Shown: in pieces, positions 1 to 45,494 of the stretch
Position numbering within the stretch: the stretch's first letter is position 1
Layout: every line of letters starts with the position of its first letter
Virus record (IMG/VR): IMGVR_UViG_3300021957_000074
Location: 1 to 45,494 of that record
Direction: 5' to 3' (one strand)
From: a virus
Length of the DNA stretch: 45,494 bases
Notes under the pieces: generated by a model
Told to the model about the DNA's origin: nothing
The model's database searches: none
What the model saw: only the letters and a program-made list of their open reading frames with translations
Position numbers and translations under genes: made by a program

Positions 1-66
1 GAAACTCATTACACAACATCCACAGTCAAGTTTGGATAAGCATCTTCAATGAACAGAGCAAGTGCC
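1..66. repeat. 66-bp direct repeat, copy 1 (window edge)
   Basis: Bases 1-66 are identical to 38,479-38,544. The copy covers the last codons of the small protein upstream and the ATG-AGT-TTC start of the giant tail gene downstream. Because it lies at the window edge, its true left boundary is unknown. After base 66 the two copies diverge. This is either a shared node in an assembly graph or a recent recombination boundary. Confidence 0.95.
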
Positions 67-359
67 ATCTGGTACTTCTCCATGGCATCTGACAGCAACT
101 GGGCATCTTCTAATCGACCTGCTGTTACCCACTCCATTGCCTTCTTTTCGATGTCTGGGACATTAATCTTGACAAGTCCAACCTTATCAGTTGGTGCAAA
201 GAGTTTCTGATCGTCATTCTTCTTGTACGAACGAAATGTAGCAGTCACACTGAATGGACTCTCATCATTCTCTGGAGAAGTATTTACAGCAGTCCTTAGA
301 TGCAAGTGATCAAACTCTTCACCACCTGTCTGATATTTTGGTGATATTTTTAGTGCCAT
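9..359 (-). CDS. 116-aa tail-region protein, long form of a 29-aa protein in the second module
   Basis: Unrecognised family. The first ten residues (MALKISPKYQ) and the last eighteen (ALALFIEDAYPNLTVDVV) match almost the whole of the 29-aa protein at 38,487-38,576. Here the two ends are separated by about 86 extra residues, and a KYQ triplet stands on both sides of the extra segment. The gene has a good SD (AAGGAG) and its own TATAAATA motif at 389-396. Its TAA overlaps the ATG of the next gene (TAATG, bases 7-11), whose product begins MSF and which is cut by the window edge. Position just before a giant tail gene suggests a tail-assembly or fibre-associated role. That is inference. Confidence 0.85.
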   Translation of the reverse strand: MALKISPKYQTGGEEFDHLHLRTAVNTSPENDESPFSVTATFRSYKKNDDQKLFAPTDKVGLVKINVPDIEKKAMEWVTAGRLEDAQLLSDAMEKYQMALALFIEDAYPNLTVDVV

Positions 360-388
360 TATAGTAACTCCTTATTGTTCTCTCTATC

Positions 389-396
389 TATTTATA
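389..396 (-). promoter_or_regulatory. TATAAATA late-type promoter for the 116-aa gene
   Basis: Reads TATAAATA on the minus strand, 30 nt upstream of the ATG at 359, with an SD between them. It resembles the T4 late promoter consensus, with no clear -35. It is one of fifteen such sites in the window. Confidence 0.6.
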
Positions 397-404
397 GTTT
401 TTAA

Positions 405-998
405 TTAGGTTATGGTAACATCAAAGGTTGTATTAGTAGGAACCCCACTACTATAGGTTATAGTCTTGGTTGTTGTCCATGTATCACCATTATACTCAAA
501 AGTTTCAACAACTAGAGTAGGTTGTCCACTTGTATATGTTACTGCCTTAGAATGTGCTGTTATTCCCTCATAATCACTATATATTATTGATGTTGGTGGG
601 GAACCTACGATAGAACTCCTTTCAGCAAGACTTGCTATGTAAAGCACCAGTTTTGTATTTGTGTAACCATTATCTCCGAATGCTTCAAGTGCTTCAATTC
701 TAGAGGTGTTTCCATCTATCAGTGAGGTATTAGAAGAGATATCATTGGCAACCTTACCACTTATCTTGATTTCCCCTGTAGCATCAACTGCTAGTAGGTT
801 ATCACTATTACCTGATAGGTTGTCCAATACCAAAGGACCAACCATGGTATCACCACTAATTGATACATAAGGAGGACCACCACCACTAATATCTTCTGAT
901 TCAGTGCTTAGACCCTCAATAGATTGTCTCATCCTCTCAAGAAATTGCTTCTCGATGGGATTGGAGATGGTATTAGGTACTGGAGGTAGGTTTGGCAT
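405..998 (-). CDS. 197-aa tail fibre-like protein
   Basis: A short structural protein with a proline-rich start (MPNLPPVPN), the fibre-type phrase SGDTMVGPLVLDNL around residues 48-62, and a short polar repeat (SSNTSLIDGNTSRIEALE) typical of trimeric fibre stalks, followed by a beta-rich C-terminus. It starts one base after the stop of the gp10-like gene (TAG-T-ATG), so the two are translationally coupled. In P22 this slot holds gp26, the tail needle. The length is similar, but I see no sequence support for needle function. A small fibre or needle-like tail protein is the likely role. Confidence 0.8.
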   Translation of the reverse strand: MPNLPPVPNTISNPIEKQFLERMRQSIEGLSTESEDISGGGPPYVSISGDTMVGPLVLDNLSGNSDNLLAVDATGEIKISGKVANDISSNTSLIDGNTSRIEALEAFGDNGYTNTKLVLYIASLAERSSIVGSPPTSIIYSDYEGITAHSKAVTYTSGQPTLVVETFEYNGDTWTTTKTITYSSGVPTNTTFDVTIT

Positions 999-999
999 A

Positions 1000-2475
1000 C
1001 TAACTCGTCATAATGTCAAGTTCAAGTGTTACATCCCCTAAACAATAAGGAGAAGCATTGGAACCAACTATTTGAAATTGATATACCCTAGCAATTCTTA
1101 AGTTATTTATCTGTGTATGGAATTGATTCAATGAAGACCCACCAGTTGTTAGTGAGGTTTCTCTAGAGGAATCCCACTCTGATTGTCCATCTACTCTATA
1201 GTTGAACACCACAGTTGATGCTACAGGGTCAAATCCACTAGTCATTCTCCATCTCATCTTTCGCAATCTCTTCTTTTGTAAAGCACCAAAGTCTAAGAAA
1301 CCACTCTGCCACATGATTCTCAATGGGTTTCCTTCATCTTGATATACAGTTTGGGCAAGTTCGTATAGTTTACCTTCTTCATTCTTACCTAATATTTGTC
1401 TTTGTTGTAGAGAAGCATAACATTCTGCGTTTACAGGGAATTGACTAAACTCTGAGTTAGTTGTTGACCATTCTGCCCATTCAAAGAACTGTTGGTTATA
1501 CATGTCATAAATAAATGTTATTCCAGTCGCACTTGAACCATCCCATTCACTCCTACTTGCTGTTGGGAAGTTAAGACTATAGAATACTCGTCCTTGGTGT
1601 TGAATAGGATACGCATATGCGTCCTCTACACTATCTAGAGATTGAAGGAATCTATCAATGGACGATGATATCACCTTGTATGCTGATTGCCCTTCTACCA
1701 CGCATATTCTTCGTTTATTGTCAAGGAACATGAGTTGGTCTTCAACTACTGATACTGAAAAGGGTGATGCTGTGCCATTCTCTACCAATCCACCATCAAG
1801 TCTAATGAAGGGTGTATTTCCATCGTTATACCATATTTCAATTGTATTAGTGCCAAATAGATACAAATAGAACCCTTTGACTGACATATTCTCAATAATA
1901 TCGGCATTTGCTTCAGCACTAGCAAAGTCCAAAGCACTCCAATCTTCAGGGTCACCTACTTGAGAGAAGAAGAACCTATTACTATTACTTGGTACTGCTA
2001 CTAGAAAACCTGTAAGGAATACAATCTTCTTCACCCCTCTAGGAGCATCATTATCTGTAGTGTATGTATTAGTCCAAGTGGCATTAACAGGGTCATATAT
2101 GTAAATATCACCACCATTAGCAACTGCCAAGGACTCTACCCCTGTGCTTGTTCTAACAACAGCAAAGGATGCTCTCTCGTTGGTTTCTAGACCTGTTCCT
2201 ATTAGAGTGATGACGTTGTTCTCATTCATTTCGTATAGGGAACCACCGCATACAATCATGGTAAGGTCTTTAGATACCCAATAGAATAATCCATCAACGT
2301 TAGAGGTTGGAAGAGAAACACCACTTGTGGATATAACAGACAATCCTCCCCTACTTCTGAGATAACCTGCATTATCAAGAAACAAGTTAGTTACCTTATC
2401 ACTTGAGTTAATACGAGATACATCATCTCCATAGGAGGTGAGTCCTGTCAATTCCAACTTGGTTGCTTCACTCAT
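1000..2475 (-). CDS. P22 gp10-like tail hub / packaged-DNA stabilisation protein
   Basis: About 491 residues from the ATG at 2475, which has a GGAG SD and overlaps the previous stop as ATGA. An upstream in-frame ATG at 2517 lies inside the fibre gene and is less likely. Family hallmarks are visible: an N-terminal NLFLDNAGYLRSRGG segment, then GDPEDWSALDFASAEAN, a GTNTIEIWYNDG stretch and SPFSVSVVEDQLMFLDN. In P22, gp10 binds beneath the gp4 ring, closes the portal after packaging and carries the tailspikes. P22 gp10 has 472 residues, a close match. It lies downstream of the gp4-like gene, with a fibre gene between. Confidence 0.9.
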   Translation of the reverse strand: MSEATKLELTGLTSYGDDVSRINSSDKVTNLFLDNAGYLRSRGGLSVISTSGVSLPTSNVDGLFYWVSKDLTMIVCGGSLYEMNENNVITLIGTGLETNERASFAVVRTSTGVESLAVANGGDIYIYDPVNATWTNTYTTDNDAPRGVKKIVFLTGFLVAVPSNSNRFFFSQVGDPEDWSALDFASAEANADIIENMSVKGFYLYLFGTNTIEIWYNDGNTPFIRLDGGLVENGTASPFSVSVVEDQLMFLDNKRRICVVEGQSAYKVISSSIDRFLQSLDSVEDAYAYPIQHQGRVFYSLNFPTASRSEWDGSSATGITFIYDMYNQQFFEWAEWSTTNSEFSQFPVNAECYASLQQRQILGKNEEGKLYELAQTVYQDEGNPLRIMWQSGFLDFGALQKKRLRKMRWRMTSGFDPVASTVVFNYRVDGQSEWDSSRETSLTTGGSSLNQFHTQINNLRIARVYQFQIVGSNASPYCLGDVTLELDIMTS

Positions 2476-4133
2476 GAGAAAATCTCCACCTTGCTTGTAC
2501 ATAATTGTTGTGACCAACTAGCAGGAGTTCCACCTACAGCAACAACATCAAATTGAATAGCATTTGTGGTTACGAGTGCCTTTACATCGTAGGAATAATC
2601 AGTAGAGGTATAACCACCTATCGCTGCGAAAGCAGTTGAAGAGGCAAAGTTATTGGAACCTGTATTCCTAATAGATTGTTGAGGTCCAAGTGATACATTA
2701 TGTCCACTAAAGCATAGATTGGTATAGTAGAACGTTGAACTTCCAACTGGTCTTGTCAACTCTATTGTATTTATTACAAAGTTATTTGACCATTCGGTTG
2801 ATATATCCAATGTAACCCTTGCTCCCTTTGTGGAATCTCCAACCCCTGTAGCACTCACTGTGAACACATTGGAAGTAGCAGTGGTGGAGATATCATCGTC
2901 TACATAAACGTTTGATAGAGAAGTCCCACTTGATATTCCACTAACATAGTCAACAACAGCACCACTTGAAGGAACCTTGCTATCATCATCTGTGATTGTG
3001 TTTTGTTTGGACGATAGAGGGACTGCGTAGTCAACAACAGCACCACTTGAAGGAATCTTGCTATCATCATCTGTGATTGTGTTTTGTTTGGTTGAAGTTG
3101 CGACATAGTTACTAAGTTGAGATACATTCACTGCGTCATTAGGGTCTACACCAGTTGTTACGTTGGTTATCTTCTTGCTCTCAACACTAACATCTGTGCC
3201 TATTGAGAACTGTCTTACAGAAAGATTATCACTAATCTCAAAAGTCCCTGTCTCATCATTGAGAAACCATTGTGTTGAAGTGCCACCACTATTTGTTATA
3301 TACAAACCAATGGTTTCTACAATAGCACATTGTTGTATCTCATTTAGGTCCATGTCAAGAGCACCTGACATAGTATCACCTGCTTTAGACACTTTCAATG
3401 CGATATTACCTGCATTGGTTGAGATATCCCCAGTGTTAGTAGATATGTTCCCTGCATTGGTTGAAATAGAACTATTGATACTTGAAAGGGATGTTCCCCC
3501 TGCTAGTATCTTACCACTAGCATCCAAGGTCAATACTTCTCCTGTATTACCTGTTAGGGAGGATATGGTAACATCACCTGTGGAAACCACATCAGATTCT
3601 GTGATAGTAAGTGCTACATTGCCATCGTCAAATATACCAAGAGAACTACCACCTCTAAGTGAGTTGTTACCAGTTGCGGTAGCAATATATAGAGCATCAT
3701 CTGGGTGAATACTTGCTACACTACCACTGTGGTCTGCTATGAAGTGTTTGTCATCCCCAACTGTAATATCACCACCATTGGTAATATCGTTGGAACCCAT
3801 ATTAATGTCACCTGACATAGTGCCACCAGTCTTATCCAACTTACCAGATAGTTCTCCAACCCTATCGTAGAATAACCCATCGTATGATTGTAATTGAGCA
3901 CCATCGGAATCTCTAATTATTATTTTAATATCTGAAGTGCCATCACTATATGCTAGAACCGTGCCATCAGACTCAAATGTCCTAGTAGAAGCACCACCAT
4001 TACCTTGATTGTCAGCATACACCACATAAGGGGTTGTTGTTCCAGTTACATAGAACTCTGCTGAACCACCAATAAGGGGTTGACCATTATGGATATATGG
4101 GACTAGTAACTGTGTTATTTGCGTATATGCCAT
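2472..4133 (-). CDS. 553-aa tail fibre protein
   Basis: The N-terminus (residues 1-90) has the head-binding look of podovirus fibres and spikes: PYIHNGQPLIGGSAEFYVTGTTTPYVVYAD, then SDIKIIIRDSDGAQ. A stalk follows with SGDINMGSNDITNGGDITVGDD and seven-residue repeats of the NISTNTG kind around residues 220-245. Two copies of a 27-residue unit (KQNTITDDDSK...GAVVDY) come next, and the C-terminal 170 residues form a beta-rich domain. It sits between gp4-like and gp10-like genes, an unusual slot, since the P22 tailspike gene lies elsewhere. SD AGAGGT precedes the ATG. Likely a trimeric receptor-binding fibre. Confidence 0.88.
   Translation of the reverse strand: MAYTQITQLLVPYIHNGQPLIGGSAEFYVTGTTTPYVVYADNQGNGGASTRTFESDGTVLAYSDGTSDIKIIIRDSDGAQLQSYDGLFYDRVGELSGKLDKTGGTMSGDINMGSNDITNGGDITVGDDKHFIADHSGSVASIHPDDALYIATATGNNSLRGGSSLGIFDDGNVALTITESDVVSTGDVTISSLTGNTGEVLTLDASGKILAGGTSLSSINSSISTNAGNISTNTGDISTNAGNIALKVSKAGDTMSGALDMDLNEIQQCAIVETIGLYITNSGGTSTQWFLNDETGTFEISDNLSVRQFSIGTDVSVESKKITNVTTGVDPNDAVNVSQLSNYVATSTKQNTITDDDSKIPSSGAVVDYAVPLSSKQNTITDDDSKVPSSGAVVDYVSGISSGTSLSNVYVDDDISTTATSNVFTVSATGVGDSTKGARVTLDISTEWSNNFVINTIELTRPVGSSTFYYTNLCFSGHNVSLGPQQSIRNTGSNNFASSTAFAAIGGYTSTDYSYDVKALVTTNAIQFDVVAVGGTPASWSQQLCTSKVEIFS
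2948..3091 (-). repeat. 81-bp tandem repeat inside the fibre gene
   Basis: Two near-identical units with an offset of 81 bp encode a duplicated 27-residue segment (KQNTITDDDSK.PSSGAVVDY). The reading frame is kept, so changes in copy number would lengthen or shorten the stalk. Confidence 0.85.
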
Positions 4134-4136
4134 GGT

Positions 4137-5003
4137 CTACCTCTGGTAATAATTGTAAGTAGGAGATACAAAAGAACTGGAAAAGTCCCTACTGTCCTTA
4201 CCCTCTGCTCTCCTTTTCAATTCTTCTGCTTTATTAGTTATATATCCTCGTTCTGAGAGGTCTAAGTGATATTCATCAGATAATCTAGATGCCAACAAGT
4301 AAACCATTGCTTCTAACCACTCGGTAGGGAAGTCAACATTCTCACTTGCGTTATCACTATCAAAGTATCTTTTGGTGACTAGCATGTGAACTTGAACATC
4401 TTCATTCACAATAGGCACAGGATACATATGGACAATACTATTGTTGAGTTTATTCTCAACTGAAAATTGGGTAGGATATGTAGTCGTATAAGAAGACTTA
4501 GACCCTAATGCGAAGAACTCATCCAAACTAATCTTAGTCACGTTGTAATCATATCCATTGTCTCTAACAAACATCTTTTCGATGTCAATAATGTCGTTGG
4601 TGTAGGTGAATTGGTTACTTGAAGTGTATGCTCCACCACTAACCCATGGTGTTTCTGTTGATTCTCCATTATCCCAATATTCTTGGTGTTCAGTACCAAC
4701 TACAGGTTCATTGAGTGAACTAGAGTTATGTGGTTTCACGCAATAGTAAGAAAACCCATCAGAACCTACAACTTTACTTAGAGGGTTGAATGATTGGGTA
4801 ACCCACTCTCTCTTGAAGACACCACTACCATCGTTGATAAGACCTTGAATTACCCCATTCAGTGCCATCCTAGAGTCACTATACTCATTGCTATTAGGAG
4901 AGTCTCCAGTGCCAATAGCACCGCAAATACGGAGTGCTCTGTGGATAATATCCTGTTCTGTCATTATCCATGATGTTGTGTGGGATTGTGAAAATATTGG
5001 CAT
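4137..5003 (-). CDS. P22 gp4-like head-to-tail connector
   Basis: 288 residues. The segment TEQDIIHRALRICGAIGTGDSPNSNEYSDSRMALNGVIQGLINDG (residues 14-58) matches the gp4 family of tail accessory factors, which form a ring under the portal. P22 gp4 has 166 residues, so this one carries a C-terminal extension with SYWxVxx-type and PTEWLEAMVYLLASRLSDEY helices. The ATG at 5003 is chosen because AGGAG lies 7 nt upstream. The gene ends 3 bp before the fibre gene and starts 1 bp after the holin-like gene, so the cluster is tightly coupled. P22 gp4 has muramidase activity. I see nothing here that proves it. Confidence 0.85.
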   Translation of the reverse strand: MPIFSQSHTTSWIMTEQDIIHRALRICGAIGTGDSPNSNEYSDSRMALNGVIQGLINDGSGVFKREWVTQSFNPLSKVVGSDGFSYYCVKPHNSSSLNEPVVGTEHQEYWDNGESTETPWVSGGAYTSSNQFTYTNDIIDIEKMFVRDNGYDYNVTKISLDEFFALGSKSSYTTTYPTQFSVENKLNNSIVHMYPVPIVNEDVQVHMLVTKRYFDSDNASENVDFPTEWLEAMVYLLASRLSDEYHLDLSERGYITNKAEELKRRAEGKDSRDFSSSFVSPTYNYYQR

Positions 5004-5004
5004 G

Positions 5005-5409
5005 TTATACTCCTGAGAAGAACTTGACTGCTATTGCTACTAAAGTGATTATACCACCTATAATACCACTTCCTGCTAACCATTTACCTAGAGCACCTGC
5101 TCCTTTGAGTTTATTATCGTCTGCGACTAGGGTTGAGATCTTCTCTCTTGTCTCCTTCTTAAACTCGTCCATTTTCTCTTCGTTTTCCTTTATATCATGC
5201 TGTAGGGACTCAACATCTTTCTTTACCAATAGAATGACTTTATCTTGTTCACTTAGAATCTTTGCCAACTCTTTATCATGCTCAAGAAGCATATTCTTGA
5301 AATCTAGTATTAAGTTTTGGGAAAATTGGACAAGGGCATCGTCAATGAACGTCTTGAGTCTTCTCTCTAGTTCATAGTATTCGTTATTATTATTGTTATT
5401 ATCACCCAT
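5005..5409 (-). CDS. 134-aa coiled-coil protein with C-terminal membrane segment (holin-like)
   Basis: Residues 10-100 are charged and heptad-like (LEHDKELAKILSEQDKVILLVKKDVESLQHDIKENEEKMDEF), and residues 113-131 form one hydrophobic span (GIIGGIITLVAIAVKFF). This is the layout of XhlA-like lysis proteins: a cytoplasmic coiled coil and one C-terminal membrane helix. The second phage module has a protein of the same length and layout at 39,136-39,540. A role in lysis is plausible; a membrane-anchored structural protein is the alternative. SD AGGATAG precedes the ATG. Confidence 0.75.
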   Translation of the reverse strand: MGDNNNNNNEYYELERRLKTFIDDALVQFSQNLILDFKNMLLEHDKELAKILSEQDKVILLVKKDVESLQHDIKENEEKMDEFKKETREKISTLVADDNKLKGAGALGKWLAGSGIIGGIITLVAIAVKFFSGV

Positions 5410-5413
5410 TGTA

Positions 5414-5707
5414 CTATCCTAAGTCATTAGCATCTATGGTAGTCTGGACAATAACATCTTTCTCTGCTTTTGATAACCATCCACCTTCCTCATTCCTCAT
5501 AGGGATATCATAAACACGTTGTTTCACTTCTTCTATGGTCAAGTATGTTATAGTATCGGGAACATAGAACTCTCGGTTTGCTTCGGATGAAACGAAACCT
5601 ATATATGTCTTCTTTACATCATCAAAGAAATAACCACAATTCTCAACCCAAGGTGGGACAATCATATATCCTCTTTCAGACATATTCATCTTATATTCAA
5701 CTATCAT
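5414..5707 (-). CDS. 97-aa hypothetical protein
   Basis: Not recognised. The product is hydrophilic, with aromatic-rich segments (PPWVENCGYFFDDVKKTYIGF) and no signal peptide or membrane span. The SD GGAG is well placed. It starts 1 bp after the stop of the 270-aa gene and stops 4 bp before the holin-like gene, so it is clearly one operon member. The layout resembles small tail-assembly or fibre-chaperone genes, but nothing specific supports that. Confidence 0.75.
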   Translation of the reverse strand: MIVEYKMNMSERGYMIVPPWVENCGYFFDDVKKTYIGFVSSEANREFYVPDTITYLTIEEVKQRVYDIPMRNEEGGWLSKAEKDVIVQTTIDANDLG

Positions 5708-5708
5708 A

Positions 5709-6521
5709 TCAGTTCTCCGTAATATAAAGGTGGTTGGTGTCAGTCCCCATAGGCAATAGTTTCTTGGTTACTTTTGCTTCATATTTGTTTGCCATCTGCT
5801 CAAAGAAGTCCTGTCTTGCTTCTTGGTCTATAGTATTACCCTTACCAATCTGCTCTTGAATAAATAAAAGATAATTAGCAATATCGTTTTGTAACTCTAC
5901 AGGTTCAATGCCTATTTGCTCAACCAACATCTGTTCTCCCTTGGATATGTGCCCTCTCTCCCTAATGTCCTGCATACTTTGTTTTACTGCTCGTTTGACC
6001 CAGTATCTTCTCTCTTCAAGTTCAAATACCTCCTCGTCTATCTTACCATGTTCTTCTAGTATCCTTGATTTTATCTTATCATATGAAGATTTCAATACCT
6101 CAATGTCCTTTGTTGCTCCTAAGATTGACTCATGCTTCATCTGAGCATATGCTCTTTGTTCTTGTGACTCAATAGCATACATTTCTGCTTCTAGCATATC
6201 AGGTTCTTTCTCTGCCTTTGCTTCTAGTATCTTTGCCTTTTGTAGGTTCTTCTTGTATGCGAAGTGTGACTCTGTTAGAGCATCCCTCTTTTTCTTGATT
6301 TCAGCACTAATCTGACGTAGATTCCTTGTCTCTGATTCCTCATCAAGAACCATTGCGTTCCAAGTGAGATCAGAGTGACTACGATTCCATACCTTGAATG
6401 TTTCGTTCATTTCAGAGATAGACTTGATTGCTTTATCCATCAAGGGAGCAACTTCTGTTTTACCTACAGGGTATAGTGGAAGTAACTTATCCTCTGTAGT
6501 CAATTGAATATCGTTAGTCAT
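5709..6521 (-). CDS. 270-aa alpha-helical coiled-coil protein
   Basis: Not recognised. Residues 60-180 are almost continuously helical and charged (LRQISAEIKKKRDALTESHFAYKKNLQKAKILEAKAEKEPDMLEAEM...), followed by a more globular end. No membrane segment or signal is present. SD GGAGAG is placed before the ATG, and a TATAAATA motif lies 17 nt further upstream at 6538-6545, inside the end of the preceding gene. It is therefore the first gene of a unit that goes on to the gp4-like and gp10-like tail genes. A virion or assembly role is likely. Confidence 0.8.
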   Translation of the reverse strand: MTNDIQLTTEDKLLPLYPVGKTEVAPLMDKAIKSISEMNETFKVWNRSHSDLTWNAMVLDEESETRNLRQISAEIKKKRDALTESHFAYKKNLQKAKILEAKAEKEPDMLEAEMYAIESQEQRAYAQMKHESILGATKDIEVLKSSYDKIKSRILEEHGKIDEEVFELEERRYWVKRAVKQSMQDIRERGHISKGEQMLVEQIGIEPVELQNDIANYLLFIQEQIGKGNTIDQEARQDFFEQMANKYEAKVTKKLLPMGTDTNHLYITEN

Positions 6522-6537
6522 ATCTCTCCTCTTATCT

Positions 6538-6545
6538 TATTTATA
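6538..6545 (-). promoter_or_regulatory. TATAAATA late-type promoter for the tail-connector unit
   Basis: TATAAATA on the minus strand, followed by AGATAAGAGGAGAGAT and the ATG at 6521. It overlaps the stop codon of the third kelch-like gene. Confidence 0.6.
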
Positions 6546-7629
6546 CTTGGTGACCGCTTAGGAATCTTCTAAGGAGTGTCAATCCTCCATGTCCAGTTGA
6601 GGTTACATTTGATGCGAAATCAAACTTCTCAATTGTATTTAAGTTATCACCACCAGAAACGAATCCTTGGGTAGATGATGATGAACCTGTTCCCCTTTTA
6701 ATAGATCGGGATAAATCACCATGGTCGGTTGCGGTAGCACTAGACGAGAATAAGTATTTGTCTATTGTGGTATCAATCGACCTATCTCCACCTACAATAA
6801 ATGCGTAGTTTTCATTACCACACCCTGCTGAATCAAGAGAAGTTGTAGTCAAAGATGCGTGACTTGATGCAGTGACATTACTAGCAAATGAATATTTATT
6901 AGTAGACGCACCCATTATATTACCACCACTACTAAACCCATCTGTAGCAGAAGAATGTCCTACAGAGACCGAATTGGTAGAAGTCAAATCACCATGGTCC
7001 ACTGCATTACTAGCAGAAGTCATATCAAAGGATTCTATAGTATTGAGGTTTCCTCCATCTGTGCCACCTGCGTAGTATCCTCTTACTAATGATTGAGCAG
7101 GAGCACCTGCGTTCTTAACTCCAGTCAAATCACCATGGTTACTTGCTGTGGTGTTACTTGCGAAGTCCCATGAGTCCATATCCTCAAACCAACTACCTCG
7201 GAAACAACCTACTGTGAAACCTTTAGTAAGTGATGAAATACCACCATTCTGTGCTGACTTAGTTCTAGTCAAGTTTCCATGGTCACTTGCTGTTGTGTTG
7301 CTTGAGAAATCAAACTTGTCAATAGTGTCGGAGTATGTGGTATAGTAACCTGCACTAGCATACCCTTTACTTCTGTTTATAAAATCAACATATGCTTTGA
7401 CTGCATATTGGGTTGGTATATTAGAATCACTATTTTCTGATAATAAATAATCATTGGTAACAAAACTTGCTCCACTAACAACAGTTGTATCGGTGTAAAT
7501 GGGATTATTAAATACCGGTGTTACGTTTGTTAAACCAGAACCATCCCCATAGAAAGCACCACTAATGATACCAGTAACAGTGATGGTTCCATCAACTTCT
7601 AAGTCAGACTTTATGTTTATATCACTCAT
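6541..7629 (-). CDS. Kelch-like repeat tail fibre, copy 3 (362 aa)
   Basis: Residues 1-40 carry the fibre motif SGAFYGDGSGLTN, and residues 60-90 a linker (NSDSNIPTQYAVKAYVDF). Six repeats of about 48 residues follow, each with a variant of FDFSSNTTASDHGDLT ending in GF.xGG. Six such units fit a six-bladed beta-propeller. Similar ATDxGDLT repeats are familiar to me from environmental marine phages. It overlaps the preceding paralogue by ATGA and is the most diverged of the three (for example SFDMTSASNAVDHGDL). Likely a receptor-binding fibre or a fibre tip. Confidence 0.85.
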   Translation of the reverse strand: MSDINIKSDLEVDGTITVTGIISGAFYGDGSGLTNVTPVFNNPIYTDTTVVSGASFVTNDYLLSENSDSNIPTQYAVKAYVDFINRSKGYASAGYYTTYSDTIDKFDFSSNTTASDHGNLTRTKSAQNGGISSLTKGFTVGCFRGSWFEDMDSWDFASNTTASNHGDLTGVKNAGAPAQSLVRGYYAGGTDGGNLNTIESFDMTSASNAVDHGDLTSTNSVSVGHSSATDGFSSGGNIMGASTNKYSFASNVTASSHASLTTTSLDSAGCGNENYAFIVGGDRSIDTTIDKYLFSSSATATDHGDLSRSIKRGTGSSSSTQGFVSGGDNLNTIEKFDFASNVTSTGHGGLTLLRRFLSGHQV

Positions 7630-9560
7630 CCTTCATGCCCCGATACACCTTCTCTTGCTACTGTCAAGTCACCATGGTCTGTTGCGGTTACATTACTTGA
7701 GTAATCAAACGCATCTATAGTATTGGTGTGGGAATTACTAGAGTATTCACCACCTGAAGTAAAACCTTGAGTGTCGGAAGAGTGACTTGCAGGAAGTTCT
7801 CTCCCTAAACTCAAGTCTCCATGGTCTGTTGCAGTAGTGTTACTTGAGAAATCAAACTTGTCTATAGCATTTTGTTTTACTCCCGATATCCTACCACCAG
7901 ACGAGAAACCTTGTGTAAAAGATGATTGTCCTACTAAATTATACCTTGCTAATGATATATCTCCATGGTCACTTGCTGTTGTGTTGCTTGCGAAGTCGTA
8001 TTTGTCTATATCAGGGTTATTACCTCCACCTACTCCATCAATACCTCCACCACTAAAACCTTGCGATGAAGACGAACATCCAAAACATCCATAATGAGTG
8101 GTTGCTACACTACCATGAGAACTTGCTGTGGTATTGCTAGAAAACTGCATCTTCGATATCTTTCCAACTATAGTCAATGATTGAAGACCACAAGAGGTAA
8201 ACCCATGAGTTGATGATTGAGAAGTCCCTAATAATGACCTATTACTATCCAAGTCTCCATGGTCACTTGCTGTAGTGTTACTTTCAAAATCAAACCTTTG
8301 TATATCAGTAGAGTTGAATGATGAAAATTGCCCTCCCATAGTGAACCCCTGAGTAGTAGAGGAGGTTCCACTAGCATCCCCTTTTGCTTGTGTTAAGTCT
8401 CCATGGTCTGTTGCTGTGGTGTTACTTGCGAAATCAAACTTGTCAATTTGGTTATGATAACCACCAGACTTTCCTCCACTGGAGAACCCTTGTGATGGGG
8501 GAACATATGTAAAGTATCCCCTAACTGCTTTCTCGGTTACCAATAAATCATCGGACTCTTCACTCAACAATACATTAGTAGACACAAACCCATATGATGA
8601 TATATTTGTTGTGCTTTCATTTAGGTATTCGTCTGGGTCAACAGCAACATCACTTAAATTAGACCCATCTCCTTGGAAAGGACCAGTGATGTTAGCAGTT
8701 GAGGTTAGATCACCCTTAACGTCTATGTCGGACTTAATTTTATCACTCATCCTGCCATCCCTGATGAACCATACCCTGCAACTGTCAAGTCTCCATGGTC
8801 ACTTGCGGTAGTGTTACTTGCGAAGTCAAACTTCTCAATATCGGTGATTCCTACGGTATTAATACCACCGAAAGAGATGCCTTCCTCAAATGAAGATGAT
8901 GTAGAGTTATACCTAACTGCCGTAACTAAGTCTCCATGGTTACTTGCTGTTGTGTTACTTGCGAAATCAAACACATGTATGTCCTTAGTATCAGCACCTG
9001 CTCTATACCCTGCGATATTAAACCCTTGAGTTTCTGAAGAACACCCACTACCTATATAACGTGCATTTACTATATCTCCATGGTCTGTTGCGGTAGTGTT
9101 ACTTGAGAAATCAAACTTCTCAATAGTATTTGTGATTGTACTAACCCTTACTCCACCACTAAAAAACCCTTGGGTGTCACTTTCATGACCATTTTGGTAA
9201 AGATGTTTTTCGGTTAAGTCTCCATGGTCACTTGCTGTAGTGTTACTGGAGAAGTCAAACTTCTCAATAATGTCAGTTTTAACAGTGTCAGGTCTTTTAC
9301 CCCCAATAGAGAATCCATGTGTCCTAGAGGAAGCACATGCTTGAAATATCATAGTGCCAACCAAGTCTCCATGTGAACTTGATGTTGTATTTGATGAGAA
9401 CTTGAACTTGTCAATATCTGAAACATTCACACCACCAGTAGTAATCCCTCCTACTTGATAACCTTGGGTTGATGAACTACAACCATTACCACTACTATAG
9501 AATCTAGGAACTGTCAAGTCTCCATGGTCAACAGCAGTTACATTACTTGCGAAATCGCAT
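6570..9560 (-). repeat. About eighteen degenerate ~147-bp repeats across the three kelch-like genes
   Basis: Each unit carries a nearly constant 40-50 bp core around CCATGGT (encoding D-H-G) and a SNTTA segment, separated by variable DNA. The cores of the three genes are similar enough to support recombination between genes. Confidence 0.85.
7626..8750 (-). CDS. Kelch-like repeat tail fibre, copy 2 (374 aa)
   Basis: Same plan as its neighbours: an N-terminal SDIDVKGDLTSTANITGPFQGDGSNLSD module, a short linker with LLSEESDDLLVTEKAVRGY, then six repeats of the type GFSSGG...IDKFDFASNTTATDHGDL. The variable residues fall between the conserved DHGDL and GF.SGG cores, which would be the loops of the blades. 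It overlaps genes on both sides by 4 bp (ATGA), so the trio is co-translated. Probably the product of tandem duplication followed by divergence. Confidence 0.85.
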   Translation of the reverse strand: MSDKIKSDIDVKGDLTSTANITGPFQGDGSNLSDVAVDPDEYLNESTTNISSYGFVSTNVLLSEESDDLLVTEKAVRGYFTYVPPSQGFSSGGKSGGYHNQIDKFDFASNTTATDHGDLTQAKGDASGTSSTTQGFTMGGQFSSFNSTDIQRFDFESNTTASDHGDLDSNRSLLGTSQSSTHGFTSCGLQSLTIVGKISKMQFSSNTTASSHGSVATTHYGCFGCSSSSQGFSGGGIDGVGGGNNPDIDKYDFASNTTASDHGDISLARYNLVGQSSFTQGFSSGGRISGVKQNAIDKFDFSSNTTATDHGDLSLGRELPASHSSDTQGFTSGGEYSSNSHTNTIDAFDYSSNVTATDHGDLTVAREGVSGHEG

Positions 9561-9871
9561 TTATCAATAGTCGCAAGTCGCAAGTTTCCACCAGAATTAA
9601 ATGCTCTTGATGGTGATAGTGTTTCATATGTTATATATTCTTTTATACTTTTCTGTGTAGGAACCTTAGTTTGACTTTCACTAGAGAAATCATATTCATT
9701 TATAACCCATGTGTATCCACTTGTGCTTGTATCAGTTGTTGGTATTGCGTCTGGGTCCGTGGGGACTATGTTTGTTAAACCAGAACCATCCCCATAGAAA
9801 GCACCACTAATAGTACCTGTTGATGTTATATCTCCATCAACTTTAACATCTGATTTGAACTCATATGACAT
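8747..9871 (-). CDS. Kelch-like repeat tail fibre, copy 1 (374 aa)
   Basis: N-terminal module SDVKVDGDITSTGTISGAFYGDGSGLTN, linker YDFSSESQTKVPTQKSIKEYITY, then six repeats around FDFASNTTASDHGDLT with interspersed variable segments. It starts with TAATG coupling to the long 7-residue-repeat fibre upstream. The shared N-terminal module of the three paralogues may attach them to the same virion partner while the propeller faces bind different receptors. That is inference from their arrangement. Confidence 0.85.
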   Translation of the reverse strand: MSYEFKSDVKVDGDITSTGTISGAFYGDGSGLTNIVPTDPDAIPTTDTSTSGYTWVINEYDFSSESQTKVPTQKSIKEYITYETLSPSRAFNSGGNLRLATIDKCDFASNVTAVDHGDLTVPRFYSSGNGCSSSTQGYQVGGITTGGVNVSDIDKFKFSSNTTSSSHGDLVGTMIFQACASSRTHGFSIGGKRPDTVKTDIIEKFDFSSNTTASDHGDLTEKHLYQNGHESDTQGFFSGGVRVSTITNTIEKFDFSSNTTATDHGDIVNARYIGSGCSSETQGFNIAGYRAGADTKDIHVFDFASNTTASNHGDLVTAVRYNSTSSSFEEGISFGGINTVGITDIEKFDFASNTTASDHGDLTVAGYGSSGMAG

Positions 9872-11487
9872 TACGATATTACTTTAACAGTATATTGGTT
9901 GGTTGTGGGTGTTGTAGTAAAGTCTAAACTAATTGCTGTGGTTGATGTTGCTGTGGTTGATACTTGAACCAACTCATCACTAGTATTATCCCTAACACTA
10001 ACGACAACATCCTTAGTTCCAAGACTGTGAGTTATTGTGATAGGGTTAGTGGAACCATCCCCAACCGTAGCATCTGTATATTTACCAAGATCACTAAACG
10101 CAACGGTTTTTAGATAATTACTATCACTAGCATCTCTAACCAAGACCTCATCGGTTGGTTGAACACTTGTAATAGCACTCGTAGCATCAATAGTTGCTTG
10201 GGTTGAGTCGATGGATAGTGTTCCTAGATAAGTATCACCATTCACATCTGTGTAGTTGTCAATAGCACTTGATAGTTGGGTAAGAGTAACTGTACCATTG
10301 GTTGAGTCTGTAAAACGCATAACGTTACCACTAACATCAACATAAGTAGAAGTGCCTTCTATAAGAAGTCTCTGTGCTTGGAGGTCATCCCCACACACTA
10401 ACCTATTCGCTGCTCCACGATAAAGAGTAACGTCTGTAGAACCTGACCCTCCACCCCATTTTAGGTTACCATCTGTATTTATGGTAAATCTATCATTACC
10501 ACTACCACCTACCCTTGCCTTGAAGATAGTCGCATTAGCACTACTTCTAATATTCAAAACGGCATCTCTGTCAAGGGTTATGTAACTTGTAGCACCATTA
10601 TTTACTGATAGTATCGAACCATCAAAGGTCAAACTAGAGTCACCTTCAACTGTATTGGCATCGGTGAAGATTGCTAGTTGATTGTCTACTGGGGTTCCTG
10701 TCTTAGAAACATCTCCCAAACCAGTAGCACTAAAGGTTCCATTTACTGTTAGGTCACCTGTGATAGTATCTCCAGTAATATTAACATATCTAGAATCTAA
10801 AGTAGTTCCATCTTCTATGTTGTCTAAACGAGTTTCATGGGTTGAAATATCCCCAGTATTAGTTGAGATATTACCTGCATTGGTTGAAATGTTTCCAGTA
10901 TTAGTGGAGATGTTCCCAGTGTTAGTGGAGATGTTCCCTGCATTGGTTGAAATATTCCCTGCATTGGTTGAAATATTCCCTGCGTTAGTAGATATGTCTC
11001 CAGTATTAGCGGAGATGTTCCCTGCATTGGTTGAAATATCAGTATCATTACTAGAGATTTGTGCTTGTAAACTATCAAACGAACTTACATAGTATCCACT
11101 ACCACTTAGTTGTTTGGTGTCTGTATCATAAATGACTATCTCATTATCACTAATGTTATCTGTCCTAGTGGCAACTATTTGCTCACTGCCTACTTCTCCA
11201 ATCTTGAAGAGGTCATCATTCTCATCAAATACAATGCGATAATTGGTCAATAAACCCCTATCAACCTCAAACCCTGCATATTGGGTCGCAACACCACTTA
11301 CAGGTGCTCCTGATAGGTAATTTACGACTGTGATGGGGTCTACGATGTAAGTCTCCCCATAGGTATATGAGTTTCCTATAATTGAAGTGTCTCCAGTTAC
11401 AGTTAGTTCCCCATTTACAGTTAGGTCACCTTGTGTGGTCCAATCACTTGGAAATGTTGGGACTTGGGTTATATTTCCTACAATCAT
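9871..11487 (-). CDS. 538-aa tail fibre with a 7-residue-repeat stalk
   Basis: Residues 1-50 start like other fibre proteins (GDLTVNGELTVTGDTSIIGNSYTYGE). Residues 130-220 are about twelve tandem heptads of NIST-N-[AT]-G, then HETRLDNIEDGTTLDSRY, a classic start of a trimeric stalk. Another GDTITGDLTVNGTFSATG module and a beta-rich C-terminus follow (residues 260-538). It is followed directly by the three kelch-like genes (TAATG junction), so it may form the shaft to which they attach. That partnership is inferred from gene order only. Confidence 0.88.
   Translation of the reverse strand: MIVGNITQVPTFPSDWTTQGDLTVNGELTVTGDTSIIGNSYTYGETYIVDPITVVNYLSGAPVSGVATQYAGFEVDRGLLTNYRIVFDENDDLFKIGEVGSEQIVATRTDNISDNEIVIYDTDTKQLSGSGYYVSSFDSLQAQISSNDTDISTNAGNISANTGDISTNAGNISTNAGNISTNAGNISTNTGNISTNTGNISTNAGNISTNTGDISTHETRLDNIEDGTTLDSRYVNITGDTITGDLTVNGTFSATGLGDVSKTGTPVDNQLAIFTDANTVEGDSSLTFDGSILSVNNGATSYITLDRDAVLNIRSSANATIFKARVGGSGNDRFTINTDGNLKWGGGSGSTDVTLYRGAANRLVCGDDLQAQRLLIEGTSTYVDVSGNVMRFTDSTNGTVTLTQLSSAIDNYTDVNGDTYLGTLSIDSTQATIDATSAITSVQPTDEVLVRDASDSNYLKTVAFSDLGKYTDATVGDGSTNPITITHSLGTKDVVVSVRDNTSDELVQVSTTATSTTAISLDFTTTPTTNQYTVKVIS
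10846..11040 (-). repeat. 21-bp tandem repeats encoding the fibre heptads
   Basis: About nine to twelve units of 21 bp, each encoding NISTN[AT]G with synonymous variation. A shorter stretch of the same unit occurs in the other fibre gene near 3,400-3,480. Confidence 0.88.
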
Positions 11488-11496
11488 TGGATTTCC

Positions 11497-11799
11497 TTAG
11501 AAATTGTTTGTGTCTCTAGTTGAAATAGCAACACTAACTCCACTAGCAGTTATAGGTTTGACTATTCTTAGTCTTGCAGGACAATAGATGCCAATAGCAT
11601 TGCTCTCAGAGGTTAATGATATACTAACACCATACTGCATTAGTTGTTCCCATGTAGTACCATCAATTGAAAACTCCACAGTTACTACTTCACCTGTGCT
11701 AAGTCCTGTAGCAAACAATGCGACTTGTTGATTTGCCTCGAATGAAAAGGATGGGTATACTGTTTCTGCATCCGTGCTATTATTTATCAATGTGTTCAT
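11497..11799 (-). CDS. 100-aa beta-rich hypothetical structural protein
   Basis: Not recognised. The sequence alternates hydrophobic and polar residues as in a beta sandwich (ALFATGLSTGEVVTVEFSIDGTTWEQL), with no signal or membrane span. It is the first gene behind the TATAAATA motif at 11,823-11,830 and has an AGGAG SD. It lies between the capsid unit and the fibre unit, which suits a small virion protein such as a decoration or fibre-base protein. Confidence 0.78.
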   Translation of the reverse strand: MNTLINNSTDAETVYPSFSFEANQQVALFATGLSTGEVVTVEFSIDGTTWEQLMQYGVSISLTSESNAIGIYCPARLRIVKPITASGVSVAISTRDTNNF

Positions 11800-11822
11800 G
11801 TATTGCTCCTGTCCTACAGTGG

Positions 11823-11830
11823 TATTTATA
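11823..11830 (-). promoter_or_regulatory. TATAAATA late-type promoter for the fibre unit
   Basis: Minus-strand TATAAATA, 24 nt upstream of the ATG at 11,799 and just beyond the terminator at 11,845-11,892. Transcription therefore appears to stop and restart between the capsid and fibre genes. Confidence 0.65.
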
Positions 11831-11844
11831 TATTATGTTCTCAT

Positions 11845-11892
11845 ATAAAGAAAAAGGGACTGATAGAAGTATAACCTCCACCAATCCCTTTT
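11845..11892 (-). terminator. Intrinsic terminator after the capsid unit
   Basis: On the minus strand, AAAAGGGA pairs with TCCCTTTT (8 bp), and the 3' side runs into TTCTTT. The loop is long, about 25 nt. It lies just past the stop of the 133-aa gene. Confidence 0.6.
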
Positions 11893-11905
11893 ATATATGT
11901 TTGAC

Positions 11906-12307
11906 CTAGAGGTCTTCTAATTGTGCGTATAGTGCGAAAACACTTACTTTACCAGAGTCCAAGTCTGCACCAATGGTGAGATCAATTGTATCTGCTGAAG
12001 TATAAAGTTTACCCGCTGCATAAGCACCGTCACCTACAACGACACCAGTAGCACTGGTATCAATGACTGTATCCCACCCATCGGCATCGTCTGCGTCACC
12101 AAGGGTGTGCGAACCAGTTTCTGCTGTCAAAACATTAACACCAACCTTGAACACGAATGCTCCTGCTGGAATGTCAAGTGCTTCAACCACATCAAGGTCG
12201 GCAACATTTAGTTCAGAGAAATCCAAAGTGTTCTCTGCTTTTACAAGAATGGTTTTTTCCATTTCCACTGCTTGTTTCTTGTCTACGAAAGTTGTTACTG
12301 TACTCAT
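11906..12307 (-). CDS. 133-aa capsid decoration-like protein
   Basis: Lies 18 bp downstream of the coat gene with an AGGAGG SD. The protein is acidic and beta-rich, with the pattern LDIPAGAFVFKVGVNVLTAETG...GDADDADGWDTV...IDLTIGADLDSGKVSVFALYAQL, typical of small jelly-roll or head-decoration proteins found beside phage coat genes. No membrane segment is present. Decoration of the mature capsid is an inference from position and fold impression. It closes a transcription unit, with the terminator at 11,845-11,892. Confidence 0.75.
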   Translation of the reverse strand: MSTVTTFVDKKQAVEMEKTILVKAENTLDFSELNVADLDVVEALDIPAGAFVFKVGVNVLTAETGSHTLGDADDADGWDTVIDTSATGVVVGDGAYAAGKLYTSADTIDLTIGADLDSGKVSVFALYAQLEDL

Positions 12308-12325
12308 TTTCTTATCCTCCTAGAA

Positions 12326-13303
12326 TTAAAGTGCTGTACGAGCAGTGTAAACTGCCATTGAACCATAGTCATTTCCGTCAAATACGGGTTTTGCTGTACC
12401 GAAAATCAATTGGATAGCAACACCTTTCTCTGCACCATAATCGAACTCGTCTTCAACGATCTGAGGACGCATTCCATAACCACAAACAAGTGATTGTTGT
12501 CCAAGAAGGACTGCTTTAGCACCTGCTGTAGATCCACCTGCTCCCCAATCAACTGTGACTGGTACTCTTTCAGATTCCTTGATGATTACATTGTCCCATA
12601 CTCCAAGAGCACCTGTAAAGATAGGATTCTTTTCCGATCTTGCTTGTGCTTCTCGTTGTGCTTGTGTGAAAGTGGAATCAATCTTCAAGTCATATGCTTG
12701 ATGAGGGTGAACCAAGAGAACATAGTATTCTCCACCATCAACCTTAACAGGTTTGATAGGAGTGAAAGCACGATTGTCTCCAGTCTTTGCGATAGCACGA
12801 AGTTTAGAAATCAAAGAAGGGGTAATCTTGTCTGCGATAGTCGCAGTAGATGTTGCCGATCCAGAATAAACAATCTTACTAGGTGAAGCATTGATAGCAT
12901 CAAAGAAGAGTTCGTCTACTTTTTCTACTGCCCAATCCTTGATTGCTGTACGAGTTTCTTCAGGAAGAGAGAACATTGCTCTCTGGTCTGATAGAAGTGA
13001 GTCGTAAGATACTGCGTGTCTGTACTCATTAAGAGTAAGGTCTGTAGTGTTGGATACCAATGATTCTTCTTTACCACGAAGAGTTTCACCATTAGTGACT
13101 CCTGCACCTGTCAATCGGTTACGAATTGCAAAACGCAATCGGTCACCTTTCTTTGCCATAAAGTCTTCTTTCGTATGAACGATTGCTGAACTTCCACCTT
13201 GCATTTTAGCAAAGAATGGTTCAATAATCATGTCACGGAAGAGTTCCTCTGACCATAATTTTACTGCCTCGTTTGCCGAGGTTGATACTTGTGATTTACT
13301 CAT
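12326..13303 (-). CDS. Major capsid protein, N4-gp56 / DUF4043 type (phage A)
   Basis: 325 residues. The N-terminal third (ANEAVKLWSEELFRDMIIEPFFAKMQG...KKGDRLRFAIRNRLTGAGVTNGETLRGKEESLVSNTTDLTLNEYRHAVSYDS) carries the recognisable pattern of the N4-gp56-like coat family, an HK97-fold shell protein. The body includes LVHPHQAYDLK and the C-terminus DYGAEKGVAIQLIFGTAKPVFDG. SD AAGGAGC is well placed. It follows the scaffold gene as in P22 and shares no visible similarity with the coat gene of the second module at 40,547-41,509. Confidence 0.92.
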   Translation of the reverse strand: MSKSQVSTSANEAVKLWSEELFRDMIIEPFFAKMQGGSSAIVHTKEDFMAKKGDRLRFAIRNRLTGAGVTNGETLRGKEESLVSNTTDLTLNEYRHAVSYDSLLSDQRAMFSLPEETRTAIKDWAVEKVDELFFDAINASPSKIVYSGSATSTATIADKITPSLISKLRAIAKTGDNRAFTPIKPVKVDGGEYYVLLVHPHQAYDLKIDSTFTQAQREAQARSEKNPIFTGALGVWDNVIIKESERVPVTVDWGAGGSTAGAKAVLLGQQSLVCGYGMRPQIVEDEFDYGAEKGVAIQLIFGTAKPVFDGNDYGSMAVYTARTAL

Positions 13304-13335
13304 TTTACTGCTCCTTGTTTGTTAGTTTTTGAGTA

Positions 13336-14205
13336 TTATTTTCCATAGAAACCCATTTCTGTAAGTCTCTTTTGAATCTCGTCCCTAGACATTGATCTAA
13401 GTTGAGAGTCGGTGATTTCCTTGGAAGAAGAAGCAGATTGTTTACCTTTGATAGTAGGAGTCTTCTTGCTATTCTTAGCAATTTGTTTAATAGTCTCTTT
13501 CCCATTGTTTCGGATATTCTCCATCTCTTTTTTCAAGGATGCTCGTTTGGCAAATTGAATTGCCAAGAGAGGGTCTGTTTGAACAGTTTGTTGTAACATT
13601 TGCAAACTAGGTTCGGCAATACCATCTTCCTTTCCTACCCCTAGGATTGCTCCCTTTAGTTCATCAAAGTTAGGAACGGTGTTATATACATGTTGCATAT
13701 TTTGATTTACCCATTGCTCTTGTTTCTGTCTTTGCTGTTGTATAGCATTATCTCTCTTTTGAAGTTCCTTTGATAATGCTTCTTGAGGATTCTTTACAAA
13801 ATCATCTAGAAAATCACCATTTGGTTCTTCGGTTTGACTTTGTTGTTGGTTCTGAAGTTGTTGTTGTTGAAACTTACGCAACTGGGACAACTCTTGAGAA
13901 TGCTTACCTATAAGTTTCTCGGCATTGCTGTACCTGTTTTTGTAATTATCTAACTCCTTCTTCAATGCCTCAACATCGTCTGAAGTTTCTTCCATTTCAG
14001 TGTCTCCTTCTTGTGAAGGTTCTGTAACTTCAGTGGTAGGTTGTTCTACGTCTGGTGAGATTTCATCAACCTCTTGTGTAGTTTCCTCTACCGTTTCGTC
14101 TCCTGTATCTTCGTTTGGTTCGGGTGGACTCTGCGTATCCTCTGCATTCAAGAATGCTTGAGGGTCAAAATCATTACCATTCCTTACTTCTGACCTATTT
14201 GACAT
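13336..14205 (-). CDS. Scaffolding protein (phage A)
   Basis: 289 residues, very polar. Residues 1-80 are acidic (many E, D, T, P), residues 85-190 are Q-rich and helical (LRKFQQQQLQNQQQSQ), and the C-terminal 80 residues are basic (KKTPTIKGKQSASSSKEITDSQLRSMSRDEIQKRLTEMG). An acidic-to-basic helical protein directly upstream of the coat gene is the standard form of a phage scaffold, whose basic C-terminus binds coat. A leader of about 80 nt separates the gene from its TATAAATA motif. Confidence 0.85.
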   Translation of the reverse strand: MSNRSEVRNGNDFDPQAFLNAEDTQSPPEPNEDTGDETVEETTQEVDEISPDVEQPTTEVTEPSQEGDTEMEETSDDVEALKKELDNYKNRYSNAEKLIGKHSQELSQLRKFQQQQLQNQQQSQTEEPNGDFLDDFVKNPQEALSKELQKRDNAIQQQRQKQEQWVNQNMQHVYNTVPNFDELKGAILGVGKEDGIAEPSLQMLQQTVQTDPLLAIQFAKRASLKKEMENIRNNGKETIKQIAKNSKKTPTIKGKQSASSSKEITDSQLRSMSRDEIQKRLTEMGFYGK

Positions 14206-14284
14206 ATAAACTCCTTTGTAAAATTGGGTTCTAACGAGTATCCCTGTGGAGATTGAGTTCCATAAATGGGGTTTCTCATAACTT

Positions 14285-14292
14285 TATTTATA
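14285..14292 (-). promoter_or_regulatory. TATAAATA late-type promoter for scaffold and coat
   Basis: Minus-strand TATAAATA in the 115-bp gap between portal and scaffold, about 80 nt upstream of the scaffold ATG at 14,205. The untranslated leader is the longest among these units, which may allow extra control of coat expression. Confidence 0.6.
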
Positions 14293-14320
14293 ATAATTAT
14301 ATTTTATGTGTTGTGTTTTT

Positions 14321-16438
14321 TTATAATTCTTGCTCACCCATCAACATTTGTTGTTGTGGATTCAACGAAGCACCTTGGACTCCCCCTTGAGGTTGTCCGC
14401 CATCTTCACCCTTGGCAATGACAGTTTTCTGTATTTCTGTATCGTATTTCTTTTGCTCTGCTTGTTGTTGTGCCTGTGCTTGTGCCTGTATCATGCCTAG
14501 AATCTCATCCTTGTTAGGTAGGTCACTAGATTGTATAAGAACGTCAGGAGGGACTGGAAGACCATATTTGACCATCTCAAGCAACAATGAAAAGTTAGCA
14601 CTACGAGTAGTAGGACTATTAGCAGATACTTCAATAGCAATATCCAACTCTTCTAGACCATTATCATTTAATAATCTTTCTACTGCCATCTCTTGCTTTT
14701 GAATCTTCACTTGGTCCTCTTCAGTTTGAGGGTTTTGGTTACTAATCAAACGCATTAGTCTATCATTAGAGTAAACCTTTTGAACAGTCTTTAATATATT
14801 CTTTGCTAATAGTCTCTTTGCTTGTGCTAGGTTGTCAAACAAGAACTCATTAGCAGTTAGGACATTCCTTCTCTTCTCTATGATAGCAACTGAGGATACT
14901 TCTCTCTCACTAAACCCTAAAGTCTCTGGAGAGATGTTCATAACTGTCATCAACTTCTCACTTGCTAGTTGTTGCATACCTACCAACTCACTTGGCATCC
15001 TTGTTCCTTGTGTTTGGATAGGGGTTTGGTTTATGTCACGAACTTTACCTGTCCATCCTGCCTTTGATAAGTCCCTCTTCCATTGATTCTCTTCTCTTGT
15101 GGTATCAAAGGTCTTATCATCATAGAAATACCCATAGGATGCCACCCTATTGACGATATCAAGGGACTGAGAGTGTCTTTTGTTTATCTCTCGTTGAATA
15201 TCCTTCACATCCTCTATCTTACCATAGAACTGACCCTTGGATGTTCTCTTAGCATATACTGGAATCACTGGAAAGAAGTCTTGTTCCTCTATTTTCTCAT
15301 CCAAGATGATATCTCCTGCACATGTAGTCACCTTCATGTTGAACATTGTCCTTACGATAACCTCTATACCAATACCTTCCAATGCTTTTATCTCTTTTTC
15401 TGTCAAATCATTAACAGTGTCAACGAAAACATCATCATAACTAACCACTGAGTATGCTGTAAGATAATTCTTCTCCCATATCTCTTTCACAGTAATCATT
15501 TGCTTGTCAACATCAACAATATCCATGAGATTACCTTCGTCTAGACGATATTCCATACCCTCTATAGTAGTATTTCGTTTACCAAACTCTATTTCCTCTG
15601 CCTTATGGTATAAAGTATCAATATCATCCTTCTTTTTAGGGAACATCAACTTCAATTTCTTCTTAGGGATGATCTCACTCTTGATAATATACTCACAGTC
15701 ACTCAAATCTGCTTTATCATGTGGTCCAAACTGTGCGGAGTTCCATGGTAGTCTCTCAACACATATCTTTCCAAACATATTCTCGTTATAGTCTACATAT
15801 TGGTGGTAAATACCTCTACCTACGGATGTTTCATCCTTGAATACCTCACTTTCAGTTACATGGAAGTTGTTAGTGTCCAAAATATTCTTTACTGTCTCAG
15901 TTGCGACTTGAGATACATCATTATCACCACTCTCAATAGGGAATGCTCTAACATCAGTACGATTTTGACGTTGGAAACCACATAATAGGTCAACCTTACT
16001 CGCAATCTCGTTGATTGTAATAGCAGGTCTATCTTCCTCTGCTAATTTTGCTTTGTCGGAGTCACTCCATTGCTTTCCTGCGTAGAAATCTTCACTCTCT
16101 TCACCCTTCTGGACACTCTCCTTCTCTAATTCAATGACTTCCTCTGCTAATTTCTTGAACTTACTCTTCTTTTCAGTCTCAGTGAGGTCATCATCGTCTG
16201 TTTTATCAACACTAAACTCAATTGGTGCTTCAATAGCATGAGTATGTGATGATTTTCCCGATGGTAACAAGTCTACAGTGCCATCTCCGTTCAATACTGC
16301 TTCATGGGAGTGACCATTTGCTTCTCCTACGACTGGTTCCAACTTTTCAGTCTCCATACCATTCATGTCAGTCTCTTTTACAGACCTAACATACACGATG
16401 TGGGTGTGTCTCTTGTCTTTTGTGCTTCTATACAACAT
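14321..16438 (-). CDS. Portal protein, P22 gp1-like, with HxH-rich N-terminus
   Basis: 705 residues, near the 725 of P22 portal. Residues 90-600 match the family in character: DFYAGKQWSDSDKAKLAEEDRPAITINEIASKVDLLCGFQRQNRTDVRAFP, then VGRGIYHQYVDYNENMFGKICVERLPWNSAQFGP. A Q-rich C-terminus resembles the barrel tail. The first 70 residues are unusual, with three HxH motifs at H11/H13, H43/H45 and H65/H67, the latter two in a GHSH...SSHTH pair as in metal-binding phage modules. The portal forms the dodecameric DNA gate and docks TerL. It has an AAGGAC SD and its own promoter. Confidence 0.92.
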   Translation of the reverse strand: MLYRSTKDKRHTHIVYVRSVKETDMNGMETEKLEPVVGEANGHSHEAVLNGDGTVDLLPSGKSSHTHAIEAPIEFSVDKTDDDDLTETEKKSKFKKLAEEVIELEKESVQKGEESEDFYAGKQWSDSDKAKLAEEDRPAITINEIASKVDLLCGFQRQNRTDVRAFPIESGDNDVSQVATETVKNILDTNNFHVTESEVFKDETSVGRGIYHQYVDYNENMFGKICVERLPWNSAQFGPHDKADLSDCEYIIKSEIIPKKKLKLMFPKKKDDIDTLYHKAEEIEFGKRNTTIEGMEYRLDEGNLMDIVDVDKQMITVKEIWEKNYLTAYSVVSYDDVFVDTVNDLTEKEIKALEGIGIEVIVRTMFNMKVTTCAGDIILDEKIEEQDFFPVIPVYAKRTSKGQFYGKIEDVKDIQREINKRHSQSLDIVNRVASYGYFYDDKTFDTTREENQWKRDLSKAGWTGKVRDINQTPIQTQGTRMPSELVGMQQLASEKLMTVMNISPETLGFSEREVSSVAIIEKRRNVLTANEFLFDNLAQAKRLLAKNILKTVQKVYSNDRLMRLISNQNPQTEEDQVKIQKQEMAVERLLNDNGLEELDIAIEVSANSPTTRSANFSLLLEMVKYGLPVPPDVLIQSSDLPNKDEILGMIQAQAQAQQQAEQKKYDTEIQKTVIAKGEDGGQPQGGVQGASLNPQQQMLMGEQEL

Positions 16439-16471
16439 ATCTACGTCCTTTAAGGGTAATTATACTACACA

Positions 16472-16479
16472 TATTTATA
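16472..16479 (-). promoter_or_regulatory. TATAAATA late-type promoter for the portal gene
   Basis: Minus-strand TATAAATA, 34 nt upstream of the portal ATG at 16,438, in the gap after the 239-aa gene. Confidence 0.6.
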
Positions 16480-16481
16480 TA

Positions 16482-17201
16482 TTACGACTCTTCATCTTCA
16501 TTTTCGTTGTCTTCCACTACCTCGGCATCAATTACATCGTCAAAGTTCATGTCAGTCATCTTACTTTCACTGTTTTTGTGTATGAGAGAGGTTAGGGTAT
16601 GTTTTATCTCTACTGTCTTCTCTGGTTTACCATCTAATAGTTTCATTTTGTCTATCAGGATACTCATAGCAATAGCAGAATCCTTTAATGATGCTTTCTC
16701 TATCTTATCTTCATCAAAACAACTATTTAATAATTTAATTGCCTTACCCATGAGAGCACTACTGAACTCTTTATCAAATAATGCCTTCTGTTCATCAGAC
16801 AATTTTGCGTAGGTTCCAAACTTTATCTCACTCTTCAACTCTATACCCATTTCTTTGAGTTCATCTCGGGTTAGTTCTAACTTGTTCTCGTTGAGGGATG
16901 TTTTACCTTTCTTTAATTCAGCACCTACCTTCTTCAACTCCCTTGTCTTTGCTTTTTCAACCTTCTTGAGTTCGTCTACCTTATCACCTATCCTCTTTTT
17001 ACTTTCTTGGTCTGTCCTCTTTAATGGTTCAATACCCTTTTCTAATGCTTTGGTATTGATATCATTGATTGCTTCCTTACCTTCTACCCTTGCTTTTCTC
17101 TTGTCATCCTCATCCCTATCGTAAATATATTCCTTACCAGATGGTGTTACAACCTTGTTCTTGGTCCTACGACCATTACCTTTTGCTCTTTCCTTTGCCA
17201 T
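16482..17201 (-). CDS. 239-aa basic/acidic helical protein between TerL and portal
   Basis: Not firmly recognised. Residues 1-120 are very basic and helical (KNKVVTPSGKEYIYDRDEDDKRKARVEG...KKVEKAKTRELKKVGAELKKG). Residues 160-205 contain LKDSAIAMSILIDKMKLLDGKPEKTVEIKHTL, a pattern like the C-terminal part of some small terminase proteins. The last 25 residues are strongly acidic. SD AAGGAG is well placed. Position between TerL and portal also fits a packaging or assembly cofactor. Small terminase is possible but unproven, since that subunit usually precedes TerL. Confidence 0.7.
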   Translation of the reverse strand: MAKERAKGNGRRTKNKVVTPSGKEYIYDRDEDDKRKARVEGKEAINDINTKALEKGIEPLKRTDQESKKRIGDKVDELKKVEKAKTRELKKVGAELKKGKTSLNENKLELTRDELKEMGIELKSEIKFGTYAKLSDEQKALFDKEFSSALMGKAIKLLNSCFDEDKIEKASLKDSAIAMSILIDKMKLLDGKPEKTVEIKHTLTSLIHKNSESKMTDMNFDDVIDAEVVEDNENEDEES

Positions 17202-17210
17202 ATCTACTCC

Positions 17211-18854
17211 TTATGAACTCATCCAAGATGCTCTGTCACTCATTTGTTTATCAAACCCTTCACGAAATAATTTATCATAAGGGTCTTCTATATCAGACTC
17301 ATCTACGATATTCCTATCTAAGTCATCAATATACATTGAGATTGCTAATGCGTCTGCATAGTCAGGAGACTCTCCACCTAACCTTTTCTTTATATCCTTC
17401 TTTGCTTCTATCTTGATGGTCCCCATTTGGTCCTCAAACCTTACAGTGGATAACTGAACACGCAATGGTTCTAGGTTTGGTATCGTAACTGGTTGTTTTT
17501 CAAACAGATTACGCAAACTATACCATAACTCATCACGCAATACTCTAAATTGAGGTTTCTTGGAACTACGAGAGAACTCTACAGCATATACTTTAGGGAA
17601 TGACCTTCTAAGAGCATCATATACACCTGCACCTACTCCCAATGAGTCAATACATATATACTCTGGTTCATACTTCTTTGCTAACTTTAATATCTCAATT
17701 GCTACATCAATACTATCTATCTTATTCACTGTGATGAACTCTCTAACATCATAACCCTTACGGACACATACAACGGTGTTATCCCCCCCACTACGAGCAA
17801 CGTCAACTCCAAAGACAACATCTCTCTCATTCATCATGTTGGGCATTGCTTCCCTATGAATAGCATTCTCTACCCATGTATAAGAGATAAGAGACTGGTC
17901 CTCACTTGAGGGTGGTACTCCTAATACAGATACTCGGAAGTTGTTATTATCACGACCACCATACTTCTTTGCTAACGATTGTATGTAATCAGAAGATACG
18001 ATATCACTATCCTCTCCACTCCAATGTAACTTCAAGAAGTGCTTACTCTTCTCTATATCATAATGACTATCATATGCCCATCCATTATGTCTAGTAGGGT
18101 TGAACAATGCTATTACAAAGTTACATCTACTTGTCATGGTTGATTCCAATGGTTCAAATACAGCATCATGTAAACTGTTTGCTTCATCTATCAATATCAT
18201 CATGTTATCAGCATGTTGACCACCCAAGACTGCCTTCAATATACCCTCGTCAGCATTACGAGGACTTACCCTTTGGAATGCTCCCCATTGAGGGTCATCG
18301 TTCATACGAACCTCACTTGCTCTAATGTCTATCTTACTACGAAAGGGTTCTTGGAATATTAAATCATTCTCCTCATTGACCTTACGAAACCACATGTTCA
18401 TCTCTGCCCACAGGATTGTCTTCAAGGACTTCTCAGTCGGTCCTACACAAGGTATCTTACTATTCGTATGAGTACACAGAAACCAAAAGTTTAACCATGA
18501 TGATGAACAAGACTTTCCTACTCCACGACCTGCCCTTATTGTTATACCCAAATATTGGGAATACCTACGGATAGGACGAGGTAACATATTCAAATTATTT
18601 GCCTTCTCAAAGTCCCATTTTATCTTCTTACAAAATGATAACCTACCAACACTCTCTATCAACTCTAACTGCTGTTCAGTGATGGTGAATCCATTGGACT
18701 CATTGATACCTATTACCTCACGAATGAATGTCTCTGGAAACGTTTGATACCTACGGAATGCTCTATCCTCTACTGTATCACCACCAGAGACAAACTTCTT
18801 ACGAGCATCATCTATTACCTTGATGTCCTTCGGACTTAATGGATCTATGACCAC
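17211..18854 (-). CDS. Terminase large subunit (phage A)
   Basis: 547 residues (P22 gp2: 499). Walker A is RAGRGVGKS at 107-115 and Walker B is MILIDE at 219-224 with D223 and E224. The ATPase C-motif region is ALFNPT around 249-254. The RNase H-like nuclease shows D351 (GVDVARSGGD), D403 (CIDSLGVGAG) and D498/D501 (SPDYADALA). This motor cuts concatemers and pumps DNA through the portal. The start is a GTG that shares its G with the preceding TAG (TAGTG), indicating translational coupling to the 77-aa gene. It is unrelated by eye to the TerL at 43,743-45,287. Confidence 0.95.
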   Translation of the reverse strand: MVIDPLSPKDIKVIDDARKKFVSGGDTVEDRAFRRYQTFPETFIREVIGINESNGFTITEQQLELIESVGRLSFCKKIKWDFEKANNLNMLPRPIRRYSQYLGITIRAGRGVGKSCSSSWLNFWFLCTHTNSKIPCVGPTEKSLKTILWAEMNMWFRKVNEENDLIFQEPFRSKIDIRASEVRMNDDPQWGAFQRVSPRNADEGILKAVLGGQHADNMMILIDEANSLHDAVFEPLESTMTSRCNFVIALFNPTRHNGWAYDSHYDIEKSKHFLKLHWSGEDSDIVSSDYIQSLAKKYGGRDNNNFRVSVLGVPPSSEDQSLISYTWVENAIHREAMPNMMNERDVVFGVDVARSGGDNTVVCVRKGYDVREFITVNKIDSIDVAIEILKLAKKYEPEYICIDSLGVGAGVYDALRRSFPKVYAVEFSRSSKKPQFRVLRDELWYSLRNLFEKQPVTIPNLEPLRVQLSTVRFEDQMGTIKIEAKKDIKKRLGGESPDYADALAISMYIDDLDRNIVDESDIEDPYDKLFREGFDKQMSDRASWMSS

Positions 18855-19087
18855 TATTCTACCGATGCTTGCTTGTCTTGTTCTTCTTGTACCCTCTCTT
18901 CAGTTACCTTACGAGCATTCTTCATTGGGGTTACAGTCTTATGTAAATCATAAAACAAGTCCAAGTCTTCTTGGGTCATTACCCAATCAGGATTCTTTAA
19001 GTTAAAGTAAGCAACCAGTAACAATACCGATTCACTCCTATTCCTAACAAAGAATCCTTCAAACTTCTTTCTATTACTATCTACCAT
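18854..19087 (-). CDS. 77-aa protein coupled to TerL
   Basis: Not recognised. A small helical protein (VRNRSESVLLLVAYFNLKNPDWVMTQEDLDLFYDLHKTVTP) with a charged C-terminal tail. SD GAGGAG and the TATAAATA motif at 19,120-19,127 make it the first gene of the terminase unit. By position (directly before TerL) it could be a very short small terminase subunit or a packaging regulator, but no helix-turn-helix is obvious. Confidence 0.75.
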   Translation of the reverse strand: MVDSNRKKFEGFFVRNRSESVLLLVAYFNLKNPDWVMTQEDLDLFYDLHKTVTPMKNARKVTEERVQEEQDKQASVE

Positions 19088-19119
19088 TGTATCTCCTCCG
19101 AGTAATGGGTTGATAACCT

Positions 19120-19127
19120 TATTTATA
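19120..19127 (-). promoter_or_regulatory. TATAAATA late-type promoter for the terminase unit
   Basis: Minus-strand TATAAATA followed by AGG, 33 nt upstream of the ATG at 19,087, between that gene and the stop of the lipoprotein gene. Confidence 0.62.
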
Positions 19128-19138
19128 CTATTATATAT

Positions 19139-19603
19139 CTACTTTAATCGTTTTACAACATCTTTGGACTTCTTGTCCATGGTTCTTGACAGTTCATTTA
19201 ATAATTCCTTGTTGCCAACATCGTCCTTATCTGTGAAATCCTTCACACCCTTCACAACTTGTGTCAATACAGTTCTACTACGATTCAAAGCAAACTTGAA
19301 GATTATCATTCCTGCTGTCGGACATAGAAACAAGATGATAAGAAATACCACCATATATTTAATAAAGAAGTTACGCACCTTTTCTAAGAATGTTGGTTCT
19401 GGTGGTGCGTAATATGTTGGTATCTCCTGTGAATTGTCCTCAAGATGTTTCTCCGAACGTATGAGATTGCCAGATGGGGTGTATTCTTCTAAAGACGATT
19501 CCTTGATGTTTTTAATTATCTTTGTGACTGGTTTCGGAGGGTTGGAAACACAACCAAATACAAACACAAGCATAAACAATAAATAATAATTCAAACATTT
19601 CAT
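19139..19603 (-). CDS. Lipoprotein with a membrane helix, unimolecular-spanin-like (phage A)
   Basis: 154 residues from the ATG at 19,603, which has AAAGGAG 7 nt upstream. A longer frame to 19,657 lacks an SD and would bury the signal. The N-terminus MKCLNYYLLFMLVFVFGC is a lipoprotein signal with the lipobox cysteine at C18. A polar, proline-containing linker (19-78) leads to a hydrophobic helix (about 84-103) and a charged helical tail of 50 residues. An outer-membrane lipid anchor plus an inner-membrane helix is the layout of u-spanins, which fuse the membranes in the last step of lysis. The long cytoplasmic tail is atypical. A similar protein lies at 38,576-39,139. Confidence 0.75.
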   Translation of the reverse strand: MKCLNYYLLFMLVFVFGCVSNPPKPVTKIIKNIKESSLEEYTPSGNLIRSEKHLEDNSQEIPTYYAPPEPTFLEKVRNFFIKYMVVFLIILFLCPTAGMIIFKFALNRSRTVLTQVVKGVKDFTDKDDVGNKELLNELSRTMDKKSKDVVKRLK

Positions 19604-19620
19604 TGGGACTCCTTTGGTAG

Positions 19621-19628
19621 TATTTATA
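19621..19628 (-). promoter_or_regulatory. TATAAATA late-type promoter for the lipoprotein gene
   Basis: Minus-strand TATAAATA, 17 nt upstream of the ATG at 19,603. The spacing leaves a leader of only about ten bases that is almost all SD. It is the first late-type promoter after the non-coding region. Confidence 0.6.
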
Positions 19629-20390
19629 GATCGGGGACGGCAATCTAAAAGTAGCATGTGCTAGGGCACACACACTGGCACAATTTCACGAAAGTGAAAC
19701 GCAATCACCCCCGTGGTATCCCCCCCCATGGTCTTGCTGTCAATAGAATGATACACAACTGTCTCTGAATCATTTGTAATTATAGTTACAATTATACATC
19801 ATCATCAAGTAGAATAGTTTTGCAATTATATTTACAATTGTTCTGTTTACCGCACACAGTTTTAGAATGATGGGAAACGATTCTCATATAGTGGAAAGGG
19901 ATTGTGCTCTGTAGTTTGTCAAGGATTATTTACAATGGTTGAGACGATCTGAGACAGTTGTGAACCATCGTAATATTACATAATAATTATCGTTAGAATT
20001 GTAGAAATAGTTACAAAACGATTGGGTTTGGATATCAAATGAATAGTTATGATATCAATAATTCTATAAAATGGTTCTAAAACTGTTCCTAATCGTTCAA
20101 ACCATTTGTCAAGGTGTAATAAGTGTAATCTTATAGTTTGAGACAGTTGAGACAACTATCTGTTTGCGTGGGGAACCAAATAGTTCTAGAATAGTTTTGA
20201 AATAGTTTACAGACTATTCTTTACCCGAACGCAACGCAGTGGAGTGAGGGTTGTCAAGGTATTATGTGAGACAGTTTTGATACAATTCTGCTATTTGTTC
20301 TTGACAAACACTAACGGAGGGGCAAAGGGAGCATGTGTATATGCTATCCATTTAGTAGAATATTAGGATACCGCATTTAATCTGGACCAT
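19629..20390. other. ~760-bp gene-free, repeat-rich control region
   Basis: I see no credible gene here on either strand. It holds a perfect hairpin with a GAAA loop at 19,684-19,699 (TTTCAC/GTGAAA), an eight-C run near 19,720, several copies of AATAGTT-type motifs, often next to AGAA (for example 19,812, 20,006, 20,042, 20,180-20,215), and copies of the TGAGACA motif. It separates the early leftward cluster, closed by the terminator at 20,391, from the start of the late genes next to terminase. A packaging start site, a second origin or an operator array are all possible. Confidence 0.6.
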
Positions 20391-20427
20391 AAAAAAACCC
20401 CTCAAAGATCAAAGGATCAATGAAGGG
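20391..20427 (-). terminator. Intrinsic terminator of the early leftward cluster
   Basis: On the minus strand, CCCTTCA pairs with TGAGGGG (one G-U), an inner GATC/GATC stem closes over CTTT, and seven T follow. It stands 26 bp past the stop of the 27-aa gene. Confidence 0.85.
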
Positions 20428-20452
20428 TCGGTGAATGGTTTTGAGTTATTTG

Positions 20453-20536
20453 TTACAATTTCAACATCTCTTTAGCAATGGATTTCTTTATAGCATCCTT
20501 AGCATCAAAGAGTTTCTTGTATTCATAAGTGTTCAT
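20453..20536 (-). CDS. 27-aa micropeptide (MNTYEYKK...)
   Basis: MNTYEYKKLFDAKDAIKKSI followed by AKEMLKL. It has an AGGAG SD 7-8 nt upstream, and its ATG overlaps the stop of the 106-aa gene (TAATG). It is the last gene before a strong terminator. The product is a short basic amphipathic helix of unknown function. Confidence 0.65.
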   Translation of the reverse strand: MNTYEYKKLFDAKDAIKKSIAKEMLKL

Positions 20537-20856
20537 TACTTTACTCCTAGTTGGTTGAGTTGTTGGTTGGCAAGATAGAATAATGAATAGAAGGTTATAC
20601 CATTTGTAGCATCCTTCCAATCCTTTAATAGTTCTTCTCTATCAAGTTCCCGATCTTCTATCATCTCTTCAATAGTATCCTCTTCATCTTGAATCAAGAT
20701 ATAGGCAACATGGTCGTCATACTTATTAGTGAACTCTCTAATACTTTCATAGATAGCATCCTCTGTTGATTCGTGGACGATAACCATATTGGGTTGGTCA
20801 TACTTCATCTTGAAGTCCAAACCTTCTTGGTCTGCATAGAAATACATTTTACTCAT
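20536..20856 (-). CDS. 106-aa acidic early protein
   Basis: Not recognised. MSKMYFYADQEGLDFKMKYD at the start, a central beta/alpha segment (NMVIVHESTEDAIYESIREF) and a long acidic stretch (LIQDEEDTIEEMIEDRELDREELLKDW). No membrane span. SD AAGGAG is 6-7 nt before the ATG. An upstream TATAAT (minus strand, near 20,880-20,885) with a loose TTTACA about 16 bp before it could be a sigma70 promoter. A small acidic protein in an early cluster is a common host-takeover profile, but no function can be assigned. Confidence 0.75.
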   Translation of the reverse strand: MSKMYFYADQEGLDFKMKYDQPNMVIVHESTEDAIYESIREFTNKYDDHVAYILIQDEEDTIEEMIEDRELDREELLKDWKDATNGITFYSLFYLANQQLNQLGVK

Positions 20857-20942
20857 TACTACTCCTTATTGGTTGAGTTAATATTATAGACCACAAGGAT
20901 ATTTGTAAAGGAGGTGAGACACCTTGAGACACCTTGAGACAG

Positions 20943-21197
20943 TTATTCTTCTTGTGTAGTATTTTCCTCTACATCTGTCTCATCTTCATCCTCTTGAGAC
21001 AAGGTTGTCTCAAACTCCATCATTCCCTTGACCATTTCAAATAGGTGTTCCATTTCCTCTTCTGTTTGTAGATCAGGCATAGGGTAGTCCAACTCCATGA
21101 ACTTCTGTTTCCATTTAATATATCGTTCTTGTTCTTCAACAGGAAGACCTTTCGATACTGCTTCGTCCCTATATTTGAGTAGTAGTTCTATATTCAT
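20943..21197 (-). CDS. 84-aa acidic early protein
   Basis: Not recognised. The N-terminal half is helical (MNIELLLKYRDEAVSKGLPVEEQERYIKWKQKFM), the C-terminal half very acidic (LSQEDEDETDVEENTTQEE). Its ATG overlaps the stop of the 49-aa gene (ATGA). The 3' end of the gene contains copies of the TGAGACA/TGTCTCA motif, and a tandem triplet follows the stop codon, so the DNA here may have a second role as a binding array. Confidence 0.72.
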   Translation of the reverse strand: MNIELLLKYRDEAVSKGLPVEEQERYIKWKQKFMELDYPMPDLQTEEEMEHLFEMVKGMMEFETTLSQEDEDETDVEENTTQEE

Positions 21198-21343
21198 ATC
21201 TTATCCTTGATATCAGAAGGTAGTTCATCCTCAAGTTCACTGATTTCGTGTCTTACTTGGACATATTCCAGTAGCACATCTCTGTACTTCTCCTCTTCGT
21301 TGATTCTATCTCTCAATAGTTCAATAATCTTTTCAGTCTTCAT
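21194..21343 (-). CDS. 49-aa helical micropeptide
   Basis: MKTEKIIELLRDRINEEEKY... The start at 21,343 is preferred to any longer frame because GGAG lies 8 nt upstream and the extra upstream residues overlap the membrane micropeptide gene in another frame. The product is almost entirely charged helix, likely a coiled-coil dimer. It is coupled to the next gene by ATGA. Confidence 0.68.
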   Translation of the reverse strand: MKTEKIIELLRDRINEEEKYRDVLLEYVQVRHEISELEDELPSDIKDKI

Positions 21344-21431
21344 TACGTTTCTCCAATGCTTTTCTAATAGCAACGAGTTCATGTTCGATACATATACCGA
21401 CAAGTAATACAATCCAAGCAAGTGGTGTCAT
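21333..21431 (-). CDS. 32-aa membrane micropeptide
   Basis: MTPLAWIVLLVGICIEHELV followed by AIRKALEKRNED. A GGAG SD lies 8 nt upstream, and the TATAAATA motif is 32 nt before the ATG. The first 20 residues are hydrophobic enough to insert in a membrane, and the tail is basic/charged. It overlaps the start of the 49-aa gene by 11 bp. Possible roles include an antiholin-like or superinfection peptide. That is speculation. Confidence 0.65.
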   Translation of the reverse strand: MTPLAWIVLLVGICIEHELVAIRKALEKRNED

Positions 21432-21462
21432 ATAGTCTACTCCATATAGATGTTGTTATCCT

Positions 21463-21470
21463 TATTTATA
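21463..21470 (-). promoter_or_regulatory. TATAAATA promoter for the micropeptide cluster
   Basis: Minus-strand TATAAATA followed by AGGATAAC, upstream of the 32-aa gene. It lies just downstream of the hairpin at 21,480-21,512. Confidence 0.6.
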
Positions 21471-21479
21471 CTACTGCAT

Positions 21480-21512
21480 GAGTAGAGGGTGGATAATCAC
21501 GACCCTCTACTC
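21480..21512 (-). other. Perfect 11-bp hairpin between early genes
   Basis: GAGTAGAGGGT pairs perfectly with ACCCTCTACTC across an 11-nt loop. It follows the stop of the 172-aa gene but has no T-run, so it may be a processing site or an mRNA 3'-end stabiliser rather than a classical terminator. Confidence 0.7.
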
Positions 21513-21525
21513 TGAACTAGGAGGT

Positions 21526-22044
21526 TTACTTTAGTGCTTGTGAGATATCCAAGATGTTTTGAATAGGTCTTGGCATATCATTGGTTTCATTTATAACTCT
21601 CAAAGCAAATGGCATACGACATCCTTCTCCCATTACCATTTTCTTTTCAATAGTAACATCCTCTTTATTAAATGAAGGTTGTTCATACCTAGAGAAATAG
21701 ACATACTTCCTTCCTTTCTTGAGATTAACATGTTCATCCTTTTGATGTAACAGGACGAGATGCTTTTGGTCCATCTTGAGACCCTCAAGGATGTATTCAA
21801 GATGCCTTTCCTTAGTCATGATAAGGTTATGCCACTTGTAGGTGTATTCGTATTGGTTTTCGTCACCATGTCCATTCACTGCCCAATAGGAAACCGTAAT
21901 GGTGAACTCTTCACCATATTTGCGAAATATCGAGTTGATACTACGCACATCGACTTCGTTATTGGGATAATAATGGTCCCAAACCTCTTGTGCCTCTAAC
22001 AACCTCTTGTGAAGTTGTTCAATACTCTTCATTTTATTTTCCAT
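21526..22044 (-). CDS. 172-aa early protein
   Basis: Not recognised. The N-terminus is helical (MKSIEQLHKRLLEAQEVWDHYYPNNEVDVRS), the middle beta-rich and aromatic (FTITVSYWAVNGHGDENQYEYTYKWHNL), and the C-terminus ends in RPIQNILDISQALK. No signal, membrane span or catalytic motif is evident. A GGAG SD precedes the ATG at 22,044; a second ATG four codons later is possible. A sigma70 promoter lies 31 nt upstream. Confidence 0.78.
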   Translation of the reverse strand: MENKMKSIEQLHKRLLEAQEVWDHYYPNNEVDVRSINSIFRKYGEEFTITVSYWAVNGHGDENQYEYTYKWHNLIMTKERHLEYILEGLKMDQKHLVLLHQKDEHVNLKKGRKYVYFSRYEQPSFNKEDVTIEKKMVMGEGCRMPFALRVINETNDMPRPIQNILDISQALK

Positions 22045-22074
22045 TTGTCTACTCCAATAGTAATGGTTGATGTA

Positions 22075-22102
22075 ATTGTAGCATGGTTACCCAAGTTGTC
22101 AA
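22075..22102 (-). promoter_or_regulatory. Sigma70-type promoter for the 172-aa gene
   Basis: Minus strand: TTGACA, 16 bp, TACAAT. The -35 is a perfect match, and the start codon is about 30 nt beyond the -10. This suggests immediate-early expression by the host polymerase. Confidence 0.7.
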
Positions 22103-22106
22103 GTGC

Positions 22107-22397
22107 TTATTTAAAGAAAGCACGAAGTTCTACGATGTTCTCTGTGTCCCATACCTCGTCAAGTCCTAGATACTCAAGGTCTATTGATTCAAACATAATA
22201 TCCAAGACCGCATCAAAGTCCACAGAGGGGTTGTAGGATGCACACGACTCATCATAGGATGCTTCCCACTCATCCCTTGCTTGAGGGGGAAGGGTGACCC
22301 ACTGCTCCTCTCCGTAGTAATCATGAGTTGATTCACCAAACTGCTTGGTAAATAACTCTTCTATTGTTCTCACAGTATCGTACCATGTTGTTCTCAT
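22107..22397 (-). CDS. 96-aa highly acidic early protein
   Basis: Not recognised. Acidic residues outnumber basic ones by roughly three to one, with several aromatic residues (EEQWVTLPPQARDEWEASYDESCASYNPSVDFDAVLDIMFESIDLEYLGLDEVWD). This composition is like DNA-mimic anti-restriction proteins, but no family motif is visible. The SD AGGAG is before the ATG at 22,397, and a sigma70 promoter lies upstream. The stop falls 5 bp before the next promoter region. Confidence 0.75.
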   Translation of the reverse strand: MRTTWYDTVRTIEELFTKQFGESTHDYYGEEQWVTLPPQARDEWEASYDESCASYNPSVDFDAVLDIMFESIDLEYLGLDEVWDTENIVELRAFFK

Positions 22398-22428
22398 CTT
22401 GTCTACTCCTGTAAAAGATGTTCATACC

Positions 22429-22456
22429 ATTCTGCCCTGTGATTCCAGTTTGTCAA
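22429..22456 (-). promoter_or_regulatory. Sigma70-type promoter for the 96-aa gene
   Basis: Minus strand: TTGACA, 16 bp, CAGAAT. The -35 overlaps the stop of the 37-aa gene, in the same GACACTTGACAA-like context as the promoter at 22,075-22,102. Confidence 0.6.
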
Positions 22457-22566
22457 GTGTCTTTTTTAGTTTGCTCAAACTTAATCCACGCAACCATTAT
22501 CTTAATTTGAGGAATGGTTAAGTCTCTTCCTGCGATTCTAAACTTCAGTTGTTCTAGTAGAGACAT
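22453..22566 (-). CDS. 37-aa early micropeptide
   Basis: MSLLEQLKFRIAGRDLTIPQ followed by IKIMVAWIKFEQTKKDT. It overlaps the 43-aa gene by 13 bp and has a GGAGG about 10 nt upstream. Basic, with a moderately hydrophobic middle. Function unknown. Confidence 0.55.
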   Translation of the reverse strand: MSLLEQLKFRIAGRDLTIPQIKIMVAWIKFEQTKKDT

Positions 22567-22685
22567 GCTTCCACTGCCTCCCTTATTTGTTTCTTGACTG
22601 CGTTACTTAGTGTAAGGTCGTCATTATCCAGTAGGTCTAGTAGGTCTTGTTCCTCATTGGGTGGTTCTGGTTCTCTCATATTCAT
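22554..22685 (-). CDS. 43-aa acidic early micropeptide
   Basis: MNMREPEPPNEEQDLLDLLD then NDDLTLSNAVKKQIREAVEA and CLY. Strong AAGGAG SD immediately upstream, and a TATAAATA motif 14 nt before the ATG. It is the first gene of the leftward early cluster, nearest to the origin-like region. Confidence 0.62.
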   Translation of the reverse strand: MNMREPEPPNEEQDLLDLLDNDDLTLSNAVKKQIREAVEACLY

Positions 22686-22698
22686 CTCCTTGTAGTCT

Positions 22699-22706
22699 TA
22701 TTTATA
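22699..22706 (-). promoter_or_regulatory. TATAAATA promoter at the head of the leftward cluster
   Basis: Minus-strand TATAAATA followed by AGACTACAAGGAG and the ATG at 22,685. It faces away from the divergent CA/TG region. Confidence 0.6.
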
Positions 22707-23176
22707 ACTAACCACTAGACTTGATATTTGATGGGTAGAGTGGACACGAAGGTGAGATTGGTATAATGTATCCATTGAAGGAGAGATAGGTCTTAGAATT
22801 GAAATACACACATACACAAAACATAACACACCACCTGTGTATGAATAAGTTCAATGAATATATGAGTCGGATGAGTTTTAACACAAATACACAACACACA
22901 CACATATGTGTAAACTAATGAATTAATAAAGAAGAATAATTAAATAATAAAAAATAGATAATATATGTGTATATGTGTATAAATTAGTTCTAACCTATAT
23001 GTTTATTGGTCTTTCTTCTTACACAAGTCTGTGTATTTCTGTGTATATGTGTGTATATTTCATATGTAATAAAAATCACATTAGTCATATGTATCTACAA
23101 ATCAAGGACTTATCTCCTTCAAGTGAAAATAAATTAAAATAACACTTGTATTTACTTGTTTTGTTATTACAATTAG
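22707..23176. other. Divergent CA/TG-rich region with AT-rich core, candidate replication origin
   Basis: About 470 bp without a credible gene. The left part (22,800-22,915) is rich in ACACA runs on the plus strand, the right part (22,965-23,060) in TGTGTAT runs, and a nearly G/C-free core of about 50 bp (22,917-22,965) lies between. The two halves thus form a loose inverted repeat with alternating purine-pyrimidine tracts. It separates the leftward early genes from the rightward RHH and DUF3987 genes. Promoter motifs flank it on both sides. Easily melted DNA beside the replication gene makes it the best origin candidate. Confidence 0.5.
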
Positions 23177-23184
23177 TATAAATA
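23177..23184 (+). promoter_or_regulatory. TATAAATA promoter for the replication cluster
   Basis: Plus-strand TATAAATA, 31 nt upstream of the ATG at 23,215, with AAGGAG between. No other plus-strand copy is present before the DUF3987-like gene, so that gene probably shares this promoter. Confidence 0.6.
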
Positions 23185-23214
23185 CAAGCATAACACATTA
23201 ACAAGGAGAATATT

Positions 23215-23361
23215 ATGTGTAACAAATGTAAGTCAAACAAGGACAAGAATATATTAATTCGTGTAACACAAGAGGAGAAGGACAAGTTCAAACTCAAAGC
23301 AGAGGAACTTGGATTTAATAAAGTAAGTAAACTCATTCTCTCACTAATTGATGATGAGTAG
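23215..23361 (+). CDS. 48-aa ribbon-helix-helix DNA-binding protein
   Basis: MCNKCKSNKDKNILIRVTQE then EKDKFKLKAEELGFNKVSKL and ILSLIDDE. Residues 13-18 (NILIRV) form the beta strand, 19-33 the first helix and 37-46 the second, the classic Arc/MetJ-type layout. An extra CxxC at C2/C5 precedes the fold. SD AAGGAG is 7 nt upstream. It lies next to the origin-like region and before the replication ATPase, so autoregulation of the divergent promoters is likely. It was too short for routine gene calling. Confidence 0.82.
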   Translation: MCNKCKSNKDKNILIRVTQEEKDKFKLKAEELGFNKVSKLILSLIDDE

Positions 23362-23363
23362 AT

Positions 23364-23411
23364 AAAAAAATAGGCACAAGTCCATCACAACCTGTGCCTA
23401 TTAGGAATAAC
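23364..23411 (-). ncRNA. Possible ~48-nt antisense RNA that is mostly one terminator hairpin
   Basis: AATAGGCACA (23,369-23,378) pairs perfectly with TGTGCCTATT (23,393-23,402), with a 14-nt loop. The T-run (seven T) follows on the minus strand only, so this terminates leftward transcription. A minus-strand TATAAATA lies at 23,417-23,424, placing a start near 23,411. Together they would yield a very short RNA antisense to the gap between the RHH and DUF3987-like genes. On the plus strand the same hairpin could act on the shared mRNA of those genes. No leftward gene reads into it. Confidence 0.45.
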
Positions 23412-23416
23412 AATCA

Positions 23417-23424
23417 TATTTATA
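23417..23424 (-). promoter_or_regulatory. TATAAATA motif facing the 23,364-23,402 terminator
   Basis: Minus-strand TATAAATA with no protein gene downstream in its direction, only the hairpin terminator about 15 bp away. It is the only copy of the motif without a gene or long hairpin directly behind it. Confidence 0.5.
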
Positions 23425-23443
23425 TTCATTATAGGAGTAACAA

Positions 23444-24655
23444 ATGAAAATACAAGAGTACCCAACATCAAACTTCCCACTTCCAATTAGGGAAGCACTA
23501 GACGAGTATTGCCGTTGCCATCAAGTAGATGAGTCATTGGCATATTCTACCTTCTTATCAGTCATAGGCAATATGTTTTCACAAAGTAGTAGTGAGATTC
23601 AAGGTTTTGAGTCACATCCTAACTTATATATGCTATTGGTTGCCAACGCAGGTGTGGGTAAGTCCCACATCTTCAAGTTGATGGACGAGTCGATGCTTCA
23701 TTATGAGAAGACAACCATCACACAAGCAACAAGTGGTGACGAACCTATCACATTGAAGGTAAACAACTTCACTGTAGAAGCATTCACTGATATCATAGTT
23801 GACAATCAAAAGAGAGGGGTAAATAATGGTATGCTCATATATCAAGATGAGTTCACTTCCTTAATGTCAACTATGGGTAAGTATTCCAAAGGTGCTACGA
23901 GTTGTGAGAAGGATTACCTCAAGAGTGGTTTCAATGGTGACATAGAGACTCAAGCAAGGGTAAGTGGTAGTAGAAAGATCAATGGTAAGTGTTACCTATC
24001 TCTACTATCAAGTATCCAACCTGATATGATGCGTCATTATATGAAGAATAAGTTTGATGGTTTCCAAGATAGGTTTCTATTCGCATTTAATAATGTTGAA
24101 AAGGATTACCACTCCATACCATTTAGCAATGATTATAGTGACCTCAAGAGTTATGTCAAGAAGATGAATAATTATATCGTGGGTTTGATTGACAAGGGGT
24201 TGGTTAGAAAATACGATTGGGAGTTCAATGAAGAGTTTGATGTGATGTGGAGAAGCACTATGATTCAATGGCAAGAACTATTAGGAGAGTCCAAAGCGGA
24301 GAAGGTGAAACAACTATGGTATAGGTTGTCAATCATTATGGCAATCATACATAAGAAAGAATACATTGACGTTGATTGTTTTAACAAGGCACAAGACCTA
24401 ATGGATTATTATGTCCAAGGTGTATTGAAGATGGAAGACATTACTGAGGACGATGAAGGTGTGATTCGTGATGAAGTTATATCTACTATAGGTAAGGGGT
24501 TCCATACTACTGCTCAAATGATGAACCGTAGTCGCAAGTTGCAGGGATTCCTCAAGAAGGATAAGAAGAAACTTGATAGCATCCTATTGACGTTGATGAC
24601 TAAAGGGTTGGTTACTAATGATGGTGGTAAGTATTACTTGAAGGAGGAAGTGTGA
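23444..24655 (+). CDS. DUF3987-like AAA+ replication ATPase
   Basis: 403 residues. Walker A is ANAGVGKS at 67-74, Walker B is MLIYQDEF at 130-137 (D135, E136), a sensor-like LLSSIQPD lies at 187-194, and the arginine-finger-like DGFQDRFLFAF has R210. The C-terminal 80 residues look like a winged-helix domain (TTAQMMNRSRKLQGFLKKDKKKLDSILLTLMTKGLV). DUF3987 proteins act as helicase-like initiators in phages and mobile elements. No polymerase, primase or other helicase is visible in phage A, so replication would depend on host enzymes loaded by this protein. AGGAG SD precedes the ATG. Confidence 0.85.
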   Translation: MKIQEYPTSNFPLPIREALDEYCRCHQVDESLAYSTFLSVIGNMFSQSSSEIQGFESHPNLYMLLVANAGVGKSHIFKLMDESMLHYEKTTITQATSGDEPITLKVNNFTVEAFTDIIVDNQKRGVNNGMLIYQDEFTSLMSTMGKYSKGATSCEKDYLKSGFNGDIETQARVSGSRKINGKCYLSLLSSIQPDMMRHYMKNKFDGFQDRFLFAFNNVEKDYHSIPFSNDYSDLKSYVKKMNNYIVGLIDKGLVRKYDWEFNEEFDVMWRSTMIQWQELLGESKAEKVKQLWYRLSIIMAIIHKKEYIDVDCFNKAQDLMDYYVQGVLKMEDITEDDEGVIRDEVISTIGKGFHTTAQMMNRSRKLQGFLKKDKKKLDSILLTLMTKGLVTNDGGKYYLKEEV

Positions 24656-25104
24656 TGAATAAGAAGCAGTATCGTATTCATTGTGGTTGTTATACAATGT
24701 GGTTAAGGAAGGTTAAACTGCCCAACCATTTTACATATGATAGACACATAGACCATAAGTATTCTGTTGAAGAAGGGTTCAAGAATAGCATACCACTGTC
24801 TTTAATAAATAACATTAAAAACTTGAGGGTAATTAGTAAGAAAAAGAATCAAGACAAAAATTGTAAATGTTCTATAAGTTTAGACGAGTTGAATACTTTT
24901 GAGTTTCCAGATAAACACTTCAAAGAATATAATGATGTGTATGATATAGCAAAAGAATCTTTTGATATGTTTAGGTGGCACAGAGAAGATTATATGTCTG
25001 TATATAATAAATTGAAGAGGAAGAAACAAAACATATTAGCACCTTTTATGGCGAAAAGTAGGTTGTATGATTTTAATGATATACCTGAAGAGGTTATGGT
25101 ATGA
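24652..25104 (+). CDS. 150-aa basic protein following the replication ATPase
   Basis: Not recognised. Overlaps the ATPase stop by ATGA and has an AAGGAGG SD. The product is basic and tyrosine-rich, with four cysteines in the first two thirds (HCGC near residues 10-13 and NCKC near 72-75), which could bind a metal. The C-terminus ends in DIPEEVMV. Tight coupling suggests a partner or loader for the ATPase. Its codon use becomes more AT-rich than that of the ATPase gene. Confidence 0.78.
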   Translation: MMNKKQYRIHCGCYTMWLRKVKLPNHFTYDRHIDHKYSVEEGFKNSIPLSLINNIKNLRVISKKKNQDKNCKCSISLDELNTFEFPDKHFKEYNDVYDIAKESFDMFRWHREDYMSVYNKLKRKKQNILAPFMAKSRLYDFNDIPEEVMV

Positions 25105-25217
25105 ATCTAGAAGAAGAAATACTACGAGAGATAATGTTTATTAAATTAAAGATAAGCAAGGACAGAGAGAAAACAATAAACGAGTTAGTAGAATGGTTGA
25201 ATGGAATCTATAAATAA
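25101..25217 (+). CDS. 38-aa helical micropeptide
   Basis: MNLEEEILREIMFIKLKISK then DREKTINELVEWLNGIYK. Its ATG overlaps the previous stop (ATGA), and it overlaps the start of the next gene. An amphipathic helix pair is likely. Function unknown. Confidence 0.6.
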   Translation: MNLEEEILREIMFIKLKISKDREKTINELVEWLNGIYK

Positions 25218-25515
25218 TACTATGAGCAGAACATTAGACCAATTAACAGACCTTGAGATGGAAGTAGTTGACCAGTGGATTGAGTTCAAAGATCCACATG
25301 GACTATGGGAGTTTGAAGCAAGACCCAAGGATGGGTTGGTCCCAGTTGAGTATGAGATATTTTATGTGATGGGTAGTGGACCTATAAATTACATGTATAT
25401 AGCAGAATCTTTCGATGAAATGATGGACGGGTTAGATGTTAATGGATTGAGAGGTGAAATAAAACTCAAGGACATGTCTGTAGTCAACGTCAAACTATGG
25501 GAACGACCGTTGTGA
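25201..25515 (+). CDS. 104-aa acidic early protein
   Basis: Not recognised. TLDQLTDLEMEVVDQWIEFKDPHGLWEFEARPKDGLVPVEYEIFYVMGSG reads as a helix followed by beta strands. Acidic overall and without membrane segments. The start may be 25,201 or the ATG at 25,222; neither has a strong SD, and coupling to the 38-aa gene may matter. It is the last gene of the replication operon. Confidence 0.7.
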   Translation: MESINNTMSRTLDQLTDLEMEVVDQWIEFKDPHGLWEFEARPKDGLVPVEYEIFYVMGSGPINYMYIAESFDEMMDGLDVNGLRGEIKLKDMSVVNVKLWERPL

Positions 25516-25590
25516 GCATTTTGCCTCTAGACCCCCAGATAGGCATCCTCTGCTTTCTCTTGGGAAGACTAACAAAAAGAGAATAAACAC

Positions 25591-25628
25591 TTTACTTTAC
25601 TGTAATAGGTGTTATAATAGTATAAATA
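25591..25628 (+). promoter_or_regulatory. Tandem sigma70 and TATAAATA promoters before the structured RNA
   Basis: TTTACT, 16 bp, TATAAT (25,591-25,618), followed at once by TATAAATA (25,621-25,628). Two start signals in a row point to expression at more than one stage. Confidence 0.6.
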
Positions 25629-25633
25629 AGAGT

Positions 25634-25737
25634 GAAGGTTGGGTAGGCACAGTTTGAAAGGTATGAAATAAAGTATCGTCAACGTTCTACTCCAAATTGA
25701 TATTAGACGGCACTTAATTAAGTCCTATCCAACCTTT
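25634..25737 (+). ncRNA. Candidate ~103-nt structured non-coding RNA
   Basis: A 13-bp stem closes the whole element: 25,635-25,647 (AAGGTTGGGTAGG) with 25,724-25,736 (CCTATCCAACCTT), one G-U pair. Inside are a possible 6-bp helix (25,651-25,656 with 25,693-25,698) and a small ACTT-AATT-AAGT hairpin at 25,712-25,723. The expected start of the TATAAATA promoter at 25,621 falls on the base of the stem, and the next promoter begins 4 bp after it. No credible ORF lies within. It does not fold as a tRNA and I do not recognise the family. There is no strong T-run (TTTCTT only). Confidence 0.55.
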
Positions 25738-25739
25738 CT

Positions 25740-25747
25740 TATAAATA
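25740..25747 (+). promoter_or_regulatory. TATAAATA promoter for the 43-aa coiled-coil gene
   Basis: Plus-strand TATAAATA, 25 nt upstream of the ATG at 25,772, with AAGGAG between. It abuts the structured RNA candidate. Confidence 0.6.
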
Positions 25748-25771
25748 ACAGTAGTCAACAAAGGAGTAGAC

Positions 25772-25903
25772 ATGATACACAGCATTAATAATAACCTCAA
25801 AGAGATACAGCAAGCACTGAAGACTCTTGAAGAGAAGATAGACCGCAACCTCAAACTAACGCAAGAAATACTAAAGACGTTAGAGGAGATAAACAAAGTG
25901 TAA
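25772..25903 (+). CDS. 43-aa coiled-coil micropeptide
   Basis: MIHSINNNLKEIQQALKTLE then EKIDRNLKLTQEILKTLEEI and NKV. Regular leucine/isoleucine spacing gives a near-perfect coiled coil. Strong SD and its own promoter show that it is a real gene, expressed alone. Confidence 0.68.
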   Translation: MIHSINNNLKEIQQALKTLEEKIDRNLKLTQEILKTLEEINKV

Positions 25904-25935
25904 TAATATTCACACTCTACCTAAGTTCCGATTTA

Positions 25936-25943
25936 TATAAATA
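25936..25943 (+). promoter_or_regulatory. TATAAATA promoter for the HNH gene
   Basis: Plus-strand TATAAATA, 54 nt upstream of the ATG at 25,997. The leader includes a hairpin in which TAGAC pairs with GTCTA and TAAA with TTTA, just before the SD. Confidence 0.58.
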
Positions 25944-25996
25944 CTATTGTAGACATAAAAGTTTTAGTCTATAGTAACCATTACAAGGAGTAGAAC

Positions 25997-26599
25997 ATGG
26001 GAACGCAAAAGGCAACAGAGTGTAAAGAGTGTGGGGTAGAGAGGAACGATGAGTTCTATGGCAAGTTATGTAAAGACTGCTATCTATCGTATTGTAGGGA
26101 CTACTATCACAAGAATAGTGAGAAGAGTAACAAGTCAACGATGGAGTGGAGAGAGAATAACATTGAGCAGTATAGGGAGATGCAGAGGTTGTATCATCGC
26201 AATAGGTATAACGACCCTGATAAGAAGAGAAAGATGCAGTTGAAGAATCGTTTTGGTAATGTATTGAAGCAATGGATAACAACACATAGATTGGACACCC
26301 ATGTGTTACCTACATTGAAAGAGAAGACACTTACTAAGATAGAGGAATTGATTGGATGTGACTTCTCAATGCTAATTGATAGGTTTGAGAAGCAGTGGAA
26401 GAAGGACTATGGTTGTGACATAGATTGGAATGACATGTTTATTAAATCATGTGACGGCAAACTTGAGTTGGAACATATTATGCCAGTTCGTGCATTTGAT
26501 TTTACAATGGAACAAGACGTTGATACTTGTTGGCACTTTGGTAATCTAAAGATGCTCAAGCAAATAGATAATAGAACTGGCAGACCTGTTAGAGTATAG
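25997..26599 (+). CDS. HNH endonuclease-like protein with N-terminal zinc ribbon
   Basis: 200 residues. C9/C12 and C25/C28 form a CxxC-12-CxxC ribbon. The C-terminal nuclease core reads LELEHIMPVRAF (E159, H160), CWHFGNLKML (H180, N183) and IDN (N192), matching the EH...H..N...N arrangement of HNH enzymes. The middle is helical and basic. SD AAGGAG. It stands alone with its own promoter and a terminator behind it, as free-standing phage homing nucleases often do. A packaging-associated HNH is less likely because the gene is not near terminase. Confidence 0.82.
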   Translation: MGTQKATECKECGVERNDEFYGKLCKDCYLSYCRDYYHKNSEKSNKSTMEWRENNIEQYREMQRLYHRNRYNDPDKKRKMQLKNRFGNVLKQWITTHRLDTHVLPTLKEKTLTKIEELIGCDFSMLIDRFEKQWKKDYGCDIDWNDMFIKSCDGKLELEHIMPVRAFDFTMEQDVDTCWHFGNLKMLKQIDNRTGRPVRV

Positions 26600-26632
26600 A
26601 ATGACATAAAGTATCATTTAATTATACTTATT

Positions 26633-26664
26633 GGGAAGGGAGGGATGAAAGTCCTTCCCTTTTT
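26633..26664 (+). terminator. Intrinsic terminator closing the rightward cluster
   Basis: GGGAAGG pairs with CCTTCCC over a 13-nt loop, followed by TTTTT. It stands between the convergent HNH gene and the leftward ejection genes; in the leftward direction it lacks a T-run. Confidence 0.85.
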
Positions 26665-26667
26665 CTA

Positions 26668-29202
26668 TTAAAAGAATGTTTTCTTTGGTTTTTCGTACTG
26701 GTTCGCACTAGGCATGGGAACTGTAAACCCTTGGTTCGCACTAGGCATAGGAACCGTATCATCTTCATTTGGTACTACCACATTTGATCCATGTTTCCTT
26801 TCCCACATATCTTGTAGTCTCTCCATTTCATCTAATATGGGTGTAAGTTTACTGAGTACAGCACCCTCTACGTCTAATCTATTATACTCTTTAATTAAAG
26901 CACTCATTTCTGGAGTATCCTTCAACTCTTGTGGGATATAACCGAAACTCTCTTGAGGTATTTGCTGTTGGTTACCACTAGATTGTAGTGCCTCTTCTTC
27001 AGACCTTCTCCTTAACAAGTTTCTATATAGATACATCCTCATAGCAGGATCTTCTTGTTGTTTGATAAACTCTTCGGTTAGGTTATCAGGTAATTGTTTA
27101 TTGTCTAGCATTTGTTGTTGGTTACCACTAGATAGAGGTATCTCTTTAGGGTTCTGCATGTCTTCTTGGTTTGGTAACGTTAAGTCAGCAGTATCAACGA
27201 TTGCTTTCATATCTGGTTCCATCACTTGTCTTCTTATGTTATGACCAAGGTATCCCATCAAGTCTTTGACCTCTCTGGTTTTCAAGTATCTCTTTGCCGT
27301 GATGAGTTGTTCTGGTGACATACCACCTACTATAGAAGGTCTATAAAATCCTTTATTAGTCTTAGCACTATCAATACTTGCTCGTTGTAGATATGCTAGT
27401 CTTGACAGTTTATCTACTAAACCTTTAGGGTTCTCTTTTGCCATAGTCTTCATTAGTAGAGCAAACCCACCAGTAGCAACACCACCAGTTACATCACCAA
27501 AAGCAAGACCACCTGCAAGACCAGTAGCAATAGGACTATCAGAAAACAATTGTTTAATTTGTCTAAGAGCATCACTATCTTTAGGCATAATAGAGTCAAC
27601 GTTTATCTTTGCTCTACCTATATTAGTCAGTGCTTTCTGTGCTCTATCACCAGATATACCTGATTTGTGAACCTTCTTTATTAATTCGTCTGCTATCTCA
27701 TTCTGTGTGTCGAGATATTCCTTTAGGGTCTTTGGGTTCCTCTTCATTAGTTGACTTTGTATATAGATGTGGGTATCCCTCTCGTCAATAGAAACACCAT
27801 TATCTTTGAACCAAGCATTAGCATCCTTCCATCTACCATCTAATATATCAGAAGGTTTTAGTTCAGCAAACTCAGGATTGTCTAAGTAACCCCTAAGTAA
27901 CGATATATCCTCTGATAGTTTAGAGTTCTTGGGAAGGAAACCATGTCTCTGTGCGTGATCTAGGAATAAAATATCAGACATACCTTTCATATCTTGAAGT
28001 ACCTTATCATCAAACCCCATACTTCTCATATCTTCCAATACCTCGTCCTTCATTCCTTTGACCACTTTATTAGTCTGTTGGAGCATTGAGGTTCCTACTA
28101 TATATTCAGACTTAGTTCCTCTAATATCCCTCAACAATTCTTTTCTAGTGTCTAATGGAATATCATCAGAGTCACGAATGATTTGTTCTGCGAAGTTACT
28201 GACCCTTTGCTTAGAATCCTTTCTTGGTTCTATTGCCTTCCTTAGTTTATCTCTAGTTGATTTTGTATCGGACATTACACCTAGTGTTTCTCCCAATGGT
28301 TTATTGCCACCCATACTACCTAGTAACCATTTACCCATTGCTCCTTGAGCATTGGAAATCTTCTCTCCTACGAATGGAATCTTTCTAGCAGTCTTGCCTA
28401 CTAGACCTAATCCACCAATAGCAGTGTCCATAAGGATACTACTTCCTGCTTCTACTCCTGCGTCTTGTAATGTGGCACCAGTATCACCTGTCGTTAAACC
28501 AGTCGTAGCACCCTCTACAATGCCACCCTTGAGTCCTTCCCTAATAGAAGTCCCAATCTTTGATAGTGATGGTCCTATGCCCATTTTACCCCCTATAGCA
28601 CCCATTCCTTTACTACCATAATAAAACTTCATTGCTTCAAAGATAAAGTCTGGGGAATCAGCAACAACTGCCATTAGGTCTTCGTTAGGAGCATCAAGGT
28701 AAAACTTCTCTGTCTCATCTCCCTTTCGTATCTTCACTAATACATTACCATTGTCGTCTGTCTCTTGTCCTAAGAAGTTATCCTTGAATAGACCCTTTAG
28801 GTTGTCCAAACGACCTTGAGGGGTGTTTGTGAACATATCCATGAAAGCGGTCTTCATTACATCTAAACCATATGGTGATGTACCTTCTGGTAATGCTGAC
28901 GATAGTTGGGCAGATGGGTCACGAATGTCCTTATATTGTGGTTGTTGGGGTTGAGGTGGGACCATAGGAGCAGGTGCTCCACCCATAGCACTCATCATCC
29001 CTTGTGGTTGTTGAAGGTCCAAAGGAGCAGGTGCTTGAAGAGGTGGTGCTTGGTCAAATGGAACATCATACCCATGTGTCTCGTAGTGTGCTAGGAGTGG
29101 GTCTTGTTCCAATGATTGTGTGTTACCAGACCCTTGAGAAGGGAAAGGAACATCATACCCATGTTTGTCATAATGGGCAAGCAACTCTTCATTCGTAGGC
29201 AT
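26668..29202 (-). CDS. 844-aa putative ejection protein (internal virion protein)
   Basis: The N-terminus holds two copies of LLAHY-[DE]-.HGYDVPF within 50 residues, followed by a proline/glutamine-rich linker. Residues 180-300 are glycine-rich and semi-hydrophobic, and another such stretch (SPIATGLAGGLAFGDVTGGVATGGFALLM) lies around 590-625. The C-terminus repeats VPMPSANQ twice. A large protein with amphipathic and glycine-rich segments, third in a row after two helical proteins, fits the P22 gp16-type ejection slot, whose proteins cross the host envelope with the DNA. No enzymatic motif is visible. Overlaps the gene upstream by 1 bp. Confidence 0.75.
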   Translation of the reverse strand: MPTNEELLAHYDKHGYDVPFPSQGSGNTQSLEQDPLLAHYETHGYDVPFDQAPPLQAPAPLDLQQPQGMMSAMGGAPAPMVPPQPQQPQYKDIRDPSAQLSSALPEGTSPYGLDVMKTAFMDMFTNTPQGRLDNLKGLFKDNFLGQETDDNGNVLVKIRKGDETEKFYLDAPNEDLMAVVADSPDFIFEAMKFYYGSKGMGAIGGKMGIGPSLSKIGTSIREGLKGGIVEGATTGLTTGDTGATLQDAGVEAGSSILMDTAIGGLGLVGKTARKIPFVGEKISNAQGAMGKWLLGSMGGNKPLGETLGVMSDTKSTRDKLRKAIEPRKDSKQRVSNFAEQIIRDSDDIPLDTRKELLRDIRGTKSEYIVGTSMLQQTNKVVKGMKDEVLEDMRSMGFDDKVLQDMKGMSDILFLDHAQRHGFLPKNSKLSEDISLLRGYLDNPEFAELKPSDILDGRWKDANAWFKDNGVSIDERDTHIYIQSQLMKRNPKTLKEYLDTQNEIADELIKKVHKSGISGDRAQKALTNIGRAKINVDSIMPKDSDALRQIKQLFSDSPIATGLAGGLAFGDVTGGVATGGFALLMKTMAKENPKGLVDKLSRLAYLQRASIDSAKTNKGFYRPSIVGGMSPEQLITAKRYLKTREVKDLMGYLGHNIRRQVMEPDMKAIVDTADLTLPNQEDMQNPKEIPLSSGNQQQMLDNKQLPDNLTEEFIKQQEDPAMRMYLYRNLLRRRSEEEALQSSGNQQQIPQESFGYIPQELKDTPEMSALIKEYNRLDVEGAVLSKLTPILDEMERLQDMWERKHGSNVVVPNEDDTVPMPSANQGFTVPMPSANQYEKPKKTFF

Positions 29203-30488
29203 TAGTAGAACACTCCATTAACTGCTTCTGCGGTTTCTGCATCAAGTTTAGGGAAAGGAACTCTGTTACCAGAAACCTTTGCGTATTCCCTTTCCCATAA
29301 GTCTCTAATGTCAGTGTAAGACACTTCTGGTCTATCTCTTTTGATTGCTTGAGAAAACTCATAGAATGTTTTAACTTCGTGTGCTCCTGTAGCAAGGTTC
29401 TTCTTGACTGCCACTTTAGGGAAGTCTTGTACCTTAGCAATAACGGATGATACTCTTGCCATGTCTTTGCCACCTTGTTTATCAAGAATAGCATTCTCAA
29501 GCAAACGACTCTCATACTTAAACTCATTCTCAGCAATCATAAGTTTATATGAAGCAATCAATGATGCTTTCCTATCGGTGATAGTACCCAAAGCAGAAGC
29601 AACTCTCTCACCTTCAGCATTAGAGATAGCACCTGTTAGGAATGTCTTAAGGACACCCAAGTTTTGTTTCTCAAGTGACTTTTGAAGTTGTTCCAATGAT
29701 TGTGCATCTCTGACAAATGCGGTATCAATGCCAAGTGCTGACATAGTGTTACCCAATACGGATTTCCAAGATGCTAAATTGTTGAACTCATCCTCTGGAA
29801 GTTGGTCGATTTGTCCAACTGCCCCTCTCAAACCATTCAATGTAGATGCTAGTTTTCTATTCTCTTGAATATTCTCTTTGATTAGGTCAGTGGATGCCTT
29901 GTACTTAGGATCACGGGGGTCCAAGGACGTAGACACTGGTTTTGTTTTGTATGATACTTCATCCAATGTAAGAGGAGATAAGTCCCCTTCTTCAATCAGA
30001 TCTCGGTATCTTTGGTTATATGTCTTCACTAAGAACTCAGGTTTCTCTAACTCTCTTGACTTCTCCATGTATGTAAGACGGTCATCCATAGCAGTATCAA
30101 CCCTCTTTTGACGATTGGAAACTCTAGTCTCATCATCGTCTGCTTTCTTCTCCAACATCTCTCTTTGTTGTTTAGCAAGGTCAAGTGCTTGTTGTCTCCT
30201 TGCCTCTTCGTCCTTGAGTTCCTTCTCTCTTAATAGTTGTCTGCTTTTGATCTCTTCAATAGCAACTCGTCTTTTCTCTTCTTCTGCTTTGAAAGCATCC
30301 TCTCGTTGTCTTTCGATCTCAAGATTCTCTTGGTCCCTAGCAATCTTTTCAAGTTTCTGACTTCTCTCATGTATCTTATTTTCATTATCAAGAAAGTTCT
30401 GATCCATTTCTAGAGGTTGAGATGTAGGCAATAGTCCTGCTCGCAAACCACGAGGTTGGTTCAAATTAAGTTCTGGTATCATTCCCAT
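29202..30488 (-). CDS. 428-aa coiled-coil putative ejection protein
   Basis: Residues 35-150 are a continuous charged coiled coil (RSQKLEKIARDQENLEIERQREDAFKAEEEKRRVAIEEIKSRQ...). The rest is mostly helical with an SGNRVPFPKLDAETAEAVNGVFY end. No membrane span. It lies 8 bp after the 1,048-aa gene with a GGAG-like SD and 1 bp overlap with the 844-aa gene. In P22 the three ejection genes (7, 20, 16) lie together at this point of the late operon, so this corresponds to the middle member by order. Similarity to gp20 cannot be judged by eye. Confidence 0.75.
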   Translation of the reverse strand: MGMIPELNLNQPRGLRAGLLPTSQPLEMDQNFLDNENKIHERSQKLEKIARDQENLEIERQREDAFKAEEEKRRVAIEEIKSRQLLREKELKDEEARRQQALDLAKQQREMLEKKADDDETRVSNRQKRVDTAMDDRLTYMEKSRELEKPEFLVKTYNQRYRDLIEEGDLSPLTLDEVSYKTKPVSTSLDPRDPKYKASTDLIKENIQENRKLASTLNGLRGAVGQIDQLPEDEFNNLASWKSVLGNTMSALGIDTAFVRDAQSLEQLQKSLEKQNLGVLKTFLTGAISNAEGERVASALGTITDRKASLIASYKLMIAENEFKYESRLLENAILDKQGGKDMARVSSVIAKVQDFPKVAVKKNLATGAHEVKTFYEFSQAIKRDRPEVSYTDIRDLWEREYAKVSGNRVPFPKLDAETAEAVNGVFY

Positions 30489-30496
30489 GTTCTCTC

Positions 30497-33400
30497 CTAG
30501 TAATGCTTGATGTTAAAGTCTGGACGTTGGTGTTCTACCTTACGTTGTCCACCTGTGTTGGTAGGTAGACTATCTAAAGTCTTAGAGAATGGTCTTGAAG
30601 ACTTATACTGAGTTCTAAACCCCTGTGGACGAAACGATTGATAGTTGTTATTATTATAAGGGTTAGTAGGAGTAACTTCTGGTATTACTGCATCTGGTCC
30701 CATATCTGCTGTTCTTGAGTCTGCCCTATTAGTTTGGTTAGTCTCTAAGTAATTAGAGAAACCAGAAGGTTGAGTAAATGGTGTCTCTGAAGATACAACA
30801 CTTCTTTGTCCTTGACCCATGAAGTCATACTCTGGTAATGTAGTAGGTAAATAGACATTAGGAGTAGGAGTTGTAGTAGTAGGAGTTGTAGTTCCTCCAT
30901 TCATAACATCACCCACTTGGTCACCAATGCCTGTATCAGCAAGATTATTATAAACATCTCTAAGTCCACTATCACCCCAACCACCATCTAGAACTTGTTC
31001 TCCATTGGTAGTGGAATAATAATTAGTATAATTCGCATCTGGGTTTTGGTTCTTGTAATACTGCATCTCTAGTATTGCCATCCTTTGTTTAGGGTCGGTG
31101 ACCTCTTGACCTCCATGTTGCATGGTTCCACCCATATCAACGAGTTTACCATTACCATCTACAAAGAAACTTGAATCACCAACTCTTTGAGGAGGTTGTG
31201 AGTCTAGATGTGTTTGATAGTTCTGCATTGTCTGTGTGTATTCTTGACTTGGGGTATAGTAATTATTAAATGATGGAGGGGTATAACCACCACGAACATT
31301 ACCTGCGTATTGAGATGAGAAATTAGGCATCTCTGTTGCGTTTGGATTCTCAAGCATATATTGACGTTGTTGTATTGCTATCTCTGCGTCTGCCATAAGA
31401 GCATAGTTTGGACGTTGACCACCCTTCACACTCTCGTTGAGTTGGTTTTGGTATCGACCTATTTCCGATTGTAGTTGTGCTTGGTAGTCTTGCTTTCTTT
31501 GGTCTTCTGATACCTGTGCGTTATCCCTCAGTGCCTCTGGAGTTTGATTAAACATTGTTTCCATGCCAACATAACCCTCTTCTCCTTGTCGTGGTCCCAT
31601 GACCAATCCACTAAAGTTTGGATTACTTACTTGATTATCATAATTCTCTTGAGTGATGTAACCAGTATCAGTTTTAACCATACCAGAACCATCAAACCCT
31701 GCTTTACCCCTCATAACCTCAACATCTAAGTTTGAAGGATCGAAGTAATGATCATCTGTAGGAGAAGGGGTCATGCTTGGCATATCTTGAGAAGAAGGGT
31801 CGTAACCATTCATATCATTAGTAGGTGTAGTGCTCACTGGGTCTTGATTGAAGAATGGGTCATTTGACATGTCATTCATCCAAGAGAAGTCTGAGGTTGT
31901 ATCTTGCCTTCCACCATCAAAGTTTATGCCTGAGTTAGGATTCACTGTTGTATTATCAGGAGTTGGTCCAGAGTTAGGATCAGTGTTATAGTCAAAGAGA
32001 TTCCCTATAGCAGGTAATGTTGCCAATGCTGAACGAAAATCTCCACCACCCATAAGAGTTTGGACGAAGTTAGAGTCCCCTATGTCTTTGAATAGTTGAC
32101 TAAGATCAATATCAACACCACTCTCAACACTAGAACCACCACCAGTTTTCTTACCACCACCCATTGTTCTGAGTGCTTCTGCCAAACCTAGTTGGTCCAT
32201 ACCTTCAATATTAGCAAGTGCTGTTAGTGCTTCTTGTTCCCTATTCATTTGTCCAACTTCAAGGTCACTAATTTGATCAAGTCTTCCTCTATCAACATTA
32301 AACTCTTGTTGGAATTGTTCAAGTGGGAACTGAGTAAGAGCATCTTGTAGAGACATACCCCTATCAACTGCTTTCATTACTGCCTCTTGTCTCGCACTTG
32401 CAATTTGTTGTTCTTGTGACAAGTCACTTTGTAATACTTGACTAGAAGCAGAACTTTGAACTTGTGATAGGGTATTCATATAGTCAGCAATACCACCACC
32501 TTGTAGTTGTCCTGTCTGCATAATGTTCTGTGCTTGTTGAGCAGTCAACTCACCCTTTTGGACTGCCTCTTGAATCATGTTTTGTGCTAATGCTTTGTCA
32601 ATCTCTGCCAAGTCTTGAGCACTACTCATAACATAGTCTGCTTGAACCAAACCAAGGTCTTTTGCTAGTTGGACTCTTTGTGTTGCGTCTGAACTAATAA
32701 GTTGTTGAGCATTGGAGATTTGTCCTTGACCCATCTCTGCTAGAGTTTGTTGTAGACCAGTTTGTCTCTGCATCTCTTCAAGAGTCATGCCTTGTATAAG
32801 TTCGGATTGTGCTTCAATCGCTGCTCCACTATCAAGTAAACCTCTACTAGCAAGTTGTTGGTTCAATGATTCTTGTGCTAATCCAAGGTTTCTTTGGAAT
32901 AGTTCACTGTTAGGATTTAATGCTGTATCAGAGAATGCTCCAAGACCTGCTTGTCCTTGGTCAATATAATCTTGTCCCAACCCAAGTGCTTCACGCATTC
33001 CACCTTGGATCTCTTCTTGTCCAAAATTATCCAAAGCACCTATGATGTTGCTTGCTTCTCCAATACCAGAAGTTATAACACCTTTAGCAACACTAAGTTG
33101 ATTACCTGCTTCATCGTAACCAAAGTGAAGGTTTCTATCGGAATCTTCTAGTAACCCATTGGCATCGGTCATCGCACCTTCAAAGGCAGTTAGTTGGTCC
33201 TCTGTGAGGTTACGCATACCTTCTGAAAGTTGGTTGATTGAATCGGAGAATCTATCGGTGATTTGAGGATCAAAAGTGTCTTCTACATATTGGTATGCTT
33301 CTACGATGAATTGAGGATCAGTTCGTAGGTTTTCTTGTATCTGTGCTTCTGTAAGACCAAAAGCATCTTGTAGTCTAGTTAGTTGTTCATCAGCAAAGAT

Positions 33401-33643
33401 ATTCTCAAGAGCAATGAGTTGTTCAATACCTGCCATATACTTAGCAGTGGCATCGTTGATAGCATCCCTTTGGTCTTGATATGCTTCTTGTTCAAGTATA
33501 GAGGAACCCACAGAGGTTGCCGCCGCACCAACAGCAGAGAGTGGACCTCCCTCCTTGAATGCTTTGATTATACTTTCTAAAGATGATGGAAGGGATTTAA
33601 TAATCTTCTTCAACCCATCTTCTACTTCTTCACCTACTGCCAT
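30497..33643 (-). CDS. 1,048-aa Q-rich putative ejection protein
   Basis: The N-terminal 500 residues are helical and alanine/glutamine-rich (SLNQQLASRGLLDSGAAIEAQSELIQGMTLEEMQRQTGLQ), like internal core proteins of podoviruses. Residues 500-1,048 are low-complexity, rich in N, Q, P, T, S and Y (NYYTPSQEYTQTMQNYQTHL; TTTPTTTTPTP). GAGGAGC SD and the TATAAATA motif at 33,662-33,669 make it the first gene of the ejection unit. Likely released from the capsid during infection. The long disordered half is unusual and may be unfolded to pass through the portal. Confidence 0.75.
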   Translation of the reverse strand: MAVGEEVEDGLKKIIKSLPSSLESIIKAFKEGGPLSAVGAAATSVGSSILEQEAYQDQRDAINDATAKYMAGIEQLIALENIFADEQLTRLQDAFGLTEAQIQENLRTDPQFIVEAYQYVEDTFDPQITDRFSDSINQLSEGMRNLTEDQLTAFEGAMTDANGLLEDSDRNLHFGYDEAGNQLSVAKGVITSGIGEASNIIGALDNFGQEEIQGGMREALGLGQDYIDQGQAGLGAFSDTALNPNSELFQRNLGLAQESLNQQLASRGLLDSGAAIEAQSELIQGMTLEEMQRQTGLQQTLAEMGQGQISNAQQLISSDATQRVQLAKDLGLVQADYVMSSAQDLAEIDKALAQNMIQEAVQKGELTAQQAQNIMQTGQLQGGGIADYMNTLSQVQSSASSQVLQSDLSQEQQIASARQEAVMKAVDRGMSLQDALTQFPLEQFQQEFNVDRGRLDQISDLEVGQMNREQEALTALANIEGMDQLGLAEALRTMGGGKKTGGGSSVESGVDIDLSQLFKDIGDSNFVQTLMGGGDFRSALATLPAIGNLFDYNTDPNSGPTPDNTTVNPNSGINFDGGRQDTTSDFSWMNDMSNDPFFNQDPVSTTPTNDMNGYDPSSQDMPSMTPSPTDDHYFDPSNLDVEVMRGKAGFDGSGMVKTDTGYITQENYDNQVSNPNFSGLVMGPRQGEEGYVGMETMFNQTPEALRDNAQVSEDQRKQDYQAQLQSEIGRYQNQLNESVKGGQRPNYALMADAEIAIQQRQYMLENPNATEMPNFSSQYAGNVRGGYTPPSFNNYYTPSQEYTQTMQNYQTHLDSQPPQRVGDSSFFVDGNGKLVDMGGTMQHGGQEVTDPKQRMAILEMQYYKNQNPDANYTNYYSTTNGEQVLDGGWGDSGLRDVYNNLADTGIGDQVGDVMNGGTTTPTTTTPTPNVYLPTTLPEYDFMGQGQRSVVSSETPFTQPSGFSNYLETNQTNRADSRTADMGPDAVIPEVTPTNPYNNNNYQSFRPQGFRTQYKSSRPFSKTLDSLPTNTGGQRKVEHQRPDFNIKHY

Positions 33644-33661
33644 AATTTGCTCCTCAATTGT

Positions 33662-33669
33662 TATTTATA
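33662..33669 (-). promoter_or_regulatory. TATAAATA late-type promoter for the ejection unit
   Basis: Minus-strand TATAAATA, 18 nt upstream of the ATG at 33,643, overlapping the stop of the 65-aa gene. It is the rightmost copy of this motif that I found in the window. Confidence 0.62.
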
Positions 33670-33862
33670 CGACCTGTGACCCATACACATCTTCCCTACT
33701 AGCAGGGTTGGTAGGTAATGCTGTAATTATAGACTGGACAGAGGATTCTAATGCGAAACCTCCAATCAAAAGTGCGTTCTTTATGTTCTCAAGGTCGAGA
33801 GGTGTCAACACACTTTCCTGACTATTAGATAACGCATTATTCAGTGATGCAGGTAGTATCAT
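33665..33862 (-). CDS. 65-aa protein after the giant tail gene
   Basis: Not recognised. MILPASLNNALSNSQESVLT... is helical with moderate hydrophobicity (IKNALLIGGFALESSVQSIITALP), possibly membrane-active. Its ATG overlaps the stop of the giant gene (ATGA), so it is expressed with it. Composition is that of phage A. Confidence 0.72.
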   Translation of the reverse strand: MILPASLNNALSNSQESVLTPLDLENIKNALLIGGFALESSVQSIITALPTNPASREDVYGSQVV

Positions 33863-36800
33863 AGTTTTTCGTATCTAGTAGAGTTTGATATTGTTGATGG
33901 GTCACCATTACTGTCCTTGAATAGAATAGTTTTCAAAGGTGTTGTTCCATCATCGTCATATACTACCATTCTATAAGCAAGATATTGTAATACTTCAGTT
34001 GTTCCATCACTATCAAAGTATTTAACGTTGTTATCGTGATATTTCAATAGTGTATCTAAAATACTAACATCTGCTTTAGATGCGTTCCTTGAATCGGTAT
34101 CGGTAGTAACATCCTCTGTAAGACCTCTAGCACCACCAAAAGTCCACACATCGGTTGCAGTGAGGGTAGAAGTAGTAATTGAGTCCTTGATGTTCTCTAG
34201 GGTATCTGTAGAGGTCCATCCTGCTCCCTTGAGGTCATTGAACTCTGCTACCATCTCCGCATTAGTAGGACCATCGTAATTAGCAAGTCTAGCATCAATG
34301 TCTGATGTGCTTAGGTCATTGAGTCCAGAAACACTAACTTGTGTTGCTAATCCACTAACGTCTGCCTTATAGTCATCCTTGTTAGCATAGTTGTTCAGTG
34401 CTGTATGTAACTCACCCTCATCAAGAGAAGAAGCATTATCACTAATATTCTCTAGGGTATCTGTAGAGGTCCATCCTGCTCCCTTGATCTCGGTGAATGC
34501 TGAGGTCATCTCTGTGAGCGTTGGCAAGCCATATGCAGTTAGTCTGGCATCGATGTCTGCTGTGCTTAGGTCGTTAAGCGAAGCAAACGCTGAGTCCATC
34601 TCAGCTTTAGTTGGAGCATCGTAATCCCCAAGAGCAGTATCGACTTCGCCATTGATCGCATTAAAGAATCCAGTTGTGAATGCAGAATTGTTAAACGCAT
34701 TATTGGCTACCTTGTTAGAGGTGATGGCATTGTTCTTCAAGTCAACTTCATCAGTCGAAGCATCGAATGTGGACAGTCCAGAAACATCTGCTTGGCTTGC
34801 TGTCCTTGACGCAGAATCAGTTATCACCTCGTCCGTTGTAGAGTCAAAGTCTGAGCGAGTAGAGATGGCAACGTCTAAGTTTGTTGTATCGAGACTCAAA
34901 AGTTTGATACTCTCCGCTGGAGTCAGTCCACTAACACCTGTTTCTGCAATTAACACAGGCTCTCTCCATTCTATGTCCACGCCAAATCCAGATGTTGTTG
35001 GGTTCTTTACTGGTCGCAGTCCATCATTACGGTAGACTCTCCTGTTATCGTTTTGGAAAGCCTCTGCTGTTGTTGCATTATCAAACTTAATATCAATTGT
35101 ATCATTATTAATTTTGAAGTTAGCAATGTCGATTGCTGAAACGCCACCAAAGAACTCTCTTATACCCGCTTCAGTGTATAGAGTATATTTCCACCAAGCA
35201 AACCATTCGTCAGCTCTGAATGCACCAGAGACAACAACATCCACCTCATCAGCAATATAATCAGCAGTGAAGTCCACTATTGTAGACCCATCTATTGCCA
35301 GAGTGTTATATACTTGGCAGTCAACTTGATCTGCGGCTATTGACCATCCGTTTGTTGTTGCAACAGTGGATTGCGTAAATTCTACTTTTGCTGTGACTCC
35401 GCTTACATAAGTTATACGGACTCGAACACTATCGCCATCAGAATAACCAACCCCATCAGTATATTGTAAACTATAAGATGTACCTGCATTAATAGCATTT
35501 ACAATTTCAGTAGCAGTCGTGACATTATAAATTTGGATGCGTGAATTAGCTACCAGATTTGTAATACTTGCTGTTGCTAATACAGGTGATGTGCCATATG
35601 AGCCATCATCGGACTGGAAACGTGTAAAATCAGCGTGTGGGTCTGAGCTTCCGTCTATTACCCTAGCACCAGCATCTACATCACCACCTGGATCATGTAT
35701 TTCACCTAACAGAGTTTCATAAGCTGGGCCATTATCTAGTACGATCTCAGGCCAGAAGAAAGGATCTTTGCCTTGGAAGGTAGCATCTAATGAAAGGTTA
35801 TAATTCAACCATCTTAGGATGTCTTCACCTGTATTGCTGTTTGTATCTGTAAGTGTTATTGAGTAATCTTTCAAGCCATCACCAGCATCCCATGAGATAG
35901 GAGATGCACTATCATCGGTTAAAGAAACACCAGTGATTCCAGGATCACCTAATGTCAACCCATCAATAGCAAGTTGTGGTAGTGAGATTACATAAAGCGT
36001 TTCTTCAAGTGTTCCATAGGTAGTTGTTACTGAAGTTTCAGCTTGTCTGTACCCATTAGTTTGAACTTTTACATCAAGGATAGTAGAGTAATCAAAGTTA
36101 CCATGTGTAGCATCTCCAAAGTATTGTAGTACTTCATCCATGTTTCCTGTTGCTTGAGCTTTCTGAACAGAACCAGCATCAAAGTAATATTTAACTTGTG
36201 ATCCTGCAACTACGCCCTGAGATAGTATTGCACAGAAGCTTGCTGTCACGACCTCACCAGTGCTTACATATCTGAATCCATCCCTTGATAGATACTGAAT
36301 ACTTCCTGCTGTGAACTCATGGTCAATATTAAGTGAGAATGAAGCAGAACCAAATGGCGATAGTGGGAATGCCTTATTAGTTAAAGCACTTTCAGCAATC
36401 CAGAATTCAATCCAAGCAGAGTACCAGTTCTGTACTGTGGTTGCTGTAGTTACTGCGAAGTCTGTTCCTACTAATGTAGCAGTAGTTCCATAAGTTAATC
36501 CACTGGAGGCAACGTATGCCCTGTCCTCTGCTTGTGATATGCTTGCGGGCACTGGCAATGAAGTAATGACTACTCCAACAACTCTAATTGGCAAATACCC
36601 CGCTTTCATTACTGTGTAATCATATGTTCCCGTAGTCAGTGGAGTTACATTTTCACTTGTTCCAGAAGAGTTAGTTCTGAATGATTCTGTTTGAGTTCCA
36701 GTTTGAAACACTACTACTTGAGAACCCGCAACTAAATTAGTAAATTGAATACTCCCTGTAGGTGCGTTGATTGTGATGTTTGGCCCTGTGTTTGTTGTTA

Positions 36801-38487
36801 CAGTTGAATTAACATCAAGTTCTAATGTGACTGCCCCACCTGATGAATTTGTAACAGTATCAATATTAGTTCCTACGAGGTTATAAGTTCCAGCTGTAGT
36901 AAAATCAACTGTACCTGTACAAGTGACATCTTTAATAGTTGTTCCTGCACCTGAATCATAACTAATATCACAATCAAAAGTACCTCCATCAAGTAATGTT
37001 CCATTTTGTGTTGTTACTCCACCAGTAGTAGCAGTAGCTCCACCTGTGAACGTGCTGCTCTTAGCAGTGATAGTTGAGCCATCGAAAGCAAAAGCACTTA
37101 CTGCTGTGGCATCAAGTACTAAGTCTACATCTACTAAAACTGCTTGAGAACCCGCTCTACCGATAATAGTTACAGACTCACCAACAAAATTATCATAGAG
37201 ATAAGATTTTGCTCTATCATATAACTCCAAAGCATCATCAATAGTTGTGTAAGCTTCGACAGTAGCTTTGGTTGCTTGCGTTATCAAGGCGTCTGGTAAA
37301 AACCCTACAGTTGTACTTGCGACTCCATTTTGTGATACATCGTAATCCGGTAGCCCCGCAAGGTTATAATTATATTGCATAAAATTAAAATCAAAAGTAT
37401 TTAAGTTATCCCCCTTCGTTCTATAATCAGGATTTGAAGGGTAATTAATACCTTGTGCTAAATCTGTATTATCTGCAATAAATAGAACTATTTTTTGTCT
37501 TGCAACATCCCCATTTACATCGGAAGTTGCTGTATAAATCTTGTCTGCTGTATTGTCTATGTATAGATTTGTTCTTGCACCATTATCAGTATCCTTGGCA
37601 TACAATTTAACATCTTCTACATTAGCACCTGTGTCGTTAATTGCTTTAAAGTCAATTTGTTTTGTTATCTCTGCGTAATATTCGTTTCTTGAACCCCCAA
37701 GAGTTGTTCCCCAACCCTGCAATTGTACATTAGCACCTACATTAGCGTTAAGTAGTTCAAGCCTAAATTGGTCAATCATTTTTATTTCTCTTGCAGAAGA
37801 ATAAGTATTGTTAAAATCTTCAAGAGTAACTAGGTTCGTCAAATCAAGAGTACCGTAGCCAGTGATCTCCATATCATTCAAAGTATTTCCCTTGAATGAT
37901 GCAGGAGGATTAAAGATAAAAGGAGAAAGTACAGACCAATCAGAATCGTCTACTGAGAAAGTGCTAGAATACATTTTGAATCTTTGGTTTGAAGTAGCAT
38001 CAATAAAGCAACCCTTTATAATTCCACTTGCTCCTGCTTCGAGGGTAACACCATTACCTAAAAATAAGCCTGAGCCGTAAGCGTTAAATGTTCCTGTGCT
38101 TGATACAAAGAGAGCTACGTCATCTACAGCATAGGGAAACCCTGCACTTGTAGACAGTGCAATTCTAAGCCCTTCTGCCCGATAAAATCCGTTGTTTCCA
38201 TTGTTTCCGATAACTGCAAAAGTACCTATCGTAACGGTTCCATTTACTCTCATCATACCGCCCGAAGTAAGGGCTGGAGTAGCAGATGTAATAATTAACT
38301 CTTCTGTTCTATTACTCCACGATAGAGTTCCATCTACGACTAAACGATACCCTGTATCAATTATGTACTGAATTTTCGGGTCTCCAGCATTTACTCTAGT
38401 TGTTACACCCGAAATACCACTTAACCCAGACAAGTCTGTGTCTGTCCCTGTCTGAGTAATTACGCCACCTGAATATGCGAAACTCAT
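33859..38487 (-). CDS. 1,542-aa giant tail protein, apparently a hybrid of two phages
   Basis: MSFAYSGGVITQTGTDTDLS at the start leads into beta-helix-like sequence (NGNNGFYRAEGLRIALSTS), then a long series of beta-rich modules. From about residue 1,150 it has the fibre phrase LSTADIDARL...PTKAEM repeated. The last 209 residues (from 34,487) have phage-A composition; residues 1-1,333 contain many AGCT sites, as in the second module. A 40-bp block at that point also occurs 255 bp further on. The frame is open throughout. Coupled to genes on both sides (TAATG, ATGA). A receptor-binding or tail-tip role is likely. It may be a chimera of two genes. Confidence 0.75.
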   Translation of the reverse strand: MSFAYSGGVITQTGTDTDLSGLSGISGVTTRVNAGDPKIQYIIDTGYRLVVDGTLSWSNRTEELIITSATPALTSGGMMRVNGTVTIGTFAVIGNNGNNGFYRAEGLRIALSTSAGFPYAVDDVALFVSSTGTFNAYGSGLFLGNGVTLEAGASGIIKGCFIDATSNQRFKMYSSTFSVDDSDWSVLSPFIFNPPASFKGNTLNDMEITGYGTLDLTNLVTLEDFNNTYSSAREIKMIDQFRLELLNANVGANVQLQGWGTTLGGSRNEYYAEITKQIDFKAINDTGANVEDVKLYAKDTDNGARTNLYIDNTADKIYTATSDVNGDVARQKIVLFIADNTDLAQGINYPSNPDYRTKGDNLNTFDFNFMQYNYNLAGLPDYDVSQNGVASTTVGFLPDALITQATKATVEAYTTIDDALELYDRAKSYLYDNFVGESVTIIGRAGSQAVLVDVDLVLDATAVSAFAFDGSTITAKSSTFTGGATATTGGVTTQNGTLLDGGTFDCDISYDSGAGTTIKDVTCTGTVDFTTAGTYNLVGTNIDTVTNSSGGAVTLELDVNSTVTTNTGPNITINAPTGSIQFTNLVAGSQVVVFQTGTQTESFRTNSSGTSENVTPLTTGTYDYTVMKAGYLPIRVVGVVITSLPVPASISQAEDRAYVASSGLTYGTTATLVGTDFAVTTATTVQNWYSAWIEFWIAESALTNKAFPLSPFGSASFSLNIDHEFTAGSIQYLSRDGFRYVSTGEVVTASFCAILSQGVVAGSQVKYYFDAGSVQKAQATGNMDEVLQYFGDATHGNFDYSTILDVKVQTNGYRQAETSVTTTYGTLEETLYVISLPQLAIDGLTLGDPGITGVSLTDDSASPISWDAGDGLKDYSITLTDTNSNTGEDILRWLNYNLSLDATFQGKDPFFWPEIVLDNGPAYETLLGEIHDPGGDVDAGARVIDGSSDPHADFTRFQSDDGSYGTSPVLATASITNLVANSRIQIYNVTTATEIVNAINAGTSYSLQYTDGVGYSDGDSVRVRITYVSGVTAKVEFTQSTVATTNGWSIAADQVDCQVYNTLAIDGSTIVDFTADYIADEVDVVVSGAFRADEWFAWWKYTLYTEAGIREFFGGVSAIDIANFKINNDTIDIKFDNATTAEAFQNDNRRVYRNDGLRPVKNPTTSGFGVDIEWREPVLIAETGVSGLTPAESIKLLSLDTTNLDVAISTRSDFDSTTDEVITDSASRTASQADVSGLSTFDASTDEVDLKNNAITSNKVANNAFNNSAFTTGFFNAINGEVDTALGDYDAPTKAEMDSAFASLNDLSTADIDARLTAYGLPTLTEMTSAFTEIKGAGWTSTDTLENISDNASSLDEGELHTALNNYANKDDYKADVSGLATQVSVSGLNDLSTSDIDARLANYDGPTNAEMVAEFNDLKGAGWTSTDTLENIKDSITTSTLTATDVWTFGGARGLTEDVTTDTDSRNASKADVSILDTLLKYHDNNVKYFDSDGTTEVLQYLAYRMVVYDDDGTTPLKTILFKDSNGDPSTISNSTRYEKL
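34193..34232 (-). repeat. 40-bp repeat, copy 1, inside the giant tail gene
   Basis: Exact match to 34,448-34,487, encoding GAGWTSTDTLENI. It lies wholly within the phage-A-like part of the gene. Confidence 0.9.
34448..34487 (-). repeat. 40-bp repeat, copy 2, at the composition switch
   Basis: Exact match to 34,193-34,232. Sequence to its left looks like phage A, sequence to its right like phage B. It is the likely crossover, or assembly join, within the giant gene. Confidence 0.9.
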
Positions 38488-38544
38488 TACACAACATCCA
38501 CAGTCAAGTTTGGATAAGCATCTTCAATGAACAGAGCAAGTGCC
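38479..38544. repeat. 66-bp direct repeat, copy 2 (internal)
   Basis: Identical to bases 1-66. It spans the start of the giant tail gene and the end of the 29-aa gene. Right of it the sequence belongs to the second module; right of copy 1 it belongs to phage A. Confidence 0.95.
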
Positions 38545-38576
38545 TGTTGGTATTTGGGAGATACTGTTAAAGCCAT
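38487..38576 (-). CDS. 29-aa protein, short form of the 116-aa protein
   Basis: MALTVSPKYQQALALFIEDA then YPNLTVDVV. Its ATG overlaps the stop of the lipoprotein gene and its stop overlaps the ATG of the giant gene (TAATG twice). It lacks the 86-residue central part of the homologue at 9-359 but keeps both ends. Conserved position before the MSF tail gene in both phages suggests a linked function. Confidence 0.75.
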   Translation of the reverse strand: MALTVSPKYQQALALFIEDAYPNLTVDVV

Positions 38577-39139
38577 TACCTTCGTCTCTTTGCCTGGTGT
38601 TTAAAATCACCTTGTTGCTTCATAAGTCTAGCTAATTCGACTTGAAGCTCGCTGTGGATTTCTGTTCCTTTCGTTGCGTCTGAAAGCTTATCTCTAACAA
38701 GGTCAATATTTTCCCCTATCAACTCAAGACCTTTCGCAACTGAAGCATCCATTGCCTTTCCGATCATTGTTGTTTTTAAGAACCACCAAACACCTGCCAA
38801 AAGAAGGCATAAAGTCAAGACAAGCAAAGCCCATCCTGTCGTAGGTATGCTGCGGATGTAATAATCGACACTAAAAGAAGCTTCAATTTCTTCCTCAGTT
38901 GCAGTGTCTCGTTTTTCCCCTTTTTCAACATGCCCTTTGTCACCTATGGTAAGCAAAACGCTTGAGTTCCCTGAAGCTACAACGTGAACTTGGTCTAAAG
39001 GGTCGCCACTGTAAGAATTCGTGCCTTTGTCGCTAGTCTGTAGGCTTGCGTCTAACGTCTCCGTTGTCTTGATACTTTCCTTTACATCGCTGAAGGAACC
39101 GCACCCGACAAGAAGCAACAATAACAAAGTGAACTTCAT
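38576..39139 (-). CDS. Lipoprotein with a membrane helix, unimolecular-spanin-like (phage B)
   Basis: 187 residues from the ATG at 39,139, which overlaps the holin-like stop as ATGA; an upstream ATG at 39,175 would bury the signal. MKFTLLLLLLVGC has its lipobox cysteine at C13. A polar linker (14-98) leads to a membrane helix (about 102-121, GWALLVLTLCLLLAGVWWFL), then a helical, charged tail of about 65 residues. Outer lipid anchor and inner-membrane helix match u-spanins. It follows a holin-like gene directly, which supports a lysis role. Same layout as 19,139-19,603 but no clear sequence similarity. Confidence 0.75.
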   Translation of the reverse strand: MKFTLLLLLLVGCGSFSDVKESIKTTETLDASLQTSDKGTNSYSGDPLDQVHVVASGNSSVLLTIGDKGHVEKGEKRDTATEEEIEASFSVDYYIRSIPTTGWALLVLTLCLLLAGVWWFLKTTMIGKAMDASVAKGLELIGENIDLVRDKLSDATKGTEIHSELQVELARLMKQQGDFKHQAKRRR

Positions 39140-39540
39140 GTAGCAAATATCGACACAAGAGTGAAACACCCACACAGAATAACTGCGCTAACCCCAACAA
39201 CCCATTTTAAAGTTTTGCTTTGAGATTCTAAAGTTGCTATTCTTTCTGACTCTTTTGAATGGTGAGTTGCCTGTTCAGTTTTATAGTTGGCTAAATCAAT
39301 TTGAACTTCACCTACTGCTTTCATAACATTATTGTTAATTTTATGAATTAAGACTTCGTTTGCTTCGCCAATTGCTTTCTTAATCTCGTCAATCATTTGA
39401 GGAGAAGGACGCATTTGGTCTAAAGCCTGTTGCATCCAAAGCTTATAAGCAGAGGGTATTTTGTCATCTGCTCGACGACTCTTACCATCACTCAAACTTT
39501 CAATCTCCAAAATTGTAGAATCTTCTTCATCAATGCCCAC
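39136..39540 (-). CDS. 134-aa coiled-coil protein with C-terminal membrane segment (holin-like, phage B)
   Basis: Polar N-terminus, helical middle (MIDEIKKAIGEANEVLIHKINNNVMKAVGEVQIDLANY), then one hydrophobic span near residues 113-131 (WVVGVSAVILCGCFTLVSIFAT). XhlA-like layout, as in the phage A protein at 5,005-5,409. It starts with GTG one base after the stop of the connector gene. With the spanin-like gene after it, this looks like a lysis pair lacking a visible endolysin. Confidence 0.72.
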   Translation of the reverse strand: MGIDEEDSTILEIESLSDGKSRRADDKIPSAYKLWMQQALDQMRPSPQMIDEIKKAIGEANEVLIHKINNNVMKAVGEVQIDLANYKTEQATHHSKESERIATLESQSKTLKWVVGVSAVILCGCFTLVSIFAT

Positions 39541-39541
39541 A

Positions 39542-40054
39542 CTAAACCCTTACAGTTCTTAACGTGGAATGCCTGAACCTGTAGGCTAAAAGCGGTTTCA
39601 GTAGCACTTCAACGCTTGTGATTGAAGGGATTGACGAAGGTACTATTTTGTCTGAATATGTTGTTTCAAGAGGTCCGGTTTTGTCTTTTATTATGAACTT
39701 TCCGTCCTGGGTAGGCATTAGTTCAATACCACTCTCTTGTTCCACGGCAAGGCGGCATTGGGCGTTTGTCAGCTCTACAGGAATTGAATTCTCATCGAAG
39801 TCCTCACCGTCAAGCGTAACATCCTGCCTCGGCCATTGCAACGCTTGAGGAGTTGTAATGTCGGTTTTAGATCCTTGGTACTTGTCTCGCAAAGACTCTA
39901 AATAGTCCATTGCAATTACAAGTTGAGCCTCCACCACCGAATCATCAACGCTAAGGCTTAACCCTCGCTCGGTTGCATAAGCCCTAGCAGAGGCGACACT
40001 CACATAAGAGTTCGCCCCTGCTACAATAGACCCATCTTCAACGATTCGTGCCAC
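39542..40054 (-). CDS. Head-tail connector, DnaT-like family (phage B)
   Basis: 170 residues, GTG start with GAGGTGA upstream. The text VEDGSIVAGANSYVSVASARAYATERGLSLS...VEAQLVIAMDYLESLRDKYQGSKTD..QALQWPR matches the phage family often labelled DnaT-like, usually found just after the capsid genes and thought to be a connector or adaptor rather than a replication protein. The C-terminus (PSITSVEVLLKPLLAYR) also fits connector proteins. It lies between the 132-aa gene and the lysis-like genes. Confidence 0.8.
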   Translation of the reverse strand: MARIVEDGSIVAGANSYVSVASARAYATERGLSLSVDDSVVEAQLVIAMDYLESLRDKYQGSKTDITTPQALQWPRQDVTLDGEDFDENSIPVELTNAQCRLAVEQESGIELMPTQDGKFIIKDKTGPLETTYSDKIVPSSIPSITSVEVLLKPLLAYRFRHSTLRTVRV

Positions 40055-40062
40055 GCATCACC

Positions 40063-40461
40063 TCAACTGTTTGGTTTCCAATCAGCAGGTTTTGCTTCGG
40101 CAGGTTTCGCCTCGACTTTTGGTTCGACTTTTGCTTTTTTAGCAGTAGTCTTTTTCTTCCCATGGGCTTTAGCGGCAGCCAACAGCTTTTTACGCTCTGC
40201 TTCAAACTTATCAATTACATCTTCTGCAATAGGGTAGTCTTTGTACAAAGCAGGAACATCACCTGCAACACCGTCGCATTTCTCCAAGAAATTAGCATTT
40301 GCTAATTCCTCGCCATCCTTCCCTTTCTTGAAAACAGGAGCAGGAACGAACAAAGCGTTTCTGAAAGAAACTCTAGTTCCATAACCTTGAGACTCAAGAA
40401 TTTGTTGTTCGCTTGGAACACAGTCGTTTACGAAAAACAGAATGATTGGTGATTTTAACAT
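40063..40461 (-). CDS. 132-aa hypothetical head-region protein (phage B)
   Basis: Not recognised. Residues 1-80 look globular (PIILFFVNDCVPSEQQILESQGYGTRVSFRNALFVP), and residues 85-132 are lysine/alanine-rich with proline repeats (KKTTAKKAKVEPKVEAKPAEAKPADW), a probable disordered basic tail. GGAG SD. It lies after the coat gene and its attenuator-like hairpin, in the place of head-completion proteins. Confidence 0.75.
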   Translation of the reverse strand: MLKSPIILFFVNDCVPSEQQILESQGYGTRVSFRNALFVPAPVFKKGKDGEELANANFLEKCDGVAGDVPALYKDYPIAEDVIDKFEAERKKLLAAAKAHGKKKTTAKKAKVEPKVEAKPAEAKPADWKPNS

Positions 40462-40481
40462 GAAGACTCCGCAAACTCCTT

Positions 40482-40536
40482 TGAAAAAGAAGCCTCGTTA
40501 CCAGGAACAAAGGAGCAAAACCCTGACAACGAGGCT
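40482..40536 (-). terminator. Terminator or attenuator after the phage B coat gene
   Basis: Minus strand: AGCCTCGTT pairs with AACGAGGCT, an inner CAGG/CCTG stem extends it, and TTCTTTTTC follows. Placement directly after the coat gene, with more operon genes beyond, suggests partial termination that raises coat mRNA over downstream genes. Confidence 0.75.
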
Positions 40537-40546
40537 ACTTGTTAGA

Positions 40547-41509
40547 TCACTGAGTGTTTGTCATTACACCGGCAAGATCTTTGATGTCGGTTGAGTATTT
40601 ATCCCAGTTGGTTCCAAGAGCTAAAGCTGCGTCATTTGGAGATTTGCCGCCATTGGTTTTATCCCAAGCAAAGCCTTTGATTCCAAGGTTGAAACTCCAT
40701 TCAGCTTGATAAGTGCTAATGATGTTTTCGTCACCATTTTTCTTTTCAAAGTTGTCGTCAAAATCATTGTTTTGACCAACGATAACAGCTTCAGGAGCCA
40801 AACCTAGAGTAAGGTATTGGTCTGGGGTAGGAGTAGCGTTGAACAACGAAGGAGAGTCAGTTACGACGAAGACACGTCCAAAAGGATCGGCAACGACGTT
40901 GACGCTTCCGTAATTGAACAGACGTTCGACGTTGGCAAGGTTGTCTCCGTAGAAGTCGTGCATTGCTTTTGAGTGAACAATCCATGAAACGATCTCATTT
41001 GAACGATCACCTCTCAAGCGAGCAGCGTTGTTCAAAGTAGATGGAGTCAAAGTTCCTGCTGAACCATCATGAACGACGGCAGCACCTTCTTGAGTCAGTG
41101 CAGCTCGAACACCTGAAATTGCAGTGTTAAGCATGTCAGCAAGAGCGTCAACGGCAAGTTGTTGGCCCATTGCAGCAGCAGCTTCTTCAGGGGCACGTTG
41201 AATCCATTTGTATTGACCAGGGTCAAGGCGAACAGGAGGAGTTCCTGCTGCAATTTTAACGCTTGTGTCAAGCAAGTGTTCCATTGTGATTTCGGAAACA
41301 GCGCCTGAACCGTAAGCGTCTCGTCTTTTAACCAGACCAGTTAGCTTCTTGAAAAAAGCCATGTCGCTGAAGTCACCTTGGTGAGCAGCAGATCGAAGGA
41401 CAATTGTGCCTCTTGAAGCAGCATTGAACAAATCAATTTGCTGCTTGAGAACCTCAGTCATAGAAGAGTAAAGGTATTGACTGAATACCTGTAAGTCAGT
41501 GAGTGCCAT
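40547..41509 (-). CDS. Major capsid protein, gp13-like type (phage B)
   Basis: 320 residues. MALTDLQVFSQYLYSSMTEVLKQQIDLFNAASRGTIVLRS is the usual start of a coat family found with DUF4055 portals. Further conserved-looking parts are DMAFFKKLTGLVKRRDAYGSGAV, KWIQRAPEEAAAAMGQQLA and WIVHSKAMHDFYGDNLAN. HK97-fold shell protein by family knowledge. GAGGAAT SD lies 7 nt upstream. No similarity to the phage A coat at 12,326-13,303. Confidence 0.88.
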   Translation of the reverse strand: MALTDLQVFSQYLYSSMTEVLKQQIDLFNAASRGTIVLRSAAHQGDFSDMAFFKKLTGLVKRRDAYGSGAVSEITMEHLLDTSVKIAAGTPPVRLDPGQYKWIQRAPEEAAAAMGQQLAVDALADMLNTAISGVRAALTQEGAAVVHDGSAGTLTPSTLNNAARLRGDRSNEIVSWIVHSKAMHDFYGDNLANVERLFNYGSVNVVADPFGRVFVVTDSPSLFNATPTPDQYLTLGLAPEAVIVGQNNDFDDNFEKKNGDENIISTYQAEWSFNLGIKGFAWDKTNGGKSPNDAALALGTNWDKYSTDIKDLAGVMTNTQ

Positions 41510-41512
41510 AAG

Positions 41513-42208
41513 CTATTCCTCAGTATTGTTTGATGTGATGTGAGCGGCTAGTTCTTTCGGACTAAGCTCGGAAAGTTTCTTTGGCTCACCAACAGCACTG
41601 CTTGGAGTTGTCACCGTCTTGGTTCCAGAAGCACCGCTTCCAGAAGCCTTGTTGCCCACAATTATGGGTGCAAATTCTTTGTTGTCAACGAACTCTTTGG
41701 AAAGCTCTTCCAAAGTCATCGCAGAAACCTTACCTTCTGCGTCTAAAACCTTGGTTAATGGGTTTTCTCCAGTCAAGTCTGCTGACAATCTGGCTTTGAT
41801 GTGAGGCATTATCAATGAAGGGCTTGTTGAAATCTTGCTTGCAATTTCGCTTGCTTGATTGTCCACTAGCATCTTTTGAATGTAGTTGTCTTTCTTAGAC
41901 AGTTCTGTATCAAACTGTCCTTTTTGCTCTTCATGTTTCTTTTGCCATGCTTTTTCTAAAGTCTCAATATCGCCTTCTTTTCGAGCGTTATTGTTGTTGA
42001 ACTCTGCTAGTTTGTCTTCAGCAGCTTTCAACTTACCGAGAGCTTCTTTTTTCTCGACAACTTCTCTGTCTTTAGCCCTTTTTAAAGCACCTGTGTCTTC
42101 GACTCCTTCAACGTCCAAGTTGAACTCGTCTCCGTTTTCCTTGTACAATTTCTTCACCTCATCAGGCAAAGCGTCGTAAAGTTCTTTTTTTATTTTAAGC
42201 TTGAGCAT
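41513..42208 (-). CDS. Scaffolding protein (phage B)
   Basis: 231 residues. The middle is a charged coiled coil (KRAKDREVVEKKEALGKLKAAEDKLAEFNNNNARKEGDIETLEKAWQKKHEEQKGQFDTELSKKDN), the C-terminus holds PKKLSELSPKELAAHITSNNTEE. This is the standard look of siphovirus/podovirus scaffolds that are expelled after prohead assembly. AAGGAG SD. It starts 29 bp after the portal gene and ends 3 bp before the coat gene. Confidence 0.85.
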   Translation of the reverse strand: MLKLKIKKELYDALPDEVKKLYKENGDEFNLDVEGVEDTGALKRAKDREVVEKKEALGKLKAAEDKLAEFNNNNARKEGDIETLEKAWQKKHEEQKGQFDTELSKKDNYIQKMLVDNQASEIASKISTSPSLIMPHIKARLSADLTGENPLTKVLDAEGKVSAMTLEELSKEFVDNKEFAPIIVGNKASGSGASGTKTVTTPSSAVGEPKKLSELSPKELAAHITSNNTEE

Positions 42209-42236
42209 ACAATTTCTCCTTTGTTACTCGTAAAAA

Positions 42237-43733
42237 TTAAGATTTTTCGTCTTTTGGGTCAGGTTTGTTTTCATTTTCAGCAGGTTTGCTTTCAAGCATT
42301 TGCTTCTTGCGAACTTCAAGTTCCTTGTCAATCTCAAGTTTTGCAGCGTCATCGTCCATTGTAGCGACACCTACTTTCTTCAGCACATGTCTGACTTCTT
42401 GGAAGGACAACGCTCCTCCTTGCCACTCTTGCATCATCTGAAGGCGATCTTGATAACTCATTGACGATATTTCAAACTCAGTGTTAAGCTCGAACTCAAC
42501 TTCACCTTCCACCCCTACCATGAACTGTTGGCAAGTTGTCAAAGCCCTTGTGTAGGCTTCTGAAACATTTTTCGCAGAAGATGTCAAAATCGAAGTCTCT
42601 GAAGCGTTATCAATCATGCTTTCAGTTGCTGTTCTTCTAATCTCTCGTTCTTCTACTAATTTTGCACCCAATGCGACCATTTGCTTTTCTTTGTGGTCCA
42701 TTGCCTCTTTAGGCATGATGTTTGGATTGGCCTGTAAAAGACCTGCTGTTCCGTTCTCAGGCAAAGGAACTGCTGCCCTTGAGCCTAACTGGATTTGCCC
42801 ATTCATTACATTTTCAACCCAGTTTTCTGTAAGTCCTGAGAAGAATGGAGTAGGTTGGCCTACCATGAAACTGCTTTCTTCGTAGTCAGCAGAATTGCGA
42901 TAATGGGCAATATTTAAAACAGAAAGGTCATACAAAGGGGCTTTGTCAATCTCATGGTCGTTGTTCTCAGAACCAATGAATATAAAAGGAATTTCTCGAA
43001 GAGGGTTCCCTTCTGCATCGGTTGGAGTGTGGGTTTGGTTGACTGACATTTCGCCTCCAATATCGCTCCAAAGCTCCACGTTGTAAGTACCATTGGCTTC
43101 TGTACCGTTTTGGGCGTCTTCAACAGTCCCTAGTCGCAAAACCCTATAACGATCTCGGGTTTTAGACTCAAAGCCGTCTTCACAATACTGTTCTTTTTCT
43201 TTCAGAACAACCAAAGAAAGGATTTCTTTAGCCCCTCTAACGGTAGTTCTCCAATTAACAATATCGTAAGGGGCGTAGACGTTGATCGTCGGCCTTATAT
43301 CACCCTCTTCTAACTCAGCTCTTGAAACAGAACCTTCTGTCGCAGGGTAATCTATAAAAATACCACTTCGACCGAACCCTAAAGTATAAGCAGAAGATTT
43401 TTTAGACAATTGAACCAAGTTAATTCCTGCACCATCTGCATTTTCGACAATAGCTTGCATTGTCTCAGGAACCTGAATTACAGGCTCTCTTTTGTAAATT
43501 TGGCCTGTTAAACCTGCAAGGGTTCGTCCAGTTACGTTGTAAAAAACTGCCCTTTGTTTGTAAGCTTTATACCGATCTTCGTTCTCCGCACTGTCATCAG
43601 TTGCGTTAGGTCTTGGCAAGTAAGTGTCGCCTGATTTCTTGATTCTATGCTCACCATCAATGCAATCTTTAATCTGACGATAGATTTCCAGATATGGCTG
43701 AACTGCGCTACAAATGTATTTTACGTTGGGCAT
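42237..43733 (-). CDS. Portal protein, DUF4055 type (phage B)
   Basis: 498 residues. The start (YLEIYRQIKDCIDGEHRIKKSGDTYLPRPN...RYKAYKQRAVFYNVTGRTLAGLTGQIYKREP) and DYEESSFMVGQPTPFFSGL near the middle are typical of DUF4055 proteins, which occupy the portal slot in many phages and prophages. It is a different family from the P22-like portal at 14,321-16,438. It lies directly between TerL and scaffold. SD is weak. C-terminus is polar and acidic (AENENKPDPKDEKS). Confidence 0.9.
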   Translation of the reverse strand: MPNVKYICSAVQPYLEIYRQIKDCIDGEHRIKKSGDTYLPRPNATDDSAENEDRYKAYKQRAVFYNVTGRTLAGLTGQIYKREPVIQVPETMQAIVENADGAGINLVQLSKKSSAYTLGFGRSGIFIDYPATEGSVSRAELEEGDIRPTINVYAPYDIVNWRTTVRGAKEILSLVVLKEKEQYCEDGFESKTRDRYRVLRLGTVEDAQNGTEANGTYNVELWSDIGGEMSVNQTHTPTDAEGNPLREIPFIFIGSENNDHEIDKAPLYDLSVLNIAHYRNSADYEESSFMVGQPTPFFSGLTENWVENVMNGQIQLGSRAAVPLPENGTAGLLQANPNIMPKEAMDHKEKQMVALGAKLVEEREIRRTATESMIDNASETSILTSSAKNVSEAYTRALTTCQQFMVGVEGEVEFELNTEFEISSMSYQDRLQMMQEWQGGALSFQEVRHVLKKVGVATMDDDAAKLEIDKELEVRKKQMLESKPAENENKPDPKDEKS

Positions 43734-43742
43734 ATTACAGAC

Positions 43743-45287
43743 TTAGGTTGCGAATTTAAACTTGAGTTTCTTAGCCATTCTATTGCTTCCCTCCAATACT
43801 CTATATCTAGCTTCGTCATAGCAATGATCTTCTGCATTTGTGTCTACGTCATCAGGGTCTTTTTCGCCTCTTGGCAAAGACGGCAAGGTGTCCAAAGACG
43901 CAGAACAAGCTTGCATGAAATACAAACCTGCACCTTCACCTCTTGTCGCAGCAAGCAACCTTTCCCTCATCAACTCAAGACCGTGCTTCCTTGATCCAGG
44001 ACTTTTATTACTCTGAGTCCACCGAATTCCTTCGTCGGACATCTTTTTCTCAATTGTGTCAACGTCAATTTCTCTGATATTTGAAATTTGATTATCGGCA
44101 GGTCCAGGTCTGGGTTGAGAATGGAACGTATTGTTTTGCATCCAAGTCTTCTCACGTTCTTTTATCCCACATGCAATATCACCTGCGCTCATCCGCAAGC
44201 CTTTGTTGGTTCCGATTTCTTTAGTTCCGTACCACTCTGCTATTTTAACAAGGGAGCCTCTTGGAGGACTAAACTTGTCTCCATTTGGCAAAGTCACCTC
44301 CTCTCCGTTCGTTTCTGCCCACCACCCCACACTAAAAGGGTGAGTCGAGCCCCAGTCAAACGCCCTGTCGATGTACCATCCAGGAGGGACTTTAAAATTC
44401 GGTACGATATGGACACTACTGTCCCAAAGGTCATCCAAAGCCCCTCCTGCCGTAACGTCCCAATCCCCATACAACCACGCTCGTTTCAGGTTGTAATCTG
44501 CATCGGTCAACTGGTCAAGTTCAGCAATGTACTCAGGTGCTAAGTAAATGTTCTCCCTGTAGGAACCGAAAATAGCAACTTGCTTCTTAATGATTATTTG
44601 ATCTCTTTGGGTTCGTGGGTTAAACACTTCAACTTCAGTCTTGACGACTTCTCCGTTTTTAGCAACATCTATAAATCGACGTTTTACCCAGTTGTGACCT
44701 GCTCCAGAAGGGTTTGTTGTGCTGAAAACCTCCAATGGAATTTCAGGTAAAGGCTTTTGATCTGGAGTTCCGTACTTCCCTTCTCGACCCTTTGGAGTGT
44801 GTTTTTCAGGTAAAAAAGACGAACGATTTGTTGACATCATCTTGTCGTACAACTCTCCTGTCGGATGCTTGGTCAACTCATTCCAACCTATAAATGGGTA
44901 CTCATGTCCATGAAAACCGTCGTAATCCGAAAGCTTTTTAACATGCCTGAATAGAAGTTCCTCGCCTGTAGGCCAAACCCATTTAAAATCGGAAGCAGAT
45001 TCGTGAAATTTAGCACCATCGTCGAATTGCAAGAAAAATCGTTTGGATTGTGCAACCAAGTCAGAAAGATTTTTAAACTCACAATCGAATATTACACCTC
45101 TCCAGTAAGTGCCGTATCCAAGACCAACTCTACGCCTGTAACGCATTAGCTGCGTAATTGTCTTTCCTGGACCTCGGGTTCCGTGGTACAGCGTATGCTG
45201 ACATCGAGTGTCAATTGCAAGCTCTTGGGAAGAACCTGGAATAGGCTCCCAAATCACATGAGGTTCAGGAGCCTGTTGACGCTTCAA
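43743..45287 (-). CDS. Terminase large subunit (phage B)
   Basis: 514 residues from a TTG start with AGGAAAG upstream; no in-frame ATG is near. Walker A is GTRGPGKT at 36-43. The Walker B-like strand is PFIGWNEL (131-138), with N136 where most terminases have aspartate and the catalytic E137 kept. A coupling motif STTNPSG lies at 189-195. The nuclease part shows D311 (AFDWGSTHP). It belongs to a TerL group distinct from phage A's enzyme. It overlaps the upstream 73-aa gene by 23 bp. Confidence 0.92.
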   Translation of the reverse strand: MKRQQAPEPHVIWEPIPGSSQELAIDTRCQHTLYHGTRGPGKTITQLMRYRRRVGLGYGTYWRGVIFDCEFKNLSDLVAQSKRFFLQFDDGAKFHESASDFKWVWPTGEELLFRHVKKLSDYDGFHGHEYPFIGWNELTKHPTGELYDKMMSTNRSSFLPEKHTPKGREGKYGTPDQKPLPEIPLEVFSTTNPSGAGHNWVKRRFIDVAKNGEVVKTEVEVFNPRTQRDQIIIKKQVAIFGSYRENIYLAPEYIAELDQLTDADYNLKRAWLYGDWDVTAGGALDDLWDSSVHIVPNFKVPPGWYIDRAFDWGSTHPFSVGWWAETNGEEVTLPNGDKFSPPRGSLVKIAEWYGTKEIGTNKGLRMSAGDIACGIKEREKTWMQNNTFHSQPRPGPADNQISNIREIDVDTIEKKMSDEGIRWTQSNKSPGSRKHGLELMRERLLAATRGEGAGLYFMQACSASLDTLPSLPRGEKDPDDVDTNAEDHCYDEARYRVLEGSNRMAKKLKFKFAT

Positions 45288-45486
45288 GAAGCTTTCCTTG
45301 TTGTTTCAAGAGCTTTTCTTCCCATTCATCGTCAGTGCCTTTGTCTGTCACAACCATGACAGGTTGAAGCAACGTCTGGCTATTTGCGTTAATCGTCGTA
45401 GAAGGTTTTTCAATAAACCCTCTAATTTCACCGAAAAGTCTAGCTAATTTTGCAAATTCATCTGCTTCCAGACCGTTTATGTTCAT
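45265..45486 (-). CDS. 73-aa protein upstream of TerL (phage B)
   Basis: MNINGLEADEFAKLARLFGE... is a small helical protein with an acidic/lysine C-terminus (EEKLLKQQGKLLEASTGS). A GGGGAAAG purine run directly precedes the ATG at the window edge. Position just before TerL allows a small terminase role, but the length is short and no DNA-binding motif is obvious. It appears complete. Confidence 0.62.
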   Translation of the reverse strand: MNINGLEADEFAKLARLFGEIRGFIEKPSTTINANSQTLLQPVMVVTDKGTDDEWEEKLLKQQGKLLEASTGS

Positions 45487-45494
45487 CTTTCCCC

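Follow-up and report, generated by a model that had tools for sequence, protein, structure and literature searches.

The phage DNA that makes up the first 34,487 bases of the IMG/VR record IMGVR_UViG_3300021957_000074 has lost every copy of the degenerate site RGCY, of which about 180–260 would be expected overall. Site avoidance is ordinary in kind; what is unusual here is its specificity and its completeness. The loss was probably driven by Type II restriction in the host, including an enzyme that cuts RGCY, acting on a narrow podovirus lineage.

Two phages in one record

The record is a single contig of 45,494 bases, all of which was analyzed and is referred to here as the window. Because two head modules occur within it, one each for what we call phage A and phage B, the contig is a composite of two phages. 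Phage A DNA (1–34,487; part A) has a P22-like podovirus layout, with head-closure genes and, on the minus strand, genes for a terminase large subunit (TerL; 17,211–18,854; 547 aa; Terminase_6C, 4e-9; phrog_2), a portal protein (14,321–16,438; 705 aa; phrog_156, 8.9e-91), and a major head protein (MCP; 12,326–13,303; 325 aa; phrog_334, 5.8e-64). The stretch 10,181–17,823 is confirmed (minus strand) by an independent contig from another IMG/VR record (L003), which is 99.97% identical and has no RGCY in its 7643 bases. Relatives of the phage A head-closure protein, of a 1048-aa protein, and of an HNH-type protein described below were sought in viral contigs, and none were found.

Three genes in a row at 6541–9871 carry repeated FASNTTASDHGDL-like units of the Kelch type. 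A sister contig (L030, see below) matches these genes but with different repeats, and they are possibly a diversifying receptor-binding array.

Phage B (38,545–45,494, minus strand) shows ordinary site numbers and a KL1-like head module, with TerL (43,743–45,287), portal, scaffold, a Gp13-like MCP, and the adaptor Ad1, as in KL1-type phages. Two small genes, one membrane-like and one lipoprotein-like, follow Ad1 in the interval 38,545–40,461, and then comes the fiber, whereas in Paracoccus phage R3 the place of these two is taken by genes for head closure and tail. Phage B may be a different phage type carrying a KL1-like head.

Elimination of RGCY and other sites

The preliminary description of this DNA reported AGCT as missing from 1–34,602, and the counts bear this out, with 0 copies up to the first at 34,603 and 47 copies in 34,603–45,494. 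Within 1–34,487, 120 copies are expected from base composition and 71 from a maximal-order Markov model. A stricter expectation comes from a codon null, in which synonymous codons are shuffled within part A so that every protein and the codon usage are preserved; under this null, the coding DNA of part A has 0 AGCT against 86 expected (z = -11.7). The suspicion that GGCC and GCGC are also absent from part A was likewise correct (observed/expected 0/14 and 0/9, codon null).

The first reading of the sequence overlooked AGCC/GGCT, which is equally absent (0 vs. 78 expected, codon null) and which, together with AGCT, forms the two top-ranked depleted tetramer classes of part A when all classes are compared under this null. 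It is the sole nonpalindromic tetramer absent from part A at so high an expectation, and palindromes make up most of the remaining strongly depleted classes. Because AGCC/GGCT is not a palindrome, its loss is unexplained by any enzyme specific for AGCT or GGCC, and because it is absent alongside both of these, the eliminated unit is RGCY (AGCT, AGCC/GGCT, and GGCC together). RGCY occurs 0 times in part A coding DNA against 179 expected (z = -19, codon null), and the first RGCY of the record is at 34,527–34,530. AGCA/TGCT is found 484 times on both strands of part A, and AGCT, AGCC, GGCT, and GGCC never; RGCA/TGCY is plentiful, RGCG/CGCY is reduced to 11/87 (a ratio of 0.63 in L030), and practically all GC dinucleotides of part A are TGC or GCA. 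The earlier interpretation thus stands as to restriction-site elimination over evolutionary time and falls as to its agent, an AluI-like AGCT enzyme: AGCT is among the missing sites, but AluI exerts no selection against AGCC/GGCT (0/78) or GGCC (0/14), and since these are equally missing, an AluI-only reading is ruled out.

For protein-coding DNA, the complete loss of a degenerate site that amounts to ~3 bp is severely constraining. It pushes alanine to GCA and squeezes out AGC for serine, GGC for glycine, and CGC for arginine.

Other sites are depleted in part A as well (all values from the codon null). RAATTY is wholly absent from its genes (0/49–50), with AATT in other flanks at ~0.6, and CCGG occurs once (1/24). 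RGCY, RAATTY, and CCGG each have an observed/expected ratio below 0.1 at an expectation above 15, the definition of elimination used for dsDNA phages by Rusinov et al. (2018; PMC6286503), applied here with codon-null expectations rather than the Burge ratio of that study. YACGTR, CCWGG, and GCGC also have no copies, at lower expectations; GATC, GTAC, and TCGA are at 0.18–0.32, a three- to fivefold reduction; and CATG (1.21) and CTAG show no depletion. The depletion centers on palindromic units, and codon usage and protein sequence do not account for it.

We considered whether the cause could be a bias in mutation or codon use, such as one against GC without a preceding T and without a following A, instead of restriction. 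The near confinement of GC to TGC and GCA and the low RGCG/CGCY count are what such a bias would produce. It is nevertheless very improbable, given that the lost unit is a degenerate palindrome and that palindromes without a GC step (RAATTY, TCGA, GTAC) are depleted along with it. Further, the loss exceeds the codon-preserving null and is not seen in distant relatives, where RGCY is normal, two results that together rule out a codon or composition artifact.

Judged by the codon null, the coding DNA of part A is also short of two words that are not palindromes: CGACG/CGTCG (0/22) and AAAAA/TTTTT (22/137).

Relatives of phage A and the agent of the loss

Two further contigs, L002 (8972 bases) and L030 (12,575 bases), which overlap each other with 100% identity over 2.8 kb, are 70%–77% identical to part A in the main aligned blocks. 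L002 has no RGCY, and L030 has three against 65 expected in coding DNA. In a substitution shuffle between phage A and these relatives (four alignments), ~31 RGCY would be expected in total and the relatives show 2, a comparison that is a guide only, as substituted positions were fixed, only the target bases were shuffled, and protein constraint was ignored; the lone phage A “RGCY” in the portal alignment is a product of removed gap columns. Six distant relatives, identified by TerL or portal, have RGCY at 0.91–1.16 of a first-order expectation, and RGCY loss is therefore not a family trait. It is confined to the phage A lineage and has been maintained there across ~25% nucleotide divergence.

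The set of avoided sites differs among sister lineages, as expected of changing host enzymes. L002 and L030 are nearly devoid of GTAC, TCGA, CATG, ACGT, GATC, and CCGG, and the CATG ratio is 1.21 in phage A versus 0.05 in L030 (codon null).

Taken as a whole, the purge in L002 and L030, RGCY included, is broader than that of the window. Reading frames at 831–1439 of L002, inside an RGCY-free phage, look like a TnpB-type transposon protein with zinc-finger CxxC pairs. In phage C72C1 (OQ984150), the GATC ratio is 0.00, and an annotated DNA methyltransferase is present.

The simplest single cause of the RGCY loss is a host enzyme that cuts RGCY. Nontemperate (lytic) dsDNA phages are known to use elimination of Type II sites as a strategy, which is strongest among them (Rusinov et al. 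2018; PMC6286503). Phage A resembles the phages of that study in having Type II palindromic sites far under expectation and differs from them in that its unit is the degenerate RGCY and that RAATTY and CCGG are gone too. Hosts of the phage A lineage would possess Type II restriction, including a CviJI-like activity cutting RGCY (A/G-G-C-C/T); phage DNA bearing the site would be cut at entry, and mutations removing sites would be favored, and those creating sites lost, down to zero sites. RAATTY and CCGG would have been lost likewise in phage A, and TCGA, GTAC, CATG, and ACGT in L002 and L030, by encounters of each sub-lineage with other host enzymes. The step near 34.5 kb would then be a join, inside the fiber gene, to DNA without that history, made by recombination or in assembly. 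RAATTY is the specificity of ApoI-type enzymes, and its complete absence from part A genes, with AATT elsewhere persisting, suggests a system of this type.

To our knowledge, RGCY specificity belongs only to Chlorella-virus enzymes. In the literature searched, the only such enzyme was CviJI of Chlorella virus IL-3A (PMC3681635, PMC7019647), whose recognition unit is identical to that eliminated in phage A, where all spellings are gone together; the difference is that CviJI comes from an algal virus, whereas the phage A case is a site absence in a bacteriophage that points to carriage by a bacterium. No bacterial RGCY restriction system was found in the same literature, which is weak evidence of absence. 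Scans of bacterial genomes with the portal and terminase found no relative that could indicate the host, and plasmid matches were rejected as a host link at <60% identity. Two further observations count against a host RGCY cutter. The low RGCG/CGCY count in phage A is unexplained by a strict RGCY enzyme and may reflect either an additional, distinct pressure or an activity that is relaxed, and 32 RGCY lie in 34,488–38,478, if that segment truly belongs to phage A.

Joint action of two or three host systems (AluI-like for AGCT, HaeIII-like for GGCC, and one for AGCC/GGCT) would suit a phage that clearly met multiple restriction specificities. However, AGCC/GGCT would require an asymmetric 4-bp enzyme of its own, and a single RGCY activity is the simpler account, all spellings being equally gone in A and almost equally in L030; we regard the joint scheme as unlikely.

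Little credence can also be given to a phage-encoded RGCY nuclease that destroys host DNA, in which case a site-free phage genome would need no protecting methylase. In its favor, no RGCY at all is left in A (0/179), against a fall only to 0.2–0.5 for several other palindromes, and part A does encode an HNH/endonuclease VII-like protein (25,997–26,599, plus strand; 200 aa), recognized by tblastn matches to records annotated as endonuclease VII or HNH and the only nuclease candidate recognized in part A besides the terminase. An HNH-looking gene lies near the portal in L002 and L030 too, but that of L002 is at a different locus, and the phage A protein looks like endonuclease VII and homing-type HNH proteins, groups for which 4-bp specificity is not known. 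Moreover, a single phage enzyme could hardly account for all the sites lost, given that RAATTY is missing just as completely as RGCY and that the relatives have shed several others, and L030 tolerates three RGCY. A Pfam search with the 200-aa protein gave nothing above cutoff, its comparison with the PDB gave chance-level matches only, and PADLOC run on ten part A proteins reported no defense or counter-defense genes.

If host restriction is the agent, as we favor, the purge preserves, like a fossil, which restriction enzymes the phage met, and it reads out RGCY, a specificity not found for bacteria in the literature searched. It also offers a direct route to host prediction, the bacterium sought being one with RGCY and RAATTY methylation.

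The composition step and the fiber gene

The composition step is real and sharp, with a change-point for all purged motifs at 34,265–34,517 (95% interval). The preliminary description took it for the border between phages A and B. That holds in part: a step near 34.5 kb does exist, but it lies inside a tail-fiber-like ORF of 1542 aa (33,859–38,487, minus strand) that stays open in frame across it, to 38,487. The N terminus of this fiber matches gp54 of Syn5 at 26%, and its middle matches fibers of other phages at 58% and 42%.

A 40-bp exact direct repeat has copies at 34,193–34,232 and 34,448–34,487, the second of which adjoins the RGCY step. The site-rich fiber segment that follows (34,488–38,478, minus strand) shows none of phage A's eliminations, with RGCY at 32/39 and RAATTY at 5/7. 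Its background codon usage is nearer A than B (+4.9 vs. -1.8 to -7.5 for B genes), and a T4-like phage is among those that have similar fiber middles. The segment may be foreign fiber DNA within phage A rather than part of phage B. Such an abrupt loss of signal inside a fiber gene illustrates the use of purged sites as a means of revealing recombination or chimeric contigs.

A second exact direct repeat, of 66 bp, has its left copy at 1–66, at the end of a 116-aa gene of phage A whose stop overlaps a start, and its right copy at 38,479–38,544, at the start codon of the fiber ORF and beside the first unambiguous phage B gene. Read on through this repeat, phage A would be a closed genome of 38,478 bp, in which the start codon overlapped by the stop of the 116-aa gene is that of the fiber ORF, and phage B would run from 38,545. 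Folding of the 66-bp repeat region found nothing, and four contigs from a degenerate search for the end of the 116-aa gene were discarded as unsupported by whole-gene tblastn.

Recent acquisition of the fiber segment by phage A and an assembler crossover at the 40-bp repeat are about evenly matched. To the specific proposal that the step is a real recombinant, in which the closed phage A (38,478 bp, with the 66-bp overlap) recently received 4 kb of fiber DNA from a phage not under restriction and the sole false join is that to B at 38,545, we assign slightly less than an even chance; it concerns the step only and is compatible with host restriction as the cause of the purge. In its favor, closure of A by the 66-bp repeat falls exactly where the stop of the 116-aa gene is coupled to the start of the fiber ORF, the ORF is in frame across the step, the segment is like A and unlike B in background codon usage, and related fiber middles are known from the T4-like phage and others. 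However, the 32 RGCY would then belong to a phage that elsewhere has none, a crossover in assembly at the 40-bp repeat accounts for the step equally well, and neither junction is spanned by a second contig. More doubtful still, though a real possibility, is the full scenario, in which an undescribed bacterial system for the very frequent site RGCY, common in hosts of the podovirus lineage, purged all RGCY and the phage has only just taken up a fiber segment rich in the site. If true, the new segment would capture, in nature, a host-range gene in the act of passing a restriction barrier.

The short frame at 38,545 begins MALTVSPKYQ, which is similar to the MALKISPKYQ that opens the 116-aa gene of phage A.
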